Of a stretch of DNA of 44,627 bases, positions 1-44,627 are shown piece by piece (position 1 is the first letter of the stretch; each line of letters begins with the position of its first letter). The translations under genes and the position numbers were made by a program. Origin of the DNA: Clostridia bacterium (GTDB lineage: Bacteria > Bacillota > Clostridia > Christensenellales > Aristaeellaceae); contig JAFPWU010000020.1 of NCBI GenBank assembly GCA_017412715.1, forward strand, positions 1 through 44,627. The letters are read 5' to 3'. The notes under the pieces were generated by a model. The model saw only the letters and a program-made list of their open reading frames with translations. It did no database searches and had not been told where the DNA came from.

Positions 1-115
1 TTATGGTTCGAATTCATGGGCATACACGAGGCTCGGTCACATAGAATTGTCTTCGTCTGAGATGCCAGAGCTGCTCAGTCATGGAGATGTTACTGTAAAA
101 CTATCAGTGGAATAG
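1..115 (+). CDS. C-terminal tail of an unidentified protein (partial)
   Basis: A reading frame is open from base 2 to the TAG at 113-115, giving the last 37 residues of a protein that begins outside the window. The tail ends in an alternating pattern (HGDVTVKLSVE) that suggests a final beta strand. Too little is present to name a family. Support for a real gene end is the 10-bp hairpin that starts 24 bases after the stop. It could also be a chance open frame, since 37 codons is short. Confidence 0.4.
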   Translation, partial: YGSNSWAYTRLGHIELSSSEMPELLSHGDVTVKLSVE

Positions 116-138
116 GGCACAAACAATATGTACGCACT

Positions 139-177
139 AAGGCTCCCACACTGCCATCATCGGCGGCTGGGAGCCTT
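139..177 (+). terminator. hairpin after the first gene, terminator-like
   Basis: The arms AAGGCTCCCA (139-148) and TGGGAGCCTT (168-177) pair perfectly over 10 bp around a 19-base loop, followed by GCTTTA. The U tract is poor, so termination is likely but not certain. Confidence 0.5.
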
Positions 178-304
178 GCTTTATGGTTAGGTCGCAGAAA
201 ACGAAGAATGTACGATGGGTCAGAAGAAAAGTTTAATGAATGGATTTTTCGTTTGGGAGATACCACAGAGGAAGAAGGGACAGAGTAACACCTTTTAACG
301 ATTT

Positions 305-361
305 GCCGCACATTTTAATTATTCCCGCACCTTTCAATTATTCGACCACATTTTAATTATC
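305..361. repeat. three tandem 19-bp repeats
   Basis: Units at 305-323, 324-342 and 343-361 share the pattern CCGCACATTTTAATTATT with a few substitutions, so CAC recurs every 19 bases. The AT-rich block sits in otherwise GC-rich DNA with no convincing gene in 116-562. Short direct repeats like this occur at the ends of IS21-type elements and as protein-binding iterons. No transposase is visible in the window, so the origin is unknown. Confidence 0.7.
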
Positions 362-424
362 TGCTGGTCGGCGGTGCACCGGGGGGTAAGTTTCTCCGGC
401 ACCGCACACGCACAATGACAACTG

Positions 425-498
425 CATAAAGCATCAAGGGCTTTCACTGCTCTGCCGGAATGACCGGTAGGACCGTGAAAGCCCTTGATTTCTTTATG
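425..498. repeat. long imperfect palindrome downstream of the aldo/keto reductase
   Basis: A perfect 15-bp inverted repeat (433-447 against 475-489) is extended outwards by CATAAAG (425-431) against CTTTATG (492-498). It forms a stem of about 22 bp with a small internal loop, and the apical loop contains CCGG twice. It lies just past the stop of the minus-strand reductase gene and may end that transcript, although neither side has a clean T run. A small non-coding palindromic element is the alternative. Confidence 0.65.
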
Positions 499-562
499 TT
501 TTGGGCATTTATGTGCCGGATGCTGCCTTTCTCATTTGTATCTAAGACAGCGTCTTCCCGGG

Positions 563-1693
563 TCAGGCCATTTCCTTCCAGATCTTCTGAAGTTCCTCAA
601 TGATGGGCAGATGCTGCGGGCAGGCGGCTTCACAGGCGCCGCAGCCTATGCAGTTGGCAGGGGTATGCCCTTCCTTGCAGATGGCCTGATACCCCCAATC
701 CTTTTTCGGATCGACTCCGTACAGTGACATATTGTTCCGGATGGAGAAGATTCTCGGAATATCAACTCCCTGGGGGCAGGGCATGCAGTAACGGCATCCC
801 GTGCAGCCGATCCGGGTACGGTCCAGATAGGCCTTCCGGACATTTTCCATCAGGGTCAGCTCCTCGGGCGGCATAATGCCTGCGCCAACCGTGTCAAAGA
901 TGCGGAGGTTATCGTCAATCTGCTCCGCCTCATTGCATCCGGACAGCACAGTGGCCACTTCCGGATGGTTGCAGAGCCAGCGGAAAGCCCATTCCACCGG
1001 GGAACGCTTTACGGGGAAGGCATCATACAGGGCCTGCACGTTTTCCGGGGCATGAGCCAGGCGGCCGCCCAGCAGGCCTTCCATGATCACCACCGGGATG
1101 CCCAGCCTGCCGGCCAGCTCCAGCCCTCTGGTTCCGGCCTGATTATCCACATCCATGAAATTGTACTGGATCTGCACCATATCCCAGTCATAATCCTGAA
1201 GAATGTACTCGAACTCCTCGTAGGGTCCGTGGAAGGAGAAGCACTTATACCGGATTTTGCCTTCTCGCTTCTTATCGTCGAAGAATTCCCGGGCCCCGAT
1301 GGATTTGAAGTATTCGTACTTTTTCCGGTCGATGCCGTGCATCAGATAGAAGTCGATGTGGTCTGTCTGCAGCTTTTTCAGTTCCTCATCCAGCAGCGCC
1401 TCCATCTCTTCCCGGTTATGGACGGCGCTGTCCGGCATCTTTGTGGCGATGGTCACCTTCTCCCGGTATCCGTCCTTGAGGGCCTTTCCGAGCACGGTTT
1501 CCGAAGTTTTATCCAGGTAGACGTAGGCGGTGTCCATGTAGGTCACGCCCCCGTCGATGGCCCGGCGGATCAGGGAGATGGCCTTCTCCTCGTCGATCAC
1601 GCTGTCTCCGGAGGCATTTCCGTTGAAACGCATGCACCCCAGACCAAAGGCGGATCCCTGAATGCCCAGCTTGCCAAACTGACGATACTTCAT
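563..1693 (-). CDS. aldo/keto reductase with C-terminal 4Fe-4S ferredoxin domain
   Basis: A 376-residue NAD(P)H-type aldo/keto reductase. The N-terminal TIM barrel has the catalytic set in order: Asp and Tyr in MDTAYVY (about 53-59), Lys in ATKMP (about 84) and His in LMHG (about 118). The last 80 residues carry two cysteine clusters, CTGCRYCMPCPQGVDIP and CIGCGACEAACPQ, typical of the ferredoxin-like tail in anaerobe members, so electrons may pass through Fe-S clusters. AAAGGAGG lies 9 bases before the ATG. The gene is last in a minus-strand series. The substrate is not predictable, and many clostridial paralogues are unassigned. Confidence 0.93.
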   Translation of the reverse strand: MKYRQFGKLGIQGSAFGLGCMRFNGNASGDSVIDEEKAISLIRRAIDGGVTYMDTAYVYLDKTSETVLGKALKDGYREKVTIATKMPDSAVHNREEMEALLDEELKKLQTDHIDFYLMHGIDRKKYEYFKSIGAREFFDDKKREGKIRYKCFSFHGPYEEFEYILQDYDWDMVQIQYNFMDVDNQAGTRGLELAGRLGIPVVIMEGLLGGRLAHAPENVQALYDAFPVKRSPVEWAFRWLCNHPEVATVLSGCNEAEQIDDNLRIFDTVGAGIMPPEELTLMENVRKAYLDRTRIGCTGCRYCMPCPQGVDIPRIFSIRNNMSLYGVDPKKDWGYQAICKEGHTPANCIGCGACEAACPQHLPIIEELQKIWKEMA

Positions 1694-1738
1694 GCGACCT
1701 TTCCTCCTTTTTCTGTTTCAACTGTTTTTGCCTTCAGA

Positions 1739-2725
1739 TTACTTCTTTGCTTTTTTCTGCCTGCGCAGGATCAGGCGAACCGCGAGGATCAGGATCGCCA
1801 GGGCGATCAGCCAGGGAAGGGCTTCCGCTGTGAATACCACCAGGTCCTCCAGGAACTCTCCGAAGCTTTCCAGGGAACGCTTCATTCCGCTGACGATCCG
1901 CTGGCCCAGGGTGATGCTCTGCATTTCCGTGACCCGGGTTTCGCGGACGCTGACGGTGACGGTGCTGTATTCCACCTTGCTGTCATAGCCCTTCAGCTGT
2001 CCGGTGTAACGGTCGATATAGTACTGGGTATCCGCGATGGCGGTCTCAATCTCAATCAGATCGGATACATCCTGAGCGGAGCTGATCATGGCCTGCAGCC
2101 GCTTCATCTTTTCCTGCTGGGTGGTCAGCCTGTCCTGGATATCATAGTAGGAATCCGATACATCCTCGACCTGCTGGGTCATGCCCGTAATATCCCCGAT
2201 CCGGCCGGCTCCTTCCAGAAACTCGTCCAGCCGGGAGGCGGGAATGCGCAGCGTCAGGGACGCGGAGCGGAGCTGGCCGCCTTTGGCGTCCCCCGAGGAG
2301 GAGAAGTATTCCACGCGGCCGCCCATGGAGGCGGTCAGCTGTTTCAGATTCTCCAGATCCGCGTCATAGGCGGTGGTCTTGATGGTAAAGGAGGCGGAGC
2401 GGATCAGCTTTTCCGCCCGGCTCTCCGATGTTCCGGAGGTGTCGCCGGCGGCGGAGGATTCGTCCATGAGCATGGCTTCTTCCTCGAAAGCGTAGGCGCC
2501 CGCATCGTTGGCCGCTACGCTCTTGGCAGCCGCATAGGTTCCGCTGGCCTCGTTCCATGAAGGCTCAGCGCTTCCGCCGTCAGAAGTCCGCACCGTCCTG
2601 GCCGGCATCGATTCCCGGGTGAGCAGCGTTCCCCCGACCAGGAATACGATCGCTGCGGCGGCCGCAAGCCAGCCCTTCCAGCGGAATTTTACGGTTTTTT
2701 TCCCTTCCTCCGGGAGTGTGAACAT
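1739..2725 (-). CDS. DUF4349 domain membrane protein with coiled coil
   Basis: The ATG at 2725 is preferred (328 residues) because AGGAGG stands 8-9 bases before it, while an upstream in-frame ATG at 2788 has no such site. A short cytoplasmic head is followed by a membrane segment near residues 18-36, a Ser/Ala-rich linker and a beta-rich region with RSASLTLRIPASRLDEF. A coiled coil (about 170-230) comes next, and a second membrane helix near the C-terminus ends in RRQKKAKK. This is the DUF4349 layout, and the family has no established function. It lies 63 bases after queH and 45 before the reductase, so it is probably co-transcribed. Confidence 0.85.
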   Translation of the reverse strand: MFTLPEEGKKTVKFRWKGWLAAAAAIVFLVGGTLLTRESMPARTVRTSDGGSAEPSWNEASGTYAAAKSVAANDAGAYAFEEEAMLMDESSAAGDTSGTSESRAEKLIRSASFTIKTTAYDADLENLKQLTASMGGRVEYFSSSGDAKGGQLRSASLTLRIPASRLDEFLEGAGRIGDITGMTQQVEDVSDSYYDIQDRLTTQQEKMKRLQAMISSAQDVSDLIEIETAIADTQYYIDRYTGQLKGYDSKVEYSTVTVSVRETRVTEMQSITLGQRIVSGMKRSLESFGEFLEDLVVFTAEALPWLIALAILILAVRLILRRQKKAKK

Positions 2726-2788
2726 GTTTACTGCACCTCCTTTGCGTGCGGATGGCGAGGCCATAGGAAGCCTTCGCCCAAAGCGCAT

Positions 2789-3409
2789 TTAATCAGCGCT
2801 TTCCTGCATGTCCCCGGATTCAGAATCCGGCGGACGATGACCGGCGGCGAGCTTCCGCTCCCGCTCCTGCCTGGAATAGACGCATCCGCACCAGTTCTGC
2901 CGATAGAGGTGGTACTGGGCGGACAGTTCAATGGATCTTTTATAGCCGTTCTGCTTTTTGAAATCGCTGTGGAGGAAGGGGATGCCCAGCTCCTCCGCCA
3001 GGCGCCCGCCGATCTCGTTGATCCAGCGGGAGGATTTATAGGGGCTGATGGAGAGGGAAGTGGTGAAGCAATCGTAGCCGTGGGCCCGGGCATATTCCGC
3101 GGTTTTCCGCATGCGCAGCTCATAGCACAGATAGCACCTTTCCCCGCGCTCCGGCAGATGCTCGCGGCCTCTGGCGATGGCCTCGAAGGCCTCGTGATCA
3201 TATTCGGCCACCAGCACCCGGACGCCCCCGTCGGGGCGGAACTCCCGGATAAACCGCTCTTCCTCCCCGGCCCGCTTCAGGAACTCTGATTCGGGCTCAA
3301 TATTGGGGTTGTAGTAGTAGATATCCACATCATAATCCTGCTGGATCCGCTCCAGGGTGGCCGAGGAGCAGGGAGCGCAGCAGCAGTGGAGCAGCAGCTT
3401 CTGTTTCAT
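2789..3409 (-). CDS. queH: epoxyqueuosine reductase QueH
   Basis: QueH (DUF208) carries out the last step of queuosine synthesis, reducing epoxyqueuosine in tRNA wobble position 34 without cobalamin. The 206-residue product has the family signatures in order: LLHCCCAPCS near the N-terminus, GERCYLCYELRM (about 90), TSLSISPYKSSRW (about 118), DFKKQNGYKRS (about 150) and YRQNWCGC (about 172). The paired cysteines bind the Fe-S cluster and metal. The ATG at 3409 has GGGA 8 bases upstream and is chosen over a TTG two codons earlier. No other queuosine genes are adjacent. Confidence 0.95.
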   Translation of the reverse strand: MKQKLLLHCCCAPCSSATLERIQQDYDVDIYYYNPNIEPESEFLKRAGEEERFIREFRPDGGVRVLVAEYDHEAFEAIARGREHLPERGERCYLCYELRMRKTAEYARAHGYDCFTTSLSISPYKSSRWINEIGGRLAEELGIPFLHSDFKKQNGYKRSIELSAQYHLYRQNWCGCVYSRQERERKLAAGHRPPDSESGDMQESAD

Positions 3410-3465
3410 CGTCAATATCCCGCGATTTCGGTCGGAGGGGGACCCGTCGCTCCGCTCCGGCCTGT

Positions 3466-4575
3466 TTATTTCCAGTCCAGGGGGTATTCCGGCACGGAAT
3501 ATTCCAGCTTTTTCCCGTTGTCCTTCAGGACGGTGAGCACGGAATCGATTCTGGCGCCGGTGGTGTAGGGGGTGGGAATGAAATCATTCCGCTTGTCCAC
3601 GGAGGAAATCCGGATGGGAATGATCCGGAAGCCCCGGGAGGTACAGACCCCGTCCTTGACCCGGAAGCGGATCTGGAAGACGAAGGAGGACATATCCGAG
3701 GGCTTGGAATTGCCGGAGAAGCAGAAGTTCCCCAGGGAATAGCAGATATAGACTCCGTTATAGTACTCGATGGGATTCATCCGGTGGGAGTGATGGCCGA
3801 CGACCAGATCAGCGCCGGCATCCACGGCCAGGCGCCCCATGCGGATCTGGTTGTTCGTTGGGGTATAGTCCAGCTCGTTGCCCCAGTGGAAGGAGACGAT
3901 GACCAGCGGGTAGACCGCCTTGGCGGCGGCGATATCCGCGGGCACCTTGTCCCAGAGGGATTCGTACCGATCGATGCAGAGGTAGGAGAGCATGGCGATC
4001 TGGATGCCCTTGCACTCGAAGACGCCCATATGCTCGGAATTGGACCAGACGATGCCCGCGTCCTCCAGGGTCTGCTGGGTTTCCTGATATACCTCCTCGC
4101 CGTGATCCATCACATGGTTGTTCTCCAGGGAGACGGCCTCGATGCCATTGTCGGAGAGCATGGAGACATAGGAAGGCGGCGCGCTGAAGAGAAACTGGTT
4201 TTCCCGTTTGTTGGACGGAATATAGGTGGATTCGGTCAGCGTGCCCTCAAAATTCACCAGGGTCAGATCATCCTCGAGGAAGCAGTTCCGCATGTTCTGC
4301 ATGGTGAAGTTGATATCCCCGTCATGGGCTCTCAGCTCGTCCTCAAAGATGTTCTTCTTCTTGCGGGTGTCTCCGCCGATGGTGAAGTCGCCGGTGCAGG
4401 TAATGGTGATGAGGGAGGAACCGTCGGTATCCACCAGCTCCTTTTTCTCCTCCACGACTTCTTCGATCACATCCTCTATCAGGAGATCCTCATCGTCCTC
4501 ATCCACATACTCGGCGGAGGACAGGGGAGCCAGCAGCAGGCCTGCCGCCAGCAGGAAGGAAAAGATTCTTTTCAT
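3466..4575 (-). CDS. CapA-family (PGA_cap) secreted protein
   Basis: A 369-residue product starting at the ATG at 4575 (GGGAG 8 bases upstream; a GTG five codons earlier is less likely). A signal peptide (MKRIFSFLLAAGLLLAPLSSA) is followed by an acidic stretch and a CapA-type metallophosphatase-like domain: TCTGDFTIGGD, LVNFEGTLT, NNHVMDHGEE, SFHWGNELDYTPTNNQ and DLVVGHHSHRMNPIEYYNG. CapA proteins are linked to poly-gamma-glutamate capsule in Bacillus, but most clostridial members stand alone. No capBC is present, so capsule synthesis should not be assumed. Confidence 0.9.
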   Translation of the reverse strand: MKRIFSFLLAAGLLLAPLSSAEYVDEDDEDLLIEDVIEEVVEEKKELVDTDGSSLITITCTGDFTIGGDTRKKKNIFEDELRAHDGDINFTMQNMRNCFLEDDLTLVNFEGTLTESTYIPSNKRENQFLFSAPPSYVSMLSDNGIEAVSLENNHVMDHGEEVYQETQQTLEDAGIVWSNSEHMGVFECKGIQIAMLSYLCIDRYESLWDKVPADIAAAKAVYPLVIVSFHWGNELDYTPTNNQIRMGRLAVDAGADLVVGHHSHRMNPIEYYNGVYICYSLGNFCFSGNSKPSDMSSFVFQIRFRVKDGVCTSRGFRIIPIRISSVDKRNDFIPTPYTTGARIDSVLTVLKDNGKKLEYSVPEYPLDWK

Positions 4576-4651
4576 TGTCAAAACTCCCACTCAGGAACGA
4601 TATTTATTCGCTCCGCTTAACGGACCGGACAGTGCAGGAAGCCTCTTCTGA

Positions 4652-5833
4652 CTACCCGATCTCCCGGACGAACTCCGCGATCCGGTCCAGGGCGATGTTC
4701 AGCTTGTCCAGGGCGGTGGCGTAGCAGCAGCGGATATTGCCTTCGCCGCAGGGACCGAAAGCGTTGCCGGGGACGGCGGCCACATTCTTTTCCATCAGCA
4801 GGCGGGAGCAGAACTCCTCGCTGGTGAGGCCGGTGGAACGGATGGAGGGGAAGACATAGAAGGCGCCGTAGGGCTCGAAACAATGGAGCCCCATGGCCCG
4901 GAAGCTTTCCACCATCAGGCGGCGGCGCCGGTCATAGCTCTCCCGCATGGTCAGCACGTCGGCGTATCCGTTCTCCCGCCCGGTGCGCAGCGCTTCCTCA
5001 GCGGCTACCTGGCCCATGCGGGGGGCGCACATGATCCCGTACTGGTGGATCTTGTTCATGACGGAGATCATTTCCTTCGGCCCGCAGGCATATCCAACCC
5101 GCCAGCCGGTCATGGCAAAGGCCTTGGAAAAACCGTTGATGGTAATCGTCCGCGGCAGCATCCCCGGCAGAGAACCGAAGGAGGTATGGGCTTTGCCGTC
5201 ATAGATCAGCTCGCAGTAGATTTCATCGGAGATCACCATCAGGTCATGCTTCTCGATGAGGGGAACCAGGGCCTCCAGGTCCTTTTTCTCCATGATGCCG
5301 CCGGTGGGGTTGTTGGGGTAGGGAAGGATGAGCGCCTTGGTGCGGGACGTAATGGCCGCTTCCAGATGCTCCGGCTTCAGGCGGAAATCATCTTCCTCCC
5401 GGGTGACGACGCCCACGGGAGTGCCGCCGGCGAAGATGACGCTGGGGGAATAGGAGACATAGCTGGGTTCGGGCACCAGCACCTCATCCCCGGGGGAAAT
5501 CATGGCCCGCAGGGCCAGATCGATGGCCTCGCTGGCCCCCACCGTGACGAGAATCTCCTCCCCGGGATCATAGGAGAGGGCATAGCGGTCCGACAGGTAC
5601 CGGCTGATCTCCCTGCGCAGGGAAAGAAGCCCCCGGTTCGGGGTATACTGGGTCTCCCCGTCCAGCAGGGAATTGATGGCGCTGTTCCGGATATGGTAGG
5701 GGGTTTTGAAATCCGGCTCGCCTACGCCCAGGGAAATGGTATCCTTCATGGTGGAGGCCAGGTCGAAAAACCTGCGGATGCCGCTGGGGGGGACGGCGAC
5801 GACGCCGGGATTCAGAAAACGGTCGTAGGTCAC
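4652..5833 (-). CDS. class I/II pyridoxal-phosphate aminotransferase
   Basis: A 393-residue fold-type I aminotransferase. Visible signatures are SLGVGEPDFKTP at the N-terminus, the ring-stacking region SYVSYSP, PNNPTGG (about 170), ISDEIY (about 198) and the PLP lysine in SKAFAMTGWRVGY (about 235). It most resembles the PatA/aspartate aminotransferase subgroup, which transfers amino groups between an amino acid and a 2-oxoacid. The start codon overlaps the end of the upstream Lrp-type regulator by four bases (ATGA), a strong sign of translational coupling and shared regulation. Confidence 0.93.
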   Translation of the reverse strand: MTYDRFLNPGVVAVPPSGIRRFFDLASTMKDTISLGVGEPDFKTPYHIRNSAINSLLDGETQYTPNRGLLSLRREISRYLSDRYALSYDPGEEILVTVGASEAIDLALRAMISPGDEVLVPEPSYVSYSPSVIFAGGTPVGVVTREEDDFRLKPEHLEAAITSRTKALILPYPNNPTGGIMEKKDLEALVPLIEKHDLMVISDEIYCELIYDGKAHTSFGSLPGMLPRTITINGFSKAFAMTGWRVGYACGPKEMISVMNKIHQYGIMCAPRMGQVAAEEALRTGRENGYADVLTMRESYDRRRRLMVESFRAMGLHCFEPYGAFYVFPSIRSTGLTSEEFCSRLLMEKNVAAVPGNAFGPCGEGNIRCCYATALDKLNIALDRIAEFVREIG

Positions 5834-6321
5834 GGAGAGATCACCAGCCTGCGATCAGATTCATCCCCCTCAAAGATGACGCCTTCCTCCTTGTAGCGCT
5901 TCAGGACGAAGCTGGTGGCCGTGCCGGTAACCAGCTCCAGGGTGGAGAGCTTGGCGGAGACAAAGGAGGCCAGCTCCCGCAGGGTTCTGGCTTCCACCAG
6001 CACCAGCAGGTCATATGCGCCGGACATGAGGTAAACGCTTTTCACTTCGTCAAAGCGGTAGATCCGGGCGGCCACGGCGTCAAAGCCCATGTCCCGCTGA
6101 GGGGTGACCCGGACCTCGATCATGGCCTCCACCCGCTCCCGGTCGGTCAGATCCCAGTTGACCACCGGGGAATAGCGCAGGATGACCCGGCGCTTTTCCA
6201 GGCTGTCAATGGTTTCGGCGACTTCCTCCAGGGTGGAGCCGGTCATGGTGGCCAGCTTCTCCAGGGGAAGACGGCAGTCCTCCTTCAGCAGATCCAGGAG
6301 GGAGGATTCAAGCTTCGTCAT
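5830..6321 (-). CDS. Lrp/AsnC-family transcriptional regulator
   Basis: A 163-residue regulator. The N-terminal helix-turn-helix (about 5-50, LEKLATMTGSTLEEVAETIDSLEKRRVI) is followed by the AsnC/RAM ligand-sensing domain (about 65-145, MIEVRVTPQRDMGFDAVAARI, VYLMSGAYDLLVLVEA). Such proteins form dimers to octamers and sense amino acids. It overlaps the aminotransferase gene by four bases and probably controls this operon in response to an amino acid. AAGGAAG lies 9 bases before the ATG, and a promoter is visible at 6367-6395. Confidence 0.92.
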   Translation of the reverse strand: MTKLESSLLDLLKEDCRLPLEKLATMTGSTLEEVAETIDSLEKRRVILRYSPVVNWDLTDRERVEAMIEVRVTPQRDMGFDAVAARIYRFDEVKSVYLMSGAYDLLVLVEARTLRELASFVSAKLSTLELVTGTATSFVLKRYKEEGVIFEGDESDRRLVISP

Positions 6322-6366
6322 TTTCAGACACTTCCTTACTTTTCGGAAATCAGATTTACAGAGGAT

Positions 6367-6395
6367 ATTTTACAACAGAACAGGGCAGGGCGCAA
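6367..6395 (-). promoter_or_regulatory. sigma-A promoter for the Lrp-aminotransferase operon
   Basis: On the minus strand a -35 TTGCGC (6390-6395) and a -10 TAAAAT (6367-6372) are separated by 17 bases. The predicted transcript begins about 40 bases before the regulator start. The -35 is only partly consensus. Confidence 0.5.
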
Positions 6396-6396
6396 G

Positions 6397-6425
6397 TTGA
6401 AGAAAACGGGGGAACGTGGTACACT
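6397..6425 (+). promoter_or_regulatory. sigma-A promoter for psuG
   Basis: TTGAAG (6397-6402), a 17-base spacer and TACACT (6420-6425) preceded by TGG, an extended -10. It is back to back with the regulator promoter, and the two -35 regions nearly touch. Transcription would start near 6432, leaving a leader of about 127 bases. Confidence 0.6.
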
Positions 6426-6434
6426 TTTCCCCGG

Positions 6435-6533
6435 GGGCGGACACCGATTGGGGAGAAAACGCTGCCCGGTCCGCCCTGGCCGAAGGAGCCAGAACCGCGG
6501 CGATCCCGGCCGGAATTCCCTTTGGCAGCGTTT
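6435..6533 (+). promoter_or_regulatory. structured 5' leader of psuG
   Basis: Two perfect inverted repeats interleave: GGGCGGAC (6435-6442) with GTCCGCCC (6469-6476), and AAACGCTGCC (6457-6466) with GGCAGCGTTT (6524-6533). They share no bases, so they could form together as a pseudoknot or compete. Either would place structure just upstream of the psuG ribosome binding site. I do not recognise a known riboswitch class. Confidence 0.45.
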
Positions 6534-6558
6534 ACCTGAAATAATGGAGGGCAAAACC

Positions 6559-7503
6559 ATGAATCATAATCCCTATCTGGACATCCTGCCGGAGGTGGCG
6601 GAGGCGCTGGCCGGCGGAAAACCTGTGGTGGCGCTGGAATCCACCATTATTTCCCACGGCATGCCCTATCCCCAGAACGTGGAGACGGCGCTGAACGTGG
6701 AGAAGATCATCCGGGAAAGCGGGGCCGTGCCGGCCACTATCGCCATCATCGGCGGAAGGCTGAAGGCGGGGCTGAGCCCGGAGGAGATTGAATATTTCGG
6801 CAAAAAGGGCCGGCAGATCGCCAAGGCCAGCCGGCGGGACATTGCCGCCATCTGCGCCAGGGGGGAGGACGGCGCTACCACGGTGACCACCACCATGATG
6901 ATTGCCCATATGGCGGGCATCCGCTTCTTCGCCACCGGCGGCATCGGCGGGGTGCACCGGGGCGCGGAGAAGACCATGGATATCTCCGCGGATCTGGAGG
7001 AGCTGGCCAATACCCCGGTGACGGTCATCTGCGCGGGGGCCAAGGCCATCCTGGACCTGGGGCTGACGCTGGAGTACCTGGAGACCCATGGGGTGCCGGT
7101 GATCGGATACGGCACGGAGGAGCTGCCTGCCTTCTATTCCCGGCATTCCGGGCTGAAGGTGGACTATCGGATGGATACCCCGGCTGAGATTGCCGCGACC
7201 TTCCTGGCCCAGCAGCAGATGGGGCTGAAGGGCGGCATGCTGGTGACCAATCCCATTCCGGAAGCCTATGCCATGGACGACGGGATCATCAACCGGGCCA
7301 TTGACCAGGCGGTGGCGGAATCCGTGGAGCAGGGCATCAAGGGCAAGGAGATTACCCCCTTCCTGCTGGCAAGGGTGGCGGAGCTGACAGGCGGAGACAG
7401 CCTGGATTCCAATATCCAGCTGGTCTACAATAACGCCAGGCTGGCCAGCCGCATCGCGTGCGAATACGCGGCGCTGTCCGCAGGGGCGGAAAAGACCGAA
7501 TAA
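6559..7503 (+). CDS. psuG: pseudouridine-5'-phosphate glycosidase
   Basis: PsuG reversibly splits pseudouridine 5'-phosphate into uracil and ribose 5-phosphate, breaking a C-C glycosidic bond in RNA-nucleoside salvage. The 314-residue length is normal. Signatures include VALESTIISHGMPYPQN near the N-terminus, the KASRRDIA region, GATTVTTTMMIAHMAGI, ATGGIGGVHRGAE, PVIGYGTEELPAFYSR and GGDSLDSNIQLVYNNA near the end. The ATG at 6559 is chosen because TGGAGG lies 8 bases upstream. The frame is open further back without homology. The usual partner kinase psuK is not adjacent. Confidence 0.96.
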   Translation: MNHNPYLDILPEVAEALAGGKPVVALESTIISHGMPYPQNVETALNVEKIIRESGAVPATIAIIGGRLKAGLSPEEIEYFGKKGRQIAKASRRDIAAICARGEDGATTVTTTMMIAHMAGIRFFATGGIGGVHRGAEKTMDISADLEELANTPVTVICAGAKAILDLGLTLEYLETHGVPVIGYGTEELPAFYSRHSGLKVDYRMDTPAEIAATFLAQQQMGLKGGMLVTNPIPEAYAMDDGIINRAIDQAVAESVEQGIKGKEITPFLLARVAELTGGDSLDSNIQLVYNNARLASRIACEYAALSAGAEKTE

Positions 7504-7510
7504 AAGCAAC

Positions 7511-7690
7511 TATTCAGTCCCACAAGCGAAGCGCTGAGGTGTTCCACTTCCGGGGGCCTCGATTCTCGCCGGTACTTAGCGATTGGCAAGCCGTAAGGCG
7601 CAGACAGAGCTTAGTACCGTTGCGTAAGTGAGCGGAGCCGAGAGGCGTCCTCCGGGGTGGAACAACCTCAGAGAGCGGAGCGTATGAATA
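7511..7690 (+). ncRNA. candidate structured non-coding RNA, possibly raiA-like
   Basis: Nested pairings cover the region: CTGAGGTGTTCCAC (7534-7547) with 7657-7671 (one bulge), CCGGGGG (7550-7556) with CCTCCGG (7649-7655), GCCTC with GAGGC (7642-7646), and CGGTACT (7570-7576) with AGTACCG (7613-7619), plus small inner hairpins. This builds one long multi-branched fold with no coding potential on the plus strand. A terminator follows at 7711-7746. Size and Clostridia context recall the raiA RNA motif, but the name is from memory and unverified. The plus strand is inferred from the following terminator. Confidence 0.5.
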
Positions 7691-7710
7691 GATAAGTGAA
7701 TTACGGATAT

Positions 7711-7746
7711 ACAAAAACCACAGGCGGGAAGGCCTGTGGTTTTTGT
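7711..7746. terminator. bidirectional rho-independent terminator
   Basis: A perfect 15-bp stem, ACAAAAACCACAGGC (7711-7725) against GCCTGTGGTTTTTGT (7732-7746), with a 6-base loop. It has A and T runs on both sides, so it can end the plus-strand psuG/ncRNA transcript and the minus-strand glnS-gltX transcript. Confidence 0.9.
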
Positions 7747-7773
7747 ATTCGCTGATGGATTCCGCCGGGGAGG

Positions 7774-9222
7774 TCAGCTGAGACGCCGGATCCCGTCGGC
7801 CAGACGGCGCAGGGTTTCCTCCCGCCCCAGCAGGGCGGCGATTTCGAAGGCGCCGCCGGGGGTATTGGCCACGCCGGCGATGGCGATGCGCAGGGGCCAG
7901 AGGACGGCGCCGTTTTTCAGCCCCGCCTGCTGGATGGCTTCCATCACCGCGTCATGCAGATCCGTCTCGGTCCAGTTGGGGAGGGACTCCAGAACCGGCT
8001 GCACCAGCTTCAGGGAAGCCAGGGAAACCTCCGGGTTGGTCTTCATCTTCTTATGGGTATACAGCTCCAGATCGTAATCCGGCAGCGCCCCCAGGAAGGA
8101 GACCATGTCAGGCAGCTGGTTGAAGACCTCCGTGCGGCTCTGGGTCAGCTCCGCCAGGCGGCGATAGTCGATTCCCTTGCCGGCCAGCACCCGGTCAAAC
8201 CAGGGGGTCGCCATCTGCAGATAGGTCTCCGGCGGCAGCCGGCGGATATACTCCGCATTGAACCAGGTCAGCTTGGTGACATCAAAGATGCCGGGGGAGT
8301 TGTTCAGCCGGTGAATGTCGAAAACATCCACCAGCTCCGGCAGGGTGAAGAATTCCCGCTCGTCCCCGGGATTCCAGCCCACCAGGGCCAGATAGTTGAT
8401 CAGGGCCTCGGGCAGGAAGCCCTTCTCCACAAAATCGGAATAATAGGCGTCCCCGTCCCGCTTAGAGAGCTTGTGCTGGGCATCCCGCATGACGGTGGTC
8501 AGATGCACGTAGACGGGCTTCTCCCAGCCGAAGGCGTCATAGAGGAAATTGTACCGGGGGGTGGAGGAAAGATATTCCATCCCGCGCATGACGTGGGTGA
8601 TGCCCATCAGGTGGTCGTCGATCACGTTGGCGAAATTATAGGTGGGCATGCCGTCCTGCTTGATGAGCACCATATCGTCCATGGCCTCGGCATTGGGGAA
8701 GGTCATATCGCCGAAGACGGTATCGTGATAGGAGGTTTCCCCCTCGGTGGGGGCGTTCATGCGGATGGTCCAGGGAATGCCCGCCGCCAGCTTCTGCTGT
8801 ACCTCCTCGGGGGACAGGTGCAGGCAGTGCTTATCGTACTTCCAGGTGCCTCCCGCCGCCTCCACCGCGGCCCGACGCTCCTCGATCTCCTCCTTGGAGC
8901 AGAAGCAGTAATAGGCGTGGCCGGATTCCACCAGCTTTTTGGCATAGGGCAGATACAGATCCTTCCGGTCGCTCTGGACATAGGGGCCGCAGGGGCCGCC
9001 CACATCGGGGCCCTCATCCCAGGTCAGGCCGCAGCCCTTCAGGGTTTCGTAGATGATTTCCGTGGCGCCGGGAACGAAGCGCTCCTGGTCCGTATCCTCG
9101 ATGCGGAGAATGAACTGGCCGCCGTTCTTGCGGGCGTACAGGTAGTTGTAAAGCGCGGTGCGCAGGCCGCCCAGGTGCATAAAACCGGTGGGACTGGGGG
9201 CGAATCTTGTGCGAACTGTCAT
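7774..9222 (-). CDS. gltX: glutamate--tRNA ligase
   Basis: Class I aminoacyl-tRNA synthetase charging tRNA-Glu. The 482-residue product has RFAPSPTGFMHLGGLRTALYNY with the HIGH-type motif as HLGG (about 16-19), the RIEDTDQERF motif, and the KMSKS-type motif as KLSKR (about 250). The helical anticodon-binding domain fills the C-terminal third. It follows glnS by 39 bases on the minus strand and is probably co-transcribed. The ribosome binding site is weak (AGAAGA), but the start gives the exact family N-terminus. Confidence 0.97.
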   Translation of the reverse strand: MTVRTRFAPSPTGFMHLGGLRTALYNYLYARKNGGQFILRIEDTDQERFVPGATEIIYETLKGCGLTWDEGPDVGGPCGPYVQSDRKDLYLPYAKKLVESGHAYYCFCSKEEIEERRAAVEAAGGTWKYDKHCLHLSPEEVQQKLAAGIPWTIRMNAPTEGETSYHDTVFGDMTFPNAEAMDDMVLIKQDGMPTYNFANVIDDHLMGITHVMRGMEYLSSTPRYNFLYDAFGWEKPVYVHLTTVMRDAQHKLSKRDGDAYYSDFVEKGFLPEALINYLALVGWNPGDEREFFTLPELVDVFDIHRLNNSPGIFDVTKLTWFNAEYIRRLPPETYLQMATPWFDRVLAGKGIDYRRLAELTQSRTEVFNQLPDMVSFLGALPDYDLELYTHKKMKTNPEVSLASLKLVQPVLESLPNWTETDLHDAVMEAIQQAGLKNGAVLWPLRIAIAGVANTPGGAFEIAALLGREETLRRLADGIRRLS

Positions 9223-9261
9223 TTTCTTCTATCTTCTTTCTGTTGATAATTCCGGAATGAC

Positions 9262-10944
9262 TTACCTCGTCTGCTTCGCGAAGGTGTCCCTGAGGCCGAC
9301 GGTGCGGTTGAAAACCGGGTGATCCGGGGCGGAATCGGGATCCTTGCAGAAATATCCGGTGCGGAGGAACTGGAAGGACGCGCCGACCTCGGTCTCCGCC
9401 AGGAACCGCTCGCAGAGACCCTGCTTCATGGCCAGGCTTTCCGGATTCAGCCGGGAGATGAAGTCCTTCTTATCCGGGGCGTCCTCTTCCTCCTCGTCCA
9501 CATCCTCGCCGAGCAGGGGCTCATACAGCCGGGCTTCGAAGGGGATGCAGTCGTCGGCGGGAACCCAGTGGAGGGTTTTGCCCTTGATCTTCCGGTCGGC
9601 TCCGGCGCTTCCGGAGAAGGAATCCAGATCCACGGTGCAGCGGACTTCCAGAATGTTCCCGTCCTCATCCTTGACGCATTCATCGCAGCGGACGATATAG
9701 GCGCCCTTCAGGCGCACCTCGTTTCCGGGGAACATCCGCTGATACTTCTTGACGGGGACTTCCATGAAGTCGTCCCGCTCGATGAAGATTTCCCGGCCCA
9801 TGTGCAGGGTACGGGAGCCCATCTCCGGATGATCCGGGTGATTTTCCAGGATGACTTCCTTCTTTTCTCCCTCAGGCCAGTTGGTCAGAACCACCTTCAG
9901 GGGATCCAGCACCGCCATGGCCCGGGGCGCCTTTTCGCCCAGGTCGTCCCGGACGCAGTGCTCCAGCACGGCGTAATCCACGGTGGAATCCGCCTTGCTC
10001 ATGCCGATAATGCTGACAAAATTCCGGATGGACTGGGGCGTATAGCCTCTGCGGCGCATGGCGCTGAGGGTGGGCATCCGGGGATCGTCCCATCCGGCCA
10101 CATAGCCGCCTTCCACCAGCTGGCGGAGGTAGCGCTTGGACATGACGGTGCGGGTCATGTTCAGCCGGGAGAACTCCAGCTGCCTGGGGCGGGCGGGGAG
10201 CATGTTGGCGCTCTTTTCCACCACCCAGTCGTACAGGGGCCGGTGAATCTCGTATTCCAGGGAGCACATGGAGTGGCTGATTCCCTCCAGGGCATCCCCG
10301 ATGGGATGGGCAAAATCGTACATGGGGTAGATGCACCAGGTATTCCCGGTGCGCCAGTGCTCCTTATACAGGATCCGGTACATGGCGGGATCCCGCATGA
10401 CGATATTGGGGGAGGCCATATCGATCTTGGCCCGCAGGGTCTTGCTGCCTTCCGGGAATTCCCCGGCCCGCATCCGGCGGAACAGGTCCAGGCTCTCCTC
10501 CCAGGGGCGGTCCCGCCAGGGGCTGTTCTTCCCGGGCTCAGTGAGGGTTCCCCGGTATTCCCGCATCTCGTCCTTGCTCAGCTCGTCCACGTAGGCCAGA
10601 CCCCGGCGGATCCAGTCCTCGGCGATCTCGTAGCACTTTTCGTAGTAATCGGAGGCATAGTATTCGCCGCCCGTCCAGTGGAACCCAAGCCAGTGGATAT
10701 CCTTCTTGATGTTTTCCACATACTCGGTATCCTCCTTGGCGGGGTTGGTGTCATCGAAGCGGAGATTGCATTTGCCGCCGTACTTTTCCGCGGTGAGGAA
10801 ATCCATGATCAGGGCCTTGCAGTGCCCGATATGCAGATAGCCGTTGGGTTCGGGAGGAAAGCGGGTATGAATCTCCTGATACCGGCCCTCCGCCAGATCC
10901 TGCTCAATGGCGTCCCAGATAAAATTGCTGCGTGCTTCTTCCAT
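9262..10944 (-). CDS. glnS: glutamine--tRNA ligase
   Basis: Class I synthetase charging tRNA-Gln directly. The 560-residue product has TRFPPEPNGYLHIGHCKAL (HIGH motif intact), LRFDDTNPAKED, the MSKRYLRQLV KMSKS-type motif (about 270) and two beta-barrel anticodon domains. The ATG at 10944 is chosen because AAGGGAG lies 7 bases upstream; 27 further upstream codons are open but unrelated to the family. GlnRS next to GltX suggests a direct Gln-tRNA route, whereas many Clostridia rely on GatCAB amidation. Confidence 0.97.
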   Translation of the reverse strand: MEEARSNFIWDAIEQDLAEGRYQEIHTRFPPEPNGYLHIGHCKALIMDFLTAEKYGGKCNLRFDDTNPAKEDTEYVENIKKDIHWLGFHWTGGEYYASDYYEKCYEIAEDWIRRGLAYVDELSKDEMREYRGTLTEPGKNSPWRDRPWEESLDLFRRMRAGEFPEGSKTLRAKIDMASPNIVMRDPAMYRILYKEHWRTGNTWCIYPMYDFAHPIGDALEGISHSMCSLEYEIHRPLYDWVVEKSANMLPARPRQLEFSRLNMTRTVMSKRYLRQLVEGGYVAGWDDPRMPTLSAMRRRGYTPQSIRNFVSIIGMSKADSTVDYAVLEHCVRDDLGEKAPRAMAVLDPLKVVLTNWPEGEKKEVILENHPDHPEMGSRTLHMGREIFIERDDFMEVPVKKYQRMFPGNEVRLKGAYIVRCDECVKDEDGNILEVRCTVDLDSFSGSAGADRKIKGKTLHWVPADDCIPFEARLYEPLLGEDVDEEEEDAPDKKDFISRLNPESLAMKQGLCERFLAETEVGASFQFLRTGYFCKDPDSAPDHPVFNRTVGLRDTFAKQTR

Positions 10945-11031
10945 CTTTTTACTCCCTTCCGAACTCTGCCCTGAGGATGGGAACCGCGGGAAGGCGGCGC
11001 CGGATCCGATGAGGGCAAAACGCACGTGGTT

Positions 11032-11060
11032 ATTATACGGAAAAGCGATGGGGGATGCAA
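11032..11060 (-). promoter_or_regulatory. sigma-A promoter for glnS-gltX
   Basis: On the minus strand TTGCAT (11055-11060), a 17-base spacer and TATAAT (11032-11037). The transcript would start about 80 bases before glnS. No T-box signature is seen in this short leader. Confidence 0.65.
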
Positions 11061-11115
11061 GGGAAAAGCGGGGGGCAATTGTTACATTTTCCTCGTATTT
11101 TCACGGTTTTTCCCC

Positions 11116-11144
11116 TTTTCAAACCAGGGGAATCATAGTATAAT
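11116..11144 (+). promoter_or_regulatory. sigma-A promoter for ireB
   Basis: TTTTCA (11116-11121), a 17-base spacer and a perfect TATAAT (11139-11144), about 28 bases before the ireB ribosome binding site. It diverges from the glnS promoter. Confidence 0.6.
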
Positions 11145-11178
11145 TGCCTATAGGTATGCGAAGACGGAGGATATTGCC

Positions 11179-11433
11179 ATGACTGAAAGATTCGAGACCA
11201 TGAAATTCAAGCCCATCGAGGAATCGGGAAATGAGGCGCAGGATATCCTGATGTATGTGTATCAGGCGCTGCAGGCCAAGGGGTACGACCCGATTACCCA
11301 GCTGGTGGGATATATTTATACCGGGGATCCGACCTATATCACCAGTTACAATTCCGCCCGCAGCATGATCTGCCGGCTGGAGCGGGACGAGATCATTGAG
11401 GAGCTGGTCCGTTCCTATTTGATGACGCATTGA
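11179..11433 (+). CDS. ireB: IreB-family regulatory phosphoprotein
   Basis: An 84-residue DUF965/IreB protein, a small Firmicutes-only protein that in Enterococcus is phosphorylated by the PASTA kinase IreK and tunes cephalosporin resistance. The sequence has the family core [38 protein letters not shown] and [13 protein letters not shown] over its whole length. CGGAGG lies 8 bases before the ATG at 11179. The usual neighbour ruvX is absent. A terminator-like hairpin follows directly. Confidence 0.95.
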
Positions 11434-11448
11434 GGGATTTTTTCCCGG

Positions 11449-11477
11449 AAGGAGTGCCGGCTGCCGGCACTCCTTTT
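11449..11477 (+). terminator. rho-independent terminator after ireB
   Basis: A perfect 12-bp stem, AAGGAGTGCCGG against CCGGCACTCCTT, with a 3-base loop CTG and four T residues at the end. It separates ireB from the next gene, whose own promoter is not obvious, so read-through is possible. Confidence 0.7.
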
Positions 11478-11497
11478 GCAGAAAGGGGAAAAGTGAA

Positions 11498-13558
11498 ATG
11501 GAAAAAAAGATTGTCGCGATTCTGCTGACGGTTCTGCTGGCCACGCTGGCGACGGCCGCCCTGGCGGCGGACGTGTTCCGCTTCGACAGCAAAAGCATCG
11601 ACCTCTTCGAAGGCGAGGAGGCTCTGATCCCCCTTGTGCGGGAGGGCAATCCCGCCGAGACGGGAACCCTGACCTATACCGCGGTGAACCCGAAGGCCGT
11701 TTCGGTGGCTCCGGACGGGACCATCAGGGCCCTGAACAAGGGAAAATCCACGGTGAAGGTGACCCTGAAGACGGGAAAGCGCACCTGGACCGCGTCCATG
11801 ACGGTGAACGTGCTGCGGGCGGTGACCAAGGTGACCCTGAACACAGGAAAGATGACGGTCTATCAGCCCACGGATCCCATGATCCAGGGGCTGCTGCAGG
11901 AGGAGACCCTGCATGACGTGATCGTGCTCCCGGTCGGGAAAAGCCTGGAGCTGAGCACAACCTGCACCCCGTCGGATGCCAGCAGCAAAAAGGTGGACTA
12001 TACTTCCACGGACGAAGGGGTCCTGAAGGTAGGGAAATCCTCCATGCGGGCGGTCCAGGCGGGGGAATGCGACCTGACTGTGGCCAGCGAGCAGAACCCT
12101 GAGGTGAAGGAGATCTTCCATGTGCTGGTGACCCAGCCAGTGACGAAGATCAGCATTTCCGCCCCGTCGGGGAAGACCGTCAGCGTGGGCGGCACCCTCA
12201 GCCTGCAGGAGGTTCTGGAGCCCGCCAACGCCAGCATTCAGGCGGTGACCTGGAGCAGCAGGAACGAACAGACCGCCCGGGTGGACCAGAACGGCGTGGT
12301 GACCGGGCTGAAGCGGGGCACAGCCACCATCCAGGTGACGGCGGCGGACGGCTCCGGCAGGTCTGGCAGCATCAGCATCACCGTGGCCCAGCCGGTCAGC
12401 GCCATCGTCTTCAAGGAGAGCGGGCTGAATCTGGCCAACGGGCAGCAGGGAACCGTACACGTGACGGTGCTGCCGGAGAACGCCAATGAGAAGGGGGTCA
12501 CCTACTCCTCCACGGATGATACGGTGGCCACCGTGAACCAGAACGGTGTCGTCCGGGCCATTTCCCGGGGCGAGTGCTCCATTATCGCCACCAGCAAAAG
12601 CAATCCGGAAGTCTCCGCGGAGATTAACGTGAGCGTCGTGCAGCAGGTGACCGCAATCACCTTCCCGGGCGGAACGGTCTCCCTGCCGGTCAGAACCTCG
12701 GCCCAGCTTTTCTGGCAGGTGGCGCCCGAGGATGCCACGATCAAGGACGTGGTGTTTGCCACAAACAATAAGAAAGTCGCGACGGTGGACGCCCACGGGG
12801 TGGTGACCGGCATCGCCCGGGGAACCGCCACCATTACGGCCACGGCGACGGACGGATCCAGGAAGAAGGGCCAGGTGAAGGTCACGGTGACCCAGCCCGT
12901 GGAAGGAGTCTCCATCCAGTACGGGGTCTACCATATCCAGCTGGACAGGAGCCTGAACATCAAGGCCATCATCAGCCCCAGAAACGCCAATAATCAGAAT
13001 GTGCACTTTACCACCGGGGACGAATATGTCGCCACCGTGACCGATAACAAGAATATCGGCCGGGTTCGGGGAAGGCACGCGGGAACCACGACCATTACCG
13101 GCGTAACCGAGGACGGAGGGTATTCCGCCTCCGCGGAAATCCGGGTCGGGGACTTTAACCGGGCCGTCATTGTGGACGATCTATACCTGGAGCGGGACAA
13201 TATCCGCATCGTACTGCGGAACCGGAGCGACTTTACGGTGGACCGGGTCTACTTTACCTGCGAAACCTATGACGCAAACGGACAGCCGCTGGTATGCAAC
13301 TCCGACGGCGTCAGCAATTCCTTCAGCGGCGCCTATCGCCAGGAGCTCTATCCCGGGGATATTTCCGAGCATTACATCTTTGATTTCGGGGATTACGTGC
13401 AGCCCACCGCCATGATCGCCCGGGTTGTGCTGAAGGTGACCGGATGGCGGGACCTGGAAGGATACACCCGGAACATTCCCGAGGATGAGTACCCCAACCA
13501 GACGTATACCCGGTATATTCCGGTGGTGCTGCCCGGGAACAGCGGCGAAAACGGCTGA
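11498..13558 (+). CDS. secreted protein with six bacterial Ig-like (Big_2) repeats
   Basis: A signal peptide with cleavage after TAALA (about 24) is followed by about six Ig-like Big_2 domains of 80-90 residues each (about 25-550). Each carries the hallmark V-A-T-V-D-x-N-G-V-V-T-G-I-x-R-G-T-A-T-I pattern or a variant ([54 protein letters not shown]). Residues 550-686 form a separate beta-rich domain ([25 protein letters not shown]) like FxLYD-type domains. No LPXTG or transmembrane anchor is seen. Likely an envelope or adhesive protein, function unknown. AAGGGG precedes the ATG. Confidence 0.88.
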
Positions 13559-13584
13559 GAAAGAAAGATATACAGAGAGAAAAT

Positions 13585-15471
13585 ATGCCAGATCTTGTGG
13601 TAATTGGCGCGGGACACGCCGGGTGCGAAGCAGCCCTGGCCGCCGCCCGCATGGGAATGGATACGTTGCTTCTGACCCTGAACATGGACGGGGTGGCGCT
13701 GATGGCCTGCAATCCGGTGATCGGAGGCTCGGCCAAGGGACACCTGGTACGGGAAATTGACGCCCTGGGCGGGGAGATGGCGCTGGCCATTGACGATACC
13801 TTCCTGCAGAGCCGGATGCTGAATACCGGCAAGGGCCCCGCCGTGCACGCCCTGCGCGCCCAGGCGGACAAGCAGGCGTACCAGAACCGGATGCGCCGGG
13901 CTCTGATGACCCAGGAGCGGCTGACCCTCCGGCAGGGGGAGGTCGTGTCCATTGAGACGGAAAACGACCGGGTGACCGGAGTAACCACCGCTACCGGCCT
14001 GCGGATCCCCTGCGGCGCGGTGGTCGTCGCTACGGGGGTTTACCTGCAGGGGAGGATCATTATCGGGGAGCACAGCCACGCGGGCGGCCCCCAGGGGCTG
14101 ATGAACGCGGGGGAGCTGTCCGGGGGACTGATCCGGCTGGGCTTCGCCCTGCGGCGCTTTAAAACCGGAACCCCGGCCCGGGTGGACCAGCGGACGATTG
14201 ATTTTGACGAGATGGAGAATCAGCGGGGGGATGAGCCGGTAGTGCCCTTCTCCTTCCTGAATCAGGGCCGCCGCCTCGAGAATACTTACGCCTGCTACCT
14301 GACCTGGACCAATGAGGAGACCCACCGGATCATCCGGGAAAACCTGCACAGGGCGCCCCTGTACAGCGGCCAGATCCACGGCATCGGGCCCCGGTACTGC
14401 CCTTCCATTGAGGACAAGATTGTCCGTTTCGCGGATAAGGCGAGGCATCAGCTGTTTCTGGAGCCGGAAGGGGCCAACAGCCTGGAGTGGTATGTGCAGG
14501 GTATGAGCTCCTCCATGCCGGAGGATGTTCAGTGGCAGATGTACCGGACCATTCCGGGGCTGCGGCGGTGCCAGCTGACCCGGCTGGCCTACGCCATTGA
14601 GTATGACTGCATCGACAGCCGGGAACTGAGGCCCACCCTGGAAAGCCTGCGGATCGGCGGGCTGTTCTTTGCGGGCCAGATTAACGGCACCAGCGGATAT
14701 GAGGAAGCCGGAGCCCAGGGGCTGCTGGCGGGCATGAACGCGGCCCTCCGGATGCAGGGCCGGGAGCAGGTGATCCTGACCCGGGATATGGCCTACCTGG
14801 GGGTGCTGACGGATGATCTGACCACCAAGGGGACGGACGAGCCCTATCGGATGATGACCTCCCGGGCGGAGCACCGGCTGTATCTGCGCCAGGATAACGC
14901 GGATCTGCGGCTGACGGAGATCGGGGCCGCGGCGGGGCTGGTGACCCCGGAACGGCTGGAAGAGACCCGGCGGAAGCGGGAGGATACGGCAAGGATTCTC
15001 TCGGAGCTTAAAACCACCCGGTTTGCGCCGGGGGAAAAGCTGGCCGCCTTCCTGGAAAAGCGCGGACAGCCGGAAAGCGCGGGATCCGTCAGCGGGGAGG
15101 AGCTGCTGAGACGGCCGGGAATCGGCCTGCGGGATCTGGCGGAGATGGAGCCAGAATGGGAAAAGGTTTCCGCCCCCGCGGCGGAGCAGGTGGAAATCTC
15201 CGTGAAATACGCCGGATATCTGGAAAAGCAGGAGACCCTGATCCGGAAGGCACGGCAGGCGGAGGAAACCCGCCTGCCCGAGGATGTTCCATACGAGGAA
15301 ATTGACGGGCTTCGGCTGGAAGCCCGCCAGAAGCTGGCCAGGCAGAAGCCGGTATCCCTGGGCGCGGCGGGCCGGATTCCCGGCGTCAATCCCGCGGATG
15401 TGGCCGTGCTCTCCGTCTGGCTGGAAAAGGAACGGCGGAGAAAAGCAGCGCCGGTGGAGAAGGGTGAATGA
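13585..15471 (+). CDS. mnmG: tRNA uridine-5-carboxymethylaminomethyl(34) synthesis enzyme MnmG
   Basis: FAD enzyme that works with MnmE to modify the wobble uridine of several tRNAs. The 628-residue product is full length. It has the dinucleotide fold [20 protein letters not shown] at the N-terminus, [88 protein letters not shown] and the C-terminal GIDA helical domain with PGIGLRDLA and [14 protein letters not shown]. It overlaps the next gene by four bases. The usual mnmE/rsmG neighbours are missing. Confidence 0.97.
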
Positions 15472-15830
15472 TACGGACAGGAAGGACGGGGCGGAGCTTG
15501 AAGAAGCAGGGTGAAAAATGGTTCATCGGGGCTTTTGCGGCGCTGATGCTGGCTTTCAGCCTTTTTCTCGCGGCCGGCGTTCTGATCCGCGCCCGTCTGG
15601 ATTTTCAGCTGGAGGATCTGAGCCTGAGCCTGGAAACCAGCCAGGGGAGGGAGCGGAAACAGCAGTATGAGTATGACCGGGTGACCGAGGAGCTGCCCAG
15701 GGCCCGGGAGAAGCTGGCGGAAGCGCAGCCCAGGGCGGACGAGGCGAAGGAAAACGTCAGCCGGCTGAAGGAAGAACGGAAGCGGCTCCGGAACGAAAAG
15801 AAGGAACTGGAGCAGGGGAGAGGCGAATGA
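15468..15830 (+). CDS. small single-pass coiled-coil membrane protein A
   Basis: A 120-residue product starting in an ATGA overlap with mnmG. A basic N-terminus (1-18), one membrane helix (about 19-42, [22 protein letters not shown]) and a charged coiled coil to the end, rich in Glu, Lys and Arg. The shape recalls FtsB/DivIC-type bitopic proteins but no sequence signature supports that. The next gene has the same design, so the two may pair. Confidence 0.75.
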
Positions 15831-16168
15831 GCAGGGGAATGAAATGGATCCTGACCGTGACGCTGCTGGCGGCCCTGGCCGTGACGGCGGTGCTGGGAGC
15901 GGGGATCCTCCGGGACCGGCGGCGCGTCCGGGAGCTGACGGCGCAGCTGGCGGAAAGCCGGGCCAGATGGGAGGATATCGCCGAGCGGAAGGAAACCCTG
16001 CAGGCGGAGCTGAAAACCGTTGAGGAGGCGCTGAAGGAAGCGAACCTGACCATTGAGGAGTCCGAAACCCGGGCGGAGGAGCTGCGGGAGGATATCGCCC
16101 GGCTGGAGGCTGAGATAGAAGCGCTGAAAAAGGACGGGGAAAACGCGGAAACGATTCCCGGCGAGTGA
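15827..16168 (+). CDS. small single-pass coiled-coil membrane protein B
   Basis: A 113-residue product starting in an ATGA overlap with the preceding gene and using GGAGAGG as ribosome binding site. One membrane helix (about 8-29) is followed by an uninterrupted coiled coil (about 32-100) with regular Leu/Ala heptads (RVRELTAQLAESRARW, LEAEIEALKK). The tail is short and acidic. Coupled with protein A, so a hetero-oligomer is plausible. Family not recognised. Confidence 0.75.
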   Translation: MSRGMKWILTVTLLAALAVTAVLGAGILRDRRRVRELTAQLAESRARWEDIAERKETLQAELKTVEEALKEANLTIEESETRAEELREDIARLEAEIEALKKDGENAETIPGE

Positions 16169-16235
16169 GCCTGCCGGATTTTCGGGCCGGATGTTTTTCC
16201 GGGAAAGATGATTACAGGCATCGGAGGAGGAACGC

Positions 16236-16799
16236 ATGAAAGCGAGCATCAGAAGGAGCGCGGCCGCGGGGGTTCTGATCTGCATGGGCTGCATCGTCAA
16301 CCTGAAGGCCGGCGGAGGCCTGGCCGGCGCAGTGCTTTTCAGCGCCGGTCTGTGGTTCGTGGTGAATTTTGACGCGGAGCTGTTTACAGGCAGGGTGACG
16401 CGAAACGACTACCCCTGGCTCCAGAAGGCGATCATGCTCGGCATGAATCTGGTGGGCGCGGGGGTCTGCGGCCTGCTGGCGTACTGCTTCCTTCCGGAGA
16501 TCCGGGAAAGCGCGGCGGCTGTTACGGCCTCCTATTCGGATCCCCTCAGGGTGACGTGGCAGGCCGTTATGTGCGGCGTATGCATGTATCTGGCCACGAC
16601 CCCGCCTAAGGAGGGGGTCAGCAGATTCCCCTTCGTGGTCTATGGGGTTGTGCTGTTTATCCTCTCCGGCTATGGGCACTCCATCGCGCTGGGCGGCTAC
16701 GCGGCCATTGCGGGAGGCATCGCCTGGTGGGTGATTCCGCTGGCGGCGGTCGGAAACGGGCTGGGCAGCTATGGAATCAAATGGCTTCTGGAGAGATGA
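16236..16799 (+). CDS. short formate/nitrite transporter (FNT)-like membrane protein
   Basis: A 187-residue protein with about five or six hydrophobic segments. FNT-like motifs are LFSAGLWFVVNFDAELFTGRV (about 34-54, compare the AGAELFTGN motif), a half-helix region near NLVGAGVCGLLAY, and GYGHSIA (about 146), at the place of the pore histidine. Typical FNT channels are 250-290 residues, so this member lacks part of the fold or is a compact subfamily. Substrate unknown. GGAGGA lies 7 bases before the ATG. Confidence 0.65.
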   Translation: MKASIRRSAAAGVLICMGCIVNLKAGGGLAGAVLFSAGLWFVVNFDAELFTGRVTRNDYPWLQKAIMLGMNLVGAGVCGLLAYCFLPEIRESAAAVTASYSDPLRVTWQAVMCGVCMYLATTPPKEGVSRFPFVVYGVVLFILSGYGHSIALGGYAAIAGGIAWWVIPLAAVGNGLGSYGIKWLLER

Positions 16800-16864
16800 A
16801 CCATTGGATCATCCGGCCCGAAGGAAATTCAGCAGATATTTTGTTATATTTTTATTTCAATGTA

Positions 16865-16893
16865 TTTACAAATTCGTAACATAATAGTATGAT
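16865..16893 (+). promoter_or_regulatory. sigma-A promoter for the SH3 secreted protein
   Basis: TTTACA (16865-16870), 17 bases and TATGAT (16888-16893) in an AT-rich island. It leaves a leader of about 115 bases with no evident structure. Confidence 0.6.
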
Positions 16894-17014
16894 GTAACTG
16901 TGAATATGGATCATTGCGTCCAGGGGACGTCAGACATCCTGACCGTGCGGAAACCCGATTCAGCCTGGCCGGCCTGGATGGCTTCAGAAAAAAGAGGAAA
17001 AAGGAGCGGAAAAG

Positions 17015-17977
17015 ATGAAAAAACTGGCGATGCGGGCGTGGATCATTGTGATAGTTCTCGTCCTGGGGATGGCTTCTGTCGCCTGCGGGGAAAGCGGCTC
17101 GGCCGAGGCCCATACGGAAGATACAAGCGCGGAATCCAGCTATGCCGGCGCGGGGGATGCCTCCAGCGGCGCCGCGGAAGCGCACACTCCGAATACGGAC
17201 GCGGAAGCCAGTTACGCAGGCGCCGGCGGAGCAAGCTCTGCCAGCGGATACGCGGCCACGCCGGATACGACGGCTGAAACCAGCGTAACGGGAACGGGAA
17301 GCAGCTCGTCCTCTTCCTCCTATTCTTCCACCACGACGACGACCACGACGACCACTTCCACCAGCAGCTCCAGCAGCTCCAGCTCCTCCTCTTCCGCGGG
17401 AGGCTCCGGTTCCTGGGATCCGCTGCCCTGGCCGCCGGTTCCGCCGACCCCGAGGCATCATTCCTCCGGCTCCAGCGCACCGGTGGACTCCATCGTCAAG
17501 TCCGAAGACGTGACTGGGAAAGGGTGGACCATCATTTCGAAGGTAAATGTCCGCTCCCTGGCCTCCACGAAGGCTTCCCTGGTCCGGCAGATCAGTTCCG
17601 CCTCCACGGAAGTCATGGTGACCTCCGACGTTCTGAACAGCGCCGGTGAGAGATGGTACGGCGTCAAGCTGTATAGCGGCTATGTGGGCTACATCCGGGC
17701 GGACCTGCTCCGGGTGGAGCTGGAGAAGCAGGAAGCGGCTCCCGCGGCCGCGGCGGCCCCGGCGGCTGCAGCGGTTCCGGCAGCCTCCTATCAGATTCCC
17801 TCCGGGGCGAAGAACCATCGGGTCATCTATGTGATCGTGGAACCGGTCGAGGAGGAAACGGAAGAAGAGCCGGAAATCATCTATATCACGCCAGAACAGG
17901 CTGCCGAGATGGGGCTTCTGGACGGGACGGCTCTCCAGGTGGAGGACGAAGACAGCGAAATGCCCATTAACGGCTGA
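17015..17977 (+). CDS. secreted SH3-domain protein with Ser/Thr-rich linker
   Basis: A 320-residue product with an N-terminal signal sequence. A Cys follows at residue 24 (ASVACGES), but Leu is missing at -3, so lipid attachment is uncertain. Residues 25-90 contain three loose repeats of a SYAGAG(D/G)ASS unit. Residues 93-130 are almost pure Ser and Thr. An SH3_3-type domain follows (about 165-235, ISKVNVRSLASTKASLVRQI, WYGVKLYSGYVGYIRADLLRV), then an Ala-rich linker and an acidic tail. SH3_3 domains often bind cell-wall peptides. Wall binding is inferred. Confidence 0.82.
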   Translation: MKKLAMRAWIIVIVLVLGMASVACGESGSAEAHTEDTSAESSYAGAGDASSGAAEAHTPNTDAEASYAGAGGASSASGYAATPDTTAETSVTGTGSSSSSSSYSSTTTTTTTTTSTSSSSSSSSSSSAGGSGSWDPLPWPPVPPTPRHHSSGSSAPVDSIVKSEDVTGKGWTIISKVNVRSLASTKASLVRQISSASTEVMVTSDVLNSAGERWYGVKLYSGYVGYIRADLLRVELEKQEAAPAAAAAPAAAAVPAASYQIPSGAKNHRVIYVIVEPVEEETEEEPEIIYITPEQAAEMGLLDGTALQVEDEDSEMPING

Positions 17978-18047
17978 GCGAAGGCAGATAACAGTTTGCT
18001 GAGCAAGGATTGTTCAATTATCATTCTCAGTCAGGCACGCGGATGAA

Positions 18048-18080
18048 AAAGCAAGCAGATGTATTGAACTGCCTGCTTTT
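18048..18080 (+). terminator. terminator after the SH3 protein gene
   Basis: AAAGCAAGCAG (18048-18058) pairs with CTGCCTGCTTT (18069-18079) with one mismatch, followed by T. It lies 70 bases after the stop. Confidence 0.6.
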
Positions 18081-18137
18081 CGCATGTCCGGAACCGAGGG
18101 CGCTTTCAGCCCCGGCAGCATATATTTCTGCAAATGC

Positions 18138-18166
18138 TTGCCTTCTGCTCTGCACTGTGATATAAT
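18138..18166 (+). promoter_or_regulatory. sigma-A promoter for the FMN-binding-type protein
   Basis: TTGCCT (18138-18143), 17 bases and a perfect TATAAT (18161-18166), about 40 bases before the ribosome binding site AAAGGAG. Confidence 0.7.
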
Positions 18167-18214
18167 CCCGGCACTCCGGGGCGGAAAGCCCGGAAAAAGA
18201 AAGGAGCAAATAAA

Positions 18215-18730
18215 ATGAAAAAGCTGGTTTCTATTCTTCTGGCAGCTGTATTATGCCTCACCGCGGCTGCCTCCGTGGCCGAGGGGATCAAGATGGGACA
18301 TGTCCTGGCGGCGGCGCATGGCGCGCAGTGCTTCGCGGAAGTGACTGTGGCCATGGACGGCGATAAGATCGTCGGTGTCTACATCGATGAGTATCAGTAC
18401 ATGGATCCCACTCAGGAAGGCGTCGTGCCCGTGCCCAACAGCGAAGGCATGGCCAACAACGTGAAGGAAGGCGTTGTGCTGGCCAGCAAGAAGGAGAGCA
18501 ACTCCTACTACAGCGGCCTGATGGCGAAGGTTGCGGGATCTACGACGGAAATTGCCGCCAACTACGCGGCGATCGAAGCCTTCTGCACCGGCAAGACCGT
18601 GAGCGAGCTGAAGGCTGAAATGGAAGGCAAGGATGCCGCTGCGGCGGTGGACGCTGTTTCCGGCGCGACCCTGGCGGATACGGCCAACTATATCGCGGCT
18701 GTGATCGCGGCTGCTGAGTCTGTCCAGTAA
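18215..18730 (+). CDS. secreted FMN-binding (FMN_bind) type protein
   Basis: A 171-residue exported protein with signal peptide cleaved near AAASVA (about 22). The middle matches an FMN_bind fold (AEVTVAMDGDKIVGVYIDEY), and the C-terminal motif DAVSGAT (146-152) fits the DxxSGAT consensus where ApbE attaches FMN to the threonine. Such domains act in extracellular or membrane electron transfer. No membrane helix remains after cleavage, and no ApbE or Rnf gene is in the window. It is monocistronic, with its own promoter and terminator. Confidence 0.72.
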   Translation: MKKLVSILLAAVLCLTAAASVAEGIKMGHVLAAAHGAQCFAEVTVAMDGDKIVGVYIDEYQYMDPTQEGVVPVPNSEGMANNVKEGVVLASKKESNSYYSGLMAKVAGSTTEIAANYAAIEAFCTGKTVSELKAEMEGKDAAAAVDAVSGATLADTANYIAAVIAAAESVQ

Positions 18731-18747
18731 AAAAGCTGCACCCATTT

Positions 18748-18776
18748 CCTCCCCGCTGCTGGCGGGGAGGTTTTTT
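18748..18776 (+). terminator. rho-independent terminator after the FMN-binding-type gene
   Basis: A perfect 9-bp GC-rich stem, CCTCCCCGC against GCGGGGAGG, with a 5-base loop and a run of six T. Confidence 0.93.
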
Positions 18777-18822
18777 CGCGTCGAGGAAAGGTTCATGAAG
18801 GAGGCACAGTTGTTGGATTAAC

Positions 18823-18849
18823 AAAAGCCGGAAAGAGCTTCCGGCTTTT
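18823..18849 (-). terminator. terminator of the small minus-strand gene
   Basis: An 11-bp stem AAAAGCCGGAA/TTCCGGCTTTT with a 5-base loop. On the minus strand it sits just after the stop of the small gene and ends in TTTT. It can also back up termination from the plus side. Confidence 0.85.
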
Positions 18850-18851
18850 AG

Positions 18852-19092
18852 TCATTTGAACAAATATGCATACCGCCGCCGCTGTTCCATCACGATATCC
18901 TGAACCCGCTGACGGGTTTCCTGCGGATAAATAACCGTCCGGTCAATTTTGCATCCCGTGAACACCTGACCGTTGTACAGAATTTCCTCAGGATCATAAT
19001 CAAGATATTCATCCTGTGTAACCCCCAGGAGCTCCCTCAGATCCCGCACATCGTCCCCGTGCAGCGTTTTCCTGTGTGATATATTCAGACAC
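18852..19092 (-). pseudogene. small hypothetical protein gene with a one-base frameshift
   Basis: The intact C-terminal frame (18852-19049, GTG start, 65 residues ending QRRRYAYLFK) has no ribosome binding site. A better start, GTG at 19092, has GGGAGGAGGTG with an 8-base spacer, but its frame (MSEYITQEN...) stops after 27 codons. Removing one A from the AAAA run at 19067-19070 joins them as MSEYITQETLHGDDVRDL..., one continuous product of about 79 residues. So this is a decayed gene, a sequencing error or a slippage site. The family is not recognised; the product is acidic and cytosolic. Confidence 0.6.
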
Positions 19093-19137
19093 CGGAATCA
19101 CCTCCTCCCGATTATTATGTCACATTTGTTGCGGTTT

Positions 19138-19153
19138 ATTAATAGTTATTAAT
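19138..19153. promoter_or_regulatory. AT-rich palindrome upstream of the small minus gene
   Basis: ATTAATA-GT-TATTAAT, a perfect 7-bp inverted repeat with a 2-base centre, next to the expected promoter region of the minus-strand gene. It may be an operator or simply AT-rich promoter DNA. Confidence 0.35.
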
Positions 19154-19281
19154 CACATATTTTTCGACTTTCGGACAAGGGACGAGTCTTTTGTATATCC
19201 ATAGCCCCTTCTTTTTCCGAGCCGCCACGGATGTTCTTTTTTGGGGAAGAGCCCTGGGGATGGCATTTAATCGTCGGATCG

Positions 19282-19290
19282 TGGTATAAT
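19282..19290 (+). promoter_or_regulatory. extended -10 promoter for the GNAT-HD gene
   Basis: TGG TATAAT (TATAAT at 19285-19290) gives an extended -10 element. No good -35 is seen 17 bases upstream. The start codon is 65 bases downstream. Confidence 0.45.
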
Positions 19291-19354
19291 TCCGCCAGAG
19301 AGCTTCAGAGAAAAGGAACCCGCAGAAAAGACGGGAGAAAGGGAGAAGACGGGC

Positions 19355-20488
19355 ATGAGCGGAAACGGAAGGGGAGCAGGATTTCAGCCGGCAGCTGGGG
19401 AAGCGCTTCCTCAGGAGCCCGAGGATCTTTTCCTTTTCCGGAGGATCCGGGAGGAAGAGACGGAGCAGGCTGCGGAGATTGAGACGATCTGCTTTCCGCC
19501 GAACGAGGCCTGCAAAAGGGAGCATATGATTTCCCGGATTGCCGCGGCCCGGGATTTCTTCTGGGTCGCGGAGGACAGGCATAAGGGGAAAATCGCGGGC
19601 TTCATCAATGGGATCGCCACGAATGAAGCGGCATTCCGGGATGAGTTTTTCACAGACGCGTCCATTCACGATCCCGCGGGAAAAAACATCATGATCCTTG
19701 GGCTGGATGTATTGCCGGCGTACCGGGGGAAAGGGCTGGCGCGGGAACTGGTGCGCCGCTATCGGGACCGGTTCCTGGACCGAAGGCTGGTGCTGACCTG
19801 CCTGGAGCGCCTGGTGCCCATGTATGAGAAATTCGGATTCCGGAACCTGGGCCTGTCCGCCTCCCTCTGGGGCGGGGAGCACTGGCACGAAATGGACATG
19901 AATACACCCGGGATTCTGAAGGCGGCGGAGGAGTATATCCGGCAGCTCTTCGCGGGTAACGCGGACGGCCACGGCTGGGATCATTCCATGCGGGTATACC
20001 GGAACGCGATGGTGATCGCGGAATCCGAGCCGGCCGCGGATCGGATGATCGTCGCGCTGGCCGCGCTCCTTCATGACGCGGATGATTACAAGCTGTTTGA
20101 GACGGAAAATAACGCAAACGCCCGCAGCCTGCTTGCAGGGCTGGGGATTGACCCTGTGGCCCGGGACCGCATCCTGGCGGCCGTCAATGCCGTCTCCTTC
20201 AGCAAAAACAGGGGCGCCAGACCGGATACCCTTGAAGGGATGATCGTACAGGACGCGGATCGGCTGGATGCGATCGGCGCCATTGGGGTCGCGAGAACCT
20301 TCGCCTTCGGCGGCGGACACGGCAGATCGCTGGAAGATTCCGTGGACCATTTTTACGAGAAACTGCTCCTGCTGAAGGACCTGATGAACACCCGGAAGGG
20401 CAAGGAAATGGCTGAAAGTCGCCATGCCTTCCTGGAGACCTTCCTGTGCGAATGGAACGCTGAGATGAATGGGCTTACCGGGAAATGA
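19355..20488 (+). CDS. fusion of GNAT acetyltransferase and HD-domain phosphohydrolase
   Basis: A 377-residue two-domain protein. Residues about 25-185 form a GNAT N-acetyltransferase, with the acetyl-CoA loop in GLDVLPAYRGKGLARELV (RGKGLA at 124-129) and a late MYEKFGFRNLG strand. Residues about 195-345 form an HD-type hydrolase, with metal ligands in GHGWDHSMRVYRN (His210), LLHDADD (His240-Asp241) and QDADRLDAIGAIGVART (Asp300). Both halves look intact. An acyl transfer step may be coupled to hydrolysis of a phosphate or nucleotide, but the substrate is unknown. No operon partners. Confidence 0.85.
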   Translation: MSGNGRGAGFQPAAGEALPQEPEDLFLFRRIREEETEQAAEIETICFPPNEACKREHMISRIAAARDFFWVAEDRHKGKIAGFINGIATNEAAFRDEFFTDASIHDPAGKNIMILGLDVLPAYRGKGLARELVRRYRDRFLDRRLVLTCLERLVPMYEKFGFRNLGLSASLWGGEHWHEMDMNTPGILKAAEEYIRQLFAGNADGHGWDHSMRVYRNAMVIAESEPAADRMIVALAALLHDADDYKLFETENNANARSLLAGLGIDPVARDRILAAVNAVSFSKNRGARPDTLEGMIVQDADRLDAIGAIGVARTFAFGGGHGRSLEDSVDHFYEKLLLLKDLMNTRKGKEMAESRHAFLETFLCEWNAEMNGLTGK

Positions 20489-20642
20489 ACAGGGTAAATG
20501 CATAAAATGCAAGCTGCAACCTAGGAACAATACTGAACACAGGAAACAGTTGGAATAACTGCAAAGGTACCTGGATGATGAGTTCAGGGCGGACGGAGTT
20601 TATGCTAGAACACGTATGAAGATTGAATAGGAAAAGCAGTTG

Positions 20643-20682
20643 GCAAACTACTGAAGTAGCAAAGCGTTTACCTGTAGTTTGC
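20643..20682 (-). terminator. inverted repeat at the 3' end of the DUF6528-like gene
   Basis: GCAAACTAC (20643-20651) and GTAGTTTGC (20674-20682) pair over 9 bp around the stop codon of the minus-strand gene. No T run follows, so it may mark the transcript end or protect it. Confidence 0.35.
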
Positions 20683-21660
20683 GTTCCAGATTCTGGCACG
20701 GTAGACGGCTGTGTGCAGAGGCACCTCGATATATTTGTCGGTATCGGAATCATAGAGATGGAGGGCGGCGGAGTCCCATATCTGCCAGGTCCCATCAGCG
20801 ATGGTCTGAACGCTGATGCTGCCCGCACTGGAACAGCTTTTCGTGTTTGCTTGGAGCATTTGATGGCTTCCGGGATAATCCATGTCCCACTTTCCAAGGA
20901 CTTTGTCGTAAATGAAAGGCGCGGAAGAGATCACCCAGAGCGTATCGGGATTCCCGTAGGAAGCAAATACATCGTGTCCGTTGGCGATGGGCAGCCTGAC
21001 GCGCAGCTCCCTGCGCTCCGTCAGGCCGGGGGCGGAGGGAGAACCTGAGAATTCATAAGCTGTCAGAGTGCTTTTTCCTACGGCCCAGAGCACTTGCATA
21101 TCAGGATCCCACAGGAGCCCGTGAGCGTCGATAAAATCATACTGGACATAGCCCTGATTGCTGTTTTCAGGATAAATACGAATGAAGTTTCCCGTACTCG
21201 CTGCGATTACAACACAGCCGTTGGGCAGCAATTCAATAGCGTGGGGATTATCGTGCGGATCAAGCGTATCCTGCCACACGCATTCGCCGGTGGGGTACTG
21301 TGCTATCGCGCAAAAGCCGCCGGAAGCGCAGGTGAGCAGAACCTCTTTGCCATGCTGCGGATGTCTGCGAAGACGAGCATCGGAAGGGAATGTATATCGG
21401 TCTGTATCGCAGAAACCCTGCTCCTCCGATGGCGACCAATGCCAGGCAACCGTATATTCGTATGCCTGAAGATCCATGGAAATGACCGTGATCTGCCGGT
21501 TTTGCTGATCGGTCAGGCCGATCAGAAGCTCGCCTTTTTCCGCGGCACCTTTATGCATAGACAGTCCTCCCTCCGCGAGACAGAGCAGGAAACAGGAGAT
21601 CAGAAAAATGAATTTTATCTTCAACCTTTTCACTCTCTTGCATATTAACGCTCTTTGCAT
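20668..21660 (-). CDS. exported beta-propeller-like protein (DUF6528-like)
   Basis: A 330-residue product with an export signal (IKFIFLISCFLLCLAEGG). The rest reads as repeated beta-blade segments: ELLIGLTDQQNRQITVISMD, EVLLTCASGGFCAIAQYPTG, HAIELLPNGCVVIAASTGNFIRIY, HGLLWDPDMQVLWAVG and GTWQIWDSAALHLYD. This matches propeller proteins classed as DUF6528, probably carbohydrate- or surface-linked. The frame overlaps the LacI gene end by 16 bases. The true start may instead be TTG 21624, which has GAGAG 8 bases upstream. It belongs to the minus arm of the sugar locus. Confidence 0.7.
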   Translation of the reverse strand: MQRALICKRVKRLKIKFIFLISCFLLCLAEGGLSMHKGAAEKGELLIGLTDQQNRQITVISMDLQAYEYTVAWHWSPSEEQGFCDTDRYTFPSDARLRRHPQHGKEVLLTCASGGFCAIAQYPTGECVWQDTLDPHDNPHAIELLPNGCVVIAASTGNFIRIYPENSNQGYVQYDFIDAHGLLWDPDMQVLWAVGKSTLTAYEFSGSPSAPGLTERRELRVRLPIANGHDVFASYGNPDTLWVISSAPFIYDKVLGKWDMDYPGSHQMLQANTKSCSSAGSISVQTIADGTWQIWDSAALHLYDSDTDKYIEVPLHTAVYRARIWNANYR

Positions 21661-22649
21661 GTGCTGCTGCTTTCACGGATAATCAGTTTGGGAATGATCG
21701 CAGCTGCCTGCTTGAAGGTTGAATTGCCATCATTGATTCGGCTCAGCAGAATCGCGACGGCGACCTTGCTTTCGGCGGCGGCGTCGTAACTGACGGTCGT
21801 TATGGAATGAGGCAGGTACTTAGAGAAGTTGGCATCGTCAAAGCTGACGAGGGACAGGTGCTCCGGGGCGGAAAGACCATGCTCAGAGAGGGCACGCAGC
21901 GCGCCCAAAGCAATGGTATCATAGCCGGCGACCACTGCCGAAGGCAGTTCATTTGCCTCCAGAAGGCGGCTCATGCATTCGTAGCCGCATTCCTCGTTGC
22001 GCTTTTCGGACAGGTAGATATTTTCCGGTCGCAGGGGGATCCCCTTGCTTTCCAGCCTTTTCTGGAGATATTCCAGCCGTTTTCCCACCAGATTATCTCC
22101 GATAAAGGCAAAGGATTGATGATCCAGGGAGAGCAGATAATCCGTGATCAGCTGGATTGCATAATTCTCGTCAACGGAGACTGTATCAAAATCCCGGGAA
22201 GTACAGTTAAGGCCGATAATCACCAGAGGCATATCGTTTACTCCGGACAGGGCATGTATGGACGGGGAAACATCGCTTTCTTCCGTAATGAAGATGACGC
22301 CGCTTACGTTCAGCGAAATTAATTCTGCAATACATTCCTTTTCAATGTCGGTAGAGAAATTGCTCAGCATAACAACGGTTTTGTATCCCTTGTGATGCAG
22401 GAGTTCTGTCAGTTCCGTTACAAGGGAGGCATAGTAAAAGCTGGTGATTTCTGGACAAATGACCCCTACGATCTGCTTCTGCACAGCTTTTTTCTTTGCT
22501 CGGTTCGGCTTGGCGTAACCGATTTGACGGGCTTCGGAGATGACCTTATCCCGGGTGGATGCACTGATATCGCTGGAGCCGTTTAATGCTTTTGAAACGG
22601 TTGTTTTATTGAGCCCGAGGCGTTTTGCGATGTCATTGAGCGTAGCCAT
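21645..22649 (-). CDS. LacI-family transcriptional regulator
   Basis: A 334-residue LacI/GalR regulator. The N-terminal helix-turn-helix (TLNDIAKRLGLNKTTVSKALNGSSDIS) and hinge helix are followed by a periplasmic-binding-like effector domain (VGVICPEITSFYYASLVTEL, AVVAGYDTIALGALRALSEHG, LSLVSFDDANFSKYLPHSITTV). The ATG at 22649 is used because GAGAGGA lies 7 bases upstream. It sits between the PF04734-type gene and the propeller gene and most likely represses the divergent sugar locus through the TTTCGAAA palindromes at 24157-24386. The effector is likely the imported sugar or its phosphate. Confidence 0.94.
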   Translation of the reverse strand: MATLNDIAKRLGLNKTTVSKALNGSSDISASTRDKVISEARQIGYAKPNRAKKKAVQKQIVGVICPEITSFYYASLVTELTELLHHKGYKTVVMLSNFSTDIEKECIAELISLNVSGVIFITEESDVSPSIHALSGVNDMPLVIIGLNCTSRDFDTVSVDENYAIQLITDYLLSLDHQSFAFIGDNLVGKRLEYLQKRLESKGIPLRPENIYLSEKRNEECGYECMSRLLEANELPSAVVAGYDTIALGALRALSEHGLSAPEHLSLVSFDDANFSKYLPHSITTVSYDAAAESKVAVAILLSRINDGNSTFKQAAAIIPKLIIRESSSTCKER

Positions 22650-22686
22650 ATACGTATCCTCTCTTCTTCGGAAATGGGGAAGGGTG

Positions 22687-24156
22687 TTATTGCACCCAGA
22701 GACTGTCCATAAGGGCAAGCATTTTTTCTACAAGGATTTCTCCACTTTCGGGGCCACAGGTGGTAGATGCCGGCGCGCTGGAATAAGATCCGCCGAGTAT
22801 TGCCTGAACGGTGGGAAGATAATCCAGATAGTCATCGGTCATTTGCAGGACGACTGGCTGCTCGGCTTTCGCCCGTGCTTTGATCCTGAATGCGTAGTCT
22901 ATAAACAGCTCGAATGGACAGCTTGCAATGACCATATCATTGATTCGCCACGCATGTATTGGAGCGTCCACATATTTCGAGCGATTTTGCTGAACATATC
23001 GGCTGTAAATCCCCATCGGCTCAAAAATACGCACGAGATCTTCCCCGCGCAGCGGGTGATCAGCGGAAAAAGAGGCTTTTTCGGCTTTGAGTGTGGCGAC
23101 AGCCTGCAGGTATTCTTCTTCGGAAACCAAACGAATGGGAAGACGGACCGTGGCTGTGCGGTGACAGAAGACAGGAGAGGCGTGGATCCAGAGCCGCGCC
23201 TTTTTGTATCCGCGGTAAACAGAATCAGAGATCCGGGCAGCTATATCATGGCAAAGGTCGGCCATGTCGAAATTGCGCAGCACCTCACCGGACTGGGCGC
23301 TCCATGCTTGCAGTTCCTGTACATTGCTTTTGCTGATCTTTACCAGGTCCACGGGACTCTGATCGCCGGAAGCACCGCAGAGGGAGAGAACAGGGATGGC
23401 ACCGAGACGCTCGCGGATAGCATCTCTCGTGTAATACCAGTAATCCGCGGTGAGGAAGGAATGAAGTTCGAATACCTGGGAGGGACAAGGCACACATACG
23501 GCCACGCCGGTTATTGCACCTGCGGGATCAAAGGTGAAGATCATATCGACGCTGTGATCGCTGGCACCCTCAAAACCAAGAAAATTCTCCTGAGAACAGA
23601 CGCCATACATATGGGTTTTTATTTTTCCTTCTGATTCTTTGAAAAGAGGACGCCGATTGAAGGCGACAGCGGCATAATCGGAAGCGACAGCGATTTTTCC
23701 GGGCTTTCGGCTTTGCAAGGCTTCTCGGATCGCCTGTGATACGCGTTCTATCAGGAATGCGTTCAGGGCTTCGCCCTCAAGCAGGCCTTCAGGCTTTTCG
23801 GGTAGGGCAAGCAGATCCTCCCCGAAGAAGTCCAGCGCATCCTGAGAAAACAGAAAGGGTTTATCCTGAATGGAGTTATGTGTGTGCGTCGCAGAAAAAG
23901 AGATGCAGGCAGGGTCAAAATGCTCCAAATCTCTAAGTGAATTGCGAATCCTGTCAGTGATCCTGCGCGGAGGAACACACATGATATCCAGGGAAACCAG
24001 AACCGCCTGGAAGGAACCGTTATCCAGAGCCAGGGCAGTCGCGTACAGCGGGTCGTGAACGTATTTCGATATCCGGGGATAAATCTGGCCGCCATTATAA
24101 ACTGGCCTATTAGGCGTAATACTGACCTGGGACCAACCGATATGAAGATGATCCAT
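22687..24156 (-). CDS. neutral/alkaline ceramidase-like (PF04734-type) protein
   Basis: A 489-residue protein with the N-terminal domain typical of neutral/alkaline non-lysosomal ceramidases: HIGWSQVSITPNRPV at the start, VLVSLDIMCVP, the zinc-type histidine motif SATHTHNS (about 88), and GASGDQSPVD. It has no signal peptide, so it should act inside the cell, unlike secreted ceramidases. Clostridial members of this family occur in carbohydrate clusters and are generally annotated without proven substrate. Here it may hydrolyse an amide or ester on the imported compound. First gene of the minus arm, with its own promoter and operator. Confidence 0.8.
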   Translation of the reverse strand: MDHLHIGWSQVSITPNRPVYNGGQIYPRISKYVHDPLYATALALDNGSFQAVLVSLDIMCVPPRRITDRIRNSLRDLEHFDPACISFSATHTHNSIQDKPFLFSQDALDFFGEDLLALPEKPEGLLEGEALNAFLIERVSQAIREALQSRKPGKIAVASDYAAVAFNRRPLFKESEGKIKTHMYGVCSQENFLGFEGASDHSVDMIFTFDPAGAITGVAVCVPCPSQVFELHSFLTADYWYYTRDAIRERLGAIPVLSLCGASGDQSPVDLVKISKSNVQELQAWSAQSGEVLRNFDMADLCHDIAARISDSVYRGYKKARLWIHASPVFCHRTATVRLPIRLVSEEEYLQAVATLKAEKASFSADHPLRGEDLVRIFEPMGIYSRYVQQNRSKYVDAPIHAWRINDMVIASCPFELFIDYAFRIKARAKAEQPVVLQMTDDYLDYLPTVQAILGGSYSSAPASTTCGPESGEILVEKMLALMDSLWVQ

Positions 24157-24186
24157 GTTTCATTCCTCCGAAACTTGATTGGATAT

Positions 24187-24214
24187 ATTATAACAAACCA
24201 GAGGGAAAAGTCAA
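24187..24214 (-). promoter_or_regulatory. sigma-A promoter for the minus arm of the sugar locus
   Basis: On the minus strand TTGACT (24209-24214), a 16-base spacer and TATAAT (24187-24192). The start site would fall near the CGAAACT half-site at 24169-24175. Confidence 0.65.
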
Positions 24215-24228
24215 TACAAATAACATTA

Positions 24229-24240
24229 AGTTTCGAAACT
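24229..24240. promoter_or_regulatory. LacI operator candidate O1 (perfect palindrome)
   Basis: AGTTTCGAAACT is a perfect 12-bp palindrome with a central CG, the symmetry expected for LacI/GalR sites. It lies just upstream of the minus-arm -35. Confidence 0.7.
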
Positions 24241-24299
24241 GTTTTATGCATAAATTTACAATTCATTGCTATTTTGACAAAATTTCAACCATAATACTA

Positions 24300-24328
24300 T
24301 TGACACGACTCAAAATGGTGACTATAAT
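24300..24328 (+). promoter_or_regulatory. consensus sigma-A promoter for the transporter operon
   Basis: A perfect TTGACA (24300-24305), 17 bases and a perfect TATAAT (24323-24328). A promoter this strong needs repression, which fits the operator-like site 33 bases downstream. Confidence 0.88.
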
Positions 24329-24358
24329 AAGCGTGAAAGTTGCGAGAATGAACAAGAT

Positions 24359-24370
24359 AATTTCGAAACT
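24359..24370. promoter_or_regulatory. LacI operator candidate O2
   Basis: AATTTCGAAACT shares the core TTTCGAAACT with O1. It lies between the plus promoter and the first permease start, where a bound repressor would block elongation. A half-site CGAAACT also occurs at 24169-24175. Confidence 0.65.
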
Positions 24371-24389
24371 TTAGAAGGAATGAAGCGTG

Positions 24390-25325
24390 ATGAAAAATAA
24401 CAGGCGGGGGATGCTGAACGGGAAGAAGCTGAAGCGCACGATAACTCGTGAATGGCAGCTGTATTTGCTGGCGCTTCCCGCAGTGATCTATCTTTTTCTG
24501 TTTCATTATGTGCCCATGTATGGTGTGCAGATCGCGTTTAAGGATTTTGTCGCCATCAAGGGGATCGAGGGAAGCCCATGGGTGGGATTCAAGCATTTTG
24601 AGCGTTTCTTTTCCACCTACATGTTTGAAAGAGCTTTTTCCAATACGCTGATTCTTAGCTTCATGGGTTTGCTGATTGGTTTTCCGGTTCCCATTATATT
24701 GGCGCTGCTGCTGAATCAGTTACCGGGAAAGAAGTTCAAAAAAACAGTCCAGACAGTTACATATGCTCCACACTTTATCTCGCTTGTCGTGATTGTAGGT
24801 ATGATGACACTGCTGTTTTCTCCCAATACAGGGATCGTGAACAAAGCGCTTGTCCAGCTGGGGGGCCAGAAGACCAATTTCATGGGAGAGGCAAAATATT
24901 TTCGATGGATGTATGTTCTCTCAGGCGTGTGGCAATCAGCAGGATGGGGATCCATTATCTATCTGGCGGCGCTCAGTTCCGTCGATATGGGATTGTATGA
25001 GGCCGCCCGTATGGACGGCTGCAGCAGGTTCGGTTTGGTGCTTCATATCGACATTCCTTCGATCATTCCCACCTGCGTGATTATGTTTATTATGGAGATG
25101 GGCAGGCTGATGAGCCTGGGGTATCAGAAAGCGTACCTGATGCAGAACGACCTGAACCTGTCCGTCTCCGAGATCATCGATACATATACCTACAAGGTGG
25201 GACTGATTAACAATAAATTCAGCTATTCATCGGCGATTGGGCTGTTTACTTCGGTGGTGAATATCATTCTTCTGGTCGGTGCGAACACATTGAGCAGGAA
25301 GGTTACGGAAGAGAGCCTGTGGTAA
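24390..25325 (+). CDS. carbohydrate ABC transporter permease, LplB type
   Basis: A 311-residue inner-membrane permease with six helices and the ABC-contact EAA loop, here YEAARMDGCSRFGLVLHIDIP (about 210-230). It resembles LplB/YtcO permeases for oligosaccharides or complex glycosides. The ATG at 24390 is preferred over the adjacent GTG because AAGGAA is 9 bases upstream. It is followed after 15 bases by the partner permease. No ATPase gene is in the locus; such systems normally borrow a shared MsmX-type ATPase. Confidence 0.93.
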   Translation: MKNNRRGMLNGKKLKRTITREWQLYLLALPAVIYLFLFHYVPMYGVQIAFKDFVAIKGIEGSPWVGFKHFERFFSTYMFERAFSNTLILSFMGLLIGFPVPIILALLLNQLPGKKFKKTVQTVTYAPHFISLVVIVGMMTLLFSPNTGIVNKALVQLGGQKTNFMGEAKYFRWMYVLSGVWQSAGWGSIIYLAALSSVDMGLYEAARMDGCSRFGLVLHIDIPSIIPTCVIMFIMEMGRLMSLGYQKAYLMQNDLNLSVSEIIDTYTYKVGLINNKFSYSSAIGLFTSVVNIILLVGANTLSRKVTEESLW

Positions 25326-25340
25326 AAGGGGATGAGGGAT

Positions 25341-26249
25341 ATGAAACACGCGGTTCTGAACAGGAGAAAAATCCGAAGGACAAGCGGCGATATCCTTTTT
25401 GATACCGTCAACTATATTATTCTGGCTCTGGTCATGCTGATTGTGCTCTATCCATTGTATTTTGTTGCCATTGCATCATTTTCTGAACCCAATATGGTTA
25501 ATACAGGGCAGGTGGTTCTGCTTCCCAAGAGTCCCTCGCTGGATGGATATAGGAGAATTTTCAACAACGCGAAAATATGGAACGGGTATTACAACACCAT
25601 TCTTTATACGGTAGCTGGAACGGCGCTCAACATATCCCTGACGATGACGGTAGCCTACACGCTGACGGTGCATCGCTTTTCCATTAAGAAGATTCTTCTG
25701 GTCTATCTGATGATACCTGTTTATTTCAGCGGAGGGCTGATCCCGACATTCCTGCAGGTAAAGGCGCTAGGCCTGGAGAACACCCGTCTGGCATTGATCA
25801 TACTGAACGGCCTGAACGTGATGAATGCGATTATTGCCAGATCGTTTATCCGAAGCTCTGTGCCTCAGGAACTGAGCGAGGCGGCGGAAATAGACGGATG
25901 CTCCCATTTCGGGATCTTTTTCCGGATTGTGCTGCCGCTGACGAAAGCGGGAATCGCAGTGCTGGTACTCTACTATGCGGTGGCGCACTGGAACGAATAC
26001 ATGCTGGCGCTGATCTATCTACGCAACCCCAAACTGTATTCGCTGCAGATTATTCTCCGGGAGATTCTGCTCCAGAACCAGGCACAGGATTTTATGGACG
26101 ATATCGTGTCCGCAACGGAAAAACAACGTGCGGCGGAACTGATCAAGTACGGGGTGGTGATCGTGTCCTCGCTGCCGATGCTGATTCTGTATCCGTTTTT
26201 GCAGAAATATTTTGTAAAAGGAACCCTGATAGGATCAATTAAGGGATGA
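25341..26249 (+). CDS. carbohydrate ABC transporter permease, LplC/YtcP type
   Basis: A 302-residue permease with six membrane helices and the EAA motif SEAAEIDGCSHFGIFFRIVLPLTK (about 175-200). The conserved C-terminus KYFVKGTLIGSIKG is typical of the YtcP/LplC group. ATG 25341 is chosen over 25332 because AGGGG is then correctly spaced. It forms the translocation pore with the upstream permease. Confidence 0.93.
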   Translation: MKHAVLNRRKIRRTSGDILFDTVNYIILALVMLIVLYPLYFVAIASFSEPNMVNTGQVVLLPKSPSLDGYRRIFNNAKIWNGYYNTILYTVAGTALNISLTMTVAYTLTVHRFSIKKILLVYLMIPVYFSGGLIPTFLQVKALGLENTRLALIILNGLNVMNAIIARSFIRSSVPQELSEAAEIDGCSHFGIFFRIVLPLTKAGIAVLVLYYAVAHWNEYMLALIYLRNPKLYSLQIILREILLQNQAQDFMDDIVSATEKQRAAELIKYGVVIVSSLPMLILYPFLQKYFVKGTLIGSIKG

Positions 26250-26356
26250 GCGGAGAAAGGAACCCCGCGAGTTTACTTTGGCTCAAACCGATATGCGGCA
26301 TGACGTAAAGAAGTGCGTGAATCGGTTATAGCATAAACAGAAAGGAGAGAAACACG

Positions 26357-27967
26357 ATGAAAAAGAGTATCTCAATGGTCCTGACGCTGGTATTGGTTCT
26401 GTCCATGGTCTGTATAGCCATGGCGGACGGACTGTCCGATCTTGGCTTCCATGAAAGCGGAATGCCAATCGTCGACAAAGAGATCACATTACGGGGCGTC
26501 GCGAAGCAAGGTGCAAATGTGGGTGACTTTAACGACATGGTGTTCTTTGATGAGATGGGCAAGCTTACTAATGTCCATATCGAATGGGAAATGATCCCCT
26601 CAGAAGCGTGGAACGAGAAGATAGGACTTATGCTGGCCACAGGTACAGATCTGCCGGATATCTTCTACGGCCATGGCTGTCTGACGACGGACAAGGTGGT
26701 GGAATACGGCAATCAGGGTTATTTCGTGGATATGAAGCCCTACATTGAAAAATACGGAGAAAACCTGAAGATTCTGACTCAGGAAGTTACCGGGCTGCTG
26801 GATGCGGCCACCACGCCCTCCGGCGCCATTTACGCGCTGCCCGCGGTGCACGGTATCGCCTCCAACGCCAACAATGCACTCTTCCTGAACAAGATCTGGC
26901 TGGACAAACTGGGACTTGAGGTTCCTACGACCACGGAAGAATTTGTGGAAGTGCTCCGGGCTTTCAAGAACGGCGGAGACCTGAACGGGAATGGCCTGGA
27001 TGATGAAATCCCCTATAGTTTTCTGCCGGGCGATTCCGTAAACGGTATATATCCCCTGTTCGGCGCGTTCGGCCGCGTGGACAACGGAAACCATCTGGTG
27101 ACCGAAAATGGAAAAGTAATCTTCACGGCCATTGAACCCGAGTATAAGGAAGCTGTCAAATGGTTCCACCAGCTGGCCGAGGAAGGTCTGATTGACCAGG
27201 AATGCTATTCACAGGATGTCAGCATGTTGTGGTCCAAGATCCAGCAGGAGAACCCCAATGTGGGCTGCGCGTCCTTCTGGACTGCCCAGTGGGCGACGGG
27301 CGCCGAGACTATAGAGGAAGCGAACAAGACCTGGGTGCCAGTGGCTCCGCTGATTGGGCCTGCTGGCGTGCAGCTGTGGGAGCAAATCGATACGAGCGTG
27401 TTTAACATGTGCGCCTTCGCAATTACATCCTCCTGCAAATATCCCGAGATTGCGTTCCGCTGGGGTGATTATCAGTATAGCGTGGATGCCGCCCGGGACT
27501 GCAACTTCGGACCGCTGGGAGTATGTGTGAAGCAGAACGAGGACGGCTCTTACGAGTGGGTGGAAGAGGTCAACGGCGAGCCGCTTTCCTCCAACCTGAT
27601 TCGTGCCAAGTATGCACCGATGAACTATGGTATTTTTGCCAATCCTCCTTCCCGTTGGGTATTCGAGTACAATTATTTCGGAGCGACGGAGAACGAGAAG
27701 AATATCGTGCTGAATGGCAGCGTGTACGGCCCGTATCAGACGGCCAACTATTTCCCCACCATGTACCAGACGGACGAAGAGGTGGAGGTCATCAGTAACC
27801 TGAAGACTGATATCAACAGCCTGGTAGCAGAGAAGACAGCCAAATGGATCATGGACGGCGGTGTCGATGAGGAATGGGACGCCTACCTGGAACAGCTCAA
27901 GATCATCGGTATAGACGAGTATCTGGCGGCATACGAAAGTGCGTATGATCGTTACCTCGGCAAATAA
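26357..27967 (+). CDS. extracellular sugar-binding protein, LplA type
   Basis: A 536-residue substrate-binding protein of the large type-2 group that partners LplB/LplC permeases. It has a signal peptide with a likely cleavage site at CIAMA-DG (about 23). The only Cys there is not in a good lipobox (SMVC), so lipid anchoring is uncertain, which is unusual in a Gram-positive. Body motifs include LMLATGTDLPDIFYGHG, YALPAVHGIASNANNALFLNK and RAFKNGGDLNGNGLDDEIPYSF. AAAGGAGAG precedes the ATG. It should capture the substrate for the importer. Confidence 0.92.
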   Translation: MKKSISMVLTLVLVLSMVCIAMADGLSDLGFHESGMPIVDKEITLRGVAKQGANVGDFNDMVFFDEMGKLTNVHIEWEMIPSEAWNEKIGLMLATGTDLPDIFYGHGCLTTDKVVEYGNQGYFVDMKPYIEKYGENLKILTQEVTGLLDAATTPSGAIYALPAVHGIASNANNALFLNKIWLDKLGLEVPTTTEEFVEVLRAFKNGGDLNGNGLDDEIPYSFLPGDSVNGIYPLFGAFGRVDNGNHLVTENGKVIFTAIEPEYKEAVKWFHQLAEEGLIDQECYSQDVSMLWSKIQQENPNVGCASFWTAQWATGAETIEEANKTWVPVAPLIGPAGVQLWEQIDTSVFNMCAFAITSSCKYPEIAFRWGDYQYSVDAARDCNFGPLGVCVKQNEDGSYEWVEEVNGEPLSSNLIRAKYAPMNYGIFANPPSRWVFEYNYFGATENEKNIVLNGSVYGPYQTANYFPTMYQTDEEVEVISNLKTDINSLVAEKTAKWIMDGGVDEEWDAYLEQLKIIGIDEYLAAYESAYDRYLGK

Positions 27968-27977
27968 TCACGGCTGA

Positions 27978-28013
27978 TACGGGGAGGCGCTGAAAGGTGA
28001 GCGCCTCCCCGTA
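27978..28013 (+). terminator. stable stem-loop after the binding-protein gene
   Basis: A perfect 14-bp inverted repeat (27978-27991 with 28000-28013, core GGGGAGGCGCT) with an 8-base loop and no T run. It probably protects the binding-protein mRNA or partly terminates, giving more binding protein than downstream enzymes. Confidence 0.75.
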
Positions 28014-28049
28014 TATATCAACTGAAAATATGTCTGAGAGTAAAAGAAA

Positions 28050-29756
28050 ATGAGACAGATAATGAAGCAGTTTGTTCTCCGTTTTTCGGACATGCATGCG
28101 CTTCCAGATGCCGACGCGGTCACGGAAGCTTTTCAGAGAAAGCTGAATGAGCGAGGCTGCGAGCTGGGGACGGAGGGATATTCCGTGCAGGTAACCCTGG
28201 ATCCGGGACTGCCGGAAGGAACCTATGCACTGTCAGCGATGCAGGAAAGCGCAGAGCTGACGGCAGCCGATCCGTGTGCCGTCATGGCAGGCCTGGGAGA
28301 ATTCCTGCTGGGCTGGCGTTTTGAAGGCGGGATTGCTGTCCCAGAGCGCCATATCAGATTCACTCCCAGAAGCAGGTTCCGCGGGCTTTATTTCGCGACG
28401 CATTTTCACAATTTCTACCATACGGCGCCAATGGAAGCCGTATATCAGCAAATCGAGGATGCTGCATTCAGAGGCGGGAACGCCATCACGGTCTGGTACG
28501 ATATGCATCATTTTACCGGGATTGATGATCCCGCCTCCGGTCCCTATTTGAAACGCCTGCAGGATATTTTGTGCTATGCGCGTAAGCTGGGAATGCGGAC
28601 CTGCCTGACCATGCTTTCCAACGAGGGCTTTGCCGGAACGCCTGATAGGCTGAAGGCGTCTTCCGCCGTGCAAAACGGGTATCACAGCGTGCTGGACGGG
28701 CATTACGGGGTAGAGATCTGTCCGTCCCGGCCGGGCGGGATTGAAGAGATTATTCGCCAGCGCAGAAGTGTGCTGCGTGCCTTCCGCGGCTGCTCCCCGG
28801 ACTATGTCGTATATTGGCCGTACGATCAGGGCGGTTGCACATGCGAAAGCTGCGCGCCATGGGGAACCAACGGCTTTCTCATCCTGTTCCCATATTTTGA
28901 GGAAGCGGTGCGGAAGGAACTGCCGGACACGCGGATCATCATGAGCACCTGGTATTTTGACCATTTTATTGATGGAGAATGGGAACGGTTTTTCGATCTG
29001 ATCGGCCAGGATCGTTTTAAAAATGTTCATTGGCTGATGGATTTTTTCCCGGAGGGAAAGATGCCGGACTGTATCCTCAGCCACGGACTTCCGGCCGACA
29101 GGGAAATGATTGCATTTCCTGAGATCAGCATGTATGGAGGAAAACCCTGGGGAGGCTTTGGGGCTAATCCGCTGCCCAGCTTTCTTCAGCGTTCAAACGA
29201 CTGCGGTGAGAAGCTGTACAGTGGGATATCCTGCTATTCTGAAGGAATCTTTGAGGATATCAATAAGACGATCATGCTGCTTTACATTTCTGGCCGGGAG
29301 AAGGATGCGCGCTGCGCAATCCGGGACTATGCCAGCTGGGAACTGATGACAAATGACGCCGACAGCCTTGTGCGCCTGGCGGAGATACTGGAGGAGACAC
29401 TGCCCCGGGAGACCGTCCTGACCGCTGAAAGTGTGCGCTTTCGAATCATGAAACCAGACCGTGTTCGGGAGGCAGCCGGGATAGCCCGGGAAATCGACGC
29501 AACGATGCCGGAACCGGCCAGGAGCAGCTGGCGGTGGCGGATCCTGTATCTCCGAGCGCTCATAGATGAAAGCATTCTGCGCAATGACGGTTTCGTTTCG
29601 GAAGAGACGGATGAATATCTGAGAGAGCTTGAGAACATCTACAGGATTGTTCCAGAGAGCCTGAGGGTTGTTTCTCCGCCAAGCCTGAGCACCATACAAA
29701 ACAAGTGGTTGAAATACGAAGCAGAATGGAAAAGCGAGCAGCAGAACGGAGATTAA
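28050..29756 (+). CDS. putative intracellular glycoside hydrolase-like TIM-barrel protein
   Basis: A 568-residue protein without signal peptide. The first 110 residues look like the alpha/beta N-terminal domain that precedes GH20, GH67 and related barrels (YSVQVTLDPGLPEGTYALSAMQ, GLGEFLLGWRFEGG). A barrel begins at SRFRGLYFATHFHNFYH and includes GGNAITVWYDMHHF and CLTMLSNEGFAG. The motif GCTCESCAPWG (about 265) gives three close cysteines, as in some alpha-glucuronidase and DUF4838 proteins, perhaps a metal site. I cannot assign a GH family. Context suggests it cleaves the imported glycoside in the cytoplasm. Confidence 0.6.
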   Translation: MRQIMKQFVLRFSDMHALPDADAVTEAFQRKLNERGCELGTEGYSVQVTLDPGLPEGTYALSAMQESAELTAADPCAVMAGLGEFLLGWRFEGGIAVPERHIRFTPRSRFRGLYFATHFHNFYHTAPMEAVYQQIEDAAFRGGNAITVWYDMHHFTGIDDPASGPYLKRLQDILCYARKLGMRTCLTMLSNEGFAGTPDRLKASSAVQNGYHSVLDGHYGVEICPSRPGGIEEIIRQRRSVLRAFRGCSPDYVVYWPYDQGGCTCESCAPWGTNGFLILFPYFEEAVRKELPDTRIIMSTWYFDHFIDGEWERFFDLIGQDRFKNVHWLMDFFPEGKMPDCILSHGLPADREMIAFPEISMYGGKPWGGFGANPLPSFLQRSNDCGEKLYSGISCYSEGIFEDINKTIMLLYISGREKDARCAIRDYASWELMTNDADSLVRLAEILEETLPRETVLTAESVRFRIMKPDRVREAAGIAREIDATMPEPARSSWRWRILYLRALIDESILRNDGFVSEETDEYLRELENIYRIVPESLRVVSPPSLSTIQNKWLKYEAEWKSEQQNGD

Positions 29757-29759
29757 ACC

Positions 29760-31118
29760 ATGAAAAATACGGTAGGGTTTGTATGCTTTGGCGAGGTCAA
29801 CACGCCTTTCCATCGCCTGCAGGAGAAGCATGACAGGGCGGTTCAATCGCTGAAAAGCCTGGACATCGACCTGATAGACGCGGGGATTGTGATCGATGAT
29901 CCCCAATATGAAACCGCAGACATGGCGCAGGACATCCTGAAGCGGAAGGAGATGTCGGCGCTAATCGTCTGCGTTGCAGGCTGGGTGCCCACCCACGCGG
30001 TCATCTATACGATCGATCCTTTCCGGGCGATGCCGGTGCTTCTGTGGGGCCTTTGCGGAGCCGTGGAACAGGGAAAAATCGTCACGACAGCCGAACAGGC
30101 CGGGACGACCGCAATCAGGCCTGTACTGGAAGCGATGGATTATCGCTTCAAATTCATATACAACGTCATTGGGAAACCTGAGCCGCTTGACGAGATCCAG
30201 GCTTTCCTCCGCGCTGCGTTCGCGGTTCAGCGTTTAAGACGTGCTCGTATCGGCTCCATGGGCTATCGGGATATGCTGCTCTACGGCACACAGTATGAGG
30301 GACTTTCCCTCCGGGGACAGATCGGCCCCGAGGTGGAGCCGTTTGAAATGCTGGAAATGCTGCAGCGCATGAAGCATATCACCCAGGATCAGATAAGCGC
30401 TGCGATACAGAATTTTTGCGGCGACTGGCATATCCAGAAAGCATGCGACAAAGCTGTACTGGAAAAGGGCGTGCACTATGCACTGGCGTTGGCGGAAAAG
30501 ATCAAAGAGCGCGGTTGGGATGCCATCACGCTGATCGATGTCGACGGTATGAAGAAGCTGCTGGGCTATCCGCCGGCAATTGTTTTCATGCTGCTGGAGA
30601 GGCTGTGCAGCGTATGTACCATCCCGGAGAACGATGTAATGGGTAATGTGACGCAGCTGATGGCCCGTTATGTGACGGGGCAGACTGCGCATTATATGGA
30701 ATATTATGAGTTTTTTGAACGCAGCCTGCTGATCGGTGTGCCGGATTATGTGCCGGTTACCGCGGTGAAGGATCAGGTGGAGCTTTTGCCCACCGCCTTT
30801 GGTCTGCTAGATGAAGCTCTTCTCAATGTGAGCAAGGTCAAAACGGGTTATGTGACCTGTGTGCGTCTGTATTATAAAAAGGGGCGTTATTATCTGCATA
30901 TGTACACCGGTGAAGCCTGCCCCCCGCCTGCATGGGAAGAGTTTGGCTGGGCGCCTCCGGCGCCGCAGCTGCCCAGCCTGGAGGTATTCCCGGACAGCTG
31001 CACAGTAGAGGAATTCGCTCAGAAAGTATCCGGCCAGCATGTGATCGTCTGCTACGGCAACTTCCGAAAGGAATTCAGAGAGCTCTGCCGTATGCTCGAT
31101 ATCACGATGGTGGAATAA
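29760..31118 (+). CDS. L-fucose/L-arabinose isomerase-family protein
   Basis: A 452-residue protein related to FucI-type ketol isomerases, which convert an aldose to the 2-ketose with Mn2+. The N-terminal Rossmann-like domain starts VGFVCFGEVNTPFHRLQEKH. Family-like features include VAGWVPTHAVIYTI, RIGSMGYRDMLLYGTQYEG, an acidic ENDVMGNVTQLMARYVTG segment and a C-terminal beta domain. It begins three bases after the preceding stop, with CGGAGA as ribosome binding site. Context with a kinase and aldolase fits aldose to ketose conversion. The sugar is unknown. Confidence 0.8.
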   Translation: MKNTVGFVCFGEVNTPFHRLQEKHDRAVQSLKSLDIDLIDAGIVIDDPQYETADMAQDILKRKEMSALIVCVAGWVPTHAVIYTIDPFRAMPVLLWGLCGAVEQGKIVTTAEQAGTTAIRPVLEAMDYRFKFIYNVIGKPEPLDEIQAFLRAAFAVQRLRRARIGSMGYRDMLLYGTQYEGLSLRGQIGPEVEPFEMLEMLQRMKHITQDQISAAIQNFCGDWHIQKACDKAVLEKGVHYALALAEKIKERGWDAITLIDVDGMKKLLGYPPAIVFMLLERLCSVCTIPENDVMGNVTQLMARYVTGQTAHYMEYYEFFERSLLIGVPDYVPVTAVKDQVELLPTAFGLLDEALLNVSKVKTGYVTCVRLYYKKGRYYLHMYTGEACPPPAWEEFGWAPPAPQLPSLEVFPDSCTVEEFAQKVSGQHVIVCYGNFRKEFRELCRMLDITMVE

Positions 31119-31152
31119 TTATTCGCCGGCCACGGGAGGAGATGGAATCAGG

Positions 31153-32691
31153 ATGGAGGAACTGCTTCTGGGTATAGATGTGGGCACAACATCGGTAAAA
31201 GCGTCACTCTACACGCCGTCTCATTTCCAGGTGGTCAGTGCCTGCAGGAACTATACGCTGGAGACTCCGGAAAACAATCTGGTGGAATTTCCAGCGGAGG
31301 AGTACTGGAACATAGTCTGTCAGATGACGCGCGAATTGATGGAGCGGGCGCAGGGAAAGGTGACAGCCCTGTCGCTAAGCTGCCAGGGGGAAACGCTGAT
31401 TTGCGTGGATCAGTCTGCAAAGCCGCTGCGAAAAGCAATCGTCTGGCTGGATAACAGGGCCGAAAAAGAGGCGGACGAGCTTAAGATGATGTTCTCAGCT
31501 CAAAGCGTATATGAAGTATGCGGACAGGCGGATATGGTAGCGACCTGGCCAGCGGCGAAAATACTGTGGATCAGGCGGAAAGAACCGGAGCTGTTCCGAC
31601 AGACTGCGCGTTATCTTCTTCTGGCGGATTATCTTATGCTGCGGATGACCGGGAAGGCCATCGGAGACAGCAATCTGTGGGCTTCCAGCGCCATGCTGGA
31701 TATACATACCGGTCGGTGGTGGCTGGAAATGCTGGATTATCTGGGCCTGAAAAAAGACAGGCTGCCGACCATTGTTCCCTGCGGGACGCCTGTCGGCAGG
31801 CTGCGACTGGAGGCCGCGGAGCAGATGGGGCTTCCTGCCGATTGCCTGGCTGTGGCTGGAGCACTGGATCAGACATGCAACATGATCGGATGCGGACTGA
31901 CACGCAGCGGATCCATTCTGGAAACGACCGGATCATGCCTGGCTGTCGGCGCCGTTCTGGACCGCTTCATTCCGTATAAGCCCGGGATAAAGCTGACCTG
32001 CCAGAATTTCGCTTTGCCGGGCTCCTACACCGTCCTTCAATGGTCCCAGTCCGCCGGGATGACGCTGAAATGGTTTGCGCAGCGTTTTTATCCGGAAGAG
32101 TCTGATATGGAAACGGTATATCATGAAATCGACCGTGAAGCGGAGAAGGTCCCGCCGGGATCCGAGGGGCTGGTGATGCTTCCGCATCTGACCGGAGCGG
32201 CCAATCCTGAGTACGACAGCAACGCCACTGGTGTATTTGCTGGAATACGCCTGGGCCACGGGAGGGCTCATTTCGCCCGGGCGGTCATGGAAGCGGTTGG
32301 ATGCATGCTGCGGAGAAACCTGGAGCAGATATCGTCTCTGGGGATTCAGCAGGACCATATATATTGCGCCGGCGGCGGGGCATCCAGCGGGCTGTGGCTG
32401 CAGATTAAGGCGGATCTGACGGGAAAGACCATGGTTCCGATCAAAACGAGGGACAGCGCCTGCCACGGTGCGGCCATACTGGCGGGCGTCGGCTCAGGCC
32501 TGATGGATAGTATTCATTGGGGTGCTCCCCCTTCGGATGGAAGGGAGACGATGCCTGAGGTCAGCAACCGGACCGTATATGAAGAAACATATCGGAACTA
32601 TATCCTGCTCTATGAGGCAATGAAACAGTACTTTGCGGTGGTCGGAGGAAAAAAATTCTATGAAAAAAAGGATCGGGCCCCCTTTTTTTGA
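31153..32691 (+). CDS. FGGY-family carbohydrate kinase
   Basis: A 512-residue kinase of the xylulokinase/FGGY group that transfers phosphate from ATP to a ketose. The N-terminal half has the phosphate loop LLGIDVGTTSVKASLY, IVWLDNRAEKEADEL, and the catalytic Asp in AGALDQTCNMIGCGL (about 237). The C-terminal half has LPHLTGAANPEYDSNATG and the adenine-site CAGGGASSGLWLQIKADL. The end overlaps the next gene start by 32 bases. It should phosphorylate the product of the upstream isomerase. Confidence 0.93.
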   Translation: MEELLLGIDVGTTSVKASLYTPSHFQVVSACRNYTLETPENNLVEFPAEEYWNIVCQMTRELMERAQGKVTALSLSCQGETLICVDQSAKPLRKAIVWLDNRAEKEADELKMMFSAQSVYEVCGQADMVATWPAAKILWIRRKEPELFRQTARYLLLADYLMLRMTGKAIGDSNLWASSAMLDIHTGRWWLEMLDYLGLKKDRLPTIVPCGTPVGRLRLEAAEQMGLPADCLAVAGALDQTCNMIGCGLTRSGSILETTGSCLAVGAVLDRFIPYKPGIKLTCQNFALPGSYTVLQWSQSAGMTLKWFAQRFYPEESDMETVYHEIDREAEKVPPGSEGLVMLPHLTGAANPEYDSNATGVFAGIRLGHGRAHFARAVMEAVGCMLRRNLEQISSLGIQQDHIYCAGGGASSGLWLQIKADLTGKTMVPIKTRDSACHGAAILAGVGSGLMDSIHWGAPPSDGRETMPEVSNRTVYEETYRNYILLYEAMKQYFAVVGGKKFYEKKDRAPFF

Positions 32692-33382
32692 AGTGGGTCC
32701 CAAGGCTTATCTGTACGGAGAAGAGGCTTTGGAGCTGGCGAGAATCGCAGAAGAAGCCTCCAGAGAAACAGGCGTATCGGTGATCTATACGCCTCAGCTG
32801 ACTGACCTCCGGCTGATCCGGCAATATACAGAAGATCTGGTACTCTGTGCGCAGCATATGGATCCCATCCCGGTGGGCAGAGGGCAGGGAAGCATTCTTC
32901 CGGAAGCTCTGCGGGCTGCGGGCGCGGATGCGGTGATGCTCAATCACTGTGAAAAGCCCATGACCATCGAGAACCTCTCAAAGGCGATCAGCCGGGCGGC
33001 GGATTTGGAGATGCTGAGCATTGCGTGCGCATCCTCCTGCAGGGAAGCATCCATGATTGCCTTGCTGCATCCGGATATCATTGTCGTAGAACCCTCTGAA
33101 CTGATCGGAACGGGGGTCACCAGTGATATAGACCTGGTCACCGCGTCCAATCAGGCGGTACGGGGGATGGATCCTCATATCCTGGTGCTGCAGGGGGCCG
33201 GCATCAGCACGCCGGAGGATGTATACCGGGTAATTCTGGCCGGCGCGGACGCCACAGGCTCATCCAGCGCCGTGTGCAGGGCCAGGGATCCTGGCAGAAT
33301 GCTCAGAGAAATGCTGCGAGCCGCGGAGCAGGCCTATATGGACAGAAAAAACAGGGAGGCGAAAGACAAAAATGGAGTTTAA
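32660..33382 (+). CDS. triosephosphate isomerase-like enzyme
   Basis: A 240-residue TIM-family protein. The catalytic His is in LNHCEKPM (about 95) and the catalytic Glu in VVEPSELIGTG (about 145). The phosphate loop is GAGISTPEDV (about 185). The N-terminal Lys appears in EVGPKAYLYG, but the canonical NxK asparagine is absent, so it is a divergent paralogue, probably for another phosphosugar such as a tetrulose phosphate (compare EryH in erythritol catabolism). ATG 32660 lies inside the kinase gene end and uses GGAGG 11 bases upstream. Confidence 0.85.
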   Translation: MKKRIGPPFFEVGPKAYLYGEEALELARIAEEASRETGVSVIYTPQLTDLRLIRQYTEDLVLCAQHMDPIPVGRGQGSILPEALRAAGADAVMLNHCEKPMTIENLSKAISRAADLEMLSIACASSCREASMIALLHPDIIVVEPSELIGTGVTSDIDLVTASNQAVRGMDPHILVLQGAGISTPEDVYRVILAGADATGSSSAVCRARDPGRMLREMLRAAEQAYMDRKNREAKDKNGV

Positions 33383-33998
33383 AGTTGTTCAGAAAGAGCT
33401 GGAACTGCAGTCACGCGGATGGATTCCGACGTTTCACGACGTGACGAAGGAAGTGTGTGAAATTGTGCGGCTGTCAGGCGTGAAAAACGGCACGGTATGC
33501 ATAGCGTCCCATCATACGACGTGCTCCGTTATGGTGCAGGAATGCTCGCATGATATGGACAGTTTCGATCTGGAATTTCTGCAGCATGATCTGCTGGATA
33601 TCATGCGCAGGCTGATTCCGGATTATACAGAGGAGCACCAGTACAGGCACCCTGGCCCGATCCACGCGCAGTTCGGAAGATATGTAAACGAACCTGGAAA
33701 CTACACCAGCATGAACACTGACGGGCATTTGCGGTCCGTGTTCTTTGGCCGGAGCGAAACGATGACAATCAAGGACGGGATGCTTGACGGCGGCGAATTC
33801 GCGAATATATACTTTATTGACTGGGATCAGGTGCGGGCGCGTCACCGCCAGCTGAATATTACGGTTATGGGGACCACGGAAGACGTGGAGGACCGTAAAT
33901 GGAAGGGCGGAGAGACTATCAACACGCTGCGCAGGTTTACCGACAAAGAAAAGGCGTATATGCCGGAGTTCGATCATCAGCTGAAGGACAGAATATGA
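33372..33998 (+). CDS. YjbQ-family (UPF0047) protein
   Basis: A 208-residue YjbQ/UPF0047 protein. The family core is present: VCIASHHTTCSVMVQEC (His and Cys cluster, about 45), the metal-site-like YRHPGPIHAQFGRYVNEPGN insert, NTDGHLRSVFFGRSETMTIKDGML (His about 118) and IYFIDWDQVRARHRQLNITVMG. YjbQ proteins show weak thiamine-phosphate synthase activity, but the real role is unsettled. It overlaps the TIM-like gene and shares ATGA with the SIS gene, which ties it to sugar-phosphate metabolism. Confidence 0.88.
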   Translation: MEFKVVQKELELQSRGWIPTFHDVTKEVCEIVRLSGVKNGTVCIASHHTTCSVMVQECSHDMDSFDLEFLQHDLLDIMRRLIPDYTEEHQYRHPGPIHAQFGRYVNEPGNYTSMNTDGHLRSVFFGRSETMTIKDGMLDGGEFANIYFIDWDQVRARHRQLNITVMGTTEDVEDRKWKGGETINTLRRFTDKEKAYMPEFDHQLKDRI

Positions 33999-34612
33999 GC
34001 AGTGGAATAGATAAAGAACGGCTGGCGGAAAAAGTGAAGGAGGCCTTCACGATTCAGGCTGATGCGTTAACGCATCAGCTGGATCGCCTGAAACGTGCGG
34101 AACTTGTGCGCACTGCGGAAATGCTGGTCGATGCGCCGGTCATTGGCGCTTCTGCGTGCGGGCATTCCGGGATCGCGTGCATGCATTTTGCACATCTGAT
34201 GTGCTGTGTTGGAAAGGCGGCCAGGTTTATTTCTCCGGCGGAGGCTGTCCATGGCGGCCTGGGCTTCCTGCAGCCGGGCGGTATCATTCTGCTTGCTTCC
34301 CGGGGAGGACGGACAGCGGAGCTGGCGCCTGTTCAAGATTACTGCAAGGAGAATCATATCAAAACCATCGTGGTGTCGGAAAATGCAGGTTCCTTGCTTG
34401 CAAAAGATGCGGATATGGTTCTTCTCATGACGGTGACCCGTGAAATAGATCGGAATAACTGTCAGGGTACGACCAGTTTTCTTGTTATGTCCGCCATATT
34501 TGAAGTGCTGCAGATGCTCATGATTGAGATTATGGATTTTTCAGATCAAAGATTTGCGGAGATTCATCCCGGCGGGGCGGTGGGAGAAAGGCTGAGAGGA
34601 GAAAGGGCATGA
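33995..34612 (+). CDS. SIS-domain sugar-phosphate isomerase (KdsD/GutQ-like)
   Basis: A 205-residue sugar isomerase domain protein. The SIS fold shows PVIGASACGHSGIACMHFAHLM (about 45), GIILLASRGGRTAELAPVQDYC (about 92) and a closing EIHPGGAVGERLRGE that matches the HPGGALGKRL signature of arabinose-5-phosphate isomerases. The CBS domains of full KdsD are absent. ATG 33995 overlaps the previous stop (ATGA), so translation is coupled. Likely interconverts aldose and ketose phosphates in the pathway. Confidence 0.88.
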   Translation: MSSGIDKERLAEKVKEAFTIQADALTHQLDRLKRAELVRTAEMLVDAPVIGASACGHSGIACMHFAHLMCCVGKAARFISPAEAVHGGLGFLQPGGIILLASRGGRTAELAPVQDYCKENHIKTIVVSENAGSLLAKDADMVLLMTVTREIDRNNCQGTTSFLVMSAIFEVLQMLMIEIMDFSDQRFAEIHPGGAVGERLRGERA

Positions 34613-35307
34613 AGGTGTTTTTGGATACTGCCGATCTGGAGGAGATCAGAGCGCTATATGATATCTATCCGCTTGATGGCGTGACAACAAATCCTACCAT
34701 CCTGGCCGCCGAAAAAAAAGCGCCATACGAAACGCTGACAGAGATACGGAGCTTTTTGGGGCAGGAAGGTGTCCTCCATGTTCAGGTGATTTCAAGAAAT
34801 GCAGAGGATATGATTGAAGAAGCGTATCAAATCTGTAACCGTCTGGGAAGCAATACCTATGTAAAAATACCTGTTGTGCCAGAAGGGCTGAAAGCAATCA
34901 GATTTCTGGCTAAAAATGGAATGCGTGTGACAGCGACAGGCATTTATACGCTGCAGCAGGCTTTCTGGGCCGGCAAGTCTGGTGCGGCGTATGTGGCGCC
35001 TTACGTCAACCGAATCGAAAATCTTGGCGCTGATGGTATTCAGACTGTTTGTGACATCCAAAACTGCTTTGTCCGAAATGGAATAGCGACGGGCATACTT
35101 GCTGCAAGTTTCAAAAACATCCGGCAGGTGATGGCACTGGCTGAAAACGGGGTTGCCTCAGTGACAGTAGCGCCGGCGATACTTCGGGGAATGCTTGAAA
35201 ACGCAAGCGTTGATCTGGCGGTTGACCGGTTCATTAATGATTTCGAGAATGCGTTTGGAGTCAGTGCAACCATGAGCACCATTGCAGCAGTCCTAGAGGG
35301 AGAATAA
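34609..35307 (+). CDS. fructose-6-phosphate aldolase/transaldolase-like protein
   Basis: A 232-residue FSA/TalC-type class I aldolase. The Schiff-base Lys is in YVKIPVVPEG (about 85), with MKVFLDTADLEEI at the start, GVTTNPTILAAE (about 25), the active Tyr in TATGIYTLQQAFWAGKSG (about 110) and AYVAPYVNRIENLGADG. Such enzymes split a ketose phosphate into a dihydroxyacetone-type unit and an aldehyde phosphate. It starts in an ATGA overlap with the SIS gene. It probably supplies the C-C cleavage step of the pathway. Confidence 0.92.
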   Translation: MKVFLDTADLEEIRALYDIYPLDGVTTNPTILAAEKKAPYETLTEIRSFLGQEGVLHVQVISRNAEDMIEEAYQICNRLGSNTYVKIPVVPEGLKAIRFLAKNGMRVTATGIYTLQQAFWAGKSGAAYVAPYVNRIENLGADGIQTVCDIQNCFVRNGIATGILAASFKNIRQVMALAENGVASVTVAPAILRGMLENASVDLAVDRFINDFENAFGVSATMSTIAAVLEGE

Positions 35308-35310
35308 CGC

Positions 35311-37014
35311 ATGATGATCAGGCTGAGGCATACGCAGGACCATCCGATATCAGTTGTTTATCCGCAAGACGGCACGGAAAGCGTATTCGATATGGCGGAA
35401 AATCTGGCTGGCTTGATCAGGGATATCTGCGGGATATATCCGACACTGCTTTGTGACGCGGACATGGGCGCAAATCAGGAGACCGCGGCCATTTTGCTGG
35501 GTGAGACAGAGCTGGCTGTGTCAGTTCAGGCATTGCGGGATATTGGGTACGGGGAATGTGCTTTCTACTTAAGCGCCGATAAGAAAAGCCTTGCCGTGGC
35601 GACACGCACGGAAACGCTGCTGCCGGAAGCGATAAGAAACTTGACGGAGACGATGACCTGGCACCAGGGTGAATTATTGCTGCAGGACCGGCTGATGAGC
35701 CGGCACATCTACAGCATAGGCATGCTGCGGCACGTCCCTCCGGTTTGTGCCGGAAAGCGAGTTCAGACGCGCAGAAGCCTTGATCTGTGCGATCAGATCG
35801 TAATCGAAGGTATTACCCAAAGAGATTGGGAAGATTATCAGTCCGCGCTCCTGGAGGCACGGTTTAAAAAGAAATACGAAAACAAGATAGGGGGCAATTC
35901 CTTTTTTAGATATGAGAAGGAGGAATGCTCCTTATATGTCTATTATACATCCTTTAATCGGACGATGCGTCTATTGGCGGAGCCAGTGCGCAATGTCCAT
36001 ATGGACAGGAAACGGAATGGATCGTCAATAGTGACACCGTTAATGACCGTGATCGGGGGAAGGTTTTCCACTGAATCGAGATATTTAAACTGCGATGCTG
36101 GAAGCGGCAACATGGGCTATGTGTTCAGATTGGAGGATGGCCGATTTGTTCTGGTGGACGGGGGGATGGACTCCGGAAACTATGCGGAAAATATTTATCG
36201 TACGCTCTCAGAGCAGAGCCCTGAGCCCTCAAATATTGTGATAGCCTGCTGGTTCCTTTCCCATACGCATATAGACCATACAGGGGCGTTCATGACAATG
36301 GCGGAAAAATACGCAGACAGGATAACCGTGGAGGAGATTGCTAGTAATTTTCCGTCCATGGCGGACGCGGCCTGTTTCAGGGAAGCATGGAATACACGGC
36401 GCATAAAGGAGCATATCCATCGGTATTTCCCTGACGCGAAGTATTCAAAGGTGCATACAGGGCAGAAGCTTTCCTTCACCGGAGCAGAGGTGGAAATTCT
36501 GTATACGCAGGACGATCTTGTGCGCAAATCTCTGTCCCTGGCCAATGAGACATTGAACACCGCTTCGATTTGCATGCGGATTACCATTGGCGGAAATACG
36601 ATCATGCTTCCGGCGGACTGCGACGAAACCGCAAATCATATTCTTCTGAATATGTATGGTGATTATCTGAAGAGCGATATCCTGCAGGTATGCCATCACG
36701 GAGGATGGGGCGGAACAACTGAATTTTACGCATCGGTTGATCCAGAAGTTGCTATTTTCAGTACGTCGGATGAGCTTTATTCCAAATATCTGCAGATCCG
36801 ATATAACCATGATTTGGTATATGATATGCATGTTCAGGAGGCGTACAACAACGCGGAGCGATGCAGGGTATTTACCCTTCCTTATCATCCGGCTCATAAA
36901 AACCTTCCCGAAGATCCGAAGGAAGATTGCCTGTATACAGAAGCAAAACAGCTGGAAGCTCTGGCTTCTCTGGAAAACCTGAAGAAGAAAAACGCTGTTA
37001 TGCAGCAGAAATAG
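35311..37014 (+). CDS. MBL-fold metallohydrolase with extra N-terminal domain
   Basis: A 567-residue protein. Residues about 1-130 resemble the non-catalytic N-domain of GH20/GH67-like enzymes (AAILLGETELAVSVQALRDIG, KSLAVATRTETLLPEAIRNL). A metallo-beta-lactamase fold follows at about 230-530, with the metal motif WFLSHTHIDHTGAFM (about 312), a ligand Asp in MLPADCDETANH and His pair in QVCHHGGWGGTTEF. No signal peptide. Last gene of the operon, 3 bases after the aldolase. It may open a lactone or cleave an ester of the sugar substrate. Confidence 0.82.
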   Translation: MMIRLRHTQDHPISVVYPQDGTESVFDMAENLAGLIRDICGIYPTLLCDADMGANQETAAILLGETELAVSVQALRDIGYGECAFYLSADKKSLAVATRTETLLPEAIRNLTETMTWHQGELLLQDRLMSRHIYSIGMLRHVPPVCAGKRVQTRRSLDLCDQIVIEGITQRDWEDYQSALLEARFKKKYENKIGGNSFFRYEKEECSLYVYYTSFNRTMRLLAEPVRNVHMDRKRNGSSIVTPLMTVIGGRFSTESRYLNCDAGSGNMGYVFRLEDGRFVLVDGGMDSGNYAENIYRTLSEQSPEPSNIVIACWFLSHTHIDHTGAFMTMAEKYADRITVEEIASNFPSMADAACFREAWNTRRIKEHIHRYFPDAKYSKVHTGQKLSFTGAEVEILYTQDDLVRKSLSLANETLNTASICMRITIGGNTIMLPADCDETANHILLNMYGDYLKSDILQVCHHGGWGGTTEFYASVDPEVAIFSTSDELYSKYLQIRYNHDLVYDMHVQEAYNNAERCRVFTLPYHPAHKNLPEDPKEDCLYTEAKQLEALASLENLKKKNAVMQQK

Positions 37015-37123
37015 CGGAACGGGCAGTATTGTACGTTTTCTGCTGATGGAAAATCATTTCATGATACAACCTGAATATGCCGGGCCTCTTTTCCATTTCA
37101 TACTCGATTCAGTCATGGAACCG

Positions 37124-37132
37124 TGGTATACT
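37124..37132 (+). promoter_or_regulatory. possible extended -10 promoter for the P-loop kinase gene
   Basis: TGG TATACT (TATACT at 37127-37132) is an extended -10 element without a good -35. The rest of 37015-37228 shows no convincing terminator or gene. Confidence 0.4.
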
Positions 37133-37228
37133 TAATTCCGATGTTATTCCCATGATATACAGGCTGAAAAGCCCTGCCGCGAACCGCGGAGAATGCAGCG
37201 GGTAAAAATGGACGGAGGTGAACCGAAC

Positions 37229-38014
37229 ATGATTCCTTATCGGGTAAATATCAACGGGATAGAGGTTTCCGCCTCCTACAGCGAGAGAGCGGTAAACGGC
37301 ATCTTTCTTCCTCTCCTCAGGATGCTTTCCGCCATGCAGCGGGAACGGGGCCGCCGGATTCTGGTGATGCTGGCGGCTCCGCCCGGAGCGGGAAAGAGTA
37401 CGCTGCTGAGCTTTCTGCAGGATCTGTCCCGCCGGGATCCGGAGCTTCCCCGGATTCAGACGATCGGCATGGACGGCTTTCACCGGCGGCAGGAGTACCT
37501 GCTCAGCCATTTTACCGAACGGGACGGGAAACAGATTCCGCTGGTCAGCATCAAGGGAGCGCCGATGACCTTCGATCTGGAAAAACTGACCGAAAGCGTA
37601 AGGGAAATTGCTTCCGGCGCGGTCTGCGGCTGGCCGGCCTATGACCGGCTTCTCCATAATCCGATTGAAAACGCCGTGACCGTGGACGGAAATATTGTGA
37701 TCCTGGAAGGAAATTATCTGCTGCTGGATGAGAAGGGATGGAGGGACCTTTCACGCTGGGCGGATTATACGGTTTCCGTTTCGGCCGGTGAGGAACTCCT
37801 CAGGCGCCGCCTGATCGCGCGCAGAATCAGCACAGGCGTATCAGAAGAAGAATCCGTCCGTTTTGTGGATTTCAGCGATATGCCGAATGTGCGGCTTTGT
37901 CTGGAAAAAACGAAGAAAGCCGACCTCAATCTGCGGATTGACGAAGAAGGGGACTATCACCTGGAAACGGAGAGGACACCTGACGGATCCATCCCGCAGG
38001 AACAGCCGGAATGA
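37229..38014 (+). CDS. P-loop nucleoside/sugar kinase-like protein
   Basis: A 261-residue P-loop kinase. The Walker A motif is APPGAGKSTLL (about 55-65), followed by the DG(F/H) substrate loop IGMDGFHRRQEYLL and the Walker B-like VILEGNYLLLDE (about 155). RRRLIARRISTG forms the arginine-rich lid. This matches the uridine kinase-like group annotated as nucleoside/nucleotide kinase, some members of which phosphorylate sugars. ATG 37229 has GGAGGTG 8 bases upstream. The gene converges with the MATE gene with only 20 bases between them. Confidence 0.88.
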   Translation: MIPYRVNINGIEVSASYSERAVNGIFLPLLRMLSAMQRERGRRILVMLAAPPGAGKSTLLSFLQDLSRRDPELPRIQTIGMDGFHRRQEYLLSHFTERDGKQIPLVSIKGAPMTFDLEKLTESVREIASGAVCGWPAYDRLLHNPIENAVTVDGNIVILEGNYLLLDEKGWRDLSRWADYTVSVSAGEELLRRRLIARRISTGVSEEESVRFVDFSDMPNVRLCLEKTKKADLNLRIDEEGDYHLETERTPDGSIPQEQPE

Positions 38015-38034
38015 TCGGGGAGAGCAGACTCCGC

Positions 38035-39798
38035 TCAGATGATGATGGTCACGATATTGAGGCCAAAGGTATTCTGATATTGGATGGATTTGGATATTTT
38101 GCCGGCGATGCGAAGCCCGATATTATGGGTTTTGTCCTCCGGATCGAAGAGCTTTGACGCCTCGACGGGATTGAAGGAGATACAGTCATCCTTCAGGTTC
38201 AGCCGGATTTCATCCCGGACCAGGGAGACCCGAAGGTCCAGCCGGTGCTTTTTCTGATCGGCTGAGAAGCCGTGCTTTACGATGTTGCAGGCCATCTCCT
38301 CCAGACAGATGGACGCGCAGTACCTGCGGAACGGATCCACCCCGCGCTCATCGCAGAACTTCCATACGGCCCTGGAAACCTCCGTGGCCTCCTCCAGGCT
38401 GTGAATGGAAAGATCCATCCTGTTCTCCGCGGATACGCCGAAATCCGCCGGGAAGCACATCGCGTCGGACAGGGTGCAGAGGACCTTCCGGTTCCGGATT
38501 GCCGCGTAGGCATAGATCAGCAGGGCGCAGAGGAGGCAGCTGAGGATCTGGGCGGTCCACATGCCGTCCATGCCAAAATGGGGAATCAGGAGCAGGGCCA
38601 GGAGGATGATAAAGACAATCCCGTCCATGAAGGAGATCGTGCGGACGATTTTTTCCTGGCCGAGACAGTGGTAATAATTGGAGAATCCGACGGTGAAGGC
38701 CGAGAGGATGGAAGAGAAGGGGAAGAGCAGGAAGCCGTGCAGCGCCATGGGATAAACCGGCGAGGCGGGATCCCGGAAGAAGATGCGGGTAAGGGGCACA
38801 CAGCTGGCGGAGAGGGCCAGGGAGACGAAGATGACCAGGGTGAGTCCGTAGCGCAGAAATGATTTCATCAGGGTATAGAGTCCGGCCCGGTCCTCCTCGC
38901 CCGCGTAAACGCTGCCCAGAACCATCACGGCGGAGGTGACCCCGGCGGGAACCGCCCAGTAGATGCAGCCGAAGGAATTGACCGCTGAAAAGGCCTCCAG
39001 CCCATGCTGGCCGACGGAGGCCGCAATGATGCGGTTCAGCAGAATGCCGCGGAGGAAAATACAGGCCTGGGATGCCGCACCCGGAAAGCCGTTCAGCAGG
39101 ATATCCTTCAGATCACTGACGATGACATTCCGCGGCACGAGGCGGATGGCGGATTTGCCGGAAAAATAGTGCAGCGCCTGGATGAGGAAGAACAGGAAGT
39201 TAGCGGCGGAGGTGGCCAGGCCGAGACCGAAAAGCCCCATCTTCAGCACGCCGATGAACAGCCAGTTCAGCAGAACGTTGGAAGCGAACATGACCAGGAT
39301 GGCCGCATAGCTCCGCTTCTCCTGCTGCTCCAGCTGCAGGAAGGCGGTCAGCTGGGTTCCCATACAGAAGAACGGAAGGCCGGCGGCATAGCCCCGGATA
39401 TAGGCGGCCAGATCTCCGGCCAGCGCCGGGGAAGCCCCCAGCAGGGAGGTGACCGGCCCTGGCGCCAGCACGCAGAACCCCGTCAGCAGGAAGGAAACCA
39501 GCACAATGGCCTCCATGTCCAGCGTAAAGACGCTGTTGGTCCGCTCCGACATATGCTTTCCGAGATATCGTCCGCAAAGGACCTGGGCGCCCGAGAAAAA
39601 GAGCACGTTGACCGCGTTGAGCAGATTGGAGACCGGGCCGAAAAGCCCCGTAACCGCCATGGCATCCTGATTCAGCAGGTTGGCCGCAAAGGCGTTGTCA
39701 ATAATCGCGTTGGCGCCGCCGATGAACACCAGGATGATCTGAATGGGGAGCAGCTTCATATACAGCCGCGGAATGATTTCGGAATGTGCCTGTTTCAT
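38035..39798 (-). CDS. MATE transporter fused to a RsbW-like ATPase domain
   Basis: A 587-residue fusion. Residues 1-440 form a MATE-family membrane transporter with about 12 helices and two related halves. Residues about 461-587 form a GHKL ATPase domain of the anti-sigma-factor kinase type: N box in CLEEMACNIVKHGFS (about 500), a DDCISFNP loop (about 538), NIGLRIAGKI (about 559) and the strand ending GLNIVTIII. There is no histidine phosphoacceptor domain. The ATPase part may gate transport or phosphorylate a partner. It follows the rhomboid gene by 39 bases. Confidence 0.88.
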   Translation of the reverse strand: MKQAHSEIIPRLYMKLLPIQIILVFIGGANAIIDNAFAANLLNQDAMAVTGLFGPVSNLLNAVNVLFFSGAQVLCGRYLGKHMSERTNSVFTLDMEAIVLVSFLLTGFCVLAPGPVTSLLGASPALAGDLAAYIRGYAAGLPFFCMGTQLTAFLQLEQQEKRSYAAILVMFASNVLLNWLFIGVLKMGLFGLGLATSAANFLFFLIQALHYFSGKSAIRLVPRNVIVSDLKDILLNGFPGAASQACIFLRGILLNRIIAASVGQHGLEAFSAVNSFGCIYWAVPAGVTSAVMVLGSVYAGEEDRAGLYTLMKSFLRYGLTLVIFVSLALSASCVPLTRIFFRDPASPVYPMALHGFLLFPFSSILSAFTVGFSNYYHCLGQEKIVRTISFMDGIVFIILLALLLIPHFGMDGMWTAQILSCLLCALLIYAYAAIRNRKVLCTLSDAMCFPADFGVSAENRMDLSIHSLEEATEVSRAVWKFCDERGVDPFRRYCASICLEEMACNIVKHGFSADQKKHRLDLRVSLVRDEIRLNLKDDCISFNPVEASKLFDPEDKTHNIGLRIAGKISKSIQYQNTFGLNIVTIII

Positions 39799-39837
39799 AC
39801 ATTATCTCTCGCTTTCTGTCAGGGGGTCAGGGCTTCC

Positions 39838-40419
39838 TCAGGGACGCTGGGCTTTTCTCATGTTCAGGAGGTATCCCGCTCCTGAACCGACCAGGCCGCC
39901 GACAATATGGGTCAGGTTCGATACGTTGTCCTGCACCGTGAAGCCCTCCCAGAGCTGCTGCCCCAGGTAGATGACCGCCACAAGAACGAAGGTCAGCGGG
40001 ATTTCACCTTCCCGGAATTCCGTAAAGGAGGTCAGCAGGATAAAGGAGAAGACCACTCCGCTGGCTCCCAGCAGAAGGGAGCGGGGGAACAGCAGATTGT
40101 GAATCAGCCCGGTAATCAGGGCGGTGACGAGAATCACCGTCAGCAGGTTTTTCCATCCGTACTTTTCTTCCAGCGCCGGGCCGAGCAGCAGGATATACGC
40201 CATATTCCCCACAAGATGAGCCAGGCCGGAGTGACCGAGTACGTGGGTAAAAATTCGAATGAAGGAAAGGGGATCCGAAAGAGAGGCGGCGCGGGTAGAA
40301 AACAGAAGCGCGGTGCTTTTTCCTCCCGTCAGCGTACCCAGCAGGGTGACCGCCGCGCAGGCCAGGGCAAAGCCCAGCACCAGCGGAGAATTGAACGTGA
40401 CGCGAAGTTTTTTCTCCAT
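39838..40419 (-). CDS. rhomboid-family intramembrane serine protease
   Basis: A membrane protein with at least six hydrophobic segments and the rhomboid catalytic dyad: Ser in LLGASGVVFS (GxSG) and His in NLTHIVGGLVG. The structural motif HVLGHSGLAHLVGNM precedes them. Start ATG 40419 (193 residues) is chosen because GGAGG lies 9 bases upstream. An earlier in-frame ATG at 40452 would sit directly against the -10 box and cannot be transcribed from that promoter. It cleaves membrane proteins within the bilayer. First gene of the pair with the MATE fusion. Confidence 0.9.
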   Translation of the reverse strand: MEKKLRVTFNSPLVLGFALACAAVTLLGTLTGGKSTALLFSTRAASLSDPLSFIRIFTHVLGHSGLAHLVGNMAYILLLGPALEEKYGWKNLLTVILVTALITGLIHNLLFPRSLLLGASGVVFSFILLTSFTEFREGEIPLTFVLVAVIYLGQQLWEGFTVQDNVSNLTHIVGGLVGSGAGYLLNMRKAQRP

Positions 40420-40452
40420 CCTCATATTCCTCCGGTTTTCATTTCTATTCAT

Positions 40453-40482
40453 ATTATATCAAACTGCCGCGGGCTTTGTCAC
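40453..40482 (-). promoter_or_regulatory. sigma-A promoter for the rhomboid-MATE pair
   Basis: On the minus strand GTGACA (40477-40482), an 18-base spacer and TATAAT (40453-40458). It defines the rhomboid start further downstream. Confidence 0.6.
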
Positions 40483-40494
40483 TACCCGTCTTCA

Positions 40495-40523
40495 TTGACG
40501 AACCTCTTTTGCGCGCATATAAT
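40495..40523 (+). promoter_or_regulatory. sigma-A promoter for the MBOAT-DHHW pair
   Basis: TTGACG (40495-40500), 17 bases and TATAAT (40518-40523). GGAGG (about 40556) lies 7 bases before the ATG at 40569. Confidence 0.75.
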
Positions 40524-40568
40524 AATCACCGTCAGGGCGCATCTATTAAACTGGTCGGAGGCCTTTGA

Positions 40569-41963
40569 ATGGTATTCAGCTCAGTCGTTTTCCTGCTGGT
40601 CTTTCTTCCCGTCACCTTCTGTGTGAACCTGCTGATGAAGAAAAACCTTTCAAACTGTTTTCTGCTTCTGGCCAGCCTGTTCTTTTACGCGTGGGGAGAG
40701 CCGCTGTTCGTTTTCGTCATGATCGCCGTCATTCTGATCAACTGGTTCTGCGGCATGCGGATCGGCAGGACGGACGGGGCGGGGAAAAAGGGATGGATGC
40801 TGTGCGCTGTGATCCTCGATCTGGCGCTTCTGGGCTGTTTTAAGTACCTGTCCTTTCTGGTCAGCAGCCTGAATCAGCTGGCGGGCCGGGATATCCTTCC
40901 GGTCCCGCAGATTGCCCTGCCCATCGGCATCTCCTTTTTCACCTTCCAGGCCATCTCCTACGTGGTGGATGTCTATCGCGGGAAGGCCGAAAGCTCAAGG
41001 AAACTGATTTCTGTCGCCCTTTACATCTCCTTCTTTCCCCAGCTGATCGCCGGTCCAATTGTGAAATATCAGGACATCAGCCATCAGATCGAAAACCGGC
41101 AGATTACGGCGGACGGGGTTTCGGAGGGATTCAGACGGTTCATCTTCGGTCTGTCCAAGAAGGTGCTGATCGCCAATGTTCTGGGGGCCTGCTCCAGCAG
41201 GGTCCTCTCGTACAGCGTATCCTCGCTGGATTTCCGCGCTGCCTGGGTCGGCGCGCTGGCCTACGCATTTCAGATCTATTATGACTTCTCCGGATATTCG
41301 GATATGGCCATCGGGCTGGGCAAAATGTTCGGCTTTACGTTCCTGGAGAACTTCCGCTATCCCTACCTGTCCGCCTCTGTGGGTGAGTTCTGGAGGAGAT
41401 GGCATATTTCGCTCGGATCCTGGTTCAGGGAATATGTTTATATTCCGCTGGGGGGAAACCGGAAAGGGACAGTCCGCACCTGCCTTCACTTAGCCATTGT
41501 CTTCCTTTTGACCGGCCTGTGGCACGGTGCAAATGTCACCTTCATTCTCTGGGGAGCATACCATGGCTTCTTTGCGGTCATCGAAAGGCTTGGCTTTGGG
41601 AAACGGCTGCAGAAGTTTCGGCCGGTCTGTGTGATCGGCTGCTTCCTCATCGTTACAATCGGATGGGTGCTGTTCAGCTCCCCAGATACGGCCTATGCGG
41701 TCAGGTATCTGGGGCGTATGCTTCTGCCGTGGCGCTATGCGGGCTCCCTGATTCCTTTCCGGTATTATCTGAGCAATAAAACGATCGCGGCCTTCATTTT
41801 CGGAGTTCTGGGGGCCGGCCTGATGCAATCCCTCCCGGAAAAGCTGCAAAAAAAATGGAAAAATTCCGTCCCGGAAGCCCTCTTCTGCGTTCTCGTACTG
41901 ATTCTGAGCATCGCGGCGATCGCGGGCGACACCTATAACCCCTTTATTTATTTTCAGTTCTGA
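40569..41963 (+). CDS. MBOAT-family O-acyltransferase
   Basis: A 464-residue multi-pass membrane O-acyltransferase of the AlgI/DltB/PatB type. Landmarks are the FLPVTFCVNLLMKK start, LPIGISFFTFQAISYVVDVYRG, FFPQLIAGPIVKYQD, YDFSGYSDMAIGLGKMFGF, EFWRRWHISLGSWFREYVYIPLGG and the catalytic His in LLTGLWHGANVTFILWG. It passes acyl groups across the membrane to a surface polymer. The DHHW/AlgX-like partner starts 11 bases after its stop, the usual pairing. Confidence 0.95.
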   Translation: MVFSSVVFLLVFLPVTFCVNLLMKKNLSNCFLLLASLFFYAWGEPLFVFVMIAVILINWFCGMRIGRTDGAGKKGWMLCAVILDLALLGCFKYLSFLVSSLNQLAGRDILPVPQIALPIGISFFTFQAISYVVDVYRGKAESSRKLISVALYISFFPQLIAGPIVKYQDISHQIENRQITADGVSEGFRRFIFGLSKKVLIANVLGACSSRVLSYSVSSLDFRAAWVGALAYAFQIYYDFSGYSDMAIGLGKMFGFTFLENFRYPYLSASVGEFWRRWHISLGSWFREYVYIPLGGNRKGTVRTCLHLAIVFLLTGLWHGANVTFILWGAYHGFFAVIERLGFGKRLQKFRPVCVIGCFLIVTIGWVLFSSPDTAYAVRYLGRMLLPWRYAGSLIPFRYYLSNKTIAAFIFGVLGAGLMQSLPEKLQKKWKNSVPEALFCVLVLILSIAAIAGDTYNPFIYFQF

Positions 41964-41974
41964 GGTGAAAATAA

Positions 41975-43084
41975 ATGAAAAAGAAAAAAGCCGGTCCCCG
42001 GATCATCTTTGCCTCTTTTATCCTGATTCTCTGCCTTCCCTGGGCCTTCTGGCTCCTTTTTGAACAGGTTTCCGATACCGCCAACCATGAAAACCGGTCA
42101 TTTGCCGCTATGCCGAGGCTGAGACCCGGCACGTACAGGCAGTTCGCCGCCGACTTTACCAGTTACCTGAATGATGCCATGCCCTTTCGAAACGATCTGA
42201 TTACCCTGAACAGCGGAATCGATTATTCCGTCTTTCACGCTTCTTCCAATGACAGCGTGATCATTGGAAAAGGGGATTGGCTGTTTTACTGCAATCAGGA
42301 GGACGGAGATCCTCTGGCCTCCTATCAGGGGAAGGATCTCCTGCCGGAGGACAAGCTGGCCCGGATGGCTGAAAACCTGGTTCAGCAGAGGGATTATCTG
42401 GCTTCCCTCGGAAAGGAGTTCGTCCTGTTCATCGCTCCAAATAAGGAAAGAATTTACAGTGAATATATGCCTGAATGGTATGGTGCTCCCGCGGAGAATT
42501 ATCGCGCGCTTCAGGTTTACCAATATCTGAAGGGAAATACGGATCTCCGGGTTATATACGCTTACGATGAGCTGATGGAAGCCAGGGAAGCGGCGGAGGA
42601 AGACCTGTATTATAAAACCGATACCCATTGGAACGCGGTGGGCGGATATATCGGAGCCCGGCTGCTGCTGCGTGAACTGGGCGTGGAGCTGCCCGCGATT
42701 GAAGCCGGGGAGATAAAAATCACTCATCAGGGTCAGCATACGGGCGACCTGGCCAATATGCTCAATCTCAGCAGACAGCTCGATTACGCCTCCCCGGAAT
42801 ATCTGGTTTCCGGGTATCCCGAAAATGGCTGTAGCCTGCAGGGGGGAGAGCTTCTGGAGCCTTTTTCCTGCACCGCGGAGGATGCCGATCCGCGAAAGCT
42901 TTATATGATCCGGGATTCCTTCTCCATCGCCATGTATCCCTATCTGGGGTCCCAGTTCCGCGAAAGCTGTTTCAGGGACTATTATTCAGACCTGAACGAG
43001 GACTTTCGTGAACAGGATCCCGATATTGTCGTCGTTGAGGTCGTGGAAAGAAAGCTGGAGGAGCTTGCCGGTTTTGTCTTCTGA
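41975..43084 (+). CDS. DHHW/AlgX-like SGNH acyltransferase partner protein
   Basis: A 369-residue extracytoplasmic protein anchored by an N-terminal helix (about 8-30). The AlgX/AlgJ-like SGNH fold shows NHENRSFAAMPRL, GKGDWLFYCNQ, FIAPNKERIYSEYMP, the DTHWNAVGGYIGARLLL motif (about 213, Asp-x-His pair) and MIRDSFSIAMYPYLG, which holds the nucleophile Ser. It likely takes the acyl group exported by the MBOAT protein and puts it on a polysaccharide. GAGGTGAAA precedes the ATG. Confidence 0.92.
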   Translation: MKKKKAGPRIIFASFILILCLPWAFWLLFEQVSDTANHENRSFAAMPRLRPGTYRQFAADFTSYLNDAMPFRNDLITLNSGIDYSVFHASSNDSVIIGKGDWLFYCNQEDGDPLASYQGKDLLPEDKLARMAENLVQQRDYLASLGKEFVLFIAPNKERIYSEYMPEWYGAPAENYRALQVYQYLKGNTDLRVIYAYDELMEAREAAEEDLYYKTDTHWNAVGGYIGARLLLRELGVELPAIEAGEIKITHQGQHTGDLANMLNLSRQLDYASPEYLVSGYPENGCSLQGGELLEPFSCTAEDADPRKLYMIRDSFSIAMYPYLGSQFRESCFRDYYSDLNEDFREQDPDIVVVEVVERKLEELAGFVF

Positions 43085-43096
43085 ATATGACAGAAT

Positions 43097-43148
43097 GCAG
43101 CGGGGCCGCCGGGTGAACAGAATCCGGATGGCCCCGCTGCTCTTTTTT
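43097..43148 (+). terminator. strong terminator after the MBOAT-DHHW operon
   Basis: An 11-bp arm GCAGCGGGGCC (43097-43107) pairs perfectly with GGCCCCGCTGC (43130-43140), with CCGG inner pairing, then TC and seven T. Confidence 0.93.
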
Positions 43149-43202
43149 TCAGCTGAATCACGACAAGAAAGCAACGAATCGGAGGTTTCACAAAAAAAAT
43201 AA

Positions 43203-43259
43203 AAAGTTACACATGAAACCTGTTCGGTAACCGTTCCTGTAACTTTCACATGCGATAAT
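43203..43259 (+). promoter_or_regulatory. promoter with inverted repeat before the repeat protein
   Basis: An extended -10 TGC GATAAT (GATAAT at 43254-43259) lies just after the inverted repeat AAAGTTAC (43203-43210) / GTAACTTT (43239-43246), which contains a smaller GGT-A-ACC dyad at its centre. The repeat overlaps the place of the -35 and may be a regulator site. A leader of about 65 bases precedes the start codon, with AAAGAGGAGG upstream of it. Confidence 0.45.
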
Positions 43260-43329
43260 GCGCTTGCAAGGTGACCAACACCAGATGAAAAAACACAGCG
43301 CAGACGCGATGAAAGAGGAGGAACGAACA

Positions 43330-44627
43330 ATGAAGAAGATGAACAGAAAGATCACCGCCCTGAGCGCAGCCCTGATCCTGGGAATCAGCGGAATGAGCCT
43401 TCTGGCTCCTGCCCGGGCGGAAGATTTGGGAAATGAGGCGGCCATCGAGGCCCAGATTGCTGAACAGGAAGCCGCCGAGAAGGCTGCGAAGGAAGCGGCG
43501 GAGCGGGAAGCTGCCGAGAAGGCTGCGAAGGAAGCCGCGGAGCGGGAAGCCGCCGAGAAGGCTGCGAAGGAAGCGGCGGAGCGGGAAGCTGCCGAGAAGG
43601 CTGCGAAGGAAGCCGCGGAGCGGGAAGCCGCCGAGAAGGCCGCGAAGGAAGCGGCGGAGCGGGAAGCCGCCGAGAAGGCCGCGAAGGAAGCTGTTGAGCG
43701 GGAAGCTGCCGAGAAGGCCGCGAAGGAAGCTGCGGAGCGGGAAGCTGCCGAGAAGGCTGCGAAGGAAGCTGCGGAGCGGGAAGCTGCCGAGAAGGCCGCG
43801 AAGGAAGCCGCTGAGCGGGAAGCCGCCGAGAAGGCTGCCCAGGAGGCCGCTGCGCAGGCTGCTGAGGAAACCACCAGTGCTTCTGAAGAAGAGACCGCTC
43901 CTGCGGAAACCGTAGAGACCGAAGCGGTTGCGGAACCTGCTCCGGCTATCGAAACCGAAGCTGAGGCAGAACCTGCTGAGGTCATCGAAAATGAAGCGGT
44001 TGCAGAGCCTGCGGAGATTGTCGAACCCGAAGCTGCTGCCGAGACTGAAGAGACTGCCGCCACTCAGGAGATTGTCGAGACCGAAGAAGCGGCTGCGGGT
44101 GAAGAAGTGACTGAAACCGAAGAAGTGGAAGAAACCGCCGAGGAAGCCGACGGCGAAGAGGTTGAAGAAGAAGCCGAGGAAGAAGCGGAAGAGGTGGAGA
44201 TCGAAGAGTACGATACCCCCCTGTCCAGCAACGGTATTTACTACATCTACCAGAGGGATGGGAACGGAGCCCTGATTCTGGATGCCAACGGCGACCCCAT
44301 CGCCATCCTGGAAGAGGGTCAGGATATTCCGAAGTCCTGGCTGCGGGATGAGAACGGCGCCCTGATCCTGGACCAGGAAGGCAACCCCGTCGTGACCCAG
44401 TGGGTTCCCGCCGGCGCCGTGTATGTCCAGACCCTGGAGGACCAGCTGAACCCCAACCGCTCCATTGACATCTACCTGTCCTTCGACGATGAGAAAGCCT
44501 GCCTGGGATCCACCGTCCGCTTCACCGCCGTGCTGAACGGATATGATAACGCGGTGTACAGCCTGCAGTGGCAGCAGAGCGAAGACGGCGCCATCTGGGA
44601 GAACATGCAGTCCGCCAACAGCGCCAA
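43330..44627 (+). CDS. secreted Ala/Glu-rich repeat surface protein (3' end outside window)
   Basis: Open from ATG 43330 to the window edge (432 codons visible). A signal peptide is cleaved near APARA (about 31). Residues 47-176 are nine 13-residue repeats of EAAEKAAKEAAER plus one degenerate copy, predicted as one long charged helix. An acidic Glu/Ala/Val/Thr-rich region (about 180-295) follows. The visible end has two copies of a RD(G/E)NGALILD unit and the start of an Ig-like domain (GSTVRFTAVLNGYDNAVYSLQWQQ). Likely a wall-spanning stalk protein. Other frames over the repeat are artefacts. Confidence 0.88.
   Translation, partial: MKKMNRKITALSAALILGISGMSLLAPARAEDLGNEAAIEAQIAEQEAAEKAAKEAAEREAAEKAAKEAAEREAAEKAAKEAAEREAAEKAAKEAAEREAAEKAAKEAAEREAAEKAAKEAVEREAAEKAAKEAAEREAAEKAAKEAAEREAAEKAAKEAAEREAAEKAAQEAAAQAAEETTSASEEETAPAETVETEAVAEPAPAIETEAEAEPAEVIENEAVAEPAEIVEPEAAAETEETAATQEIVETEEAAAGEEVTETEEVEETAEEADGEEVEEEAEEEAEEVEIEEYDTPLSSNGIYYIYQRDGNGALILDANGDPIAILEEGQDIPKSWLRDENGALILDQEGNPVVTQWVPAGAVYVQTLEDQLNPNRSIDIYLSFDDEKACLGSTVRFTAVLNGYDNAVYSLQWQQSEDGAIWENMQSANSA
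43468..43857 (+). repeat. 39-bp in-frame tandem repeat, nine full copies plus one degenerate
   Basis: Copies begin at 43468, 43507, 43546, 43585, 43624, 43663, 43702, 43741 and 43780, with a tenth diverged unit at 43819. Differences are mostly synonymous Ala codons; copy six encodes Val for Ala. Copies 1-2 equal copies 3-4 base for base, a 78-bp duplication that shows recent expansion. Confidence 0.95.

Follow-up and report, generated by a model that had tools for sequence, protein, structure and literature searches.

What sugar route would combine a FucI-type isomerase and an FGGY kinase with three further proteins ahead of an aldolase? This question is raised by a gene cluster at positions 20668..37014 of the 44,627-nucleotide stretch of DNA from a gut bacterium of the Clostridia analyzed here (the window). 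Each named gene is an open frame with family support at the coordinates given below. The plus strand encodes an importer, a glycosidase-like protein, a FucI-type isomerase, an FGGY kinase, a TIM-like protein, a YjbQ protein, a SIS protein, an FSA-type aldolase and a metallo-beta-lactamase-fold (MBL) protein, while the divergent minus-strand unit comprises ceramidase-like, LacI and DUF6528 genes. Most of the genes overlap or almost adjoin, with spacings of +6 (LplB-LplC), +107 (LplC-LplA), +82 (LplA-glycosidase), +3 (glycosidase-FucI), +34 (FucI-FGGY), -32 (FGGY-TIM), -11 (TIM-YjbQ), -4 (YjbQ-SIS), -4 (SIS-FSA) and +3 bp (FSA-MBL). The initial annotation had described an LplBCA-type importer and tightly packed enzyme genes facing a LacI regulator, which the open frames, family matches and spacing bear out; the families in its gene list are present, and it had left the glycosidase-like and ceramidase-like products unnamed. 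Its view of one regulated, catabolic-looking unit is supported. The cluster is also lower in GC, as had been noted, at 51.9% compared with 59.5% in the left flank and 56.2% in the right. Its suggested acquisition is plausible, and may be recent, because this lower GC coincides with the absence of FucI, YjbQ and TIM-like genes from all five other same-genus genomes of the sample.

The divergent unit (minus strand) ends in the gene for a DUF6528 protein (20668..21660; Pfam PF20138, 38.7 bits, cut-off 23.5) that, judged by eye, probably carries a signal peptide. It is preceded by a LacI-family regulator (21645..22649; Pfam LacI and Peripla_BP_3), the start of which was set by eye at the ATG preceding the HTH, the mechanical ORF extending to 22718, and by a distant ceramidase-like hydrolase (22687..24156). 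Taken alone, the latter has no Pfam match, including to PF04734 (neutral ceramidase); its assignment comes from PDB 4wgk (E=0.004) and from 6 of 13 aligned relatives that match PF04734 (best E 4e-6). A relative adjoins FucI in 18 of the 29 other FucI loci. A 230-bp gap (24157..24386) separates the LacI-containing unit from the importer and enzyme unit and contains a plus-strand sigma-70 promoter match (12/12, 24300-24328) and a minus-strand one (11/12, 24214-24187). These are the top two of 20 such matches in 17.8 kb, a total near the shuffle mean of 16.4. Of the three copies of the palindrome TTTCGAAA in the whole window (shuffle mean 0.79; a count of three was reached in 6 of 100 shuffles), two lie in the gap, at 24231-24238 and 24361-24368, and we regard these two as putative operators. 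LacI would repress both divergent units through this shared control region.

The importer consists of two permeases, LplB-type (24387..25325, plus strand; PF00528, 66.8 bits) and LplC-type (25332..26249, plus; PF00528, 50.5 bits), and the solute-binding protein LplA (26357..27967, plus; PF01547, 44 bits). The adjacent glycosidase-like protein (28050..29756, plus), in which no signal peptide was seen by eye, has a GH20/GH84/GH115/GH138-like architecture according to its AlphaFold model (pLDDT 83), for which the best Foldseek match was 6hzf (E=5.6e-16), followed by GH20 and GH84 hexosaminidases; its relatives give weak NAGLU_N or DUF4838 matches. Since the fold matches are scattered across GH20, GH84, GH115 and GH138, inference of specificity from the fold was rejected and no sugar can be named. 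No relative of this protein was found in the other 296 genomes of the order. The MBL protein (35311..37014, plus; PF00753, 33.4 bits at 266-482), with no family match in its N-terminal ~250 aa, had been taken as a sign of an unusual sugar, an idea to which it lends little support because such a match lies near only 2 of 80 YjbQ loci.

The isomerase (29760..31118, plus) is related to FucI, AraA and SftI. It scores 26.9 bits against Pfam Fucose_iso_C, just under the gathering score of 29.3, and its closest curated isomerase family is SftI, at 31.2 bits against a cut-off of 700 (54 bits for the isomerase of locus L112). The family profile matches AraA (4r1o, E=1.3e-5), and phmmer with the window protein against PDB returned no match. 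Prediction of a substrate from this sequence was rejected, the profile reaching AraA and FucI only broadly. FucI/AraA-type enzymes normally act on C5-C6 aldoses. The FGGY kinase (31153..32691, plus; FGGY_N and FGGY_C) is XylB-like, at 290 bits against the XylB model (cut-off 380) and 184 bits against the AI-2 kinase model (cut-off 528). One supported clade of 41 in the kinase tree holds 29 of 30 FucI-context and 10 of 13 NagA/B-context rows, so the two routes appear as if they meet at one ketose.

The next gene encodes a TIM-like isomerase of the archaeal triose-phosphate isomerase (TPI) type (32660..33382, plus), which reaches 176.5 bits against NCBIfam PRK04302 (cut-off 132) and falls below the cut-off of the TPI model TIGR00419 (78.5 bits, cut-off 130.6), against which a separate ordinary TPI of the same genome scores 192.9 bits. 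The TPI active site consists of Asn-x-Lys, His and Glu; in the window protein the Asn is replaced by Gly13 and Lys15, His96, Glu98 and Glu144 are retained, a pattern kept in 71 of 71 aligned rows. A role as a second housekeeping TPI is unlikely, given this loss and the separately encoded ordinary TPI in 10 of 10 genomes tested. The YjbQ/UPF0047 protein (33372..33998, plus; a long form of 208 aa), for which we propose a sugar-phosphate isomerase or epimerase activity, scores 87.9 bits against PF01894, well over the cut-off of 27, and 64.8 bits against TIGR00149, just under 67.75. The family's sole curated name is secondary thiamine-phosphate synthase. Inference of function from its AlphaFold model (pLDDT 83) was also rejected: the 17 Foldseek matches at E<=0.001 are all YjbQ-family or hypothetical-protein chains, and no likeness to known isomerase folds was found. 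The SIS protein (33995..34612, plus; PF01380, 51.3 bits; PDB 3fxa, E=6e-34) is KpsF/GutQ-like without CBS domains, its nearest curated families being arabinose-5-phosphate isomerases (KpsF/GutQ/KdsD). The earlier designation of the TIM-like and SIS proteins as extra phosphosugar isomerases is supported, in that they look like such enzymes beside a separate ordinary TPI in this genome.

The last enzyme of this series (34609..35307, plus) had been labelled a transaldolase, a reading ruled out by its residues. Gln59 with Tyr131 we take to mark FSA aldolases, and Glu with Phe transaldolases; this protein has Gln59, Lys86 and Tyr132, and 26 of 28 aligned rows share Gln59/Tyr132, the two exceptions having E/F. 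It matches TAL_FSA (174 bits) and, at an E of about 1e-42, structures of FSA from E. coli, and scores 203.1 bits against fsa_talC_mipB, under the cut-off of 245.95.

The TIM-like, SIS and YjbQ genes form a conserved module. Within 8 kb of 80 YjbQ loci we counted SIS at 71, TIM at 58, both at 57 and FGGY at 43; among the 43 loci with at least 5 kb on each side, the counts were 41 (SIS), 35 (TIM) and 29 (FGGY). Among the 297 genomes of the order-level sample, the 11 with a TIM-like gene are exactly the 11 with a YjbQ gene. The two genes lie at most 665 bp apart in all 15 contigs carrying a TIM-like gene, and among 14 chosen FucI genomes they are both present in the same nine and both absent from the same five. 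The order FucI-FGGY-TIM-SIS-YjbQ-FSA is found in L085, L104 and L106, and all three module genes lie near 11 of the 29 other FucI loci. The same set recurs in distant genera, and the module is found below at least three upper routes (FucI, NagA/NagB-like and AraA-like). The initial annotation had read the extra isomerases and YjbQ as signs of an unusual sugar; a module recurring under these routes is not peculiar to one odd sugar. At none of the 80 YjbQ loci do FucI and NagA/B co-occur, where 3.0 shared loci would be expected (probability about 0.02), but L170, from the FucI set, holds FucI plus weak NagA/B matches, so strict exclusivity was rejected and only a tendency remains.

We tentatively propose, with slightly less than even confidence, a catabolic operon that would be inducible for glycoside or oligosaccharide breakdown. 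The LplBCA importer would take up the substrate, the cytosolic glycosidase-like enzyme would free the sugar and the ceramidase-like hydrolase may remove an acyl or similar group. An aldose (or 2-amino-aldose) would then be converted to a ketose, in this cluster by the FucI-type enzyme, and phosphorylated by the FGGY kinase, possibly at C1. A TIM-like/YjbQ/SIS relay would shift the carbonyl through the carbon chain of the sugar phosphate, or epimerize next to it, so that the phosphate ends up in the terminal position, and the product would enter glycolysis or be cleaved by FSA to glyceraldehyde-3-phosphate and dihydroxyacetone (hydroxyacetone if the starting sugar is a 6-deoxyhexose). The gene content, packing, module conservation, co-occurrence and catalytic residues are observations; each relay reaction, and likewise the phosphate position, chain length and sugar, is an inference. 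Several observations count against the relay. FSA lies near only 20 of the 80 YjbQ loci and 5 of the 29 other FucI loci, of which 14 have no module gene nearby. Five FucI- and FGGY-bearing genomes carry neither TIM-like nor YjbQ genes (four are <90% complete; the fifth, G338, has 97% completeness and 6% contamination), which implies that the kinase product can also be used in some other way. The YjbQ fold and the family's curated name, described above, also count against the relay, and XylB-like kinases usually add the phosphate at the distal end of the sugar, in which case no carbonyl relay would be needed. A broader version, which we consider doubtful, is that sugar-linked YjbQ proteins are sugar-phosphate isomerases/epimerases and that the module is a general carbonyl-walking machine on ketose-1-phosphates, moving the carbonyl from C2 to C3, C4 and C5 and resetting stereocentres, so that rare hexoses, 6-deoxyhexoses and deaminated amino sugars would converge on one terminal-phosphate ketose for glycolysis or FSA.

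The closest precedent is the erythritol/L-threitol pathways, in which, according to the published account, a kinase is followed by three ketose-1-phosphate isomerizations of erythrulose-1-phosphate by the epimerase EryC, the TpiA homolog LerI and DerI (PMC10733421). The gene content of the cluster fits this scheme, with a sugar kinase and three putative isomerase or epimerase genes, one of them for a TIM homolog; the carbonyl shift is performed by LerI there (PMC10733421) and is proposed here. The two systems differ in that the cluster has a FucI-type aldose isomerase instead of the polyol dehydrogenase, YjbQ instead of EryC and SIS instead of the RpiB-type DerI; its TIM is of archaeal type (PRK04302) and an FSA aldolase is added. 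No RpiB match was found among the 15 cluster genes. This shared three-enzyme logic, together with the affinity of SIS to arabinose-5-phosphate isomerases, favours a relay acting on a tetrulose- or pentulose-1-phosphate, with YjbQ as EryC, TIM as LerI and SIS as DerI, ending at erythrose-4-phosphate or at arabinose-5-phosphate, which FSA could cleave to glycolaldehyde and glyceraldehyde-3-phosphate. We consider this unlikely though credible: on chemical grounds FSA could not cleave a tetrulose phosphate, NagA/NagB-like upper routes indicate hexosamine-derived sugars, and the C5-C6 preference of FucI/AraA-type enzymes argues against a tetrose.

The XylB-like character of the kinase also fits an ordinary terminal ketose phosphate, in which case the TIM-like protein would be a second TPI acting on glyceraldehyde-3-phosphate, the FSA product and a TPI substrate, with SIS as a side isomerase and YjbQ in an accessory function (as a mutarotase or phosphatase, or related to thiamine). 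The retained TPI acid-base residues agree with this; the invariant loss of Asn, the ordinary TPI already present and the strict TIM-YjbQ pairing, which persists without a nearby FSA, make it quite unlikely. Synthesis of a sugar, such as an amino sugar, is suggested by L159 and L168, where FucI, FGGY and ceramidase-like genes lie beside a class III aminotransferase, a Gfo/Idh oxidoreductase and a MatE exporter; it is very unlikely for the window, where an importer, a glycosidase-like enzyme and an aldolase stand under LacI control and a scan of 15 genes found no aminotransferase. Chance proximity, to which the rarely linked MBL gene and the glycosidase without relatives in the order would lend themselves, is most improbable in view of the gene overlaps and the recurrence of the set in distant genera.

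Other known routes match the cluster in part. The L-fucose route (FucI-FucK-FucA) shares a FucI-related isomerase and an FGGY kinase; here the FucI match is under the Pfam cut-off, no class II aldolase was found among the 15 cluster genes and three extra proteins stand ahead of the aldolase. The sulfoquinovose transaldolase pathway (SftI, SftT) shares the nearest isomerase family and a TalC/FSA-family aldolase/transaldolase, but the cluster scores far under the SftI cut-off, has a kinase and encodes an aldolase by its residues. Autoinducer-2 degradation (LsrK-LsrG-LsrF) follows the same logic of FGGY kinase, carbonyl shift (proposed here) and C-C cleavage, with unrelated isomerase and cleavage enzymes and a kinase from which ours is distant. 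The initial annotation had known of no characterized pathway with this gene set, and no description of one was found among the best-ranked matches of large literature result sets.

The UPF0047/YjbQ label has so far meant little beyond a weak thiamine-phosphate synthase. The strict genomic tie of YjbQ with a diverged TIM and SIS in gut-Clostridia kinase-aldolase operons makes YjbQ function directly testable. If true, the relay would be a source of new sugar-phosphate isomerases and would give bacteria of herbivore and other animal guts a route to channel several rare sugars into glycolysis, and the carbonyl-walking reading would provide the first metabolic role for a UPF0047 subfamily.

The plus strand of the cluster (20668-37014) encodes, in order, an importer of two LplB/C-type permeases and a solute-binding protein, then a glycosidase-like protein, a FucI-related isomerase and an FGGY kinase, and finally TIM-like, YjbQ, SIS, FSA-type aldolase and MBL proteins. 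These gene calls and family scans bear out the set listed in the initial annotation (importer, isomerase, FGGY kinase, TIM-like, YjbQ and SIS, with a LacI gene facing them). From the glycosidase-like gene to the MBL gene, intergenic distances run from -32 to +34 bp. A divergent minus-strand unit encodes ceramidase-like, LacI and DUF6528 proteins, and the 230-bp gap between the units holds the region's top two promoter matches, one per strand, and two TTTCGAAA palindromes, similar to LacI-family operators in their central CG. The GC content, already perceived as lower than that of the flanks, is 51.9% against 59.5% and 56.2%, and the FucI, YjbQ and TIM-like genes are absent from every one of the five further genomes sampled from the genus; these sequence comparisons make horizontal acquisition of the cluster plausible. 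Nearby ORFs encode a protein with both GNAT acetyltransferase and HD domains (19355-20488, plus), a phosphoribulokinase/uridine-kinase-like protein starting 178 bp past the MBL gene (37193-38014, plus), for which no link to the module was seen, and an unusual fusion of a MatE transporter with an anti-sigma kinase-like HATPase_c_2 domain (38035-39798, minus).

The TIM-like, YjbQ and SIS genes form a module that recurs in other Clostridia, where the initial annotation had proposed looking for the syntenic block. Among 297 genomes of the order, YjbQ (E<=1e-10) and the TIM-like profile (E<=1e-40) each occur in the same 11, and FucI in five; a YjbQ gene lies <=665 bp from the TIM-like match in 15/15 TIM-like contigs. 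Neighbouring genes are co-inherited, so these 11 genomes are not independent events, but they represent eight genera. A YjbQ-alignment scan of named genomes gave 405 relatives, and the best 80, mainly MAGs of gut Clostridia, have within 8 kb SIS (71), TIM (58), both (57), FGGY (43), a DeoR regulator (27) and FSA (20). At the 43 of these loci with at least 5 kb on each side, SIS is present in 41, TIM in 35 and FGGY in 29; L057 and L107 are the two well-flanked loci that lack both SIS and TIM. At four loci (L036, L037, L038 and L041) TIM-like genes adjoin short YjbQ forms, two copies of which occur at L036 and L038, and FGGY kinases, AraA-like isomerases and RbsABC-type importers are found near some of them.

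The TIM-like protein scores above the PRK04302 cut-off and below that of TPI, and a separate TPI exceeds its cut-off in all ten genomes tested. Lys15, His96, Glu98 and Glu144 are kept in the 71-row TIM-like alignment, with Gly for the Asn of TPI. Of the members observed, the long YjbQ is the best conserved (84% mean column identity, six genomes), and His48, Glu57, Asp73, His93 and His119 are invariant in 17 long and short forms; its model (pLDDT 83) matches exclusively YjbQ structures below E 0.001. The SIS protein is KpsF/GutQ-like and nearest to 3fxa, an uncharacterised SIS protein. Gln59 and Tyr132 occur in 26/28 rows of the FSA (34609-35307) alignment, residues that mark an aldolase and not the transaldolase previously annotated; the two Glu/Phe exceptions are second copies at L055 and L092. 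The FucI-like family retains Glu290, Glu314, Asp329 and His427, and all of these but Asp329 align with metal ligands of AraA. The glycosidase-like protein (28050-29756, plus; model pLDDT 83) has a fold like GH138, GH20, GH84 and GH115 enzymes, with relatives in none of the other 296 order genomes and in 13 of 370 other class genomes. Within its residues 259-268, Asp259, Cys263, Cys265 and Cys268 are invariant in 16 relatives, the cysteines possibly forming a metal-binding cluster beside the active site. About 250 residues ahead of the MBL domain (protein at 35311-37014, plus) have no Pfam or NCBIfam match, and by eye recall the N-terminal domain of GH20/GH67-like glycosidases.

Upper-route labels were assigned by BLAST for the best 80 of 405 YjbQ loci. 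FucI-type genes occur at 11 (at L124 with 26% identity only), NagA- or NagB-like genes at 22 and AraA-like or amidohydrolase genes at 14, and no locus is shared between FucI and either other group. L170, a locus from the FucI search, has FucI together with weak NagA/B matches. Representative family scans back the NagA (171 bits, under the 226 cut-off), AraA-related isomerase and DeoR labels; the NagB-like label has a weak match of 25.8 bits. In a quick, midpoint-rooted tree of 63 FGGY kinases with some long branches (three others were left out because of their length or unknown letters), 29/30 FucI-context and 10/13 NagA/B-context kinases are interleaved in a supported 41-member clade, and all 11 AraA-context kinases fall outside it; the window kinase pairs with that of L076, a NagA/B locus. 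This interleaving suggests that the routes converge on one kind of ketose, which we infer the FucI route would reach by isomerising an aldose and the NagA/B route by deaminating a 2-amino-aldose.

The FucI family occurs in 30 of 391 class genomes, including that of the window. The other 29 loci, several on short contigs, have nearby FGGY (20), ceramidase-like (18) and DeoR (14) genes, all three module genes (11), FSA (5) or no module gene (14). Fourteen of the 30 genomes, picked for FucI loci holding at most the TIM-like gene of the module, were searched elsewhere; nine have both TIM-like and YjbQ and five (G338, G642, G560, G506 and G543; completeness below 90% in four, contamination 6% in G338) have neither. 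In these five, FucI and FGGY adjoin a class III aminotransferase and a Gfo/Idh protein (identified by Pfam at L159 and L168, by homology at the remaining loci). The five genomes show that FucI and the kinase can function without the module. A ceramidase-like gene accompanies them at L159, L168 and related loci, L159 also carries a MatE exporter, and L162 has FucI and FGGY without the ceramidase-like gene.

TIM-type enzymes shift a carbonyl from the carbon next to a phosphorylated CH2 onto the following carbon. In the erythritol pathway LerI, a TpiA homolog, makes this shift on L-erythrulose-1-phosphate, EryC is a 3-epimerase and DerI the final isomerase (PMC10733421); the primary study is a Brucella paper, cited in PMC11005471. 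By analogy, the TIM-like, YjbQ and SIS proteins could act as a carbonyl relay on a longer ketose-1-phosphate; on a six-carbon chain three shifts, one for each protein, would give a ketose-6-phosphate. Starting from a 6-deoxyhexose, the product would be a 1-deoxyketose-6-phosphate, which FSA could split into hydroxyacetone, a good FSA partner, and glyceraldehyde-3-phosphate. Chain length is the weakest point, and the main rival is a relay acting on a C4 or C5 sugar. Several points count against the relay itself: FSA is close to only 20 of the 80 module loci, the module and FucI are frequently at separate loci, the one link between YjbQ and isomerase chemistry is its gene company, and the window kinase is XylB-like, XylB acting at the far end of its sugar.

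Full-text searches, with subscription papers mostly outside their scope, returned by title or abstract start no publication of this gene set, in line with the initial annotation, which knew of no characterised pathway containing it, and no assay of the enzymes. Of five papers using the term UPF0047, none is by its title on sugar pathways; the set may possibly be described elsewhere. Taken together, we regard the cluster as a kinase-isomerase-aldolase sugar route of known type joined to an unusual, conserved isomerase module.
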